Shown: piece after piece, positions 1 through 46,045 of the stretch
Numbering within the stretch: the first letter of the stretch is position 1
How the letters are laid out: each line of letters opens with the position of its first letter
Assembly: GCF_001904745.1 (NCBI RefSeq)
Contig: NZ_MRCD01000072.1
Coordinates: forward strand, 1-46,045
Length of the DNA: 46,045 nt
Source: Calothrix sp. HK-06
GTDB lineage: Bacteria; Cyanobacteriota; Cyanobacteriia; Cyanobacteriales; Nostocaceae
Reading direction: 5' to 3'
The notes under the pieces: generated by a model
What the model saw: only the letters and a program-made list of their open reading frames with translations
The model's database searches: none
Told to the model about the DNA's origin: nothing
Position numbers and translations under genes: made by a program

Positions 1-47
1 CATAATGATGCTGAAAAGCCTTGTTGTCAATAGGGTTTGAAATGCGC

Positions 48-590
48 TTACCCTGATTGAGCAACACAGGTATCAGCTAAGACTTGATAATCATCCAAAG
101 CTTCCACTGGTTCAGCGTACAGTAAAAGAGTTTGCCCCAAAGACGCTCTTATTTTTTCGGATGATAAAATATTTTTTGGATCAAGCTGACTTAGTTGAGT
201 AATATCGATAGTATCTTCAGAAAATAATGTCAAGTCTACTGCGTAAATATCATGTAGACGAAAAGGAGAGAGAAGCCCGTTTAAATCTACCCCACTGTGG
301 TTGATAAACCTAAAATCTATACTTTCTTCTCCAGAAGGTAGCAAAGTTAACTGCTGAGGGTAAATTTTCTCCTCGACAACTGGGTTGTATACACTGTTTT
401 CGTAGCAAATCAGCTTTTGCCGTAAATTCTGTAACTCCTCAATACCAAGGGTTTGACCAACATCCGCCAAACTTTCCCACAACTGTGATGCCTCTACCGT
501 TGCTTTTTCCGCTCCTTGGCTAATGTCATTACGCAGATGAAAGGCATAAAGAGTAAGGCTAGGATTGCGTATTCTCTGAGTTTGTGTCAT
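48..590 (-). CDS. Conserved hypothetical protein of the CHAT island
   Basis: This 180-residue protein has no signal peptide or membrane segment, and I recognise no catalytic motif. It starts with a basic stretch (MTQTQRIRNPSLTLYAFHLR), continues with a helical segment, then a mixed alpha/beta part, and ends with a short acidic region. Its start (ATG at 590) lies inside the 3' end of the upstream gene (overlap 559-590), which suggests translational coupling. It is the last gene of a minus-strand series that begins with the TPR-CHAT protein at 3854. From memory, proteins of this general look sit next to TPR-CHAT genes in filamentous cyanobacteria, so I infer a role as a partner or adaptor of that system. 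The function itself is unknown. Confidence 0.75.
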   Translation of the reverse strand: MTQTQRIRNPSLTLYAFHLRNDISQGAEKATVEASQLWESLADVGQTLGIEELQNLRQKLICYENSVYNPVVEEKIYPQQLTLLPSGEESIDFRFINHSGVDLNGLLSPFRLHDIYAVDLTLFSEDTIDITQLSQLDPKNILSSEKIRASLGQTLLLYAEPVEALDDYQVLADTCVAQSG

Positions 591-936
591 GTTTCTGACT
601 GTATGGCGCAGGTGGGTTTGAAGACGGAATACTTTGACGAACTATATTATCTATCATCTCCTTAACTTCTTTAGGATTAAGGCGAGTTTTGCGTCCTTGT
701 GGTCCTCGGTTATTAGCTGATTCTTCAATGGGTAATTCTAAAATTGCATTAAGGATATGGGGACGGTTATCGTACCATAGTGCAAGCTCATCAGAAATTA
801 TTTCAATATCATCTGGTAAGGTAGCAATTAATTCTCTTAAGGATACCCAGTCATCTTCAGTAAGAAGATTGTTTTGGGTTTTTGCTAAGTTGACAAAATC
901 TAAAATATTTTCTTCGTAAGGCGATAGTTCTGACAT
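559..936 (-). CDS. Small acidic hypothetical protein of the CHAT island
   Basis: The product has 125 residues. Residues 1-75 are acidic and predicted helical (MSELSPYEENILDFVNLAK...). They are followed by a basic linker (GPQGRKTRLNPKEVKEMIDN) and a Ser/Pro/Asn-rich, probably disordered tail. There is no signal peptide. The layout of a small helical domain plus linker resembles effector-associated adaptor domains of NTP-dependent conflict systems, but I cannot assign it to a named family. It lies 143 bp downstream of the TPR-CHAT gene and overlaps the next gene by 32 bp, so all three are probably co-transcribed. Confidence 0.7.
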   Translation of the reverse strand: MSELSPYEENILDFVNLAKTQNNLLTEDDWVSLRELIATLPDDIEIISDELALWYDNRPHILNAILELPIEESANNRGPQGRKTRLNPKEVKEMIDNIVRQSIPSSNPPAPYSQKHDTNSENTQS

Positions 937-1079
937 TTTTATACTTTATATTAACTAAACAGTAAAACTTTAACCTTGTAAAAACCCTCTAGAGAGAGTT
1001 AAATATTATCTTGGGAATTGAGAATGAGCATATTTTTATACTAGCAAATACTAATTGCCTCTTAAATCTCATTGGCTCA

Positions 1080-3854
1080 TCATTGACCAATTGCACAAAA
1101 AGCTGCCCAGTGCTTCGGATTCTCGAATGGACGGTGATCTGGTTCTAATTTGTGAATTTGGCGAAGTAGTTTTTTTTCCAAAGTCGAGGGAATAACATCC
1201 TTGTTAGAAACTAACCAAGCTTTTATTTCCGATTTTGTTACGTTAAGCAACCAACGCTGCGCTTCATTGAGAGCAACCGCTGCTTTCATTCCATGCTGAA
1301 GGTTTTGGTAAAACCTCACCATTAAAAAAGCAGTAGACTGGTCTTCAACAGACCAAAGGGATACGATTAAACTATTAACTCCTGCCGCGATTAAACTGCG
1401 GGATAATCCAATCACCCCATCCCCAGTAATTTTACCCTGCCCAGTACTACATGCACTAAGAACGACCAATTGAGCATTAAGTTTCATTGAAATAATTTCA
1501 TCAGCAGTGAGAAAACCGTTGTCATCTTCACTGGGAGCAAGGGCAATTGCCCCAGGTGTGCCCAACTGTCGAATATTATCTAATAAACCGTGGGTTGCCA
1601 GATGAATAATTTGTGCTTTGGGCATCTGCTCCTTGATGTAAACTTTCGTTGCAGTATCACCTGTAATAGCTTGCGTACTTAGTAGGTTGGCTATTGCTTT
1701 TGCTTCAATCTGTGCCCAAGCTAAATTTGGTAACTGTTCAGATACTTCAGCCAAGGGAATAATTGGCATGTTTGGATTGCCCACAACAAGCGCTTCTAGA
1801 AAAGCTTGTGGGACTTCAGTGCTTCTTTTTTGGGTTAACTCCAGCACTTGAATTGAAGGTGCAGTGATAATAGTGTGTTTTTCGATAAGGAATTTACCTT
1901 CTGCGTCTTGCAACGCGGCGAAGGGAATTAGAAATAGATCACCTTGAGGAATGAAAATAATAGGAGTTTCTATATCCGGTAATAAAAACTCAGTTATTGG
2001 TTCAATCAGTAATTGGTAAAGTCTCTGTAAAGGTTGCGAAATATTTTTTATAGCTTGAGGACTTTCAAGGCTAGCAGTTGATTTTATTTCTTTGCGTAGG
2101 TCTTCAATACCTAAATATTCCCGTGCGTATTTTACTAGATCTGACAAATAAATATTTTCTTCTTCTCTTAATTGTTTCAAGTAGAATGAGCGAAAGTTAA
2201 TTTCTCCATTGGGTTGAATAACCCAAATAAATAAATAATCTAAATTAGGAACTGAATATTCAACTAACGTAATATTTTCTTTTTGAGCAATTTGTTTAAT
2301 TTGTTCGTAAGTTAATGGTTGTAGCGTAGATATTGTCGCCAATTCATCATTTGTCTTGCTAGAGTTAATAAATAATCGCTGATGTAATAATTCAGCGAAA
2401 GCACGAGTACGACCACGTTCTGCAATCTCCAGAGCTTCTTGAAATTTATATTGTATGAGTAAAGCTTGTTGAAGCAGGCTATAAGTATCCGTTTGTATAT
2501 GGAAAAGTGAAACATTGTGGTCATCTTCTAAACCACTTCTGAGAAGTTCTTTCGCTTTCATTGCATCCCGAAGCGCATTTTCTGCTGGTGTAGCATAGCC
2601 ATAGTTTAATAATGCAAATCCTAAACTATCTAGAGCAAATCCTTTTGCTCTAAGGTTATTAATTTCCTGTGCAATATTTACTGCTTGTTGCCCATATTTA
2701 ATAGCCTTCTGATATTGATGTAATAAGGTATATATAGAGCATAAATTTGCAAGATCGTAAACTTCTCCAGCACGAGCGCCAATCTCTCGTGTAATAAACA
2801 AGGATTTTTGATAGTATTCAATTGCCTGTTGGTATTTTCCTTGACTCTTATAAGCTAGACCTAAACTGCTTAAAGCATCAGCTTCACCATCACGATTACC
2901 CATTTTGATGTGAATTATTAAAGATTGCTTATGGTAATCTATAGCTTTATCGTATTCGCCTTGATAATTGTAAATAGCACCAATATGACTTATAGTACTA
3001 GCATACTCGGCAGTAGCCTCAATTTCCTTTGCAATTTCCAAAGACTCTTGATAGTAGTTAATAGCCTGTTTGTCCTGTCCTATTATGTGTAGTAAAAGAC
3101 CTAAGCTTCCCAAAGCATTCATTTCCTCAAACCGCATACTAATCTGACGTGCAAGATTTAACTGCTGCTGATGAATATCAATTGCCTTTTTATATTCACC
3201 CAACAAATAGAATACTGTACCTAAACCACCTAAAGCTGTTACAGTTGCATGATGATTCTTCAATTTCTGTGCAATATCCAAGCAAGCCTTTTCATGTTCA
3301 AGCGCCTTTGTATATTCCCCTATGTGACAATAAGTTTTAGCAAGATTACCTAAACACATACACTCAAAAGCAGGATTTTTTGCCTTCCATGCAATATGTA
3401 AAGCCTGTTGGTAACAATCAATAGCCTTTTTATAATCTCCTGTAAAATCGTATGCAATGCCTAGGGCAATTAAAGCACCTGCTTCTCCAAAACTATTTCT
3501 TGTTTGTCTATAAATATTTAAAGCTTTCTCAGAACTATCTAATGAATCTTTATATTGGTTATTTCGTTGCTGCTCAAGACCTTGCCAATATAATAAATCA
3601 GCTTCTGCTTCTATATCTATTATTTTTAAGGATTTACCTAAACCTAAAGCAATCTTATTGGCAGTATTTTGTAACCAACTAGCAGCATTATAATCACCTT
3701 TATATGCCAATATTTCTACTGCTGATAGCATCGTTTTTATCAAACCCGCATCTAATAATTCCGGGTTAGCTTGCAAAATTTCGACTATGCTGCTTGGGCA
3801 AGCCAAAAGTGTATTAACCAATTTTTGATATGCACTTAAGCGTTTTTCATTCAT
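1080..3854 (-). CDS. TPR repeat protein with C-terminal CHAT (caspase-like) protease domain
   Basis: The 924-residue protein has two parts. Residues ~70-430 carry about eight 40-residue tetratricopeptide repeats with the usual pattern (AYDFTGDYKKAIDCYQQAL and similar). After a linker, residues ~640-924 form a CHAT domain. The predicted catalytic dyad is visible: His755 in HLATHG and Cys802 in LSACSTG. CHAT domains are caspase/separase-related cysteine peptidases (established). The substrate is unknown, and the TPRs probably bind a partner or sensor. The C-terminus ends in HWAAFCAIGQ, a signature shared with the neighbouring CHAT gene and with a relic at 7825-7914. It probably leads a transcript with the two small genes at 936 and 590. 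No GGCGCC palindrome occurs in this gene, unlike most of the window. Confidence 0.93.
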   Translation of the reverse strand: MNEKRLSAYQKLVNTLLACPSSIVEILQANPELLDAGLIKTMLSAVEILAYKGDYNAASWLQNTANKIALGLGKSLKIIDIEAEADLLYWQGLEQQRNNQYKDSLDSSEKALNIYRQTRNSFGEAGALIALGIAYDFTGDYKKAIDCYQQALHIAWKAKNPAFECMCLGNLAKTYCHIGEYTKALEHEKACLDIAQKLKNHHATVTALGGLGTVFYLLGEYKKAIDIHQQQLNLARQISMRFEEMNALGSLGLLLHIIGQDKQAINYYQESLEIAKEIEATAEYASTISHIGAIYNYQGEYDKAIDYHKQSLIIHIKMGNRDGEADALSSLGLAYKSQGKYQQAIEYYQKSLFITREIGARAGEVYDLANLCSIYTLLHQYQKAIKYGQQAVNIAQEINNLRAKGFALDSLGFALLNYGYATPAENALRDAMKAKELLRSGLEDDHNVSLFHIQTDTYSLLQQALLIQYKFQEALEIAERGRTRAFAELLHQRLFINSSKTNDELATISTLQPLTYEQIKQIAQKENITLVEYSVPNLDYLFIWVIQPNGEINFRSFYLKQLREEENIYLSDLVKYAREYLGIEDLRKEIKSTASLESPQAIKNISQPLQRLYQLLIEPITEFLLPDIETPIIFIPQGDLFLIPFAALQDAEGKFLIEKHTIITAPSIQVLELTQKRSTEVPQAFLEALVVGNPNMPIIPLAEVSEQLPNLAWAQIEAKAIANLLSTQAITGDTATKVYIKEQMPKAQIIHLATHGLLDNIRQLGTPGAIALAPSEDDNGFLTADEIISMKLNAQLVVLSACSTGQGKITGDGVIGLSRSLIAAGVNSLIVSLWSVEDQSTAFLMVRFYQNLQHGMKAAVALNEAQRWLLNVTKSEIKAWLVSNKDVIPSTLEKKLLRQIHKLEPDHRPFENPKHWAAFCAIGQ

Positions 3855-4042
3855 AGAAAAATTAGGTAAAGAGCAATTATTTAGATGTTTATTTAAATAT
3901 TGACACTAGCTAAATGCTTCATAAAAACAAAAAAAATTTGCAAGTTTATTAAATGTTAAACTCAACGCTTATTATTACAAACAAGCTCTTTATTTAGTGT
4001 GTGAAACTGTGGTTTTATAATCATATTATTTTGTAGACAGAG

Positions 4043-7000
4043 CTAGGAACTAATAGCACAAAATGCAGCCCAATAAAAAGGTGATTGAAAAAGTTTAGTA
4101 TCATCCGAAGTATTGCGAAACTGGCGGCGTAGCCGCATCTTTAAAGTTGAATTTAACTTGAACTCGTGTTGTGCTAACCACAACTCTAACTGTATTTTAG
4201 TTGCGTTACGCAGCCAGATTTGAGCTTGATTCAAGGCAAGAGCAACTATTAAACCAGCCTTAAGATTTTGATAAAATTTAATTATCAGTAAGGCGGTAGA
4301 TAAGTCGTTGACTGTCCATAGAGAACTGACAACGCTTTTAGCTCCAGCATAGAGAAATCCACTGGGTAAGCCAATGTATTCATCGCTTGTATTGTTGAAA
4401 TCAATCAAACCTGTTTCGCAGGCACAGAGGGTGACAAGACGGCATTGGTTCAGATCGAAATTGCGGTCAAATAAATTACCCAAAGTAAGGCATTTGCTTA
4501 CATCTAGTGCTTCTTCCGTATCCGCACCAGCCAGCACCAAGCAAGAATCTAGGGGTGAATTTGGGTTAAACAAACCGTGGCAGGAGAAGTGGAGAAAATT
4601 TGCTTGCTGGAGTTGTGGCGCCGCATAAGATAAAGCGTTTTTCGTAGCTTGGGCTTTTGGCAATACTTGATGGGAGGGAAACAGAGGCAAAATGCTATTT
4701 ACTTCTAAATCGGTAAACAATAAATCTTCCGTTGGGTTTTGAACGGCGAATATCGACTGAAAATCTTCGCGTTGTCGTTGTTGTGCCAATTGCAGTAGTT
4801 GGCAGCTAGGGGCATAACTTACCCCATTAGGAAATAATTCGAGGAGGCACGATTCTTTTACTGGCAAAGCGTGAAGCGGGAACAAGTGTAAGTAACGATG
4901 GGGAATCAGGATTAATTTGTTATAGTGTCTAGGTATTTGGTTTAATATTTCTTCAATATGTAGGATTTCTGCTAGCTTTTTCAGTCTTGGCTCTAGCTGC
5001 AAGTGCCATTCTTCTTTTTGCTGGTTGTAGTCCACTAAATATTCATTTATCCAATCAATCAGGGCTGTTAAATCTTCTGCTTGAGACTGCCAAACTGTAA
5101 CCTCTTCTCCTTCATTGCTAGGGACAGGAGTTTGAGGGTTCGGTTTGATAATAAAAGTGAGAATTTTACTGTTTGTGATGTACCATTCAATAATAGCAGT
5201 TTCGTTATCTAAAGTTGACAAAAATTGGTCAAACTTAAAACCAGAACCAACGGGTAAATATTTATCTTGTAGTTTTTGGTGTTGTTGGCGTAAATTTTGG
5301 AGATGCACCGCTATGGCTGTTGCATTTTCGGCTGTACCACTTTGGAGTTGATACTGTCCTGCGGCTAATTCGTCTCGCAGTTGTTCAAGTTGAATGATAA
5401 CATCTGAAGGAAAAATTGTTTTGCTATCTCGTTCTAGGATAAGTTCAACCAAGCTACGATTTTTGCTGCGTTCGACGTACTCTAGGGCTTCGCTAATTTT
5501 ATTTAGCTCTAAACAATTCTTGACCATTTGTTGATAAAGCTGATACCATCTTTCAGCGATTTTTTGTTTTACCTCCTGCCCGGAGTATATCTCGTTATGA
5601 AGGTTATCAACGCTTTCAATCGCTTTGTTAAATGCATGATAAGCAGTAGAAAAATTATTAGCATCTAGATGGGCATTACCTAAATAAAAATACATTGTTG
5701 CCCTTTCTTGGATTAATGCATCACGATTGTATATTTCCAAGGCATTATAACATGCAGTTATAGATTTATTCAAATTGTCTAAGCGTTCGCCTTGAATGCG
5801 GTCATAATAAGCAAGTGCAAGGTTATGTTGAGTAATTGCCCAATCTTGAGGAAATTCATCACGAGTATAAATTTGTAATACTTCTTGGTAAGCACTAATC
5901 GCCTTTTCCAAATTATCTGCTTCATCTCCTTCAATACGTAAAGTATATGCGAGCGCTAAGTTGGTTAGTGTTCCTGCCCAAGAATGAGGAAATGCATCAC
6001 GGGTATATACTTCCTGCAAAACTTGTTTGTAATTTTTGATTGCAAACTCTAAATTTTCTTTTCTATTTCCTTGAATACGCTTTTCGTAGATAACTCCTAA
6101 GTCATTTTGAACGTCAGCCCATGCAGTTGGAAATGCTTCGCGGGTATAAACTTCTAACGCTTGTTGGCAGGCAAAAATAGCTAATTCTAAGTTTTCCGCT
6201 CGATTTCCTCGAACACGATATAGGTAAGCAAGCGCCAGGTAGCGTTGGCTCGCTGCCCATGTTTGAGGATTTGCCTCACGAGTCCTTACTTGTAGCGCTT
6301 CTTTACAGGCAATTAATGATTTTTCTAAGTTTTCTGCTCGTTCGCCTAATATACGTAACCGATAACCATTTGCCAAATCGCTTTGGATTATAGCCCAAGT
6401 CCTGGCATCGTTTTCTGGGGTATAAATTTGTAAAGCTTGATGATAATTAAAAATTGCCTTGTCAATATTTTCTGCTTTACTTCCATAAATACGAGCAATA
6501 TAAATTTCTGCCAATGTATGTAGCGTTTCAGCCCAAGTTAATGCGTCTGACTTGCGATGTCTAATTTCTAAAGCCTCTTCGCAGGCAAGGATTGCTTTTT
6601 CCTGATTTTCTGCTCGATTCCCAAAAATTCGTCGCTTATAAGTGCCAGCTAAATCCGTTTTTAGTTTTGCCCAAGCCAATGGAAATGCTTCGCGGGTATA
6701 CACTTTAAGTGCTTCTTCATACATTTCTATTGCTAATTCTAAATTTTCTGCGGCGCCTCCCTTGAGACGACGAGAATAAGCGTTTGCCAAGTTACTCTTT
6801 ACCATAGCGCAGCTTTGGGGGTTTGTCTCAATGGTAAATACTTGCAGCGCATTTTTATATGCTGCGATCGCTAACTCTACATTTTCTTCTCTATTACCTT
6901 TAACACGGGCTAGATACGCTTGCCCCAAATTATTTTGTGTTTGTGCCCAATCATGAGATTTTAATTTGTAGGTTCTGGCTTTTAGCGCTTGCTGATATGC

Positions 7001-7690
7001 GTCGATCGCAAATTCTACATTTTCTGAGTGATTCCCTTGAATACGGTCTAAATAAGCAGTCCCTAAACTATTTTGTATGCTTGCCCATCTATCAGTATCT
7101 TTATTATAGCTTCCAATTAATAATGCTTGATTGAAGATATTTATTGCCTTTTCTAAATTACCTCCTTTATCACCTTTAATACGGTAAATATAAATATTAC
7201 CTAAAGATAGCTGTATATTTGCCCATAGTTCGGGTGATAATTCAGGAGTAATTAATTTCAACGTGTTCAAACAAATATCAATTGCCTTTTCTATATTATC
7301 TGCTCTTTCTCCTTTAATTCTTTCAAAATAAGCATCTGCCAAGCGCCACTGCACTGCACCCCAGGCATTCATATAATTCTCTTCAGCGTAGACAGTAGAT
7401 ACTACTTCATAACCCGCAATAGCAATTTCAATATTAATAGCTTTATTTCCAAGTGGAAACAATTGAATTAAGTTACTAAAACCGCTAATTCCATTAGCGG
7501 CAAGCGCATTTAGCTGGTGATGCTCTGCTATATAATGCAGAATCTTTATTAGACGCTCATCTATTTTATCTAAATTTTCCTCAAGTACTGGGTAAATTAC
7601 CTGATGATCCGCGTCGCTGTCCAAACTAAGCTGTAGCACCTGCATAAAAAAAGCTATTTGAGAATCGTTTTGCTGACGCTGTTCGTTCAT
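4043..7690 (-). CDS. Large TPR-CHAT protein with twelve 46-residue repeats
   Basis: This 1215-residue protein has an N-terminal helical region (~1-100) and then about twelve TPR-like units with a regular 46-residue period (residues ~110-680). Each unit has the form N-L-E-x-A-I ... Q-A-L-x-V-Y-T-R-E-A-F-P ... W-A-x-x-Q-N-x-L-x-x-A-Y-x-x-R-I-x-G-x-R. A linker and a C-terminal CHAT peptidase domain (~890-1215) follow. The predicted catalytic residues are His1038 (HFSCHG) and Cys1091 (LCACETG). The C-terminus FYWAAFCAISS matches that of the other CHAT protein. It lies 188 bp upstream of the 924-residue CHAT gene on the same strand, so the two are probably paralogous and may be co-regulated. Proteolytic activation on binding of a ligand by the repeats is inferred, not shown. 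Confidence 0.93.
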   Translation of the reverse strand: MNEQRQQNDSQIAFFMQVLQLSLDSDADHQVIYPVLEENLDKIDERLIKILHYIAEHHQLNALAANGISGFSNLIQLFPLGNKAINIEIAIAGYEVVSTVYAEENYMNAWGAVQWRLADAYFERIKGERADNIEKAIDICLNTLKLITPELSPELWANIQLSLGNIYIYRIKGDKGGNLEKAINIFNQALLIGSYNKDTDRWASIQNSLGTAYLDRIQGNHSENVEFAIDAYQQALKARTYKLKSHDWAQTQNNLGQAYLARVKGNREENVELAIAAYKNALQVFTIETNPQSCAMVKSNLANAYSRRLKGGAAENLELAIEMYEEALKVYTREAFPLAWAKLKTDLAGTYKRRIFGNRAENQEKAILACEEALEIRHRKSDALTWAETLHTLAEIYIARIYGSKAENIDKAIFNYHQALQIYTPENDARTWAIIQSDLANGYRLRILGERAENLEKSLIACKEALQVRTREANPQTWAASQRYLALAYLYRVRGNRAENLELAIFACQQALEVYTREAFPTAWADVQNDLGVIYEKRIQGNRKENLEFAIKNYKQVLQEVYTRDAFPHSWAGTLTNLALAYTLRIEGDEADNLEKAISAYQEVLQIYTRDEFPQDWAITQHNLALAYYDRIQGERLDNLNKSITACYNALEIYNRDALIQERATMYFYLGNAHLDANNFSTAYHAFNKAIESVDNLHNEIYSGQEVKQKIAERWYQLYQQMVKNCLELNKISEALEYVERSKNRSLVELILERDSKTIFPSDVIIQLEQLRDELAAGQYQLQSGTAENATAIAVHLQNLRQQHQKLQDKYLPVGSGFKFDQFLSTLDNETAIIEWYITNSKILTFIIKPNPQTPVPSNEGEEVTVWQSQAEDLTALIDWINEYLVDYNQQKEEWHLQLEPRLKKLAEILHIEEILNQIPRHYNKLILIPHRYLHLFPLHALPVKESCLLELFPNGVSYAPSCQLLQLAQQRQREDFQSIFAVQNPTEDLLFTDLEVNSILPLFPSHQVLPKAQATKNALSYAAPQLQQANFLHFSCHGLFNPNSPLDSCLVLAGADTEEALDVSKCLTLGNLFDRNFDLNQCRLVTLCACETGLIDFNNTSDEYIGLPSGFLYAGAKSVVSSLWTVNDLSTALLIIKFYQNLKAGLIVALALNQAQIWLRNATKIQLELWLAQHEFKLNSTLKMRLRRQFRNTSDDTKLFQSPFYWAAFCAISS

Positions 7691-7824
7691 GGGTATGGGC
7701 TAGTATATGAAAACACATTGATAAAGATATTCAAAACTATTAAGCATGATTACGGAAAATACTTGTAAGTCTTGTATCTTAACTGGTTGTCTATTCTATG
7801 AAAAACGCATAGTGCCATTAGATT

Positions 7825-7914
7825 TTAGCACCCGGCTGCACAGAAAGCCGCCCAATACATAGCCTTTGCAAAAGGTCTTTCTTCGGCATCAAACCAACTG
7901 CTCCATATGTTTTC
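7825..7914 (-). pseudogene. C-terminal relic of a third CHAT gene
   Basis: Reading the minus strand, an open frame ends at 7825 (TAA) and encodes a tail containing SSWFDAEERPFAK followed by MYWAAFCAAGC. The WAAFCA signature and the preceding R-P-F match the extreme C-termini of both adjacent CHAT proteins (RPFENPKHWAAFCAIGQ and FQSPFYWAAFCAISS). No start codon or CHAT catalytic motif precedes it. The frame runs straight into a dispersed repeat at 7916-7946. I interpret it as the remaining 3' end of a deleted CHAT gene. Nothing else was identified in the 360-bp gap up to the Uma2 gene. Confidence 0.75.
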
Positions 7915-7915
7915 A

Positions 7916-7946
7916 TGTTGGGTTCCGTTCCTCCACCCAACCTACA
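7916..7946. repeat. Dispersed GTTGGGTTCCGTTCCTC-type repeat, copy 1
   Basis: The left part TGTTGGGTTCCGTTCCTC pairs imperfectly with the right part ACCCAACCTACA, giving a small hairpin. A second, longer copy with the same left and right ends lies at 18207-18283. Confidence 0.75.
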
Positions 7947-8050
7947 AACAATTTTATTTATTCAGAGTAATAAAAGAGGGTTAGTCTACTTTTAGATGTT
8001 CATCCTGCCTCTATTGCTACAATCAAAACAAGCTTGGTAATAAACCTGTT

Positions 8051-8629
8051 ATGATAGCCATCCCGCAACAACCGCAAAAAATGACCATTGAGGAATATCT
8101 TGAATGGGAACTTCAGCAAGATATTCGGTACGAGTACGTTAACGGCGAAGTCTTTGCCATGACGGGTGGTACAATTCCCCATAATGATGTTGCTCTAAAT
8201 TTTTACACAGCTTTGTACCCTCATCTGCGTTCTAGAGGTTGTCGGGTAAATGTGTCAGACGTGAAAGTGCAAGTTAGTCCTACAGGTACTTATTACTATC
8301 CTGATGTTATTGTCAGTTGCGACGCTCAAGACCTGAACGCACGCAAATTTATTCAAAAGCCAAAATTAATTGCGGAAGTTCTCTCACCTGGTATAAGGGC
8401 GAAGGATAGGGGTGAGAAATTTATTAACTACTTGAAAATGCCTAGTTTGAAAGAGTATATATTAATTGACTCTGAAGAAATTTCTGTTGAACGTTACTGT
8501 CGGGGAGAAGGCAGGATGTGGCTGTACTATCCCTACACTGTTGGGGATATGGTCACTTTATCGAGCATTGAGTTTGAGTTTCCTATCGAAGTGGTGTATG
8601 AAGGTGTTGTGTTTGAGACAGAAGAGTAA
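8051..8629 (+). CDS. Uma2-family endonuclease (DUF820)
   Basis: The 192-residue protein has the Uma2/DUF820 layout. An N-terminal helix (MTIEEYLEWE) and Y-E-Y-V-N-G-E-V are followed by the PD-(D/E)XK-like core: PDVIVSC with its Asp near residue 97, then LIAEVLSP with its Glu near residue 113, and a lysine further on. The family is extremely abundant in cyanobacteria. It is predicted to be a nuclease, but its biological role is largely unsettled. It lies upstream of, and codirectional with, the STAND ATPase pair (91 bp before it) and divergent from the CHAT genes. ATG at 8051 is the natural start. A second Uma2 gene lies at 38513-39088. Confidence 0.9.
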   Translation: MIAIPQQPQKMTIEEYLEWELQQDIRYEYVNGEVFAMTGGTIPHNDVALNFYTALYPHLRSRGCRVNVSDVKVQVSPTGTYYYPDVIVSCDAQDLNARKFIQKPKLIAEVLSPGIRAKDRGEKFINYLKMPSLKEYILIDSEEISVERYCRGEGRMWLYYPYTVGDMVTLSSIEFEFPIEVVYEGVVFETEE

Positions 8630-8720
8630 AAACACTTAACTAACTTACTTAAATATATTTACGGAATTTGTAATGCGGTTTTTGTAGAAAATAAAGTTAA
8701 GCCGCGTTACGAGGTGCGTT

Positions 8721-10145
8721 ATGATAATCGATTTACAGAAGTTTTACCAGGCTTGCAACCCAAGCAAAGCTTTAGCTGTGGCTGATGCTGAGGACAGAAA
8801 GTACTATATCGATTTCTCCTCGGTGCGCGGTGGCAAGATTATTGAAGAGTTAAAAGAAAATATTACATTTTTTTCGCCTAACGAGCCTACTTGCGAATTG
8901 TTTACAGGACACCTCGGTTGTGGGAAGTCCACGGAATTACTTAGGTTAAAAGATGAATTAGAAGTAGCTGGTTTCCATGTCGTATATTTTGAGTCCAGTC
9001 AAGACCTGGAAATGGGCGATGTTGATATCGGGGATATTTTATTGAGTGTCGCGCGCCGAGTGAGCGAAAGTCTTGATAGCTTGGAAAAATTAGAGATTCC
9101 AGAACCCAAGGGTTTGAAGAAAATCCTTCATGGCGCCGCTAAAATATTGATGACTGAGATTGAGGTTTCTGCGGAAGCATCAGTTCCTGGAATTGGTAAG
9201 GTTTCCGCGAGTACTGAGGGTAAGTTTTCTGCTGAAGCGAATATTCCTGGTATTGGGGAAGTTAAGGCGAATGAGAAAGATGGTATCTCATTGGTAGCTC
9301 TTGGCATTGGTAAAATCACGGCTAAAGCGAAAAACAGTCCAGAACTTCGGGGTAAGTTAAGAGAATATCTTAGTCCTCGTACCACAAATATATTAGATGT
9401 AATTAACGAAGAATTAATCAAACCTGCTATTGCTAAACTCAAACAACGTGGTAAGAAAGGGTTGGTAGTAATTATCGATAATCTAGATCGCGTTGAGAGT
9501 TCCACAAAAGCTTGGGGAAGGCGCCAACCGGAGTATCTATTTGTAGATCGAGGCGAACAATTACGACAACTTCAATGTCATGTAGTTTACACCATGCCTT
9601 TGGAGTTAATGTTCTCGAATGAGTTGGGCAGGCTAACACAGCGATTTATGGTAGACCCAAAAGTGTTACCAATGGTACCAGTACAGTTGCGAGATGGTAG
9701 CGAATGCATTGAAGGATTGGCTTTACTACGACAGATGGTATTAGCAAGAGCATTTCCGGACATTGAACCTACCCAACGGCTGAAATTGGCTGTAGCGCTT
9801 TTTGACCATCCCGATACTTTCGACAAATTGTGTCGCTTTAGTGGTGGTCATGTCCGCGAATTACTCAGACTTTTAACCGACTGGATTAAGAAGGAGAGAA
9901 AGCTACCTCTATCTCATCAGGTATTAGAAACCGTGATTCGCGGTTTCTGCAATCAAATGACTTTGGCAATTACAGATGATGAGTGGGAATTGTTGCGTCA
10001 GGTGCAACAACGAAAATGGGTAAGTGGGGATGAGGGATATCGAGTTTTGGTACGCAGCAGGTTTGTTTATGAGTACCGCGACAGTGAAGGGTCTTGGTTT
10101 GACCTCAATCCAATTTTGACAGCAACAAGGAGATTGCAGGAATGA
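8721..10145 (+). CDS. STAND/AAA-like P-loop ATPase with GIG repeat insert
   Basis: The 474-residue ATPase has an intact Walker A motif (GHLGCGKST, residues 63-71) and Walker B (VVIIDNLDR, ~249-257). A later G-G-H-V-R-E-L-L-R segment resembles the sensor or arginine-bearing helix of STAND/AAA proteins. Between the Walker motifs, residues ~150-204 hold about three copies of a 20-residue, alternately hydrophobic repeat (SAEASVPGIGKVSA, SAEANIPGIGEVKA, then a shorter LGIGKITAKA). I do not know this insert from other family members. A C-terminal wHTH-like segment follows. The stop overlaps the next start as ATGA (10142-10145), so translation of the two ATPases is probably coupled. A role in a signalling or conflict pathway is inferred from the family and context. 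Confidence 0.88.
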   Translation: MIIDLQKFYQACNPSKALAVADAEDRKYYIDFSSVRGGKIIEELKENITFFSPNEPTCELFTGHLGCGKSTELLRLKDELEVAGFHVVYFESSQDLEMGDVDIGDILLSVARRVSESLDSLEKLEIPEPKGLKKILHGAAKILMTEIEVSAEASVPGIGKVSASTEGKFSAEANIPGIGEVKANEKDGISLVALGIGKITAKAKNSPELRGKLREYLSPRTTNILDVINEELIKPAIAKLKQRGKKGLVVIIDNLDRVESSTKAWGRRQPEYLFVDRGEQLRQLQCHVVYTMPLELMFSNELGRLTQRFMVDPKVLPMVPVQLRDGSECIEGLALLRQMVLARAFPDIEPTQRLKLAVALFDHPDTFDKLCRFSGGHVRELLRLLTDWIKKERKLPLSHQVLETVIRGFCNQMTLAITDDEWELLRQVQQRKWVSGDEGYRVLVRSRFVYEYRDSEGSWFDLNPILTATRRLQE

Positions 10146-13093
10146 GTTTTTATTGTTCGCTCCCCATACCCCAATTTCCCAACGATGAAGCTTTACACGA
10201 GTTAGCGTGGGCGCTTCAAAGTTCTGTAGGAAAATTCTCGCTGATTTTGGCGCGCTGTAATTGCGGCGGTTTGCGAGCTAGTTTGCTCGAAAGCTTACAA
10301 TCATCTTGTTTACTAAACATCCGGGAGATATTTCTAGATAAAAATTGCATTAAACTTTACAACACTATTCAAGATTCTATTGGTGATGAGCATCCGCAAG
10401 CTTTGATGGTATACGGTTTAGAGTCAGTAACTGCTATTGATAAAGTTCTCTATGCTGCTAACCAAGTACGAGAGGAGTTTAGAAAAAACTTTCATTTTCC
10501 TTTGGTTTTCTGGGTTACAGATGAGGTGTTGCAAAAACTGATTCGACTGGCGCCAGATTTACTGAGTTGGACTACTAGCGTTGAGTTTACAATCGCCACT
10601 GATGATTTAATTGAGTGCGTGCAAAAAACAACTGATGAAGTTTTTGTCAGGGTTTTAAATGCAGGTGCAGGTAGATTTTTAGACAACATAGCTTTAGATT
10701 TGGAAGCTGGCTCTTTGCGTCGTGTGGAGTTAGAATTCGCATGGCAGGAATTACAAAAGCGTGAGATTAGCGTAAATATAGAACTAGAAGCCAGCGTGGA
10801 ATTTGTTTTAGGTCGATTGCTTCATGCTTCAATGGAACAATCTCGAAAGCATTACGAGCGAAGTTTAGAACTTTGGCAGGTAATTGAACAGAGAGAAGAT
10901 AAGAAATTTTTGGAGCGTCAAGGTTATTTACTATACTCTCTAGGTTTATGGTGGCGTACTTATGCTGTAGTACACAGATGCGAACATAATCAAGCTTGTG
11001 AGCAAGCAAAGAACTATTTTCAGCAATCTATAGAGGTATTTGAGCTAGCCAATCGTCTGGATTTAGTCGCTAAGTTTATCAACGCTTTAGGGGGAGTATT
11101 ACAACGACTCCAGTATTGGCAAGAATTAGAAACTGTTGCTCGTAAAGCATTGACTGTATATAAACAACACCCCGATGCTTTCAAACTTGCTAGAACTTAC
11201 GGTTTTCTTGCAGAAGTAGCGCTTTCTCGCACGGACTGGAAAGAAGCTAGACACATGGCTCTTAAAGCACTATCTATTTTTAAGAGTGCCCAAAAAGCTG
11301 CATCCAAGTCAGTTAAACATGAAACGATTGCCGATTTAGATTGGGAAAGGTCATATCATCGAGGTTGGTACTTATTTGCCTTAGCGCGCTCATTTTTTGC
11401 ATTGGGTAACATAGAAAAAGCGATTAACAAGTTAGAACAAGCCATAAGTGAAACCAAACCTCAATACGACCCCCTACTTTATATTGGTATTTTAGGAGAA
11501 TTACGAAACTGTTACTTCCAAAAAGGTAGATATTTAGATGCTTTTCATATTAAACAGCAACGGCGTTCTATCGAACAGCAATATGGTTTTCGTGCTTTTA
11601 TGGGCGCCGGTCGTTTGCAACCCAAACAACAGGTAACTAATCCAGGTTTACCAGTTGTCGCAAAACAAGAGTCTATTGCCCAAGAAATAGTAGCTTCTGG
11701 CAGAGAGCAAGATATTAACTGCTTAGTTGAACGCATGGGGCGCCCCTCAGATAAACTAACAATTATCTACGGGCAATCAGGTGTTGGATTAAGTTCGATT
11801 TTACAGGCAGGATTAATACCCGCATTAAAACAGCAATCAATTGGAACGCGCGATGTTGTCACCGTATTACAAGAAGTTTATACAGATTGGGTTAGCTCAT
11901 TAGGAAAGTCTTTAAAAAATTCTCTTGCCTGTCCCTTGTCATTAAATGTAGAGTCAACAGCAGCAAGATACGAACCATCTGATTGGACAAGTATTAATTC
12001 CACAAAAACAATTATTGAACAGTTGAGAAAACATGAAAATTACAATTTGATGACAGTTTTAATTTTCGATCAATTTGAAGAATTTTTCTTTGTCTATAAA
12101 GATGCTAGAGAGCGGCAGCCGTTTTATGAGTTTCTTAGCGAATGTCTTGATATTCCTTATGTAAAGGTTATCTTATCTTTACGTGAAGATTATTTACATT
12201 ATTTATTAGAGTGCAATTATAGAGATATAAACTTTGATGTGATTAACAATAATATTTTAGATAAAAATATTATTTATTATCTTGGCAATTTTTCTCCTCA
12301 ACATACAAAAATATTTTTAAAAACCTTAACAGAAAAAAATCAATTACTTTTAGAATCCCAATTAATTGATGAATTAGTAAATGATTTAGCTAGAGACTTA
12401 GGTGAAGTACGCCCAATTGAATTGCAAGTGGTAGGCACACAACTACAAAATGAAGAAATAAAGACAGTAGAACAATATCGACAATGTGGGCCAAAGGAAA
12501 AATTAGTAGGACGATTTTTAGAAGAAATAATTAAAGATTGTGGAGTCGAAAACGAACAAATCGCTAAACTTATTTTGTACTTGCTCACCGATGAAACAAA
12601 TACTTGTCCTCTCAAAATTCGTGCTGATTTAGAATCATCTCTGGATGTACCACCTGAAAAACTCGACTTAGTGTTAGAAATTTTGGTAAAATCTGGCTTG
12701 GTATTTAAAGCTCCAGCTTATCCTGCCGACTTTTATCAGTTAGCACATGATTATCTTATACCTTTTGTTCATGAACAACAATCAGCACTATTAATTGCCG
12801 AGCTAGGAAAAGAAGCAAAACTACGTAAGCTAAATACAGCAAAATTGAATGAAGTTATTCAGCAAGAAGTAGAAAAAGAAGCCAAATTAAATGAGCTTCT
12901 CAAGCAACAATTAGATACGAAAATTAGAGTTAACATGCTCCTCAACCAGCGTTTAAAAAAAGAAGCACATATGTTAGTAGTTTGGAAAGTGCTATTGGGA
13001 GTAGTTTTACTTGCAGAAGTAATACTAGCAGCAATGATTACAGGATGGACTTTTTTAGAAGCTTTACCTTCATTGTTTGAGAGTTTTATGTGA
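10142..13093 (+). CDS. iSTAND-TPR-STAND membrane-anchored protein with degenerate P-loop
   Basis: The 983-residue protein has four parts. Residues 1-170 resemble an inactive STAND-type module (LILARCNCGG where a P-loop would be; FPLVFWVTDEVLQKLIRLAPD). Residues ~215-500 are TPR-like helices. Residues ~515-900 are an nSTAND1-type NTPase with Walker B LIFDQFEEFF, V-I-L-S-L-R-E-D-Y, and a winged-helix end with Y-Q-L-A-H-D-Y-L-I-P-F. A coiled coil then leads to one transmembrane helix near residues 957-978. The Walker A is GQSGVGLSS: the invariant lysine is Leu550 (codon TTA, 11789-11791), so ATP hydrolysis is doubtful. It is translationally coupled to the intact ATPase upstream, which could supply hydrolysis to a complex at the membrane (inference). 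Confidence 0.88.
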   Translation: MSFYCSLPIPQFPNDEALHELAWALQSSVGKFSLILARCNCGGLRASLLESLQSSCLLNIREIFLDKNCIKLYNTIQDSIGDEHPQALMVYGLESVTAIDKVLYAANQVREEFRKNFHFPLVFWVTDEVLQKLIRLAPDLLSWTTSVEFTIATDDLIECVQKTTDEVFVRVLNAGAGRFLDNIALDLEAGSLRRVELEFAWQELQKREISVNIELEASVEFVLGRLLHASMEQSRKHYERSLELWQVIEQREDKKFLERQGYLLYSLGLWWRTYAVVHRCEHNQACEQAKNYFQQSIEVFELANRLDLVAKFINALGGVLQRLQYWQELETVARKALTVYKQHPDAFKLARTYGFLAEVALSRTDWKEARHMALKALSIFKSAQKAASKSVKHETIADLDWERSYHRGWYLFALARSFFALGNIEKAINKLEQAISETKPQYDPLLYIGILGELRNCYFQKGRYLDAFHIKQQRRSIEQQYGFRAFMGAGRLQPKQQVTNPGLPVVAKQESIAQEIVASGREQDINCLVERMGRPSDKLTIIYGQSGVGLSSILQAGLIPALKQQSIGTRDVVTVLQEVYTDWVSSLGKSLKNSLACPLSLNVESTAARYEPSDWTSINSTKTIIEQLRKHENYNLMTVLIFDQFEEFFFVYKDARERQPFYEFLSECLDIPYVKVILSLREDYLHYLLECNYRDINFDVINNNILDKNIIYYLGNFSPQHTKIFLKTLTEKNQLLLESQLIDELVNDLARDLGEVRPIELQVVGTQLQNEEIKTVEQYRQCGPKEKLVGRFLEEIIKDCGVENEQIAKLILYLLTDETNTCPLKIRADLESSLDVPPEKLDLVLEILVKSGLVFKAPAYPADFYQLAHDYLIPFVHEQQSALLIAELGKEAKLRKLNTAKLNEVIQQEVEKEAKLNELLKQQLDTKIRVNMLLNQRLKKEAHMLVVWKVLLGVVLLAEVILAAMITGWTFLEALPSLFESFM

Positions 13094-13129
13094 TAATTAC
13101 AAGATTATATATAGCTTAAATAAATCATT

Positions 13130-14398
13130 ATGAATATAGATATTTTCAATAGTCCTCAACGTCGGCGCCTGTTCCAATCTATGAAGATGGGATGGTATGA
13201 TGTGTGTCCCATCGAAGAGGGAACGGGTATACCTCTAAGTGAGCAAACTGTCCCATATGCGCTTTACCACTGTCACCAAGTTCCACAGAAAAGAATTAAT
13301 GAAATTAGGCAAGCTTCTGTTGCTGTGGGTAAGGTATTGATGCAAACTTGGGACATTATTAGGAATTTAGATGAAGATACGCTGTTAGATTATGGTTTTC
13401 CTAAAGAAAGTATTAAGTTAGTTAAGTTTGATAGTTTACCACCATTTTGTATGCGCCTTGATTGGTGCTGGAATGAAGCTAAGGGTATTAAGCAAGTTAT
13501 TGAAACGAATCCTCAAACGCCTAGCTTTTGGTTTGAATGTACTGAAGGTAATACTAAAGTCGCTGAACATTTTGGTTTACAGGCGCCTATTTTTAATACG
13601 CAGCAAATATTAAGTTTATCTTTGAATCAACAAATTGAACGCGCTGCTAAATATTTAAAAAAATCTCATACAGATTGTAATGTTACTTTTACAGCTTTGA
13701 ATAATGCTGAAGATTTAGGTACAATGCGCTGGTTAAGTAGCCATTATCACCATCAATCTACTGTTTTGCCAATTGAGTTTTTACGTATTAAAGATAGTAA
13801 GTATTTGTTTGATTCTAGAACAGGTAAGCCTATTGATGTTTTGTTTATGTGGTATCCTGTGGAATGGGCGATTAATGATATTGATGAGAATGGGAATAAG
13901 TTGTGGGCAGGATTGGAAGAACTTATTTTAAAAAAGAAAATAGTAATTGTTAACTTTGGTTCAGCTTTTGCTTTACAGCCTAAAAGTATTTTTGCTCTGA
14001 TTTATGATTTGGGGTTGGAGTATTTAAGTTCAGAAAATGCCGAAACTGTAATCAATTATTTTCCTAGAACATCGTTGAGTCAGCAAGATATTGGTGATAC
14101 ATATTTCGCTAAACCTATTTTAGGACGTGAAGGTGAGGGTGGATTTGCTGTTAAATCTGGCAAGATGGTGTATAGCAGTGAGAATAGTGATGATTGGTAT
14201 AGGCGCCAACAGTTAGTTTATCAGCAGTTGTTGGAGTTGCCTAAGTTAGATGTTGGTGGGGAGTTGATGACAACAGTTTGGGGTTCTTGGTTGTATAACG
14301 ATGGTAGTGATGGGTTGGTGTCTGGTGGTTTGGGAATAAGGGTGTCGCAAAGTGAGATTACCGATAATTTGGCTTATTGGTGTCCGGTGGGATGTTAG
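13130..14398 (+). CDS. Glutathionylspermidine synthase-like ATP-grasp enzyme
   Basis: This 422-residue protein matches the preATP-grasp family of glutathionylspermidine synthetases. It begins with an R-R-x-L-F-Q-S-M-K-x-x-W-Y region, has R-L-D-W-C-W and later a basic ATP-binding segment (FAKPILGREGEGG, residues ~326-338), and ends with W-G-S-W-L and a G-G-L-G-I-R stretch. In E. coli the related domain joins glutathione to spermidine. Stand-alone homologues such as this one have uncertain amine and peptide substrates. It lies 36 bp after the STAND gene on the same strand. This may be read-through rather than a functional link. No frameshift was seen. Confidence 0.85.
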   Translation: MNIDIFNSPQRRRLFQSMKMGWYDVCPIEEGTGIPLSEQTVPYALYHCHQVPQKRINEIRQASVAVGKVLMQTWDIIRNLDEDTLLDYGFPKESIKLVKFDSLPPFCMRLDWCWNEAKGIKQVIETNPQTPSFWFECTEGNTKVAEHFGLQAPIFNTQQILSLSLNQQIERAAKYLKKSHTDCNVTFTALNNAEDLGTMRWLSSHYHHQSTVLPIEFLRIKDSKYLFDSRTGKPIDVLFMWYPVEWAINDIDENGNKLWAGLEELILKKKIVIVNFGSAFALQPKSIFALIYDLGLEYLSSENAETVINYFPRTSLSQQDIGDTYFAKPILGREGEGGFAVKSGKMVYSSENSDDWYRRQQLVYQQLLELPKLDVGGELMTTVWGSWLYNDGSDGLVSGGLGIRVSQSEITDNLAYWCPVGC

Positions 14399-14414
14399 TT
14401 TGCTAGTTTGGTGC

Positions 14415-14436
14415 TTATAGTAATTAAATACTATAA
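14415..14436. terminator. AT-rich hairpin between convergent genes
   Basis: TTATAGTA and TACTATAA form a perfect 8-bp stem with a 6-nt loop (ATTAAA), between the convergent ends of the Gsp-synthase-like and hydrolase genes. It is A/T-only apart from one G-C pair, so a role as terminator is uncertain. Confidence 0.35.
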
Positions 14437-14448
14437 TTGAAATTACTT

Positions 14449-15294
14449 TTAATCAAGTTGAGAAATAAAATCGAGTATGAGTGATGTAAATTTCTCAGGA
14501 TACCAAAGTCCCCATTCGTGTAAACCTTCTTCTACAGTAATTAATTTCGAGTTAGGAATAATTGCTGCCATTTCTTGAGCGTTATTTAATGGCGTAGTTA
14601 GGTCTTTTTCTGACCATAATAACAAACAGGGAGCTTGAATTTTTGGTAGCAAATGACTGATATCTTCGTATACAGAAATTAGCAATCCTTGAATGACATT
14701 CCCTGTATTGAATAACAAGTTATACGAGAAAACCAAAGGGATATCAACTAATTTCAATTTACGCCTTGGAAGAAACATTTGAACCGTCATTTCAATTGCC
14801 CTTCGTGGTATCATCTCCGGTATAGACGGTGTAGGAATCCCGGTGCTATCTACCAGAATTACACTTTTGACTTTTTCTGGAACAAGTGTAGATAAAGTAA
14901 TGGCAATACCTCCACCTAATGAGTGTCCTACTACATGAAATTGTTGTAAATCCAACACTTCTATAAATGAAAGGAGAATTTTGCTATAGCTAACGTAATC
15001 GGGAATTAGCTGAGAGTAACTCGATCTCGCAAAACTGGGCAAGTCAGGAGCAATTATGGTATGAGAAAGTGCTAGTAGTTGCAGCACTTCAGTATAAGGC
15101 TCAGTAGAAATTCCCCATCCGTGTAGAAATAGGATGGGGATTGAACTGGACTCCAATATACTTTGTTGATAAAAAATAGTGCAATCTTGTAAATCAACCC
15201 GATGATTAGTTAATTGGGATTTCAAAACCATAACCTCATTCACTATGACTCGATAAATTACGAAGAGCGTGTTATATAACAATAGCAAGCCCAC
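14449..15294 (-). CDS. Alpha/beta-fold hydrolase
   Basis: The protein has up to 281 residues with a clear alpha/beta-hydrolase core: oxyanion-hole motif FLHGWG, nucleophile elbow GHSLGGG, an acid in LLLWSEKDLTTP and the catalytic His in EEGLHEWG. The substrate cannot be inferred; esterase- or lactonase-like enzymes fit. The longest frame starts with GTG at 15294 and gives a hydrophobic N-terminus without a spaced ribosome site. ATG at 15231 (MVLKSQLTNH) is an equally likely start and fits the usual family length better. The gene is convergent with the upstream neighbour and divergent from the AmpG-like transporter. Confidence 0.88.
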   Translation of the reverse strand: MGLLLLYNTLFVIYRVIVNEVMVLKSQLTNHRVDLQDCTIFYQQSILESSSIPILFLHGWGISTEPYTEVLQLLALSHTIIAPDLPSFARSSYSQLIPDYVSYSKILLSFIEVLDLQQFHVVGHSLGGGIAITLSTLVPEKVKSVILVDSTGIPTPSIPEMIPRRAIEMTVQMFLPRRKLKLVDIPLVFSYNLLFNTGNVIQGLLISVYEDISHLLPKIQAPCLLLWSEKDLTTPLNNAQEMAAIIPNSKLITVEEGLHEWGLWYPEKFTSLILDFISQLD

Positions 15295-15358
15295 CTTCTT
15301 TGAGGAACCTTTCTCAAGGATTATAATTTAACTTCACAGAGTCAATTTATAAAGCTTT

Positions 15359-16621
15359 ATGAAACAAGAAATAAAATCTCCTTCTCCCTGGATATATATC
15401 TCCACCCTGTACTTTGCCCAAGGTGTACCCAACACCATCGTCACCGCAGTGGCGCCTCTCCTCTACAAACGTCTAGCCATTAGTAACGAACAAATCACAT
15501 TTTGGATAAGCTTTTTGAGACTACCTTGGGTTCTCAAAATGTTTTGGGCGCCTTTCATCGATACAAACTCCACCAAACGAACATGGATACTAACTACACA
15601 ATTTGCCATGTTCGCATGTTTAGCACTAGCGGCACTTTCTTTACAACTACCAAACTTCTTCCCTATCTCACTAACCATATTCGCCATAGCTGCATTTGTC
15701 TCAGCAACCTGCGACATTGCCACCGATGGCTTCTACATGCTAGCACTCAGTAATGAACAACAAGCTTTTTTCGTCGGGTTCCGTTCGCTATTTTTTCGCT
15801 TCGCCGTATTATTCGGTTCAGGTTTTCTATTATTTCTTGCAGGCACACTTGAAAAATCCCTTAACAACATTCAAGGCGCCTGGACTATAACTCTTGGATT
15901 TGCAGCAGTATTATTTATATTGCTTTCTATCTATCATCGCTTAATCTTACCAAAACCACCATCTGATATACCAAATACATCGGCAACAAATGAAACAGTA
16001 CCCTTTTTGGTAGTCATTAAATCCTATTTTCAAAAAGAAAAAATCGGCGCCATCTTAGCCTTTATTTTACTTTATCGTTTAGGCGAGGCGATGTTTGTTA
16101 CACTCGCTCCATTATTTTTAGTAGATACAATCGAAGCAGGTGGCTTAGGACTCTCTACAGATACAGTTGGTATAGTAAACGGTACATTCGGCGTAATTTC
16201 TTTGATAGTCGGAGGCATTTTAGGTGGAATCACAATTACACGCTATGGCTTAAAAAAATGCCTTTTGCCAATGGCTTTGGCAATGAACCTACCGAATTTA
16301 TTTTATGTCTACATGGCTTATACAAAACCACCTTTAGCATCAATATACTTGCTAGTTTCTTTAGAGCAATTTGGATACGGTTTAGGTTTTACTGGTTTTA
16401 CTGTATATTTACTATATATTTGTCAAGGTCAATATAAAACCTCACATTACGCAATTTCTACAGGTTTTATGGCTTTGGGTTTACTGCTGCCTGGGGCAAT
16501 AAGTGGCGCCATTCAAAAGCAAATGGGTTATCCTTTATTTTTCATTTTTGGCTTGTTATTAACACTACCTGGTATAATTTCTATCTTTTTTATACCTTTA
16601 GAAGATAATGTAAAATCATAA
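15359..16621 (+). CDS. AmpG-like MFS transporter
   Basis: The 420-residue integral membrane protein has about 12 hydrophobic helices. Family signatures of the AmpG/acetyl-CoA transporter branch of MFS are visible: Y-F-A-Q-G-V-P-N at the N-terminus, LPWVLKMFWAPFID after helix 2, and DIATDGFYMLAL near helix 4. AmpG of proteobacteria imports anhydromuropeptides for cell-wall recycling. The substrate of this cyanobacterial relative is not established. It starts at ATG 15359, stands alone on the plus strand, and is followed by a hairpin repeat (16660-16681). Confidence 0.87.
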   Translation: MKQEIKSPSPWIYISTLYFAQGVPNTIVTAVAPLLYKRLAISNEQITFWISFLRLPWVLKMFWAPFIDTNSTKRTWILTTQFAMFACLALAALSLQLPNFFPISLTIFAIAAFVSATCDIATDGFYMLALSNEQQAFFVGFRSLFFRFAVLFGSGFLLFLAGTLEKSLNNIQGAWTITLGFAAVLFILLSIYHRLILPKPPSDIPNTSATNETVPFLVVIKSYFQKEKIGAILAFILLYRLGEAMFVTLAPLFLVDTIEAGGLGLSTDTVGIVNGTFGVISLIVGGILGGITITRYGLKKCLLPMALAMNLPNLFYVYMAYTKPPLASIYLLVSLEQFGYGLGFTGFTVYLLYICQGQYKTSHYAISTGFMALGLLLPGAISGAIQKQMGYPLFFIFGLLLTLPGIISIFFIPLEDNVKS

Positions 16622-16659
16622 GTATTCAGAAAATTCAAAAATATTATTTACACTGGTCA

Positions 16660-16681
16660 GGGCGGGCAACGATGCCCACCC
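16660..16681. repeat. GGGCGGGCA/TGCCCACCC hairpin between convergent genes
   Basis: GGGCGGGCA, a 4-nt loop and TGCCCACCC form a strong stem with one mismatch. A related hairpin with GCGGGCA/TGCCCGC arms lies at 36754-36771. Its position between the convergent AmpG-like and BON genes would suit a terminator, but no T-run follows, so a dispersed repeat is the safer call. Confidence 0.6.
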
Positions 16682-16697
16682 TACAAGAGCATTTTTA

Positions 16698-17066
16698 TTA
16701 ACCGACTGTGACTTGCGATGTGTCTACTGCATCGGCGCCATTAACATTGCGTGCGACTGATACCATTTTGTTCAGTATGTCTTGGCTGGGGACTTTTCCT
16801 TTTAATACTACTGTGCCGCTTGTTTGGGCTACCCAAAGTGTGTCAACGTCATCGAGTTGCGAGTCTTGGTCGAATGCTAGTGCAACGCGCTTGGCTAGAC
16901 CACTTTGGTCATATTCTCCGTTTAGACCGATGCGTTCGGGTGGTATTGATTGTGTGGCAGCAGGCGCCGATGCAACTTCTTGCTGTGGTGTATATTGTTG
17001 TGGTTCGGGATTTACTTGTGCGTTTTCTGGTTTTTCTAGTCCGAAAAGTCTTTTTAGCCAGCCCAT
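16698..17066 (-). CDS. BON-domain protein
   Basis: The 122-residue protein begins with a short basic segment (MGWLKRLFGLEK), then a Pro/Gln/Ala-rich linker (~13-42), then a BON domain (~48-122). The domain has L-A-K-R-V-A-L-A-F, W-V-A-Q-T-S-G-T-V-V-L-K-G-K-V-P and V-N-G-A-D-A-V-D-T, the usual BON beta-alpha-beta pattern with a central Gly. BON domains bind membranes or phospholipids in osmotic-stress and secretion proteins. There is no clear signal peptide, so a cytoplasmic-membrane-associated role is guessed. Long frames on the opposite strand are shadows. Confidence 0.85.
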   Translation of the reverse strand: MGWLKRLFGLEKPENAQVNPEPQQYTPQQEVASAPAATQSIPPERIGLNGEYDQSGLAKRVALAFDQDSQLDDVDTLWVAQTSGTVVLKGKVPSQDILNKMVSVARNVNGADAVDTSQVTVG

Positions 17067-17158
17067 GATGTTTACTTCCTAATTAAATATTCATAACATC
17101 TATATGTTAGGTGGCTGGGTATTTGATGACATCTATCTTTTAAGAGAGGTCGTTATAT

Positions 17159-18064
17159 TTAAGACCTGATATCTTTAATTGATACGAAGTCGTGGAACTT
17201 TGAGTAATCTATACAACGTTTACCGTCAGATGTGCGGGTTAAAATGTCAACGAAGCGCGCATTCCATACGGTTTCATCGGGTATATATGAGTGACGTGCG
17301 TGGATGGTTTGTGATACTGTTTCGTCAATACCTGTAAAAATGACGAGTATCTCCATTTCATCGTCAATCATTTTTTGCTGTGTAATACCGTAAAGCGGAC
17401 TACTTTCATCGATAGTGTGCATTACTGACCATGAAAGCGAAAATAGTGGAGAGTCGCTACGAACTAAGGGTATGTCGTAAAATCGCCGCATAAAACTCCC
17501 TTCTTTTGTTAATTCGTTGCGAACAATCGTAAGACGCACTTGGGCTTCTAAAATCCAGTTTTGCCGCTTGTTTGCGACCCTTAACATTAACGTTGGTAAG
17601 CCGTTATGAGTTGTAATTAATATTACGCGACTAAATATTACCCGTGCTTTCGGTAATGAAAAGCGAGCAAACATAATACCACTCGCCATAGTTAATATCA
17701 ATAACCCAACGATGGATTCAATCGTAACTAAAAAATTGGCATAAGTTGTTTTTGGATACATGGCGCCGTAACCAATCGATGCCATTGTTTGAACGCTAAA
17801 AAAGAAAGCATCCAAAAAGTTACCAGGACGTGCGTTTTCAATTCCATCACCACCAGCAAGGTACAAAAATGCAAAAATAGCATTAGCGATAAAGTAACCA
17901 ACAGTAATAAGAGCAACAAATCTGCCCCACGAAATAGTTAACAGTGCATGGTAAGGGTCATAGCGCCAAGGTGAATACGATATGCCTTTACGTAGAACAT
18001 TAAAAGAACCATATCGATTGACTACGCGAGATTTTGCTCTATCTTGCCAACGTTTTTTAGCCAT
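17159..18064 (-). CDS. Inward-rectifier (KirBac-type) potassium channel
   Basis: The 301-residue channel has a basic N-terminus with an amphipathic slide-helix region (RYDPYHALLTISWGRF). TM1 spans ~46-70, a pore helix and filter span ~84-102, TM2 spans ~107-133, and a cytoplasmic immunoglobulin-like domain follows (~140-290). The selectivity filter reads S-I-G-Y-G (residues 96-100), with Ser in place of the more usual Thr. Downstream features typical of Kir domains include L-M-L-R-V-A-N-K-R and HTIDESSPLYG. It presumably conducts K+ across a cell membrane as a tetramer. It starts at ATG 18064 and is not obviously part of an operon. Confidence 0.93.
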   Translation of the reverse strand: MAKKRWQDRAKSRVVNRYGSFNVLRKGISYSPWRYDPYHALLTISWGRFVALITVGYFIANAIFAFLYLAGGDGIENARPGNFLDAFFFSVQTMASIGYGAMYPKTTYANFLVTIESIVGLLILTMASGIMFARFSLPKARVIFSRVILITTHNGLPTLMLRVANKRQNWILEAQVRLTIVRNELTKEGSFMRRFYDIPLVRSDSPLFSLSWSVMHTIDESSPLYGITQQKMIDDEMEILVIFTGIDETVSQTIHARHSYIPDETVWNARFVDILTRTSDGKRCIDYSKFHDFVSIKDIRS

Positions 18065-18132
18065 TTATGACGTAATACCAAAGCCAGAGCTTCTAGAATT
18101 TTATGATTTCTTCATTATCCAATATTGTTGCA

Positions 18133-18162
18133 TGTAGAGACGTGATAAATCGCGTCTCTACA
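18133..18162. repeat. Dispersed TGTAGAGACG palindrome, copy 1
   Basis: TGTAGAGACG and CGTCTCTACA form a perfect 10-bp stem around TGATAAATCG. Related copies lie at 26643-26671 (partly eroded), 31011-31064 (expanded loop) and 38489-38516. Confidence 0.85.
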
Positions 18163-18206
18163 TTGTATACTGAGTATAAAATATTGCTATTTAATTGCAA
18201 GACTAT

Positions 18207-18283
18207 TTGTTGGGTTCCGTTCCTCCAACGGCACTCGCTTCAACCGGGGAAACCCCGGCAACGCGCTGCCTCCCCAACCTACA
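18207..18283. repeat. Dispersed GTTGGGTTCCGTTCCTC-type repeat, copy 2
   Basis: It begins TTGTTGGGTTCCGTTCCTCC and ends CCCCAACCTACA like the copy at 7916-7946, but carries an extra internal segment with a GGGGAAACCCC hairpin. The stop codon of the MOSC gene (18279-18281) lies inside its right end. Confidence 0.75.
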
Positions 18284-19076
18284 GTTCGATTATATCTTGC
18301 TTTTTTATGTGAGCTTCTGTAATAATTTTTGCAATTACGCCTGTTTGAGTATGTTGAAAGTTATTCTTAAGAATTGTCAGCAAAGCGATGTCTCGTTCTC
18401 CGGTTTCGGGGTCAACTTCAATATTTAAGCAGCGGTTAATGCGTGCTGTTACTTCAACTACCGCGTTACCTATTTTGATTTGTTTACCTACCCAGTCAAA
18501 CTCACTCCATGCGGGTATCCCATCTACCACAATATTGGGACGGAAGCGACGAACGTCTATAATATGACCTGCAATTTTGCTTAAATTATCTATAGTTGCT
18601 TGACTAACTAATGATATATGTCCCGCTTCTCGGTCTTGATAGCGCGTTTTGTTATATGACCCCACTAATTTTAAAGGCGCCCTTTCTCTTGCGCTTTGAC
18701 TCACACCAGGACTAGGATAGCTTGCTGCTAAATATCCAGTAAAAAAAGTTGAAACTTCATGGCGCCCAGTTATGGTAGTCGTATCCGCCACTAGTAATTC
18801 TATTCCTTTACGTTTGATTGTTAATTTTTCTGATGTTGGGTTGTAAAAACAGTCTAATGCGGCTAAAGAGTGCCAGTCGTTTTGCATCGCAAAGTTAACC
18901 TTTTTCATCCACGGTACTTCAATATCTATATCTGGCAGAGTTTTTTTGTACATTAAAGCAAATGCTCGGTCTCCTGGAATGCCATGTCCAACTTTGAGGT
19001 AAACAGATTCTTCTGCCTGTGGAGTTAACCCTTTTATAGGATGGATAAATAACTGTTTGATAAAAATATTTGTCAT
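18279..19076 (-). CDS. MOSC-domain protein (molybdenum-cofactor sulfurase C-terminal-like)
   Basis: The 265-residue protein has an N-terminal MOSC beta-barrel (FIHPIKGL near the start; G-I-P-G-D-R-A-F-A-L-M) followed by the MOSC domain. RRFRPNIVVDG, W-V-G-K-Q-I-K-I-G and the conserved cysteine in NRCLNIEVDPETGERD are visible. This matches the YcbX/mARC branch, which binds a molybdenum cofactor and reduces N-hydroxylated compounds; the redox partner here is unknown. It lies 45 bp downstream of the FTR1 permease on the same strand. Its TAG stop is supplied by a dispersed repeat, so the native C-terminus may have been altered. Confidence 0.88.
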   Translation of the reverse strand: MTNIFIKQLFIHPIKGLTPQAEESVYLKVGHGIPGDRAFALMYKKTLPDIDIEVPWMKKVNFAMQNDWHSLAALDCFYNPTSEKLTIKRKGIELLVADTTTITGRHEVSTFFTGYLAASYPSPGVSQSARERAPLKLVGSYNKTRYQDREAGHISLVSQATIDNLSKIAGHIIDVRRFRPNIVVDGIPAWSEFDWVGKQIKIGNAVVEVTARINRCLNIEVDPETGERDIALLTILKNNFQHTQTGVIAKIITEAHIKKQDIIEL

Positions 19077-19121
19077 ACAAACCGGATTTCTTGCTTGGTA
19101 ACTTGTAATAAAGATAACATT

Positions 19122-20066
19122 TTACATAGAAACCCGGTTTCTTTCTGGTTTTTTACTACCACCACCAAGACTACGAAGATAATTACCACCAACTGTGAAC
19201 AAGAAAACTAAATAAGCGATGGCTTGCACAATATAAAGATGATGCTGGTATCCAAATAATGCTTTGAAAATAACACCAGGAAACTCTTCGTCAGGTAAAA
19301 TTTTAGAAGTATCCCAAACCATCGGCCCTAAAATACACGAATGAACTTTTGTAAAACGTTCATAGTAAAAACAAAGGTCTTGCGATGCGCGACTATAAGA
19401 CGCTAATGATGCTGCCGCTGCGTCAAACCTGCTTAATGCTGTTACAACTAATCCTGCTACAATTAATACAAGTAAAATACCCATCACTTGGAAAAACTGA
19501 CGAATATTAAACTTAACTCCTAATTTAAATAACCCAACACCGATAAAAGCAGCACTAATAATACCTAATATTGCACCAATCCCGGCGCCATACGCTCCAC
19601 TTCCAGTATTAGTAGTAATTAACGCGACTGTCTCAAAACCTTCGCGAACAACCGCAACAAAAATTAATGTAAAAATATTTCGCGCCGCAGTAGAATCATT
19701 TTTTAATGCATCTGATAAGGCGCCTTCAACAGAAGCTTTCATAAATCTGGCTTGCTTAGTCATCCAGATTAACATCCAACTTAACATAATAACAGCAAGC
19801 ACGCTGAATATTCCTTCATAAAGGAATTCAATAACACCTGCATACTGTGGAAACGCGCGTTGCAAAGCTGGTACAAATAATTGAAACAAGAACGCTAAAA
19901 TAAAACTTGCGGCAACTCCTGTTCCTAAACCTACATATACCCAGCGGTTGAGTTGCGTTTGTCCAGCTTTTTTGAGAAATGCCAACACAATTCCCACAAC
20001 AAGCGCAGCTTCGACTCCTTCGCGAAGCGCAATAAAAAATGTAGATAAAGCAGCAGTAAAATCCAT
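19122..20066 (-). CDS. FTR1-family iron permease
   Basis: The 314-residue membrane protein has about seven hydrophobic segments and the two R-E-G-x-E iron-coordination motifs of FTR1/EfeU permeases: REGVE (residues 15-19) and REGFE (141-145). In yeast and bacteria these permeases take Fe3+ produced by a partner ferroxidase. A multicopper oxidase, a lipoprotein and a ferritin-like gene lie just upstream on the same strand, which fits that pathway. A large hydrophilic loop with a cysteine pair lies near residues ~232-245. The last codons (R-N-R-V-S) are encoded by a dispersed AGAAACCGGGTTTCT palindrome, so the C-terminus has been remodelled by a repeat. Confidence 0.93.
   Translation of the reverse strand: MDFTAALSTFFIALREGVEAALVVGIVLAFLKKAGQTQLNRWVYVGLGTGVAASFILAFLFQLFVPALQRAFPQYAGVIEFLYEGIFSVLAVIMLSWMLIWMTKQARFMKASVEGALSDALKNDSTAARNIFTLIFVAVVREGFETVALITTNTGSGAYGAGIGAILGIISAAFIGVGLFKLGVKFNIRQFFQVMGILLVLIVAGLVVTALSRFDAAAASLASYSRASQDLCFYYERFTKVHSCILGPMVWDTSKILPDEEFPGVIFKALFGYQHHLYIVQAIAYLVFLFTVGGNYLRSLGGGSKKPERNRVSM
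19128..19142. repeat. AGAAACCCGGTTTCT near-palindrome, copy 1
   Basis: A 15-bp dispersed element inside the 3' end of the FTR1 gene. Its exact reverse complement is found at 30144-30158 in non-coding DNA, and a partial version (ACCGGATTTCT) lies at 19081-19091. Confidence 0.75.
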
Positions 20067-20069
20067 AAT

Positions 20070-20105
20070 TAGGAGTTATGAGTTATGAGTTATGGGTTAG
20101 GAGTT
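20070..20105. repeat. Heptamer tandem repeat GAGTTAT
   Basis: About four imperfect copies of a seven-base unit (GAGTTAT/GGGTTAG) lie immediately upstream of the FTR1 start. Such heptamer short tandem repeats are common in filamentous cyanobacteria. Confidence 0.7.
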
Positions 20106-20110
20106 GTATA

Positions 20111-20304
20111 TGTCATGCTGAACGTAGTGTAATCCGCTCGTATTTCCCGTTATCCGTAAACGGAGTTTTCCCGCAGGGTAGGATATCCCGTAAACCGCAG
20201 GTTTTCCCGAAGGGTAGGGTAGGGTAGCATCTCATCAACCACTAGATGTTATAGATTCTAGCCTGCGGCAAATGCTCTGCCGGAGCGCTACGCTCAGAAT
20301 GACA
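20111..20304. repeat. Composite repeat bounded by TGTCATGCTGA / TCAGAATGACA
   Basis: This 194-bp non-coding element between the ferritin-like and FTR1 genes is bounded by near-perfect 11-bp inverted ends. Inside are repeated phrases of the form GTAAACxGxAGxTTTTCCCGxAGGGTA (two copies, ~20154-20211) and a GGGTA run. The same phrase appears in the loop of the repeat at 31011-31064. It has the look of a non-autonomous mobile (MITE-like) element, but no target duplication was verified. Confidence 0.6.
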
Positions 20305-20309
20305 AGTTA

Positions 20310-20744
20310 TTAACTAAAATCGCGTAGCATTTTTTTCAATTCAAGATTGTGCATTTCTTCCTGACCAATCATTGTGCGAGCGAATTCTTCTAAATAAATA
20401 CTAGCATCAAGTACTGCATCAAGTAAATCTTTATACAGCGCTAATGCTTTCTTTTCGTGCGCCAAACTTTCTTCTAAAATGTGCTTAACAGAGTGTTTAT
20501 ATGTTTCCTCCATTGGGGCAATTTTAAGGCTAGGATGTCCATCTAAACCTGTGAGAATTTCTCCTGCTTGTTGAGCATGAAGTAGCGATTCGCTAGCTTG
20601 TGCTTTGAAGAAATCTACAATGGGAATTCGATATGGACCCGTTACCATTAATGAGTAGTGGGTATAACGAACAACACCTGCTAGCTCAAATTCCATGATG
20701 GTATTAAGCAGGTCTATTGCTTTTTGCTGATTAAGTTCTTGCAT
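20310..20744 (-). CDS. Ferritin-like/bacterioferritin protein
   Basis: The 144-residue all-helical protein has the spacing of a four-helix di-iron ferritin fold. Glu and Tyr occur in helix A (MEFELAGVVRYTHY), a Ser/Leu-His pair in helix B (ASESLLHAQQAGEI), Glu-His in helix C (EESLAHEKKAL) and E-E-x-H in helix D (GQEEMHNLELKK). These would supply the di-iron ligands of a bacterioferritin-type ferroxidase centre. It lies between the HhH lipoprotein and the FTR1 permease on the same strand, so iron storage or detoxification after uptake is the natural role (inference). Confidence 0.88.
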   Translation of the reverse strand: MQELNQQKAIDLLNTIMEFELAGVVRYTHYSLMVTGPYRIPIVDFFKAQASESLLHAQQAGEILTGLDGHPSLKIAPMEETYKHSVKHILEESLAHEKKALALYKDLLDAVLDASIYLEEFARTMIGQEEMHNLELKKMLRDFS

Positions 20745-20957
20745 TATTTCTCAATTTACCTTACATGCATTCCAGGACGATTTACTAGGTAATTTGAACC
20801 AAGATTCAAATGGCTCTTTATAATTACATAGTTTTTGGTTCATCCTGTATTTTAACCCCCTATTAAACTTCTATATAGTGTTGTATGGATAATATTTTGA
20901 GTTTGTTTTGATGCAGTGGAATGAATGGACAGGCTTTCCGGCATATGCTACAAGGTT

Positions 20958-22028
20958 TTATAGTTGTGCTTTGGTGGAAGCTTTGTCTATTGCCTTTTGT
21001 GATTCTGCTTCGATAGCTTTTACTAGCTTGGTAACTTCAAGAGGCGCCTTTACGGGTGTTGCAGGGGGGATCGCTGCGGGCCATACTTTATTTAGTTCAG
21101 TCATACTAGCTTGAATGTTTTTGTGAACTTCGGGATTTTCTTTTGCCATGTTGGTAGCAATGGTTTTATAAAGTTCGTTGGCGTAGACTACAAAACCGCG
21201 TGAGTCTTGATATTCAATTGCAGCAGAAATTTTACCATCTGCGACAGCGGCACCATATTCTGAGTTTGCGGAGTCAAGTAAACCGTTAATGACTTGTAGA
21301 TTAAAAGCATTCTTTTCGCGTTCTGGTTGGGGAAGTATAGCTATGGCGCCATCAACCGCTTGCATTGAATTGGTAAAGTTGGTTTTAACAGAGTCTGCTT
21401 TACCATTCGATTTGACTAAATCTTGCAAGCTAATCAAAGTTGTTTTAAATTCTTTTACTTTGCGCTCGTTGAGTTGTTCTTCTACGTCAGCGTAAATTTC
21501 TTCTACTGGGTGCCCAATATGAGGTTCTGCTGCCTTGGGTTGATTTTGGTCGAGTAATTCTTTGGCGACTATCAAGTGTCCCTTCATTAGTCCCAACTTG
21601 GTCATGTAGTCAACATCTTTCGCTTCACCTGTCAGCTTGACTTCTTCTATCGTCACCATGTCTTTAATTTTGTCAAACTGCTCTTGAGTGACTACTTTTT
21701 TAGATACCAATTCCTCTGGTGAAGCATAAGGACGACCAGCTTGAATTTTATTTGATAATGCAGGCACACCAAGCATTCCTTCAAACTTGTCTAATTCCGA
21801 TAGGATTGCAGAATTTATATTTACTTTCTTACCATGACCACTATGTGAGCTAGTAGTTGAAGTATCTGTCGTTTGAGGAGTTGAAGCAACTGGGGCCGCG
21901 TTACCCCCGTTATTCGATGCTTCAGGCGCCCCACCACCACCAGCACAAGAACTAAGTGCTACGATGGCGCAAGCTGCGAATGCCAAAAATGCATAACGTG
22001 GTCTAATCACTTTTTTACTCCTAAACAA
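20958..22028 (-). CDS. Lipoprotein with helix-hairpin-helix domain, iron-cluster partner
   Basis: The 356-residue protein has a basic N-terminus, a hydrophobic helix and a lipobox (L-S-S-C, Cys28), so it is probably anchored outside the cytoplasmic membrane. A Gly/Ser/Thr/His-rich linker (~29-67) leads to a ComEA-like helix-hairpin-helix region (~68-126: KVNINSAILSELDKFEGM ... G-R-P-Y-A-S-P-E-E-L). Residues ~135-350 are helical, with an H-x-x-E motif (HPVE, 173-176) reminiscent of the M75/EfeO metal site. Between a multicopper oxidase and a ferritin/FTR1 pair, it could play the EfeO part as a periplasmic iron-binding partner. That is inference; the HhH fold alone would suggest DNA binding. 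Confidence 0.82.
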   Translation of the reverse strand: MFRSKKVIRPRYAFLAFAACAIVALSSCAGGGGAPEASNNGGNAAPVASTPQTTDTSTTSSHSGHGKKVNINSAILSELDKFEGMLGVPALSNKIQAGRPYASPEELVSKKVVTQEQFDKIKDMVTIEEVKLTGEAKDVDYMTKLGLMKGHLIVAKELLDQNQPKAAEPHIGHPVEEIYADVEEQLNERKVKEFKTTLISLQDLVKSNGKADSVKTNFTNSMQAVDGAIAILPQPEREKNAFNLQVINGLLDSANSEYGAAVADGKISAAIEYQDSRGFVVYANELYKTIATNMAKENPEVHKNIQASMTELNKVWPAAIPPATPVKAPLEVTKLVKAIEAESQKAIDKASTKAQL

Positions 22029-22160
22029 ATTTACAAAGCTGAAAAATCAACTAACCGATGACAGCTTGTCGCAATCCCAATTATGTTAGTTTTGCACCTA
22101 ATGAATACTATTTGCAATAATTTTACTTTCATTTCAAGTGGATTTAATAATTGTTTGCAA

Positions 22161-23177
22161 TTAACTGTTTCCTAAATTTTTATCTGATGACCCAATCACC
22201 TCAAACTGTCCCATACAGCCATTTTCTGCCACTGCATCCTGATGCGGGTGGAACATATACTTACCGGGATAGCGAAAAGTAAACTCTAATATATGTCGCT
22301 CTGCAACACCCATCGTAATTACATCGCTTTTCTCGCTTGGAGTCATCGTCATGCCATATCGATACACGTCGAAGAAGTTTGCGTGAAGGTGAAATGTTAC
22401 AGCAGGGTCAAACTCAATGATGTTAAGAACATACAGTCTAATTAGTTGGTCTTTGTAAATGCGAATTGGATTATCGATGTAATAATGCGGCAATCCGTTG
22501 AAAGCATAATATTCATTCCGGTTGTCTTCATTTACATCGTATCCAGCCATTATCAATACGATTTCATCCGCTGGTGGTCGCGGTGAAGGTGGGTCGATAA
22601 TAAACATTCCATATAAACCTTTCGCAATATGTCGGGTTACAGGTTCAATATGGCAATGGTAAAGATGAACTCCATACGGTTCTGCGTCAAATTCGTAAAT
22701 TGTGGCTTTGCCGTTACTAATTGGTCGCACCCCATCCATTTCTGCCGGATGAACTCCGTGAAAATGCAGCGAGTGTGAATGACCTGCTTGGTTAAGAAAT
22801 AATACTCGTATTCGTTCCCCTTGTTTTGCCCTTAGTGTTGGCCCAGGAATTCTGCCGTTTAAATCCCAAATATTATAAGATACTACTGTATTTAGCTGAA
22901 TTGTTGATGTACCTGCTGTTAAACGGAACTCACGAACAGTTCGCCCATTCTCCCGCTTTACTGTGCCATAGTCAAAGTCACGCAATATTTTCGTTGGATT
23001 CATCACCAAAGTATCCGCAGGCACATCCATTGGCGGTATTCGTACTTCGGTGTGGCGCAAATTTAACGCTTGCCACAATGCTGTTCCACCCATTACTCCG
23101 GCGCCTGCCAATCCAAATTTGAGTAGTTGGCGCCGACTTAATAAGTCCCCTCCAGGCAAAATAAAGTTATTGGGCAT
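22161..23177 (-). CDS. Tat-exported two-domain multicopper oxidase (putative ferroxidase)
   Basis: The 338-residue enzyme has a twin-arginine signal (SRRQLLKFGLAGAG, residues 14-27) and two cupredoxin domains. Copper motifs are complete: HSLHFHG (His138/140) and HLYHCHIEP (His174, Cys175, His176) with His183 in domain 1, and HLHANFF (His263/265) and MFHPHQD (His310/312) in domain 2. The type 1 copper site is therefore in domain 1, with Leu188 in the axial position as in Fet3 and high-potential laccases. At this length it is a type-B two-domain MCO, probably a homotrimer. The neighbouring FTR1 permease suggests it oxidises Fe2+ to Fe3+ outside the cytoplasmic membrane (inference). Confidence 0.9.
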   Translation of the reverse strand: MPNNFILPGGDLLSRRQLLKFGLAGAGVMGGTALWQALNLRHTEVRIPPMDVPADTLVMNPTKILRDFDYGTVKRENGRTVREFRLTAGTSTIQLNTVVSYNIWDLNGRIPGPTLRAKQGERIRVLFLNQAGHSHSLHFHGVHPAEMDGVRPISNGKATIYEFDAEPYGVHLYHCHIEPVTRHIAKGLYGMFIIDPPSPRPPADEIVLIMAGYDVNEDNRNEYYAFNGLPHYYIDNPIRIYKDQLIRLYVLNIIEFDPAVTFHLHANFFDVYRYGMTMTPSEKSDVITMGVAERHILEFTFRYPGKYMFHPHQDAVAENGCMGQFEVIGSSDKNLGNS

Positions 23178-23389
23178 GGTTTAAGATTATTTTGCAAAAG
23201 AATAAGTATAGCTGCCAACTTTTCGCAACTAATGTAAATAGTAGAGTAAGTATAGATTATTGTCAATAAATCTCAAGTATCTTAGGACTTATTCTTAACA
23301 AAGAATACTTATTTGTAAATTTATGTGATGAATAAACTCAAAAGAATAAATTTTATAACTATCTCTAACTATGTTTTGTGATCAGCATA

Positions 23390-23407
23390 GATATGATTAT
23401 TATTCTC
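23390..23407 (-). promoter_or_regulatory. Candidate Fur-box upstream of the multicopper oxidase gene
   Basis: On the minus strand the sequence GAGAATAATAATCATATC fits the three-hexamer Fur pattern (GATAAT repeated) at about 13 of 19 consensus positions. It lies ~210 bp upstream of the oxidase start in an otherwise gene-free stretch (23178-23662). Such matches arise often in AT-rich DNA, so this is tentative. Confidence 0.3.
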
Positions 23408-23540
23408 ATAAAAGTAAAAGTGTTTAGTAAAAAAAATAAGTGAAATGACAAATAAAATTACATAACTTGAAAAATATTTTTGAGATTCCGTATGTATATA
23501 AAAATACGCAAAATTTGCTTGTCAATGACTCTTAAGAAGT

Positions 23541-23571
23541 ATTTTCAATCCCCCATACGGGCATTGAAAAT
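23541..23571. promoter_or_regulatory. ATTTTCAAT-N13-ATTGAAAAT inverted repeat upstream of cbiM
   Basis: A perfect 9-bp inverted repeat with a 13-bp spacer lies about 90 bp before the cbiM start. A third ATTTTCAAT half-site occurs at 23613-23621. The symmetry and repetition suggest an operator for a metal-responsive regulator, or an RNA hairpin in the leader. Confidence 0.45.
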
Positions 23572-23662
23572 TTGCGAATCTTTTGTTTTTTATTAAGTTT
23601 ATATATTAACAAAATTTTCAATGGTAGAGTATCGAAAATGACAAGAAGAATTGGAGAACATC

Positions 23663-24595
23663 ATGCATATTCCTGATGGGTTTATTTCTCCATCGGTAGC
23701 TGCGGTAACAGGTGTAGCAAGTGTTGCAGCGCTTACGATTGGGGTGAAACGCGCTAAAAATGCATTTGGTGTACGTAGCGCACCGATTTTAGGATTAACG
23801 ACGGCATTTGTTTTTGCCGCACAAATGATTAACTTTCCTGTAGCAGGTGGTACCAGTGGTCATTTGTTAGGTGGAACTTTAGCGGCAGTCATTTTGGGTA
23901 CTCCTTGGGCAGCAACGCTTTGTATTGCCACAGTCTTGATTATTCAAGCAGTTTTATTTGCCGATGGTGGAATTACTGCTCTGGGGGCAAATATTTTAAA
24001 TATGGGTGTAGTCGGAGTTTGGGTCGGTTGGAGTTTAACTCAACCTTTGCTGCGGTTGTTAGGTGGTAAAAGAAGCCGCTTACCGTTGGCAGCAGCAGTT
24101 GCAGCTGGTATTAGTGTTGTGGTAGCGGCAATAGTAGCATCTATTGAACTAGCACTATCGGGAACGGCGCCAATTAATATTGTTTTACCTTCAATGACAG
24201 GTATTCACATTTTGATTGGTGTTGGAGAAGGACTAATAACAGGAGGAGTACTTACTTATCTTGCCACCGCACGACCTGATTTATTGCCAGGAGAGCAGCA
24301 CGAGTTCAAAGGTTGGCTAGTTCCCGTTGTGAGTATTTTGCTAATTGCTGGAGTCTTATCACTATTTGCATCAGCGTTTCCTGATGGGTTGGACTGGGTA
24401 TCAGAACAAACGGGTTTCGATAAACTCGGAGAAAATGTTCGTGTTGTGGTTCCTACACCCTTTGCAGATTATCAAGTGAAAGGGCTTGACAAAATTGGTA
24501 CGAGTATTGCTGGAATTGTTGGTTCTATCGTTTGCTTTGGTCTTGCATTTGGTCTTGCCAGTATCATGAAAGGCGCTCCTGCTCAAAGAAATTAA
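23663..24595 (+). CDS. cbiM: CbiM/NikM nickel-cobalt ECF transporter substrate-binding protein
   Basis: The 310-residue membrane protein begins MHIPDGF. In this family Met1-His2 at the very N-terminus coordinates the metal, so ATG 23663 (with GGAG six bases before it) is preferred over the in-frame TTG at 23651. Typical CbiM signatures follow: INFPVAGGTSGHLLGG and FADGGITALGANILNMGVVG. The C-terminal part contains FPDGLDWV and a final transmembrane helix, i.e. a fused CbiN/NikN-like (PDGLE) module. With cbiQ and cbiO downstream it forms a complete Ni2+/Co2+ ECF importer. Nickel (urease, hydrogenase) or cobalt (cobalamin) cannot be told apart from sequence by eye. Confidence 0.94.
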   Translation: MHIPDGFISPSVAAVTGVASVAALTIGVKRAKNAFGVRSAPILGLTTAFVFAAQMINFPVAGGTSGHLLGGTLAAVILGTPWAATLCIATVLIIQAVLFADGGITALGANILNMGVVGVWVGWSLTQPLLRLLGGKRSRLPLAAAVAAGISVVVAAIVASIELALSGTAPINIVLPSMTGIHILIGVGEGLITGGVLTYLATARPDLLPGEQHEFKGWLVPVVSILLIAGVLSLFASAFPDGLDWVSEQTGFDKLGENVRVVVPTPFADYQVKGLDKIGTSIAGIVGSIVCFGLAFGLASIMKGAPAQRN

Positions 24596-24597
24596 AA

Positions 24598-24633
24598 TTG
24601 ATCCCCCAACTCCCGATAACAAGGGGGGATCAA
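24598..24633 (+). terminator. TTGATCCCCC...GGGGGATCAA hairpin between cbiM and cbiQ
   Basis: A perfect 10-bp stem with a 16-nt loop lies just after the cbiM stop and 20 bp before cbiQ. It is followed by AAAATCA rather than a T-run. It may be a dispersed repeat that attenuates transcription or stabilises the cbiM messenger end. Confidence 0.5.
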
Positions 24634-24652
24634 AATCACCTTATTTATAACT

Positions 24653-25294
24653 ATGTCTCTAACTCTACGTTTATATATATCTCTAATAATTGTTATCGGT
24701 AGTGCTTTGCTCAAACAGAATGCTTGGTCTACGCTTAGTGTTTATGGAGCTTTAGCATTAATTTGGGCTAGTATATTGCGTGCAAGATTTCCAAAACTTG
24801 CGGCTTTACTTGGTACTGAATTATTGTTTTTATCATTCTTAGCACTTCCTTTAGGCTGGCAACGCGCGAGTTTCTTGCTAGTGCGTTCGTTAATTTGTTT
24901 GCTAGCAATGAATAGTTTTTTACTTACACTGCCACCCCATAGTTTTGGTATCGCGCTTAAATCATTGCCTTTACCGAGTGCATTCAAACAAAGCTTATTA
25001 TTAGCTGGGCAGTATATGGAAATATTGCTTAGTGAAGTTGAAAGAATGCAACGTGGCGCCCAGTTACGTGGACTTTCAGGAACTGCTGGATGGTTACGTT
25101 ATGCTAGTGCCTCAATGATAGGGGCATTATACGTTCGTAGTTTAGACCGTGCTGAGAGAGTTTATGCCGCAATGATAGCGCGTGGTTACACAGGAGAAAT
25201 GCCTGTTAACTCAGAACTACGACCAAAAGAAATTTACATAGTCATCTTAATGAGCATTATTGCATTAAGTTTAACTATTGCATCCTGGTTATAA
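24653..25294 (+). CDS. cbiQ: CbiQ/EcfT transmembrane component
   Basis: The 213-residue membrane protein has about five hydrophobic helices. The coupling region ERMQRGAQLRGLSG and R-S-L-D-R-A-E-R-V-Y-A-A-M-x-A-R-G-Y match the two Ala-Arg-Gly-type motifs through which EcfT/CbiQ contacts the ATPase. It lies between cbiM and cbiO in the usual order, 57 bp after cbiM and 24 bp before cbiO, so all three are probably one transcription unit. The start is ATG 24653. Confidence 0.92.
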   Translation: MSLTLRLYISLIIVIGSALLKQNAWSTLSVYGALALIWASILRARFPKLAALLGTELLFLSFLALPLGWQRASFLLVRSLICLLAMNSFLLTLPPHSFGIALKSLPLPSAFKQSLLLAGQYMEILLSEVERMQRGAQLRGLSGTAGWLRYASASMIGALYVRSLDRAERVYAAMIARGYTGEMPVNSELRPKEIYIVILMSIIALSLTIASWL

Positions 25295-25318
25295 TTATCC
25301 CTTTCCCCTATTTATTAA

Positions 25319-26041
25319 ATGTCACAACCTGTTTTAGCCGTTCATAACTTAGTGTATTCATATACAAAAGAATCAAATGTATTAAGCGAAATTACATTTG
25401 ATATTAAATCTGGCAACCGAGTAGCTTTAATGGGCGCCACTGGTTCGGGTAAAAGTACTTTGCTCGAAAACCTGATTGGTTTAAAGCAACCAAAATCAGG
25501 AAAAATATTGATAAATAATATACACGTAGAACCCAAAAATTTTGCAGAAGTAAGGCGCCATATTGGTTTTGGTTTTCAGGATGCCAACGACCAGTTATTT
25601 ATGCCAACCATTTTAGAAGATATTACCTTTGGTCCAAGAAACTACGGAGTCAATAATGCCGTAGCAATAGATAAAGCTAGACACTTACTCGCTGAATTTG
25701 GTTTAGAAGCTTTTGCAAATCGTTCTGCACATGAACTTTCGGGTGGACAAAGGCGCCTAGCAGCCCTAGCAGCAATTCTTGTTCTAGAACCCGATATACT
25801 GATACTCGATGAACCTACTACTGGACTTGACCCAGCATGGCGCCGTAAACTCGCGCAAGTACTATTAAACTGGCAAGGTAAAGCTTTACTCGTTGCTTCT
25901 CACGATTTACACTGGCTAGCAAGAGTCACACAACGCGCGCTAGTGCTTTATGGAGGTAAAATAGCCATCGACGGCGAAATTCAACCTTTATTAAAAGATG
26001 CCCAAAGGTTGGATAATTTGGGTTTACCCGTAGATTGGTAA
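25319..26041 (+). CDS. cbiO: CbiO ATP-binding component of nickel/cobalt ECF transporter
   Basis: The 240-residue ABC ATPase has Walker A GATGSGKST (residues ~39-47), a Q-loop in FGFQDANDQLF, signature ELSGGQRRLAALA, Walker B ILILDEPTTGLDP and switch His in ASHDLHWL. It energises the CbiMQ membrane complex. No second ATPase gene is present, so it probably works as a homodimer. Four GGCGCC palindromes fall in this short gene, the densest in the window. Confidence 0.95.
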   Translation: MSQPVLAVHNLVYSYTKESNVLSEITFDIKSGNRVALMGATGSGKSTLLENLIGLKQPKSGKILINNIHVEPKNFAEVRRHIGFGFQDANDQLFMPTILEDITFGPRNYGVNNAVAIDKARHLLAEFGLEAFANRSAHELSGGQRRLAALAAILVLEPDILILDEPTTGLDPAWRRKLAQVLLNWQGKALLVASHDLHWLARVTQRALVLYGGKIAIDGEIQPLLKDAQRLDNLGLPVDW

Positions 26042-26148
26042 AATAAGTTACGTTCACGAGATGCTTATGTATCAAATTATCGGAACAATTATCAAAATAG
26101 TCGAATCATCGGATACTATTGTTTGGGATTTTATGGTGATGGGTATCA

Positions 26149-26625
26149 ATGGTGGTTTGGCGTAAGTATATAATTGCTCCCGTGAGCTTAAGTATGGCAT
26201 TGTCACTTTTTGGCTGTAGCGACAGTAAAGTTGCTCAGTGCGAACGATTTATTAAGCAAGTCAATGAAGGAACTACATTAATTGATAAAAATAAAGGCGC
26301 CCAGGTGTCAACTAGTTTAAAACTTGCTAAAGAATTAGAAGAGGTTACTAAAAAAATACGTGACTTGAATTTGGGCGATGAAAAGTTAAAAGAGTATCAA
26401 AGTAAATTTGTCAAGACCTTTGAAACACTTAGTAAAAATGTAGAAATAGCAGGTAAAGCACTTGGTTCCACAAAAAAAGCTGAAGCTTCAACTGCTGGAC
26501 GAGCGACAATTCAAAAAGCAAGAGGTGACATAGATACAGCACTCAAAAATGCTGCTGAAGCTGCTGCACAATTCGATAGTTCTGTCAGCGAGCTTAATCA
26601 GTATTGCACAAAACCAGAATCGTAA
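26149..26625 (+). CDS. Small helical lipoprotein, unknown function
   Basis: The 158-residue protein starts at ATG 26149 (MVVWRKYIIAP) and has a signal peptide ending in a lipobox (L-F-G-C, Cys near residue 23). The mature part is Lys/Glu/Ala-rich and probably a helical bundle (TSLKLAKELEEVTKKIRDL ... A-E-A-A-A-Q-F-D-S), with a cysteine pair near its two ends (C31 and C153) that might form a disulfide. I do not recognise a family. It follows cbiO by 107 bp on the same strand, but a link to metal transport is not supported. Confidence 0.75.
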   Translation: MVVWRKYIIAPVSLSMALSLFGCSDSKVAQCERFIKQVNEGTTLIDKNKGAQVSTSLKLAKELEEVTKKIRDLNLGDEKLKEYQSKFVKTFETLSKNVEIAGKALGSTKKAEASTAGRATIQKARGDIDTALKNAAEAAAQFDSSVSELNQYCTKPES

Positions 26626-26642
26626 ATTGTTAAGACGCGATA

Positions 26643-26671
26643 TTTAAGACGCGATAAATCGCGTCTCTACA
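26643..26671. repeat. TGTAGAGACG palindrome, copy 2 (eroded left arm)
   Basis: TTTAAGACGCGA and TCGCGTCTCTACA surround TAAA. The right arm matches the other copies and the left arm has lost the TAGAG part. A partial second left arm (GTTAAGACGCGATAT) sits just before. Confidence 0.7.
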
Positions 26672-26680
26672 TTTTTTATG

Positions 26681-27111
26681 ATGGAATGGAAACGACTTTT
26701 GACCCCGCAGCGTTTGGGAAAACAGGCACCAGAAGATTTACAATTAGACCGAACCTGTTTTCACTCATGATTGTGACCGTATTGTTTTTTCTTCTCCGTT
26801 TCGGCGCCTTAAGGATAAAACTCAGGTTTACTCACTATCTAAAAACGATTATATTCGCACGCGGTTAATTCATAGCTTAGAGGTTTCTTGTGTAGGACGT
26901 TCACGCTTGTTGAATTGTTGGTTACGAAGTTGTTAAGCGTCATCAGTTAGAAAAATATGAGTTAAGCGGCTCTGACTTTGGAGATATTGTTTCGGCTGCC
27001 TGTTTAGAGCATGATATTGGTAATGCCCCTTTTGGTCATTCGGGTGAGGATTCTATACGTCAAGGTTTTGCATCTTGGTATAGTGGTGCCAATACTTTTG
27101 ATAATCTATAG
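26681..27111 (+). pseudogene. dgt: dGTPase (dGTP triphosphohydrolase) pseudogene
   Basis: From ATG 26681 the first frame reads MEWKRLLTPQRLGKQ and runs to the codons for C-F-H-S. A one-base shift then continues with [19 protein letters not shown] and [17 protein letters not shown] second shift restores [16 protein letters not shown] and the HD-domain motif [18 protein letters not shown], before a stop at 27109-27111. These are hallmarks of Dgt-type HD phosphohydrolases, normally about 440 residues. Only roughly the first 145 codons remain, with at least two frameshifts, so the gene is dead. Its 3' end is cut off next to the converging D-cysteine desulfhydrase-like gene. Confidence 0.88.
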
Positions 27112-27119
27112 CTTATCCG

Positions 27120-28013
27120 TTACATCCGCTGCATCCGTTGCCAATTGCCCTGTAGACCCCCAGTATGTATCAACAAAACACGGCGCCTATCAAAATACCC
27201 TTCTTTAACTAAATCCATAACACCATAAAACATCTTAGCAGTATACACATAATCGAGCGGTACACCATACTCTACCTCAAACTCGCGCGCAAACCTTAAC
27301 AACTCATCATTAACTTTCGCATAACCACCAAAATGATAATTACATATTAACTCCCACGATACATTTATATTACGTTTGTACGGTGCCATTAATCCTTCAA
27401 TATCCTGCTTTAAAAAATCTCCCCCCTTCAAAACAGGAAAACCAATTAAATGCTGCTGAGTATTTAAAGAAAGGGCAACACCTGCCAAAGTCGTCCCAGT
27501 CCCACAGGCAATACACGCAACATCAAACTCAAAATCTTGACTAATTATTTCTCTACAACCCCTTACCCCATCTAAGTTACAACCACCTTCAGGAATTATA
27601 AACACCTTACCAAAGCGTGCGAGTAATTCTTGACGTAGCGTTTCGCTATTTCTTTGTTTATAAGTTTGTCTATCAACATAAACAAGTTGCATCCCCTGAC
27701 TTGTGGCAAACTCTAATGTCGGGTTAAGTGGTAATGTCTCTTCCCCACGAATAACACCTATAGTTTTAAAGCCAAATAAATTACCCGCTGCCGCAGTTGC
27801 ATGTATATGATTAGAATAGGCGCCGCCAAAAGTAAGTATTGTATCTAAATTTTCTCGCTTCGCTGCTTCAAGATTATATTTCAACTTAAACCATTTGTTA
27901 CCACTAATAACCGGATGTACCAAGTCTAAACGTAATACGTAAAGTTCTATATCTTTCGCACGCGCTACCTTACTATCAATTTTTTGTATCGGAGGAGAAG
28001 CAAAAATAACCAT
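27120..28013 (-). CDS. D-cysteine desulfhydrase / ACC deaminase-like PLP enzyme
   Basis: The 297-residue enzyme is of PLP fold type II. The PLP-binding lysine lies in SGNKWFKLKYN, followed by the conserved TFGGAYSNH phosphate/carboxylate region and the glycine-rich CGTGTTLAG loop. This pattern is shared by 1-aminocyclopropane-1-carboxylate deaminase and D-cysteine desulfhydrase; the latter is the commoner activity for bacterial relatives. Its start overlaps the upstream hypothetical gene by 38 bp, and its 3' end abuts the dgt pseudogene on the other strand. Confidence 0.88.
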   Translation of the reverse strand: MVIFASPPIQKIDSKVARAKDIELYVLRLDLVHPVISGNKWFKLKYNLEAAKRENLDTILTFGGAYSNHIHATAAAGNLFGFKTIGVIRGEETLPLNPTLEFATSQGMQLVYVDRQTYKQRNSETLRQELLARFGKVFIIPEGGCNLDGVRGCREIISQDFEFDVACIACGTGTTLAGVALSLNTQQHLIGFPVLKGGDFLKQDIEGLMAPYKRNINVSWELICNYHFGGYAKVNDELLRFAREFEVEYGVPLDYVYTAKMFYGVMDLVKEGYFDRRRVLLIHTGGLQGNWQRMQRM

Positions 28014-28425
28014 TCTTTACGCCCATTAAGTCTTTTTTCCAACGCTCAGGGTAAATAAACCATTGGGTGCTTAATCGTTTTGGGGGTATCGCACCCCAAG
28101 CTACACGAGTTGCTGGGCAATACCAAATAATTGCTGAAGGTGGATTGACCCATTGTTTGCTTTCGACTTCGCCACGCATCCAACCTCTGTAACCATTTGT
28201 TAAAATATAAGGATTTTCAACTCGACGACCCGAAATACTTTTGACTGATATCCAAAATAGTTTGCGCTCACCATCGCTACTATATGCAGGAATGTCCTCA
28301 TCTGTACCAAAGTTTGTCATGATAGACTCTCCTGCGTTGATACCACGGTTTCTAAGTCCTTTACGAACTATTTCAACTGTTTGTCTTCCTTCAGCTAAAA
28401 ATTTTTCCCAGTCTGATGCGGACAT
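27976..28425 (-). CDS. Hypothetical protein upstream of the PLP enzyme
   Basis: The 149-residue soluble protein has no signal peptide. Visible features are a helical N-terminus (SASDWEKFLAEGRQTV), a beta-rich middle (KLFWISVKSISGRRVENPY) and a Trp-rich C-terminal half (SKQWVNPPSAIIWYCP). A K-x-I-x-G-R-R segment might belong to a nuclease-like fold, but I cannot identify catalytic residues with confidence. It starts at ATG 28425, and its 3' end overlaps the PLP enzyme start by 38 bp, so the two are probably co-translated. Confidence 0.7.
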   Translation of the reverse strand: MSASDWEKFLAEGRQTVEIVRKGLRNRGINAGESIMTNFGTDEDIPAYSSDGERKLFWISVKSISGRRVENPYILTNGYRGWMRGEVESKQWVNPPSAIIWYCPATRVAWGAIPPKRLSTQWFIYPERWKKDLMGVKNGYFCFSSDTKN

Positions 28426-28507
28426 AATTGTAGATACACTTTTACTTTATAAGCTTGATTATGTCAAAGTAGGGTTATTTTTGTAATTATTGTTTTGAAG
28501 CACTAAA

Positions 28508-29914
28508 GTGCTTACAACAAGTGTTTATTACGAAAGTACATATAAACTTATAATTATTACTGCTGTGTCGAATTTACAAGAAAGTCACTTAAACCGCGCA
28601 CGCGCTAGTCTCCGCCAAACTCTGTCTTGGTACAATAGTCTTCGTAAGTCGGGACAAGCTTCTTCTCAGTTGACGGGTTTGGTTAAACCTGAGTTGGAGA
28701 TGTTGACCTCAACTCTTAATAAGCTTGACCAAAATGTGGTGCGTATTGCTGCTTTTGGTTTGGTTAGTCGTGGCAAGTCTTCGGTGCTTAATGCTTTGTT
28801 GGGACAAAAGGTTTTGCAAACTGGACCTCTTAATGGTGTGACGCAATATCCCCGTTCGATACGTTGGAGTCCTAGTGAGAAGGTGCAGGTGGAGCTGATT
28901 GATACACCTGGGTTAGATGAAATTGCGGGTGAGATACGCGCAAAAATGGCTAAGGATGTGGCTCAACAAGCTGATTTGATTTTGTTTGTGGTGTCAGGTG
29001 ATATTACGCGCACTGAGTATAATGCTTTGTTGGAGTTACGAAAGTCTCAGAAACCTTTGATTTTGGTGTTTAACAAGGTTGATTTATATCCTGATACTGA
29101 TAGAGAGACAGTTTATCGCAATTTACAGCAGTTAGGCGCCGGGAATCTATTAGAAAAACCTTTGCAACCCGATGAAATTGTGATGGTAGCAGCAGAACCT
29201 TCACCTTTGGAGGTGCGGGTTGAGTATCCTGATGGACGGGTTGACTATGAGTGGGAAACTTTACCACCCCAAGTTGATGAGTTAAGACAGACTATATTAA
29301 ATATTCTCAATCGTGAGGGTCGGTCACTTTTAGCGCTGAATGCTTTGGTACAGGCACGTGAGGCTGAGGAAAGTATAGCTCAAAAAACAATCGATGCACG
29401 CGAACAGCAAGCTGAAGAGTTAATATGGCAGTTTGCAAAGTATAAAGCTTTGGCTGTAGCATTAAATCCTATTGCTGTACTCGATGTGTTTGGAGGTGCG
29501 GTTGCTGACCTCGCTTTAATTCGTTCACTCGCAAAGCTTTACGGTTTACCAATGACTGGGTATCAAGCTGGAAAAATTCTCAAGACGATTTTTTTAAGTT
29601 CGGGTGGTTTATTACTTGGGGAGTTGGGAACAAGTGTTGTATTTGGGTTAGATAAAAGTGCTTCTGTAATAGCTGGTGATAACCCTGGTAACATTACTGG
29701 GTTTATTGGCAGTGCTTTAGTACAGTCGGGTATTGCTGGTTATGGCGCCGTTACAATTGGTAAAGCTGCTAAAGTATACCTTGAAGCTGGGTGTACTTGG
29801 GGACAATTTGGCGCCAGTACTGTTATACAAGAAATACTTGCTACTGTTCCTAAAGAAACGATTTTACATCGCTTGCAACAAGAACTAGGCTGGCTGAAAC
29901 TTGATAATCTTTGA
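28508..29914 (+). CDS. Era-like GTPase with C-terminal DUF697 membrane domain
   Basis: The protein has up to 468 residues. A helical N-terminus (~20-75) precedes a GTPase domain with G1 GLVSRGKSS (84-92), G3 DTPG (132-135) and G4 NKVD (189-192). The second half (~300-468) is hydrophobic and Gly-rich (ALNPIAVLDVFGGAVADLAL ... GLPMTGYQAGKILKTI), matching the DUF697 domain fused to such GTPases in cyanobacteria. It is probably a membrane-associated GTPase of unknown role. The frame opens with GTG at 28508, and GTG at 28565 (VSNLQESHL) is an alternative start. The gene is divergent from the hypothetical gene at 28425. Confidence 0.87.
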   Translation: MLTTSVYYESTYKLIIITAVSNLQESHLNRARASLRQTLSWYNSLRKSGQASSQLTGLVKPELEMLTSTLNKLDQNVVRIAAFGLVSRGKSSVLNALLGQKVLQTGPLNGVTQYPRSIRWSPSEKVQVELIDTPGLDEIAGEIRAKMAKDVAQQADLILFVVSGDITRTEYNALLELRKSQKPLILVFNKVDLYPDTDRETVYRNLQQLGAGNLLEKPLQPDEIVMVAAEPSPLEVRVEYPDGRVDYEWETLPPQVDELRQTILNILNREGRSLLALNALVQAREAEESIAQKTIDAREQQAEELIWQFAKYKALAVALNPIAVLDVFGGAVADLALIRSLAKLYGLPMTGYQAGKILKTIFLSSGGLLLGELGTSVVFGLDKSASVIAGDNPGNITGFIGSALVQSGIAGYGAVTIGKAAKVYLEAGCTWGQFGASTVIQEILATVPKETILHRLQQELGWLKLDNL

Positions 29915-29949
29915 ATAAAATAACAGTAATGGCGCCATAAATTTATATA

Positions 29950-30060
29950 TCATGCCGCAAACTTATAAACAGGTGTTTCAATCATACGAACAGGTTCTTC
30001 TGAGTTCCATATAATTTGTTGCAAGCGTTCTGTCGTATCTGGAGAAAAATTGTTCGCCAG
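29950..30060 (-). pseudogene. Possible C-terminal gene remnant
   Basis: A minus-strand frame ending at 29950 encodes ~36 residues with protein-like composition (FSPDTTERLQQIIWNSEEP then VRMIETPVYKFAA), preceded directly by a stop and lacking a start codon. It looks like the 3' end of a lost gene that I cannot identify. The remainder of the 29915-30743 gap shows only an AGAAACCGGGTTTCT repeat, AT-rich DNA and the CP12 leader. Confidence 0.4.
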
Positions 30061-30143
30061 TCAATTAACTTATTTATATATTGTTCCCATTTTTATATTT
30101 GAACTTCATATACTTATCACTTAAAAAACTTATATTAAATCTT

Positions 30144-30158
30144 AGAAACCGGGTTTCT
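30144..30158. repeat. AGAAACCGGGTTTCT near-palindrome, copy 2
   Basis: This is the exact reverse complement of the 15-bp element at 19128-19142 in the end of the FTR1 gene. It lies in non-coding DNA between the GTPase and CP12 genes. Confidence 0.75.
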
Positions 30159-30743
30159 TTATAAGTAGTTATGCTTATTCACAATTATATTAATTGCGAA
30201 TTGTTAATCATATGTGTATTTTGCTCAACCTACGCAAACTTAAATTAAAAATAAAGAAACAAAAAATACAATTTTATAATAAAAATCCTTATTTATCAGG
30301 TCTTTCACCTTTTTACTGAGTTCCTTTAGTCACAATGCGATAATGTAACTTTTTATAACGTATAATTAATTTATACAGAGAAATATGGCGTTTTAATGAA
30401 AAACTCTCTGATTACTAAAGAGAAAATTTATGCAAAGTGTAACAGTTAATGCAGAATTAAAATTTACTTAATTCCATAATTATATTGGAGTGTTATCCGG
30501 TGATGTTAATCAAGTTAAATGACGGTTATTACCACCCGACAATCTGATAAACATTAGTTTACACTGGGTATGTAAGGTTAAGGTGAATAAAGCAATGCTT
30601 TCAAAGGCTGACAGGTAATTTTACCTAATATTTAATCAGAACTAAGTATTAATGCCTTGCGGCGCCTAATTTACCCTGCTAAAACCGAAGTACTAAAAGA
30701 TATTTCATTTATTGTCTAGTTGAATATCCAAGTGAGAGTCAAA

Positions 30744-31007
30744 ATGCAAAATACATTAAACGCAGTTACTTCCGATGAAACTCAACGTACTATTGAACAA
30801 GTAATTCATGAATCAATTGTAGAAGCACGCAATGCATGTGGTTTGCACGGTGATACCTCACAAGAGTGTGCAGTAGCTTGGGATATCGTTGAAGAGCTAC
30901 AAGCTGAAAAATCGCACCGTAGTAAAGAAGTTCAAGTTAAGACTTCTTTAGACAAATATTGCTCTTTGCATCCCGAAGCAGTTGAATGTCGCGTTTACGA
31001 CGTATAA
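30744..31007 (+). CDS. cp12: CP12 Calvin-cycle regulatory protein
   Basis: The 87-residue, mostly disordered protein has the complete CP12 pattern: an N-terminal cysteine pair (Cys32 and Cys42), the AWDIVEEL core (45-52) and a C-terminal pair (Cys73 and Cys82) ending ECRVYDV. CP12 ties phosphoribulokinase and GAPDH into an inactive complex in the dark when its disulfides form (established). ATG 30744 (MQNTLNAVTS), preceded by GTGAGAG, is preferred over the in-frame TTG at 30720. No partner gene is adjacent. The long leader (30061-30743) shows no recognised regulatory element. Confidence 0.95.
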   Translation: MQNTLNAVTSDETQRTIEQVIHESIVEARNACGLHGDTSQECAVAWDIVEELQAEKSHRSKEVQVKTSLDKYCSLHPEAVECRVYDV

Positions 31008-31010
31008 ATA

Positions 31011-31064
31011 TGTAGAGACGTGTAAACCGGAGGTTTTCCCAAAGGGATATATCGCGTCTCTACA
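31011..31064. repeat. TGTAGAGACG palindrome, copy 3, with a second repeat nested in its loop
   Basis: The outer arms TGTAGAGACG and CGTCTCTACA are those of the copy at 18133, but the loop contains GTAAACCGGAGGTTTTCCC AAAGGGATA. That phrase otherwise occurs twice in the composite repeat at 20111-20304. The tlyA stop codon (31060-31062) lies in the right arm. Confidence 0.8.
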
Positions 31065-31896
31065 ATTCATTTATTGCTGTAATGGTTAGTTGCTTGATTG
31101 CTTCAAGTTCTAATGGCGCCATTATACTTTGCATTGATAACCACAGTAGGTATTCTACATTTCCAGCGGGTCCCGTGATTGGCGACCACGTTAAACCTTT
31201 ATATTTCCATCCAAGTTCTAGTGCTGTCTGCAAAACTTGGTAAATAGCTTCAGCTTGTAAGAGTGGGTCACGCACTACTCCTTTTTTGCCAACTCGGTTT
31301 TTTCCAACTTCAAATTGTGGTTTTACTAGTAGTACCATTTCTCGTGGTGGTTGGGAGAGGCGCCAGAGGGCTGGTAATATTTTGATGACAGAAATAAATG
31401 AGACATCGACGACTACAAAGTTGGGTCGTTCTAATTCCCCCCCAAACTCTTGACCAGGGGGGGAGTTTTGGTATAGTTGTTCGGGGGTGAGGTGTCTGAT
31501 GTTTGTGCGTTCTAGTAAGATAACTCTGGGGTCGTTTCGCAGTTTCCAGTCTACTTGACCATAACCTACGTCTACTCCGTAAACTAATTTAGCTCCTGCT
31601 TGGAGTAAACAGTCTGTAAAACCACCTGTGGAGATACCCGCATCTAAGCATATACGCTCTTGTACGTCTATATTAAATGTTAAGAGTGCTTTTGCTAATT
31701 TTTCGCCGCCTCTGGAAACGAAGCGAGATTTTTGTTTAACTGTTATAGAGGCACCTGTGTCTATTTCGGTTCCAGCTTTATCAATTATGTTACCATCAAC
31801 TGTCACCTCTCCTGCTTGGATGAGACGCTGCGCTAATGCACGGGAAGTACATAAGTTTCGTTCGACAAGTAAAGTATCGAGTCGTTGTTTCGCCAA
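31060..31896 (-). CDS. tlyA: TlyA-family rRNA 2'-O-methyltransferase (hemolysin-like)
   Basis: The 278-residue protein has an N-terminal S4 RNA-binding domain (AKQRLDTLLVERNLCTSRAL; V-D-G) and an FtsJ-like methyltransferase domain. Key elements are R-G-G-x-K-L, LDAGISTGGFTDCLLQ, GVDVGYGQVDWKL, VVVDVSFISV and LVKPQFE. TlyA modifies the ribose of specific rRNA cytidines in mycobacteria; the exact target in cyanobacteria is not established here. The TAG stop is provided by a dispersed TGTAGAGACG repeat. It is convergent with CP12. Confidence 0.93.
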   Translation of the reverse strand: MAKQRLDTLLVERNLCTSRALAQRLIQAGEVTVDGNIIDKAGTEIDTGASITVKQKSRFVSRGGEKLAKALLTFNIDVQERICLDAGISTGGFTDCLLQAGAKLVYGVDVGYGQVDWKLRNDPRVILLERTNIRHLTPEQLYQNSPPGQEFGGELERPNFVVVDVSFISVIKILPALWRLSQPPREMVLLVKPQFEVGKNRVGKKGVVRDPLLQAEAIYQVLQTALELGWKYKGLTWSPITGPAGNVEYLLWLSMQSIMAPLELEAIKQLTITAINEL

Positions 31897-32240
31897 TTTA
31901 ATATTTTTGAGACGTTGTTTATTCTTATTTTATATCAGTAGCGGAACTCTATTTGCGCGTAAAGCATCATAGCTATATGATCCTATCGGTATACTCAAGT
32001 AGTTTTATTACCTCAGAGACATAACATACCTATTTTGTTTCTTGTGAATGTAAATATTAATTAATGATTAAAAATATATTGTAATAAAACTTTGCAATTG
32101 TATAAGTAGTATATAGACAAATTATTTGAAGTTGTGAATTTTCAATGATTTTACTTATATTGGTGAACTACCGTTGAAGTAGGATTAAAGTATTGATTCT
32201 TTATAGTACTTATTCTAAACATTTATTTCTGGTTACTGTT

Positions 32241-32672
32241 ATGTATGTAGAGAAGCAAGTTACTCAAAAAACCTCGTTAAGAGGGTTAAGTGTGTTAGTC
32301 ATCGAAAGTAAGCGAGATGAGCGCGACTTATTGAGTTATATTTTAGAATCGCATGGCGCCGCTGTTATATCATCCGCTTCAGTTAATAATGCCATAGCGG
32401 AACTGGTGTATTATCGCCCGGATGTTGTATTTACCAGTGTTAAAGCACTTGAACAGTATAGCATAGCTGAAAAAATAAATGTTTGTGCGGGTAAAGCTGG
32501 TAAGGAAATTTTGATAATTGGTGTAGTGGAGTCTAAACGCAATATTTACCCGCTAATAACTCAAGATTTAAATTGTCATGCTTGTATATGCAAGCCATTG
32601 GATATGACTGAAGTAGTAGATTTAGTTACCAATTTAGCAGGAAGATATGAGCAGAACTACTATTTGATGTGA
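32241..32672 (+). CDS. Degenerate receiver-domain protein lacking the phospho-acceptor Asp
   Basis: The 143-residue protein starts at ATG 32241 (MYVEKQVTQK); the longer frame would begin at a TTG. It aligns to a CheY-like receiver: V-L-V-I-E-S near the first strand, a helix D-E-R-D-L-L-S-Y-I-L, R-P-D-V-V-F-T-S and C-K-P-L-D with the conserved Lys118. The phospho-acceptor Asp is replaced by Ser66 (FTS), and the acidic pair is reduced to Glu22. It is therefore probably a phosphorylation-independent pseudo-receiver that may bind a partner or ligand. A strong terminator follows. The 31897-32240 leader shows nothing specific. Confidence 0.8.
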   Translation: MYVEKQVTQKTSLRGLSVLVIESKRDERDLLSYILESHGAAVISSASVNNAIAELVYYRPDVVFTSVKALEQYSIAEKINVCAGKAGKEILIIGVVESKRNIYPLITQDLNCHACICKPLDMTEVVDLVTNLAGRYEQNYYLM

Positions 32673-32706
32673 TGAGTAGTTGTTTTGAACAAGTTATACA
32701 GAAATA

Positions 32707-32737
32707 GCGAGTCTTTGTAACAAGACTCGCTTTATTT
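32707..32737 (+). terminator. Rho-independent terminator after the pseudo-receiver gene
   Basis: GCGAGTCTT and AAGACTCGC make a perfect 9-bp stem with a 6-nt loop, followed by TTTATTTT, 35 bp after the stop codon. Confidence 0.88.
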
Positions 32738-32786
32738 TAATTAGAATTTATATTAAGTTTTGTTAAGCCATATTGACAAAAAGGAA

Positions 32787-33296
32787 CTAGATGTCTTTTT
32801 CGCTTAACTCGCGGGTCATGTAATCGAAAGGTTCATCGATAAAGCTGGTATTGGTGACACCAGAGGAAGCAGCTTGTTCTTTAACGATATCTTTCATAAT
32901 TTGGATACCGCGAACTGTTGGACCGATGGGTACACCTAACGAGTTGTAAGTTTCGCGTAAACCTTGGAGAACACGCTCATCGAGTACATCCATGCTGCCT
33001 GCTACAAGTGCATAAGTTGCATAGCGTAAGTAGTAGTCCATATCGCGTAAACAAGCTGCGTAGCGACGAGTTGTGTAAGCGTTACCACCTGGACGAATTA
33101 ACTCAGGTTGTTCGTCGAACAAAGCTGAACCTGCTTGCTTGACGATACCTGCTGCGTTGGAATTTATTGCTGCTGCTGCTTTAATGCGTGCGGTACCGCT
33201 TTCAAAGTAGCCTTTGAGATTGTCAATGGCAATCCGGTCAAAGTAACGTCCAGCAACGTCATAATTCTTAATTAAACTTGTAACAGCGTCGCGCAT
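32787..33296 (-). CDS. apcF: Allophycocyanin beta-18 subunit ApcF
   Basis: This 169-residue phycobiliprotein matches ApcF rather than ApcB or ApcA: it starts MRDAVTSLIKNYDVAGRY and ends FIDEPFDYMTRELSE. The chromophore-binding Cys lies in RRYAACLRDMDYYLRYATYA, with YNSLGVPIGPTVRGIQIMKD further on. ApcF is a minor beta subunit of the phycobilisome core, pairing near the linker ApcE in energy transfer to chlorophyll. The frame extends to a TTG at 33311, but ATG 33296 with a GGGAG site 8 bases upstream fits the usual family start. It is monocistronic, as is common for apcF. Confidence 0.95.
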   Translation of the reverse strand: MRDAVTSLIKNYDVAGRYFDRIAIDNLKGYFESGTARIKAAAAINSNAAGIVKQAGSALFDEQPELIRPGGNAYTTRRYAACLRDMDYYLRYATYALVAGSMDVLDERVLQGLRETYNSLGVPIGPTVRGIQIMKDIVKEQAASSGVTNTSFIDEPFDYMTRELSEKDI

Positions 33297-33461
33297 ACCT
33301 TTATCTCCCAATCATTCCTGTTAACGGTTTGATATTAATTTGGCTGTTTCGTTATGCAATAAATGCATGAGAATAGCAATTGTGTTGCCTTCATACCTCT
33401 ACAATAATATTTCGGCGCCGCAACTCGCACTCTCATAAAGGATTTTATGTCAAAGTTGCGC

Positions 33462-33475
33462 GTAAGAAAATCTAC
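33462..33475. promoter_or_regulatory. NtcA-type site GTA-N8-TAC upstream of glnA
   Basis: GTAAGAAAATCTAC matches the NtcA consensus exactly and lies 206 bp before the glnA start. A possible -10-like TATGAA follows at 33494. NtcA activation of glnA is established in cyanobacteria. Nothing else specific was noted in the 33297-33680 gap. Confidence 0.7.
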
Positions 33476-33680
33476 TTTGTAGTTTTGTATCGTTATGAAT
33501 AGGTAAAGGTTAATATAACCTTTAAAGTCGAAATTCTGTATCAAAGAATACAAAATTCTGAGCAACCTCTTCTTACGATAATCCAGGTGCGAAAATTTGG
33601 TTCAGGCAAGTAGTTGGACGCAATTGCTTTGGGCATTACTAAATTGACTGTGAAGTAATTAGGCAGATTAAGGAGTAACC

Positions 33681-35099
33681 ATGACAACCCCACAAGAAGT
33701 CCTGAAGTTGGTTAAAGACAACAACATTCAGATGATTGACCTGAAGTTCATCGATATGTTGGGAACTTGGCAGCACTTAACGGTGTACCAAAACCAAATC
33801 GATGAAAGCAGCTTCAGCGAAGGTGTACCTTTTGACGGTTCGAGTATTCGGGGTTGGAAAGGAATTGAAGCTAGCGACATGTCGATGGTTCTTGACCCAG
33901 ATACAGCATGGATAGACCCATTCATGCAAGAGCCAACGCTCTCAATAATTTGTAGCATCATTGAGCCTCGTACTGGTGAACCTTACGACCGTTGTCCTCG
34001 TCAAATTGCTCAACGTGCAGTAGATTCTGTAATTTCTAGTGGTGTTGGCGATACAGTATTTTTTGGGCCAGAAGCAGAATTTTTCATTTTTGATGATGTT
34101 CGCTTCGACCAAAATTCCAGTTCTGGTTACTACTATGTAGATTCTATCGAAGGTAAATGGAATTCAGGTAGAACAGAAGCTGGTGGTAACTTAGGTTACA
34201 AACCCCGCTTCAAAGAAGGTTATTTTCCAGTAGCTCCTACCGACACTTTCCAAGACATGCGGACAGAGATGCTGTTAACAATGGCGAAGTTAGGTGTCCC
34301 CATTGAAAAACATCACCACGAAGTAGCAACTGGTGGTCAGTGCGAACTAGGTTTCAAGTTTGGTAAATTAATCCAAGCTGCTGACTGGTTAATGACCTAT
34401 AAATATGTCATTAAGAACGTCGCTAAAAAGTATGGCAGAACCGTAACCTTCATGCCCAAGCCAGTATTTGGTGATAATGGTTCTGGTATGCACTGTCACC
34501 AGTCTATTTGGAAAGACGGTCAACCATTATTTGCTGGCGATAAATATGCTGGTTTAAGTGAAACTGCTTTACATTATATTGGCGGTTTGCTCAAGCACGC
34601 ACCTGCTGTATTAGCAATAACTAACCCTACCACTAACTCATACAAGCGCTTAGTTCCTGGTTATGAGGCGCCTGTAAACTTAGCATACTCCCAAGGGAAT
34701 CGTTCAGCTTCTATTCGTATTCCATTATCTGGCGCCAATCCTAAAGCAAAACGCTTAGAATTCCGTTGTCCAGATGCGACCTCTAACCCATACTTAGCAT
34801 TTGCAGCGATGCTATGTGCTGGTTTAGATGGTATCAAGAATAAAATAGATCCAGGCGAACCTTTAGATAAAAATATCTACGAATTATCACCAGAAGAACT
34901 AGCAAAAGTTCCTTCAACCCCAGGTTCACTTGATGCAGCACTCGAAGCATTAGAGAAAGACCATGCTTTTTTAACAGCGGGTGGTGTGTTTAGCGAAGAC
35001 TTTATCCAAAACTGGATAGCTTACAAAATAGATAACGAAGTCAACCCCATGCGTTTGCGTCCTCACCCCCATGAGTTCGCACTCTACTACGACTGCTAA
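33681..35099 (+). CDS. glnA: Glutamine synthetase type I
   Basis: The 472-residue enzyme has full GSI length. Motifs in order are the N-terminal [21 protein letters not shown], the active-site [12 protein letters not shown], the metal and glutamate ligands around [28 protein letters not shown] and the NRSASIRIP arginine site. A loop with [11 protein letters not shown] holds the tyrosine that is adenylylated in enterobacteria. In cyanobacteria control is instead by the IF7/IF17 proteins, one of which (gifA) lies directly downstream, convergent. ATG 33681 has AAGGAG 8 bases upstream. An NtcA-type site precedes it and a double hairpin terminator follows. Confidence 0.98.
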
Positions 35100-35105
35100 A
35101 CATAT

Positions 35106-35123
35106 AAAGGACTTTAGTCCTTT
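35106..35123 (+). other. AAAGGACT-TT-AGTCCTTT palindrome after glnA
   Basis: A perfect 8-bp stem with a 2-nt loop lies 7 bp after the glnA stop, before the main terminator. It may protect the messenger end. Confidence 0.5.
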
Positions 35124-35139
35124 CCAAAAACCATAAATA

Positions 35140-35166
35140 AAGCCACCTACAAGGGGTGGCTTTTTT
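35140..35166 (+). terminator. glnA/gifA terminator
   Basis: AAGCCACC and GGTGGCTT form an 8-bp stem followed by TTTTTT on the plus strand, with A-rich flanks on the other side. It can terminate glnA and perhaps also the convergent gifA. Confidence 0.88.
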
Positions 35167-35188
35167 CTTGACTATCGTACAAATTCTT

Positions 35189-35383
35189 TCAATTCATCGA
35201 AGTGCTATCATAAGCCGCACGCTTGCTTGGGTCAATCTTGCCTTGCACAGGATTCCAATAATCAGAAACTTCTCCAGTCAAACCAATCTCCTCACCAGTA
35301 CGTCCTAACATCGACTGCTGGCGATTTTTTACTGTGTGGTAGTGACGTTGCATTAACGCGCGTGCTTTATCTTGTGTAGACAT
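35189..35383 (-). CDS. gifA: Glutamine synthetase inactivating factor IF7
   Basis: The 64-residue basic, disordered protein reads MSTQDKARALMQRH... with NRQQSMLGRTGEEIG and a YWNPVQGK C-terminal half. The length, the Arg/His-rich start and its position directly downstream of glnA in opposite orientation match gifA (IF7) of Anabaena/Nostoc. IF7 binds and inactivates glutamine synthetase under ammonium sufficiency through its arginines (established). ATG 35383, with GGGAG upstream, is preferred to the in-frame TTG at 35389. Two overlapping NtcA-type sites upstream fit the known NtcA repression. Confidence 0.93.
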   Translation of the reverse strand: MSTQDKARALMQRHYHTVKNRQQSMLGRTGEEIGLTGEVSDYWNPVQGKIDPSKRAAYDSTSMN

Positions 35384-35454
35384 AATCAATTTCTCCCTAT
35401 GAACTCTTAGTTATTTCTTTCGTTGTCTGAGCTAATCATATCGCATAGAATTCT

Positions 35455-35478
35455 GTAGCGTATGGTACCATATGATAC
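35455..35478. promoter_or_regulatory. Two overlapping NtcA-type sites upstream of gifA
   Basis: GTA-N8-TAC occurs at 35455-35468 and again at 35465-35478, sharing four bases and offset by 10 bp (one helical turn). The overlap includes the perfect palindrome TATGGTACCATA (35461-35472). On the minus strand a TATGAT (-10-like, 35440-35435) lies 14 bp downstream, so the sites would cover the -35 region, as expected for repression of gifA by NtcA. Confidence 0.7.
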
Positions 35479-35648
35479 AGTTTGATAAAACTTCACATTT
35501 TTTTAATAATTATAATTAGAATTATTCTCAAAGAATATCTCTAAGGATTTAATAACCTTGCACGGGAAACCCTACTCCAGGCTTATAAAATATTTGTTAC
35601 AATTACTTAAAGTAAATATATAAAAAGTAATAAAAATAGAGTCTTCTC

Positions 35649-36704
35649 ATGTCTGACACTTTAACGAAGCTAACTTATCAGAGTTTTCAGCAAGGCAAAA
35701 ATTACTTTGGTTTAGCGCACAAGCTCATTAGCACACGGTTAATGAACTTGATATCACCGACTGAGAATAAAACAACGCCAATTCCGACTGGGGTTATACC
35801 AAAAATTCAAGAAAGATTAAATAATCTACTTGAAGTTGACTGGCAAGACTCGCAACGCGGCATTTATTCAGAAAGTCTGCTATTTGATAACTCCTGGGAA
35901 GACTTCTTCAAGTACTATCCTATGGTGTGGTTTGACTTGCCACAAATATGGGAACGTGTGAAAAACAAAAAGCACCAAGATTTTTCTTCAGGTATTAATA
36001 CTGAAGGCTACCCTAGCTACTACGTGCAAAACTTCCACCATCAGACAGATGGCTACTTAAGCGAGTTGTCTGCCAATATGTATGACTTACAAGTCGAGAT
36101 ATTGTTTGGTGGTTCAGCAGATGCAATGCGTCGTAGAATTTTGGCGCCATTAAAAGAAAACTTAAACTTTTTTGCTGATGTACCACCATCACAAAGACGT
36201 GTATTAGATGTCGCATGTGGTACCGGTCGTACTCTAAAAGCAATTCGTAGCACACTACCTCATGCATTGCTGTACGGTACAGACTTATCACCAGCTTATT
36301 TACGCAAAGCAAACGAATTACTATCTCAAATTCCTGGAGAAGTACCGCAACTATTGCAAGCGAATAGCGAAGAGTTACCTTATTTAGATAACTACTTCCA
36401 CGCAGTCACTTCGGTATTCTTATTCCACGAACTACCAGGAGTAGCGCGGCAAAACGTTATTAACGAATGCTTCCGTGTCGTCAAACCCGGTGGAACATTT
36501 ATTATCTGTGACTCCATCCAGCTAAGTGACTCACCTGAACTCGAACCCATAATGCACAACTTCTACGAAACCTTCCACGAACCATATTATCGCCACTACA
36601 TAACCGATGATTTGGTAGAGCGCTTACAAAAAGCAGGTTTTGAAAACATAGACACACAAGTACACTTCATGAGTAAGTACTTAATTGCTCACAAACCAGC
36701 ATAA
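35649..36704 (+). CDS. Class I SAM-dependent methyltransferase
   Basis: The 351-residue protein has a ~175-residue N-terminal helical region unlike simple methyltransferases. A Rossmann methyltransferase domain of UbiE/class I type follows. Motif I is VLDVACGTGRTL, an acidic end of strand 2 is in LLYGTDLSPAYL, motif II is VTSVFLFHEL, and V-V-K-P-G-G-T-F-I-I-C-D follows. The substrate is not identifiable; the family includes enzymes acting on lipids and quinones. It starts at ATG 35649 and is divergent from gifA. No signal peptide was seen. Confidence 0.87.
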   Translation: MSDTLTKLTYQSFQQGKNYFGLAHKLISTRLMNLISPTENKTTPIPTGVIPKIQERLNNLLEVDWQDSQRGIYSESLLFDNSWEDFFKYYPMVWFDLPQIWERVKNKKHQDFSSGINTEGYPSYYVQNFHHQTDGYLSELSANMYDLQVEILFGGSADAMRRRILAPLKENLNFFADVPPSQRRVLDVACGTGRTLKAIRSTLPHALLYGTDLSPAYLRKANELLSQIPGEVPQLLQANSEELPYLDNYFHAVTSVFLFHELPGVARQNVINECFRVVKPGGTFIICDSIQLSDSPELEPIMHNFYETFHEPYYRHYITDDLVERLQKAGFENIDTQVHFMSKYLIAHKPA

Positions 36705-36753
36705 ACACTTATTTTATTGTCTTATTCTTGTAGAGCTGTTTTATTCTTGTTGA

Positions 36754-36771
36754 GCGGGCATCCCTGCCCGC
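36754..36771. repeat. GCGGGCA/TGCCCGC hairpin repeat
   Basis: A 7-bp stem with a TCCC loop, related to the hairpin at 16660-16681. It lies 50 bp after the methyltransferase stop and may also help terminate it. Confidence 0.6.
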
Positions 36772-36997
36772 CTTTAATTTGCTCATAACACAGAAAAAAT
36801 TTCCGAAAACCAAAAAATACACTTGAAGTTAATAAGATAGTAAATCCCAAATATAAAGAAACATTAAAATGATGAGAGAATCATCATAAATCTTTATTGC
36901 TGCAAAAGCTAAAAAATGATAGATTAGCAAAGCTAAAAGAATTTATCTGTAACAAGTACAAGTATAAATAATATAAAAAAGTTAAGTAGATAAAATT

Positions 36998-37243
36998 ATG
37001 AGAAGTGTATATAGCTTAAGTAACAAGGAGTTAGCCAAACAGTTAACGGCAGAAGAGCGCCAAGTACGTTTGAACAAAGCCTCTAAAGAGTATATGCGAG
37101 GCAGAATATCAAGACAACAGTTTCAACAAGCAGAACGAGACTACGGTACAGATTATACGCTTGTAACATTTGGTTTAGCCAAACAGCGAAGTGTAATACC
37201 GCGTTTTATAAAGAAACTAACATCAATTTTTAGCAATAAATAG
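36998..37243 (+). CDS. Small basic hypothetical protein
   Basis: The 81-residue, strongly basic and probably helical protein starts at ATG 36998 (MRSVYSLSNKELAKQLTAEE). Its middle, E-Y-M-R-G-R-I-S-R-Q-Q-F-Q-Q-A-E, resembles a SHOCT-like short helical motif, and a hydrophobic/basic tail follows. Its AT-rich upstream region contains no clear ribosome site. It is convergent with the GAF gene, separated by one base. The function is unknown. Confidence 0.6.
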   Translation: MRSVYSLSNKELAKQLTAEERQVRLNKASKEYMRGRISRQQFQQAERDYGTDYTLVTFGLAKQRSVIPRFIKKLTSIFSNK

Positions 37244-37244
37244 C

Positions 37245-38081
37245 TTAAGGAAGCAAAGGATGCATATGATGTGCTTTTGCAACGAGCATAGCAGTAGAAA
37301 GACGACCAGAAATAGCAACCAATAGATTTTTAACTGCACTTGAATCAAAAGCAGTAACGCAATTACTATACAAGCACATAACCCCAAGACAATCGCCCAT
37401 ATCCCCAATAATGGGAACTGTAATTAAAGATTTATACGGGAAACGGCGCCGTTTAGCTTTATCAAAAAAGATATATTCGGGGTTATCTGCTTGTAACTCT
37501 CCATTCTTTCTCGACAAATGCACAACATAACTTTTTTTATCTAGAAAAGTCAGCCCAGCAATACCACGTCTAGCATTAGAACCATTTCCAATATAAAAGC
37601 GTGCTTTATCAGGACTTTCATTCGGATATTCAAGGAAAAACCAAGTAGTGAGATAATCAGGGTCAGTAGTATCAGGAGCATATACAGCAATACCACAACC
37701 ATCTAAAAGTTGGAGAAATTCAAGTGTTTGCTCTAAAAATTCATCGAAAAAACGTTGTAAAGCTAGACTAGCATCAGGCGCCTCGCATAACTTAGGCAGC
37801 AAATACCATAGAGTTTCATCAAGAGAATGAAGTTTTACAGATATTTGATGTGCGGCATGATAACGCTGTATAACCAACAGACAAGGAAGAACTACAACAA
37901 GCCCACATAATAGCGCAGCCCACAGAGGAACTTCTATAGATATGAGAATAGGTAAAACAGGTTTAAGAGCCTCATCAGCTCTATTTCCAATAATGCCCTG
38001 AAAAGCAAAAGCAATTAGAGTACCTATCGGTGCGATAGATATTTTTAACCAAATTGGAATTTTGGGTAGATTTAATGCCAT
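37245..38081 (-). CDS. Membrane-anchored GAF-domain protein
   Basis: The 278-residue protein has two N-terminal transmembrane helices (~11-30 and ~46-72), a short coiled segment, then a GAF-type sensor domain (~95-270). The domain contains L-D-G-C-G-I-A-V-Y, R-R-G-I-A-G-L-T-F, S-L-I-T-V-P-I and C-L-G-V-M-C-L-Y-S, a standard GAF beta-sheet pattern. No kinase, cyclase or DNA-binding output domain is attached, so it presumably signals through a partner. The bound ligand is unknown. No bilin-type Cys could be assigned. The 38082-38512 gap holds AT-rich DNA and one repeat. Confidence 0.8.
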   Translation of the reverse strand: MALNLPKIPIWLKISIAPIGTLIAFAFQGIIGNRADEALKPVLPILISIEVPLWAALLCGLVVVLPCLLVIQRYHAAHQISVKLHSLDETLWYLLPKLCEAPDASLALQRFFDEFLEQTLEFLQLLDGCGIAVYAPDTTDPDYLTTWFFLEYPNESPDKARFYIGNGSNARRGIAGLTFLDKKSYVVHLSRKNGELQADNPEYIFFDKAKRRRFPYKSLITVPIIGDMGDCLGVMCLYSNCVTAFDSSAVKNLLVAISGRLSTAMLVAKAHHMHPLLP

Positions 38082-38488
38082 AACGACCTGTCATAGTTGG
38101 CAGCGTGACATAATACCATCGATATAGGTATCAATACTATACTAACAACCTCTAGATAAATTTACCTGTACATATATTAATGTTGTTACCATATATGTTA
38201 TGTGACACAAGAGCGAAAACTACTGTTCAATTGATTTCTTATCTAATACTTATGTTCAATGAATTATTATTAACGGTATTTACACGTAGATTACCTTAAC
38301 AATAATAATCTTAAAAGCGACGCAAATAATGTTTATAACTCAATAACTACTTAGTAATAATGAATATTCTATACAATATAAGTCTATTACAGTTATTGTT
38401 AAGGAGTATTGTGTTGAAATCTTGACATGGAAGTTAAAAACTAGTGCAGGTTGAGGCGCCTTCCGACTTAAAATTACTATACCGATAA

Positions 38489-38516
38489 GTAGAGATGCCA
38501 TTAATCACGTCTCTAC
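38489..38516. repeat. TGTAGAGACG-type palindrome, copy 4
   Basis: GTAGAGATG and CGTCTCTAC form an imperfect stem. The TAG stop of the Uma2 gene (38513-38515) is inside the right arm. Confidence 0.75.
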
Positions 38517-39088
38517 CATACAAATTGCATATCTAGAACAAACCCTGGTAGCACGTCTTCTCCTGATAAAGTCGTAGGAGCATCTAATATTTCAACTTGT
38601 TGTCCTAAACGGTAAATTTCTACACGACGACTTTTTCTATCTATTAACCAACCTAATCTAACTTCGGCGCCCATATATTCGCGCATTTTGGCTTGTGTTT
38701 CGCTCAAGCTATCAGACGGAGACATTAATTCCAATACAAAGTCAGGAGCAATAGGGGGAAATTTCTCTCGTTGTGCGTCGGTAAGTGCATTCCACCTTTC
38801 TAATTGTATCCATGAGACATCTGGGGAACGGTCAGGACCATTAGGAAGTTTAAAACAAGTTGAAGAGTCAAATACTTCTCCTAATTTGGTTTGACGGTTC
38901 CAAATGACAAAATCAGCAATAACAGATGCATTACGTTTTCCTGTTTCTCCTCCGGTTGGTGGCATTATTACCAGTTTCCCCCATTGATTACGCTCAAATT
39001 TGATATCAGGATTATCCTGACACAGTTGGTAAAATTGGTCGTCAGTAAGCTTGACTACACTGTTAAAGTCAATAGTAATGGCAGTCAT
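38513..39088 (-). CDS. Uma2-family endonuclease (DUF820), second copy
   Basis: The 191-residue protein starts at ATG 39088 (MTAITIDFNS); the longer frame from 39178 would run into the neighbouring protease gene and is rejected. Uma2 features are F-E-R-N-Q-W-G-K-L-V-I-M-P-P-T-G-G, PDVSWIQLERW with its Asp, FVLELMSPSD with its Glu, and G-W-L-I-D-R-K-S-R-R with a lysine/arginine cluster. It is clearly divergent from the Uma2 at 8051-8629. A predicted PD-(D/E)XK nuclease of unknown role. Its stop codon comes from a dispersed palindrome. Confidence 0.9.
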   Translation of the reverse strand: MTAITIDFNSVVKLTDDQFYQLCQDNPDIKFERNQWGKLVIMPPTGGETGKRNASVIADFVIWNRQTKLGEVFDSSTCFKLPNGPDRSPDVSWIQLERWNALTDAQREKFPPIAPDFVLELMSPSDSLSETQAKMREYMGAEVRLGWLIDRKSRRVEIYRLGQQVEILDAPTTLSGEDVLPGFVLDMQFVW

Positions 39089-39152
39089 GGCATCTATATT
39101 ACATGTATGGCGCCTCCATTTTAACGTAGATAAGTTTTGCTTAGACGCTACT

Positions 39153-39629
39153 TCAGGCGCCGAGTTTGCGAATAGCAAAATTCATCATACTTATTTGCTT
39201 TTCATGAAACGAAGGGGGCATCAAGCTATGAACTGTATGGTCGAGTCCATCGTGCATCACATCGGTTGTTAGTGCAGAGTGGTCTAAACCTAAAGTATGC
39301 CCAATTTCATGAGCAATAGCGTTAGCAATTAAGTTAGATAATTGATTAGCATCTAAATTGGCATGATAAGAAGCATAAAAAACTTGGTCAATACGAATAA
39401 TCGCACGGTCTGTAACCACTCCTTGTTGAAAAGTAGCTATACCAAGATAGTCAACAGGTTGGTCGTCAGCAAATATATAGACGTGAGTAAAATCTTCTCC
39501 CCATTGTTTAGGGTCGGGTGGGTCTGAAATCAAAAATACATTTACGCTTCTAAATGCACCATATACTTTAGAAAAAGCATCAAACAGTATATTACTGACT
39601 GCTTCTCTATTTTTTTGAGCAACATCCAT
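39153..39629 (-). CDS. Matrixin-like zinc metalloprotease, possibly truncated by an IS
   Basis: The 158-residue protein carries the metzincin zinc motif HEIGHTLGLDH, with the following M-H-D-G and S-L-M-P-P region supplying the Met-turn. A-I-I-R-I-D-Q-V-F-Y precedes it. This is essentially only a catalytic domain with no signal peptide. In frame upstream of ATG 39629 the coding pattern continues (RRCIWVDISG) up to the IS boundary at 39674. On the other side of the IS the frame extends a few codons to a stop. The IS therefore may have cut off the natural N-terminus, leaving an ORF that may be inactive or mislocalised. Confidence 0.78.
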   Translation of the reverse strand: MDVAQKNREAVSNILFDAFSKVYGAFRSVNVFLISDPPDPKQWGEDFTHVYIFADDQPVDYLGIATFQQGVVTDRAIIRIDQVFYASYHANLDANQLSNLIANAIAHEIGHTLGLDHSALTTDVMHDGLDHTVHSLMPPSFHEKQISMMNFAIRKLGA

Positions 39630-39664
39630 TCCAGATATATCTACCCAAATACAACGACGAAATT

Positions 39665-39673
39665 CACTATCCC
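39665..39673. repeat. 9-bp target-site duplication, left copy
   Basis: CACTATCCC here is repeated exactly at 41085-41093, flanking the IS4-type element. Confidence 0.88.
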
Positions 39674-41084
39674 CTGACTGCCTGACAGATTTCTGTAGAA
39701 GGCAGTGAAATCAACGTCTGCACTCCAAGGAATAGATGCGAGAAAAGCATATCCCATAACTTATTTCTTGACGAGCTTTATTGGAAGCAAAACAAGGTTC
39801 AGGGTCTTTAGGTAACAAGGGAATTGGGGTTAGCAATTGCCGCCCTTTATGAATAACACCTTTAAGCCAATTAATACCAATTTTTAGATAGCTTAAACCA
39901 CGATTCGCTCTTAGGGTCAACACTTGAGCGTAACCCCGCAACTTGTACAGCCATGCCTTGTGCTGTACTATAAAGCAAAGTTAAGGCTGCAATTAAATAC
40001 AAACGTTCACTCATATTTTGCATTTCTAAGGCGAGAATCTTCGCTCTTCAAACGCACCTGATTTACTGTCAAGAAATAGTTCCTCGCGCGCGTTACCTCA
40101 AGGCATATTCATGCAGCGTTTTTAAAGTCGGAGGTTCCGAAGTGATAACAGCCCAATGCTCGGATACACCTTCTGGATCAGCAACTACCAGGTGGAGAGC
40201 AAATCACACCGTCTTGCCATAATCCAACATTATGGCGAAATCTTGCCACCGGGGAGTATCCCCGTGGCAAAGTTTCGCATAAAAAGCTGCTTCCCCTTTT
40301 TTGGGATAAATTGAAGATGCTTCTATCGGATGGCGCCTAATTCCATGTAACTTTGTGTCACTAGTTATACGTATACAATAATACCAATTACTTGCTTGCA
40401 GCCAACTCAAAAAATCATGATTGGCAAAGCCTCGATCTGCAAGCATCATCACATCCGGGTGGTGGCGCAGTAACCATCTGGCTTTACGGAGCATTGGTTC
40501 GTATTCTTTAAATGCGACTGTTGCACTGCTATGTTCTAATACACGCCACAGTAATGGAATTGCGCGACCACAACAGACTACTGAGATATGAATCAGCGCA
40601 AAGTTGGCGGTGTCGGCTTCCGTCCCGCCAAACTTTGTAAGAGATACAAAAACGATTCCACAACACAGTAGTATCAATAGCTAAATATAGTCGATGGTTC
40701 TGCCAATCTTTTAATGCTGCTATAGAAGAGCGGTAAATACAATTTTTCAACACAAACCCTAGTATTTTCAAGAAATCTACGCCACCTGCGTTGATAACTT
40801 TGGGCTTGTTCTGCATTACTTTGTACATAGGGTTCCCACGCGCTCAAACTTAGTTGCCCACTACATATTAATCCATTAATCATCCAAGCTAGAGTTTTTA
40901 GGTGCCGCAAGTCACAGTAAGTACAGTATTGACGTAGATATCCAAATATCTGACTATATAGTTGGGTCGAGTTTGACATGATGCACTTGGTAGTAGTGTG
41001 GTAACTTTACCATCTCATGCTTCTTGACCCTTTTATTAAATTCTTGATTTTACAAGGTTTTTCAGACTTCTGTCAGCCAGTCAG
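39674..41084 (-). mobile_element. IS4-family insertion sequence with intact ends
   Basis: This 1411-bp element is bounded by terminal inverted repeats CTGACTGCCTGACAG... (39674 on) and its counterpart ending ...CTGTCAGCCAGTCAG (to 41084), about 19 of 22 bases matching. The 9-bp direct repeat CACTATCCC lies outside both ends. Size, end structure and duplication length agree with IS4-family elements. Its transposase gene is broken, so it cannot move on its own but might be mobilised in trans. It inserted just upstream of, or within, the 5' end of the matrixin-like gene. Confidence 0.92.
39711..40979 (-). pseudogene. IS4-type transposase pseudogene
   Basis: Transposase sequence is spread over at least three frames. 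From ATG 40979 comes MSNSTQLYSQIFGYLRQYC with H-L-K-T-L-A-W-M-I-N-G-L. A second frame holds the first catalytic Asp (LYLAIDTTVLWNRF). A third holds the second Asp (VMMLADRGFANHDFLSWL). A stop follows G-K-T-V, then more homologous sequence (HLVVADPEGVSEHWAVIT) and a Y-(2)-R-(3)-E-like region (EELFLDSKSG). The C-terminal tail is in the frame ending at 39711. There are several frameshifts and stops, so the gene is non-functional. Confidence 0.88.
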
Positions 41085-41093
41085 CACTATCCC
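41085..41093. repeat. 9-bp target-site duplication, right copy
   Basis: CACTATCCC, identical to 39665-39673. Confidence 0.88.
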
Positions 41094-41325
41094 TTATATA
41101 ACAATTAGATAGAATAAGCAGTGATGTTCACTCTAGAAGATTTTGCTTATTTAATCTACATTGAAGTTAAATATATGACTCTGAAACACCATAGAGTAAC
41201 ATACTTAATATACTGTTTATGTTAATTTGTAGAAAATAATAGCGGAACCAGTAAATACACTTAAATATTGAGAGTCGGTATTCTTTTAATGTAGAAAAAT
41301 ATTTATAGTTTATCTAAGATTATTG

Positions 41326-41500
41326 ATACTTGCTTATGATAGGCTTTGAGATGTTTGGTTAGATAGGCGCCTTTGGTATATTTTGACATCTTCTCCTTGC
41401 TTGCGAAACTGCTGATTAATCTTTTCATCTGTAGCAAAAATATCCGCATGTGCAGCACGGTCACCTGTAGCATATTTGATTAGCGTAACTAAATTTACTC
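41326..41500 (-). pseudogene. Possible gene fragment without a start
   Basis: A minus-strand frame of about 55 codons between two stops encodes protein-like sequence (YATGDRAAHADIFATDEKI then NQQFRKQGEDVKIYQRRL) without an ATG, GTG or TTG start in a sensible place. It is probably a leftover of a gene of unknown identity. The rest of the gene-free stretch 41094-41666 is AT-rich and shows only two GGCGCC sites. Confidence 0.4.
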
Positions 41501-41666
41501 AAAATCAACAGCATTACTCAGTCCATTTTAATGGACTTTGGCTATTAGCATAAGACTTGCAGTCTTATGCGGAATATCAACTCAGCAACCCCTAACTAGT
41601 AATTAATATTACAGCATTTTTGATTGAACAATAGCACAGGCGCCGAACCTGTGCTAACACGTTTAA

Positions 41667-43073
41667 TTAAACACTGTGAACACCTTCAGGTGAAAGTTGA
41701 TTAAAGGCGCCGATAGTGCGAGGAAGATGTATAGCAAGCGCCAGTATAATAGTTAGCATGTACGATACAAGACCAAGCCATAATACATGATTATTATGAG
41801 AATACCAAGCGGTGAATGCTAGGGGAAGAAAACCTAAGAAGAAAGCAATTAAAACAGCGTTACGTAAAGTGGCGCCTTCTTTCAAGCCAATAAAATATCC
41901 TTCTAACATAAAAGCAATAGATGTAAACCCTAATAAAGGCAGTAACCAAATAGTGTAACTATTAATGTGTTGGCTGACTTCAGTGTGGTTTGTTAATATT
42001 CCAAATATTTTATCAGGAAATATTACCGATACAATTGCAATTCCAAAAGCTATTAATAAGCTAGTTAAGATTGAAACGGTCAGTAGTGGTAGTAGCTTTT
42101 GTGTATCGCCTTTACCTTTGAATTTACCAGTCAAAGTTTGAGCCGTCATTCCTACACCTTGAATGGTAAACTGGCTCAATAAAGCGATTTGGAGAATTAA
42201 ACCGTTTTCCGCTAAAATAGTTGTTCCTATTGCTGCACTTATATTAGTAAAAATGGCATAAGCGGAAATCAAAGCCAAGAAACGAATCAAAATATTACTT
42301 TTGAGTACGACTGTATCTTTAAGCGCAGCCCAATTAAAAACTTCTTTTACAGCATTTGGTAATATTTGCCATTGAACAGTAAAGCATAAGCAAATTAAAG
42401 CAGTTATCAACGCTAAATATTGACTCGCTGCTGTCGCAAGTCCGGCGCCCATACTTTCCCAACCGAACTTATTAATCATTAAATAATCTAGGGCAACATT
42501 CGAGCCATTACCAATAATAGACATATACAACACAATGCCATTCATCTCACGTCCGAGAAACCAACCAATGAGAACAAAATTTAGTAAAACAGCAGGCGCC
42601 CCCCAAATGCGGGCACAAAAATAATCAACTCCCGACGCTTCAATTTCTGGAGAGCCGCTCAAAATTGCAAAACCCAACTTTTGTAAAGGATATTGCAGTA
42701 ATACAATAAGCACACCTATTGCCAACGCCACCAAACCGCTTCGCAAAAGAGCAAGTAACACACCCTTCGAGTCATCAAGTCCTACAGCTTGAGCAGTTAG
42801 TGCGTTAGTGCTAGTACGGAGAAACTTCAACACCCGGTAAAGATAGTCAAACAGAATAGTAGCCAGAACCACTCCAGCCAAGTGACGAATATCAGCCAAG
42901 TGTCCCAAAAAGGCAATATCCACAATACCTGCTAGCGGCACCATCATATTCGACAATGCGCTAACACTGGCAAGCCGATAAAAACGAGGCAAAAAATTAT
43001 ACTGTACTGGGAGCGTAAACGCCATATCATCAAAAGCCTCAAAAATAGGACTTAGTTTAAATTTCTTTAACAT
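41667..43073 (-). CDS. MATE-family efflux transporter (DinF-like)
   Basis: The 468-residue protein has about 12 transmembrane helices. MATE signatures include LPRFYRLASVSALSNMMVPLAG and D-I-A-F-L-G-H-L near the N-terminus, and an equivalent second-half repeat G-V-G-M-T-A-Q-T-L-T-G. The DinF branch is favoured by G-W-F-L-G-R-E and L-D-Y-L-M-I-N-K-F-G-W. MATE proteins export cationic drugs or metabolites using Na+ or H+ gradients; the substrate is unknown. ATG 43073 gives a slightly long N-terminus, and a later in-frame ATG (MAFTLPVQYN) is an alternative. It lies 78 bp downstream of the ATP-grasp gene on the same strand, perhaps as an exporter of that enzyme's product (inference). Confidence 0.9.
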   Translation of the reverse strand: MLKKFKLSPIFEAFDDMAFTLPVQYNFLPRFYRLASVSALSNMMVPLAGIVDIAFLGHLADIRHLAGVVLATILFDYLYRVLKFLRTSTNALTAQAVGLDDSKGVLLALLRSGLVALAIGVLIVLLQYPLQKLGFAILSGSPEIEASGVDYFCARIWGAPAVLLNFVLIGWFLGREMNGIVLYMSIIGNGSNVALDYLMINKFGWESMGAGLATAASQYLALITALICLCFTVQWQILPNAVKEVFNWAALKDTVVLKSNILIRFLALISAYAIFTNISAAIGTTILAENGLILQIALLSQFTIQGVGMTAQTLTGKFKGKGDTQKLLPLLTVSILTSLLIAFGIAIVSVIFPDKIFGILTNHTEVSQHINSYTIWLLPLLGFTSIAFMLEGYFIGLKEGATLRNAVLIAFFLGFLPLAFTAWYSHNNHVLWLGLVSYMLTIILALAIHLPRTIGAFNQLSPEGVHSV

Positions 43074-43151
43074 TAAACCCTTTTCGCCTAACTTTCTAGC
43101 AACTGCTGAACTTTTGATCCCCAGCTTGAAGTTAACACTGTTAAATGTAAT

Positions 43152-44159
43152 TTAAAATACATTTTGACTACATATGCTACTTTTGAGCAGATTAGCACGT
43201 TGCAGATAAAAATGAAGAAGTCCTGTGTAGATACGATCCTTTGAGGGTAGTTGATATTTCTTACTAGGGTGACCATCTGTTGAACCCCAAATAACTGCAA
43301 AAGGATTTGGTTCCCAAACTATTAAGCGTCCTTCAGAGTCATAGCTGTAATCAAATGCCATGAAATCAAATTCTAATGCCTTGCGCGCTTTCTGTAAAAT
43401 GTGATGATTGGGGTCATTTCCACTAAAATAGGTGATATCCTCAGCTATAATTGATTCGTTAGTAATACGATTCTTATTATCGCGTACTTCCCAAGATGTA
43501 GAAACCATCAATGAACTTGGAATACCTTCATCTCCCATAGCAAAGTAACGATATTTACGATATAAACCATCTTCTGATTTTGTATCAATAAATTCTACTG
43601 CTATTGGATTAATCAAACTTTCAAATGGGACATTGTGTAAATCATTAGGATGATGAATAAAAAATGTTTTACTACCATGCACGTCATCTTCTCGAATGAA
43701 AAAGGGTGTTGATAGTCCTCCTAATGTTTTTTTAAATTGTTCTAGGTCAGTAATTGGAATTGTCTTAGCAGTTCGGATACCGACACTACGAATAGTTTTT
43801 GCGGCAATAGACTTAATTGAATTTGAAAGTTTATCTACGGGATTAATAATAGGGATATTATATTCTTGACATTTCAATTCTATCTGTTTGGCTTGTTCGT
43901 AAACGTCCGGAAACCTTTCTTTGAGAGGGTCTTGTAACCAAGGTATGAACAAAGCATAACGATTCCAGTTTTCAATTTTACAAGGGAGATAATAAACTTC
44001 AAATAATTTTGATGCTTGCGGATAATTTTGGCTTACCCAGTAAAGAAAATAATCGTTGTATGTTGATTGATGATTCGATTGCCGAACAACTAAAATACGT
44101 TTTGGGTAACGAATATTATTGATATATTCTCGTATTATTTCATTAATTTGATTGTACAT
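43152..44159 (-). CDS. ATP-grasp domain protein
   Basis: The 335-residue protein starts at ATG 44159 (MYNQINEIIR); a TTG at 44171 is in frame but unlikely. An N-terminal pre-ATP-grasp region (~1-110) is followed by an ATP-grasp fold. P-F-F-I-R-E-D-D-V-H-G-S-K-T serves as the nucleotide-binding lysine/loop segment, V-E-F-I-D-T as the central strand, F-D-F-M-A-F-D-Y-S-Y-D and W-E-P-N-P-F-A-V as the Mg-binding Asp/Glu-x-Asn pair. This is a carboxylate-amine ligase of unknown substrate. No GGCGCC occurs in it, unlike its neighbours. The MATE exporter follows 78 bp downstream, so a ligase-plus-exporter pair for a small metabolite is conceivable. Confidence 0.8.
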   Translation of the reverse strand: MYNQINEIIREYINNIRYPKRILVVRQSNHQSTYNDYFLYWVSQNYPQASKLFEVYYLPCKIENWNRYALFIPWLQDPLKERFPDVYEQAKQIELKCQEYNIPIINPVDKLSNSIKSIAAKTIRSVGIRTAKTIPITDLEQFKKTLGGLSTPFFIREDDVHGSKTFFIHHPNDLHNVPFESLINPIAVEFIDTKSEDGLYRKYRYFAMGDEGIPSSLMVSTSWEVRDNKNRITNESIIAEDITYFSGNDPNHHILQKARKALEFDFMAFDYSYDSEGRLIVWEPNPFAVIWGSTDGHPSKKYQLPSKDRIYTGLLHFYLQRANLLKSSICSQNVF

Positions 44160-44267
44160 TTTGTCTGGCAATAGTATAATTTAATACTTTTATCCTAATA
44201 TAAAAATTATAGTGAGTGCTTGAAGAAACTATAAATTTTAGGATAAATTTAAGTTGTTATAAATTTC

Positions 44268-45719
44268 TTAGCAGCGTCTTAGTTGTGTCATTGTTACAAC
44301 CATTTCATCGACAGCTTGGCGTAAAACTCTGGCAGGTTGTTCGGTTTGATTTACTATTACGCTGAAGACTAAGGGTTCGTAGTTGGGTGTAGTTATATAG
44401 CCAGATAAGGAAACAACACCTCCTACTGTTCCTGTTTTTGCTACAACTATACCTTCTGCGGGTGTACCGCGAAATCTGTTTTTAAGGGTGCCTGTTCTGC
44501 CTGCTATAGGTAATGACGCGCGGAATATTGATGCAGTCGGCGCCTTTGCCATTCCCTGTAATACTTGTACTAATGCTTCGGGACTAATTAAGTTTTTACG
44601 TGATAAACCGGAACCATCGACAATAAAGTAACTAGTTGGGTTAACTCGAAGTTGCGTTAAAGTTGTTTTCAGAACTTCTAACCCTAAAGCTGATGTACTT
44701 TGTCCTGGTTTTCGAGTTTGCCTCACAGCTAATGCATTCAATAAAGACTCTGCATATAAATTATTACTGTCTACATTTGTTTTTGCTACTAGTTCGCCTA
44801 AAGTTGGTGACTGAATAGCTGCAACTTCGGTAGCTGTGGCGCCAAGAGCTTCTACTGCTGTTTCACCTAAACTTATTCCTTCCGAAGCTAAAGCTGTACG
44901 AAACCGACGCAAAAAGAAGTAATTAGGGTCAATGACTGGTAAAGTTACAGCAAATGGACTAGCATTCGCAGCAAGTTGTCCCTGAATTTTTAGCACATTT
45001 CCTGATAAGTCGCGCGTTACACTCAAGTCTGTTGCTTGGTTGTTTGCTGCTGTTACTGACAGGTTAAGTAGTCGCCATACCCTTGCTTCATTTGGGTCTG
45101 CCCAGTTAATTTGTAGTGGTCTGCCTACAGCTTGCGGTGCCAACCTAATAGTAAATGCATTTTCGTTCACCATAAAACTACCAACAGGGGCGCCGTAGTC
45201 TGACTGTATATCTTCCCATTGCCAGCTAGGTACAACAACATCACCTTGAACATAACTATCATCGGCGATTAACTTATTAATTCTAGTAATACCTTTAGCT
45301 TTAAGTTGTTTTGCCAACGCTGTTAACTGTGCATCAGTAATACTTGGGTCGCCTCTACCCACAACTCGCAACACTCCATTCGGTTCTTGGTAAACTGTAG
45401 TGCGAATTCTAAAATTGGCGCCTAACTGTTGCAAAGCCGCTGCCGTAGTTAGTAACTTAGTATTAGAAGCCGGAGTAAAGTATTTATTCGCATCGCGGTT
45501 ATACAGCGTTTGCCCATTCAAAGTTTGCACCAATAAACCCCACCGCACCCGACTAAACAACGGACGGTTGATAACAGTATCAAGATTAGATGCAAGCTGT
45601 GCTGGACAAATAGTTCTAGGAGTTGGGGTTGGAGTTGGTGTTTGCGCTTGGGCAAGTGGAATAGTATTTAATTGGGCGCCGAGTAATAATAGAAAGACAG
45701 TACGAACACAAGAAGCCAT
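44268..45719 (-). CDS. dacB: D-alanyl-D-alanine carboxypeptidase/endopeptidase (PBP4, peptidase S13)
   Basis: The 483-residue periplasmic enzyme starts at ATG 45719 (GGAAG eight bases upstream) and has a signal peptide (MASCVRTVFLLLLGAQL ... A-Q-A). The longer frame from 45788 would spoil the signal. A short Thr-Pro repeat linker follows. Penicillin-binding motifs are SxxK in PASNTKLLTTAAAL (Ser85-Lys88), SNN in VDSNNLYAESLL and KTG in VAKTGTVGGVVSL. The large insert between SxxK and SNN is typical of S13 enzymes. It trims pentapeptide stems or cross-links of peptidoglycan. No operon partner is visible. Confidence 0.95.
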   Translation of the reverse strand: MASCVRTVFLLLLGAQLNTIPLAQAQTPTPTPTPRTICPAQLASNLDTVINRPLFSRVRWGLLVQTLNGQTLYNRDANKYFTPASNTKLLTTAAALQQLGANFRIRTTVYQEPNGVLRVVGRGDPSITDAQLTALAKQLKAKGITRINKLIADDSYVQGDVVVPSWQWEDIQSDYGAPVGSFMVNENAFTIRLAPQAVGRPLQINWADPNEARVWRLLNLSVTAANNQATDLSVTRDLSGNVLKIQGQLAANASPFAVTLPVIDPNYFFLRRFRTALASEGISLGETAVEALGATATEVAAIQSPTLGELVAKTNVDSNNLYAESLLNALAVRQTRKPGQSTSALGLEVLKTTLTQLRVNPTSYFIVDGSGLSRKNLISPEALVQVLQGMAKAPTASIFRASLPIAGRTGTLKNRFRGTPAEGIVVAKTGTVGGVVSLSGYITTPNYEPLVFSVIVNQTEQPARVLRQAVDEMVVTMTQLRRC

Positions 45720-45910
45720 AAAAATTACTTCCGAATAAAATATATTTAACCAACAGTAAAACAACGCAGACGCACAAAGTCGCCCCAATGTTTCTTTTGG
45801 GACATTGAAACGGCGCCGGAAGTCTACTGGTTCTATTTATCACAAAAACCCCTAAATGAGAATCTTTTCGTGTATTCCCAAAACATTCTTGTACAAAATT
45901 GGGTAGGTAG

Positions 45911-45969
45911 GGTGCGTTACTGCCTGAAAAAATTAAAACATTTATGAAAATCTAATGCAGTAACGCACC
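45911..45969. repeat. GGTGCGTTACTGC inverted repeat
   Basis: GGTGCGTTACTGC (45911-45923) and GCAGTAACGCACC (45957-45969) are perfect 13-bp inverted arms around a 33-nt AT-rich loop. It has the look of another dispersed palindromic element upstream of the PBP4 gene. Nothing else was recognised to the window end. Confidence 0.75.
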
Positions 45970-46045
45970 ATCAACAATTTATAAACATCATACCCGCTTT
46001 GCCAATAAAAATTGCGGTACTGGTCACCTTTGGTTTTCACCCAAG

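What the first reader, a model, noticed from the sequence alone, without database searches (positions are those of the whole stretch)
1..46045. GGCGCC is massively over-represented and appears to replace HIP1
By eye I find about 65 copies of GGCGCC, roughly one per 700 bp, in genes of all kinds and in spacers. At ~39% GC the chance expectation is only two or three in 46 kb. The usual cyanobacterial HIP1 octamer GCGATCGC was seen once (6864-6871). Highly iterated palindromes in cyanobacteria are thought to be linked to DNA methyltransferases, so this strain may have a different methyltransferase specificity. My count is manual and may be off by a few.
Basis: partly seen in the sequence, partly recalled or inferred. 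Interest (0 to 1): 0.72.

Follow-up and report, generated by a model that had tools for sequence, protein, structure and literature searches.

The report
GGCGCC replaces HIP1 across a genus
In this group of cyanobacteria a six-letter DNA palindrome, GGCGCC, occurs about every 650 letters where their relatives carry a different palindrome called HIP1; the swap was already known from one strain, and here it holds for the whole sequenced genus, with the copies kept in place for a long time, which makes its link to a DNA-methylating enzyme testable.

Summary
In detail: 68 GGCGCC in 46,045 bp (dinucleotide shuffles: mean 4.1) and one HIP1. Genome-wide the counts are 15,449 GGCGCC and 88 HIP1. The phenomenon is published for one strain, Calothrix PCC 7103 (Elhai 2015, PMC4390886), as an alternate HIP. 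Added here: (1) it holds for all 7 genus genomes held (1,150-1,711 per Mb) and none of 210 other family genomes (at most 111 per Mb); HIP1 is low in the same 7. So it is an old clade trait, not sporadic. (2) All 7 carry a GRCGYC-type C5 methyltransferase without a detectable HindVP-type nuclease, and all 7 lack a C5 enzyme, probably CGATCG-specific, found in 206 of 210 others. (3) Sites are conserved in place beyond codon constraint, and only inside the six bases. (4) Losses are mostly C3 to T, consistent with GG(m5C)GCC, the base that M.BsaHI methylates (PMC2413257). Methylation was not measured. Whether biased repair or selection keeps the sites is unresolved.

The parts
4617..45817 (.). 68 dispersed GGCGCC palindromes; starts: 4617, 6752, 9132, 9520, 10549, 11603, 11739, 13164, 13582, 14202, 15451, 15547, 15875, 16046, 16505, 16734, 16963, 17762, 18676, 18761, 19584, 19719, 21043, 21345, 21925, 23100, 23129, 24166, 25055, 25433, 25554, 25752, 25839, 26296, 26803, 27182, 27819, 29135, 29744, 29810, 29931, 30661, 31115, 31359, 32355, 33414, 34667, 34731, 36143, 37445, 37777, 38455, 38666, 39109, 39156, 40332, 41366, 41639, 41706, 41871, 42444, 42595, 44539, 44838, 45189, 45417, 45675, 45812
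   Evidence: 100 shuffles mean 4.14, largest 10
41706..45680 (.). stretch with 9 sites (41706, 41871, 42444, 42595, 44539, 44838, 45189, 45417, 45675) of which 7 are identical in all six other genus genomes and the other two (45189, 45417) differ in one genome each, by the C3-to-T change or its complement
   Evidence: pairwise blastn alignments to G064, G060, G061, G065, G062, G063
13582..13587 (.). example of a decaying site: GGCGCC here and in G060 and G061, GGCACC in G064, GGTGCC in G065 (G062 and G063 not aligned here)
6864..6871 (.). the only HIP1 octamer GCGATCGC in the window
   Evidence: not more than chance

Best explanation
GGCGCC is the genus's alternate 'highly iterated palindrome'. 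Shown here: the swap from HIP1 is shared by all 7 genus genomes held, the sites stay at the same positions, and the constraint is confined to the six bases. Inferred: an orphan C5 methyltransferase of the BsaHI/HindV (GRCGYC) type, kept without its restriction enzyme, methylates the third base (GG-m5C-GCC) on both strands. When the ancestor lost the DmtC-like (CGATCG) C5 enzyme and most of its HIP1, a methylation-dependent, word-specific maintenance process that formerly acted on HIP1 came to act on GGCGCC. The most likely process is biased repair of mismatches at the word towards the strand carrying G-m5C, a local version of Elhai's G-meC model. Other GRCGYC sites, which lack G-m5C on one or both strands, were not kept and have decayed, in part towards TpG/CpA forms.
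For: Genus-wide swap: 7 of 7 at 1,150-1,711 GGCGCC/Mb against at most 111/Mb in 210 others; HIP1 3.6-22.6/Mb against a median of 803/Mb. Methyltransferase group A in 7 of 7, the seven unbroken copies 79-99% identical; in six genomes it sits in one syntenic place with no nuclease beside it, and in the seventh the gene there is split over contig ends with the same two flanking genes. Specificity inferred three ways: GRCGYC ranks 1 of 152 degenerate palindromic hexamers by depletion in 33 non-cyanobacterial loci carrying relatives (25 observed, 223.4 expected); the neighbour in 53 of 73 non-genus loci is one nuclease family, Pfam RE_HindVP in the two scanned; and the TI motif with upstream R and G/A matches the M.BsaHI description in 12 of 12 (PMC2413257). 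RE_HindVP in 0 of 7 genus genomes, 43 of 210 others (42 over Pfam's cut-off, several partial). DmtC-like enzyme at E<=1e-100 in 0 of 7, 206 of 210 others. In-place conservation: GGCGCC 75/94 against other G/C-only hexamers 40/104 in the 86%-identical G062 (Fisher 5e-9); GCC third bases in sites 36/40, outside 64/125 (p=5e-6). Third-base divergence 0.031 inside the word against 0.099 one to three bases away in G060. Losses: 44 of 65 single-base ones are C3>T or its complement. GRCGYC retention follows the G-meC rule: GGCGCC 21x, GGCGTC 0.30x, GACGTC 0.11x; decay forms GATGTC 1.47x, GATGCC 1.76x, GGTGTC 1.08x.
Against: No methylation data. The swap is one clade, so the gene associations rest on one event. 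In the 40 cyanobacterial non-genus loci GRCGYC is only 4th of 152 (31 observed, 172.4 expected), as many palindromes are avoided there. 16 non-genus genomes have the methyltransferase without a nuclease hit (13 with an unbroken gene, 3 partial or broken: G097, G105, G124) and show no GGCGCC excess (at most 43/Mb), so the enzyme is not sufficient; all 16 have the DmtC-like enzyme. An m4C-type CGATCG enzyme was not excluded in the genus: Elhai describes a broken one in PCC 7103, and the PF01555 enzyme found in 7 of 7 has untested specificity. Loss of the DmtC-like enzyme alone need not remove HIP1: the four others without it keep it (G032, G083, G096, G180). C3>T changes at sites (5.2% of CpGs) are no faster than at other CpGs (7.7%): they dominate only because other changes are rarer (0.4% against 5.7%). 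Gains are few (at most 19 'only here' columns against 75 losses), so gain was not seen at work. In the window's own genome the only unbroken group A gene (L003) has A where the 11 other aligned members have G in a near-invariant GN.
Confidence: 0.55

Rival explanations
1. Purifying selection on function: each methylated GGCGCC serves a process such as strand discrimination in mismatch repair, replication control or recombination, and mutants of single sites are slightly harmful.
For: In-place conservation at synonymous third bases and confinement to the word; variants GGTGCC are young (of 41 in G061, 26 are GGCGCC in both other genomes); conservation also in spacers (25/30 with G060 against 0.68 for other hexamers; 6/10 with G062 against 0.35). 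Sites whose loss would open a larger gap are lost somewhat less often (0.35, 0.31, 0.23, 0.23 across span classes; p=0.07).
Against: Needs effective selection on some 7,000-20,000 mostly redundant sites per genome; spacing is close to random and long gaps are not avoided; the redundancy trend is not significant.
Confidence: 0.3
2. Elhai's original model: long-range G-meC-directed mismatch repair drives GGCGCC up to a density set-point of about one per kb, and the sites themselves have no function.
For: Density one per 647 bp; a methyltransferase of the inferred right specificity; retention order GGCGCC > GGCGTC > GACGTC follows the G-meC rule; the methylated base required by the model is the one M.BsaHI methylates (PMC2413257).
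Against: Third-base divergence from G060 outside the word lies between 0.074 and 0.105 at all distances from 1 bp to 3 kb, with no rise away from sites up to 1 kb, and drops to 0.031 only inside the word (with sites this dense a gradient may be hard to see). Gaps are near-exponential with no lack of long ones (3 over 5 kb, 0.3 expected). The paper's premise that alternate HIPs occur sporadically, not in clades, fails for this one.
Confidence: 0.1
3. Compositional, codon or repeat artefact: GGCGCC is common because of Gly-Ala or Ala-Pro codon pairs, or because it rides in a repeat family.
For: Sites are denser in coding DNA (1.80 against 1.23 per kb) and favour the Gly-Ala frame (192 of 367).
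Against: All three frames and spacers are used; flanking bases show only mild bias; 21x over an order-2 Markov expectation; at most 111 per Mb in 210 family relatives.
Confidence: 0.02
4. DNA-uptake or chi-like recombination signal, with methylation incidental.
For: Dispersed, abundant word conserved in place, as uptake signals can be (general knowledge).
Against: A fully symmetric palindrome that coincides with an inferred methyltransferase target; the joint loss of HIP1 and of the DmtC-like enzyme would be unexplained.
Confidence: 0.03

Closest known systems
GGCGCC alternate HIP of Calothrix PCC 7103 (Elhai 2015, PMC4390886; abstract, sections 2.4, 2.5, 2.6, 3.3, 3.4 (part 1 of 2), 3.5 and passages read)
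   Same: Same word, same lack of HIP1, same inferred class of methyltransferase (GrCGyC), same loss of a CGATCG enzyme; that strain is G061 here (contig lengths)
   Different: There one genome plus 19 kb of another strain, taken as sporadic; here 7 of 7 genus genomes held, sites conserved in place, no HindVP-type nuclease found in any, and a decay spectrum pointing at C3
HIP1 (GCGATCGC)
   Same: Dispersed GC-rich palindrome at about one per kb in genes and spacers, tied to orphan methyltransferases (as described in PMC4390886)
   Different: Different word, contains no GATC; different methyltransferase
BsaHI / HgiDI / HindVP restriction-modification systems (GRCGYC; PMC2413257, sections 5 and 6 and passages read)
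   Same: C5 methyltransferase with the TI motif and upstream R plus G/A; relatives outside the genus mostly sit beside a HindVP-type nuclease. A table passage of PMC8565308 lists GRCGYC as an m5C motif of Haemophilus influenzae Rd, the HindVP strain
   Different: In the genus the nuclease was not found and one of the words covered by GRCGYC is enriched instead of avoided
Alternate HIPs rCCGGy (Oscillatoria PCC 10802) and GCsGC (Cyanothece PCC 7822), as described in PMC4390886
   Same: Low HIP1 with another methyltransferase target over-represented
   Different: Described there in single genomes; not examined here

Membership tests
Alternate HIP (Elhai 2015) | GC-rich palindrome grossly over-represented, dispersed over genes and spacers | tested here: met
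Alternate HIP (Elhai 2015) | HIP1 at low frequency in the same genome | tested here: met
   88 copies in 9.99 Mb; 7 of 7 genus genomes at 3.6-22.6/Mb; 0.6 to 4 times the reversed control
Alternate HIP (Elhai 2015) | a resident methyltransferase able to methylate the word | tested here: inconclusive
   group A gene in 7 of 7; specificity inferred, not assayed
Alternate HIP (Elhai 2015) | the word is methylated in the cell | not testable with these tools
   no reads; only an indirect C3>T spectrum
HIP1 | word GCGATCGC with core CGATCG | tested here: not met
   GCGATCGC 3 and CGATCG 10 in 446 kb
BsaHI/HindV-type GRCGYC C5 methyltransferase | C5-methylase domain, PCQ and ENV motifs | tested here: met
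   PF00145 hits, TIGR00675 for L035 and L003, A1 alignment
BsaHI/HindV-type GRCGYC C5 methyltransferase | TI in the target-recognition domain, conserved R upstream and G or A two residues after it | tested here: met
   12 of 12 aligned members against the text of PMC2413257; M.BsaHI itself was not aligned
BsaHI/HindV-type GRCGYC C5 methyltransferase | GRCGYC avoided in other hosts of the family | tested here: met
   56 observed, 395.9 expected in 73 non-genus loci; rank 1 of 152 degenerate words in the 33 non-cyanobacterial loci, rank 4 of 152 in the 40 cyanobacterial ones
BsaHI/HindV-type GRCGYC C5 methyltransferase | methylates the central (third) cytosine | tested here: inconclusive
   indirect: 44 of 65 single-base losses are C3>T or complement; shown for M.BsaHI only (PMC2413257)
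GRCGYC restriction-modification system in the genus | HindVP-type nuclease present | tested here: not met
   PF09519 in 0 of 7 genus genomes; none among the ORFs of L001-L106

The most novel reading that the evidence does not exclude
A methylation-dependent, word-specific maintenance system (biased repair confined to about six base pairs, unlike long-patch mismatch repair) keeps 7,000-20,000 GGCGCC words per genome at fixed positions through the divergence of a genus. It can be re-targeted from HIP1 to a new word when one orphan methyltransferase is lost and another is freed from its nuclease.
Probability: 0.3. Interest if true: 0.8.

Novelty: new member of a known kind. Interest (0 to 1): 0.52.

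Why it matters
HIP1 is a long-standing puzzle of cyanobacterial genomes (general knowledge). A clade in which the word has been swapped wholesale, with one methyltransferase kept and another lost, is a natural experiment: it says the word can change while the phenomenon stays, and which genes change with it. It also counts against the published premise that alternate HIPs are sporadic, and makes three models (long-range repair, local biased repair, selection) separable by a methylome, a gene knock-out and population data.

Tried and rejected
Sequence repeat or codon artefact: rejected by flanks, frames, spacers and relatives. A GCGC-specific enzyme: GCGC is only mildly depleted in the loci of the enzyme's relatives (2,262 observed, 2,651.9 expected, 0.85), GRCGYC strongly (0.14). 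The other C5 enzyme present in 7 of 7 (about 370 aa, L004): orthologues about 70% identical also occur in G012, G003 and G194, which have no GGCGCC excess, so it does not track the swap. The PF01555 cluster present in 7 of 7 (L047 etc.) was not followed further. Density set-point: spacing is close to exponential, KS p=0.13-0.51, with a deficit below 50 bp (38 seen, 82 expected). Redundancy test: weak trend, p=0.07. A second replacement word in the low-HIP1 genome G194: none seen in 60 kb.

Rows dropped and choices made: pairwise alignments kept only blastn segments above set identity and length. Coding frames come from mechanical ORFs of 120 aa or more. The losses are called by majority among three genomes, not rooted; of its 278 columns 184 have the site in all three, 75 are losses (10 of them multi-base) and 19 are 'only here'. 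The Fisher test of C3 against C5 transitions (44 v 5 in sites, 37 v 32 in control, p=2e-5) compares majority-called losses with an unrooted pairwise control. The 1e-100 line was drawn after seeing the table. The split into 33 non-cyanobacterial and 40 cyanobacterial loci is mine, from the record titles. 20 of the 73 non-genus loci show no nuclease neighbour; in some the contig end is near. The 'DmtC-like, CGATCG' label of A2 is inferred, not tested: it is one of only two C5 enzymes found in HIP1-rich G012, and the other one has orthologues in the genus. Not read, only recalled: a 2018 paper (Xu, Lawrence and Durand) arguing for selection on HIP1; one search found it not held. Where I speak of what is in print, it rests only on the searches in the open-licence library. 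PMC8565308 and PMC5920184 were seen only as single passages.
Full report
THE OBSERVATION. The window holds 68 GGCGCC and one HIP1 octamer. Dinucleotide shuffles give means of 4.14 and 0.26. 60 of the 68 lie in ORFs and 8 in spacers. The whole genome (9.99 Mb, 243 contigs) holds 15,449 GGCGCC and 6 of the reversed control, and 88 HIP1. In 446 kb of own genome GGCGCC tops 2,080 hexamers at 21x an order-2 expectation.

WHAT IS ALREADY KNOWN. Elhai (2015, PMC4390886; abstract, named sections and passages read) described GGCGCC as an alternate HIP in Calothrix PCC 7103 and in 19 kb of strain D253. That paper notes two GrCGyC methyltransferases, a truncated CGATCG enzyme and extreme GATC depletion in PCC 7103. 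It says exceptional HIPs occur 'sporadically, not in clades', and offers a model of mismatch repair directed by G-meC. A search for GGCGCC with Calothrix found that paper and one that is unrelated by its title.

A CLADE TRAIT. Counts over 217 genomes of the family (56 genera) separate cleanly. All 7 genomes of the genus have 1,150-1,711 GGCGCC per Mb; the other 210 have at most 111. HIP1 is 3.6-22.6 per Mb in the 7 (0.6 to 4 times the reversed control), with a median of 803 in the rest; one other genome (G182, 9.4 per Mb, 88% complete) is as low. The members differ by up to 18% in aligned DNA, so the swap is not recent.

THE METHYLTRANSFERASES. PF00145 hits in the 7 genomes were clustered at 50% identity. 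A cluster whose unbroken members have 302-335 aa occurs in all 7, and its group A (79-99% identical) is the conserved part. In six genomes group A sits between a RuBisCO-like gene and a GHL10/SLH gene. In the window's own genome that copy is split over the ends of contigs C29 and C207, and an unbroken second copy lies on C60 (L003). L003 has A for G in a near-invariant GN pair, so its activity is uncertain. The best sequence match in the PDB is M.HaeIII, with M.HhaI further down. A scan of genome contigs reported 409 relatives, of which the best 80 were kept. In the 73 kept loci outside the genus GRCGYC is depleted to 0.14. In the 33 non-cyanobacterial ones it ranks first of 152 degenerate palindromic hexamers (0.11; the next is 0.25); in the 40 cyanobacterial ones, where many palindromes are avoided, it ranks fourth (0.18). 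In 53 of the 73 the neighbour is a nuclease of one family; the two examples scanned are Pfam RE_HindVP. Of 45 full-length ones 33 carry WGKNQF, 44 the DKAF motif and 38 SPERRFD, the signatures listed for BsaHI relatives in PMC2413257. [quoted passage not shown] Elhai had written that the base was known for no enzyme of this specificity.

WHAT DISTINGUISHES THE GENUS. The enzyme alone is not enough. 55 of 210 non-genus genomes have a hit (E<=1e-60, some partial); 39 of these also have a RE_HindVP hit, 16 do not. All 55 have low GGCGCC (median 1.1 per Mb, at most 43; the 155 without have a median of 5.0; p=0.0009) and at least 82 HIP1 per Mb. RE_HindVP is found in 0 of 7 genus genomes. The C5 enzymes of HIP1-rich G012 are only two; one has orthologues in the genus, the other (A2, probably the CGATCG enzyme) has none above 45% identity. 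An A2 profile at E<=1e-100 finds it in 206 of 210 others and 0 of 7 (the weaker hits near 1e-60 in four genus genomes are other C5 enzymes by my reading). No genome outside the genus combines methyltransferase present, nuclease absent and A2 absent: of the four without A2, two have both methyltransferase and nuclease hits (G032, G096) and two have neither (G083, G180). This is one clade, so it is one event, not a statistical association. An m4C-type CGATCG enzyme in the genus was not excluded. A D12-class (Dam-like) hit in an open frame of 351-355 aa occurs in each of the 7.

SITES STAY PUT. A 260 kb stretch of G061 was aligned to relatives. GGCGCC is conserved in place at 230/257 (G060), 207/226 (G065), 52/56 (G000), 50/59 (G064), 75/94 (G062) and 18/27 (G063). 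Other G/C-only hexamers give 0.68, 0.66, 0.47, 0.48, 0.38 and 0.41; Fisher p is 0.047 for G063 and 7.4e-6 or less for the rest. At third bases of GGC, GCC, CGC and GCG codons whose first two bases are conserved, sites exceed the same codons elsewhere in all 12 comparisons (four codons, three genomes), 9 of them with p<0.05. Divergence falls only inside the word; outside it the third-base values for G060 stay between 0.074 and 0.105 out to 3 kb (only about 200 third positions beyond 1 kb). Spacing is near-exponential. A test of whether isolated sites are kept better gave p=0.07.

HOW SITES ARE LOST. Among three genomes 278 columns hold at least one site, 184 in all three; 75 are losses in one genome (44 in PCC 7103, 18, 13) and 19 occur in one genome only. 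Of 65 single-base losses 44 are C3>T or its complement, 5 hit C5 and 10 hit C6 by transition. At other xGCGCx words inner and outer C transitions are about equal, 37 and 32. GGTGCC (with its complement) is the only over-represented one-off form of the word (1.52x). These fit m5C at C3. Against a simple hot-spot reading, the C3 transition rate (5.2%) is below that of other CpGs (7.7%); the contrast comes from suppression of all other changes (0.4% against 5.7%).

READING. The facts shown are the swap, its clade distribution, the gene pattern, and word-confined conservation. Methylation at C3, the enzyme's exact specificity, and the process that keeps the sites are inferred. I favour local biased repair linked to G-m5C over per-site selection, without a strong preference; both predict the conservation seen. 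The long-range version of the published model explains the word choice but not the confinement, the random spacing or the clade persistence.

Noticed in passing
G194 (genus g49), L218-L220: HIP1 is low (50 per Mb) although the DmtC-like enzyme is present; GATC is 4 against 152 expected in 60 kb and no replacement palindrome is visible.
   Followed up: partly
own genome, L221-L240 and window: Many palindromes are almost absent in 446 kb: TTCGAA 0 of 162 expected, GCATGC 0 of 69, CCATGG 0 of 61, GTGCAC 0 of 58, TGCGCA 1 of 136, CCGCGG 1 of 29 (6 in the whole genome).
   Followed up: no
own genome, 446 kb sample: CGCGCG is 2.6x over-represented (161 against 62), the second palindromic hexamer after GGCGCC.
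   Followed up: no
G061 (PCC 7103), 260 kb reference: PCC 7103 shows 44 site losses against 18 and 13 in its two relatives, more than its branch length explains (0.193 of sites, 0.146 expected for any hexamer); its sites may be decaying.
   Followed up: partly
genus g47 (G184-G191): HIP1 density is low for the family (82-384 per Mb) without GGCGCC, perhaps an intermediate state.
   Followed up: no
G000 contigs C29:1-317 and C207:1-290: The syntenic group A methyltransferase gene is split over two contig ends with its middle missing; break in the cell or in the assembly cannot be told.
   Followed up: partly
window 1-4616: The first 4.6 kb of the window has no GGCGCC, the longest site-free stretch in it, covering ORFs at 48-936 and 1080-3854 (the latter reads by eye like a TPR/CHAT protein, not tested).
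   Followed up: no
window 40204-40979: Two adjacent short ORFs that read by eye like pieces of a broken transposase (not tested).
   Followed up: no
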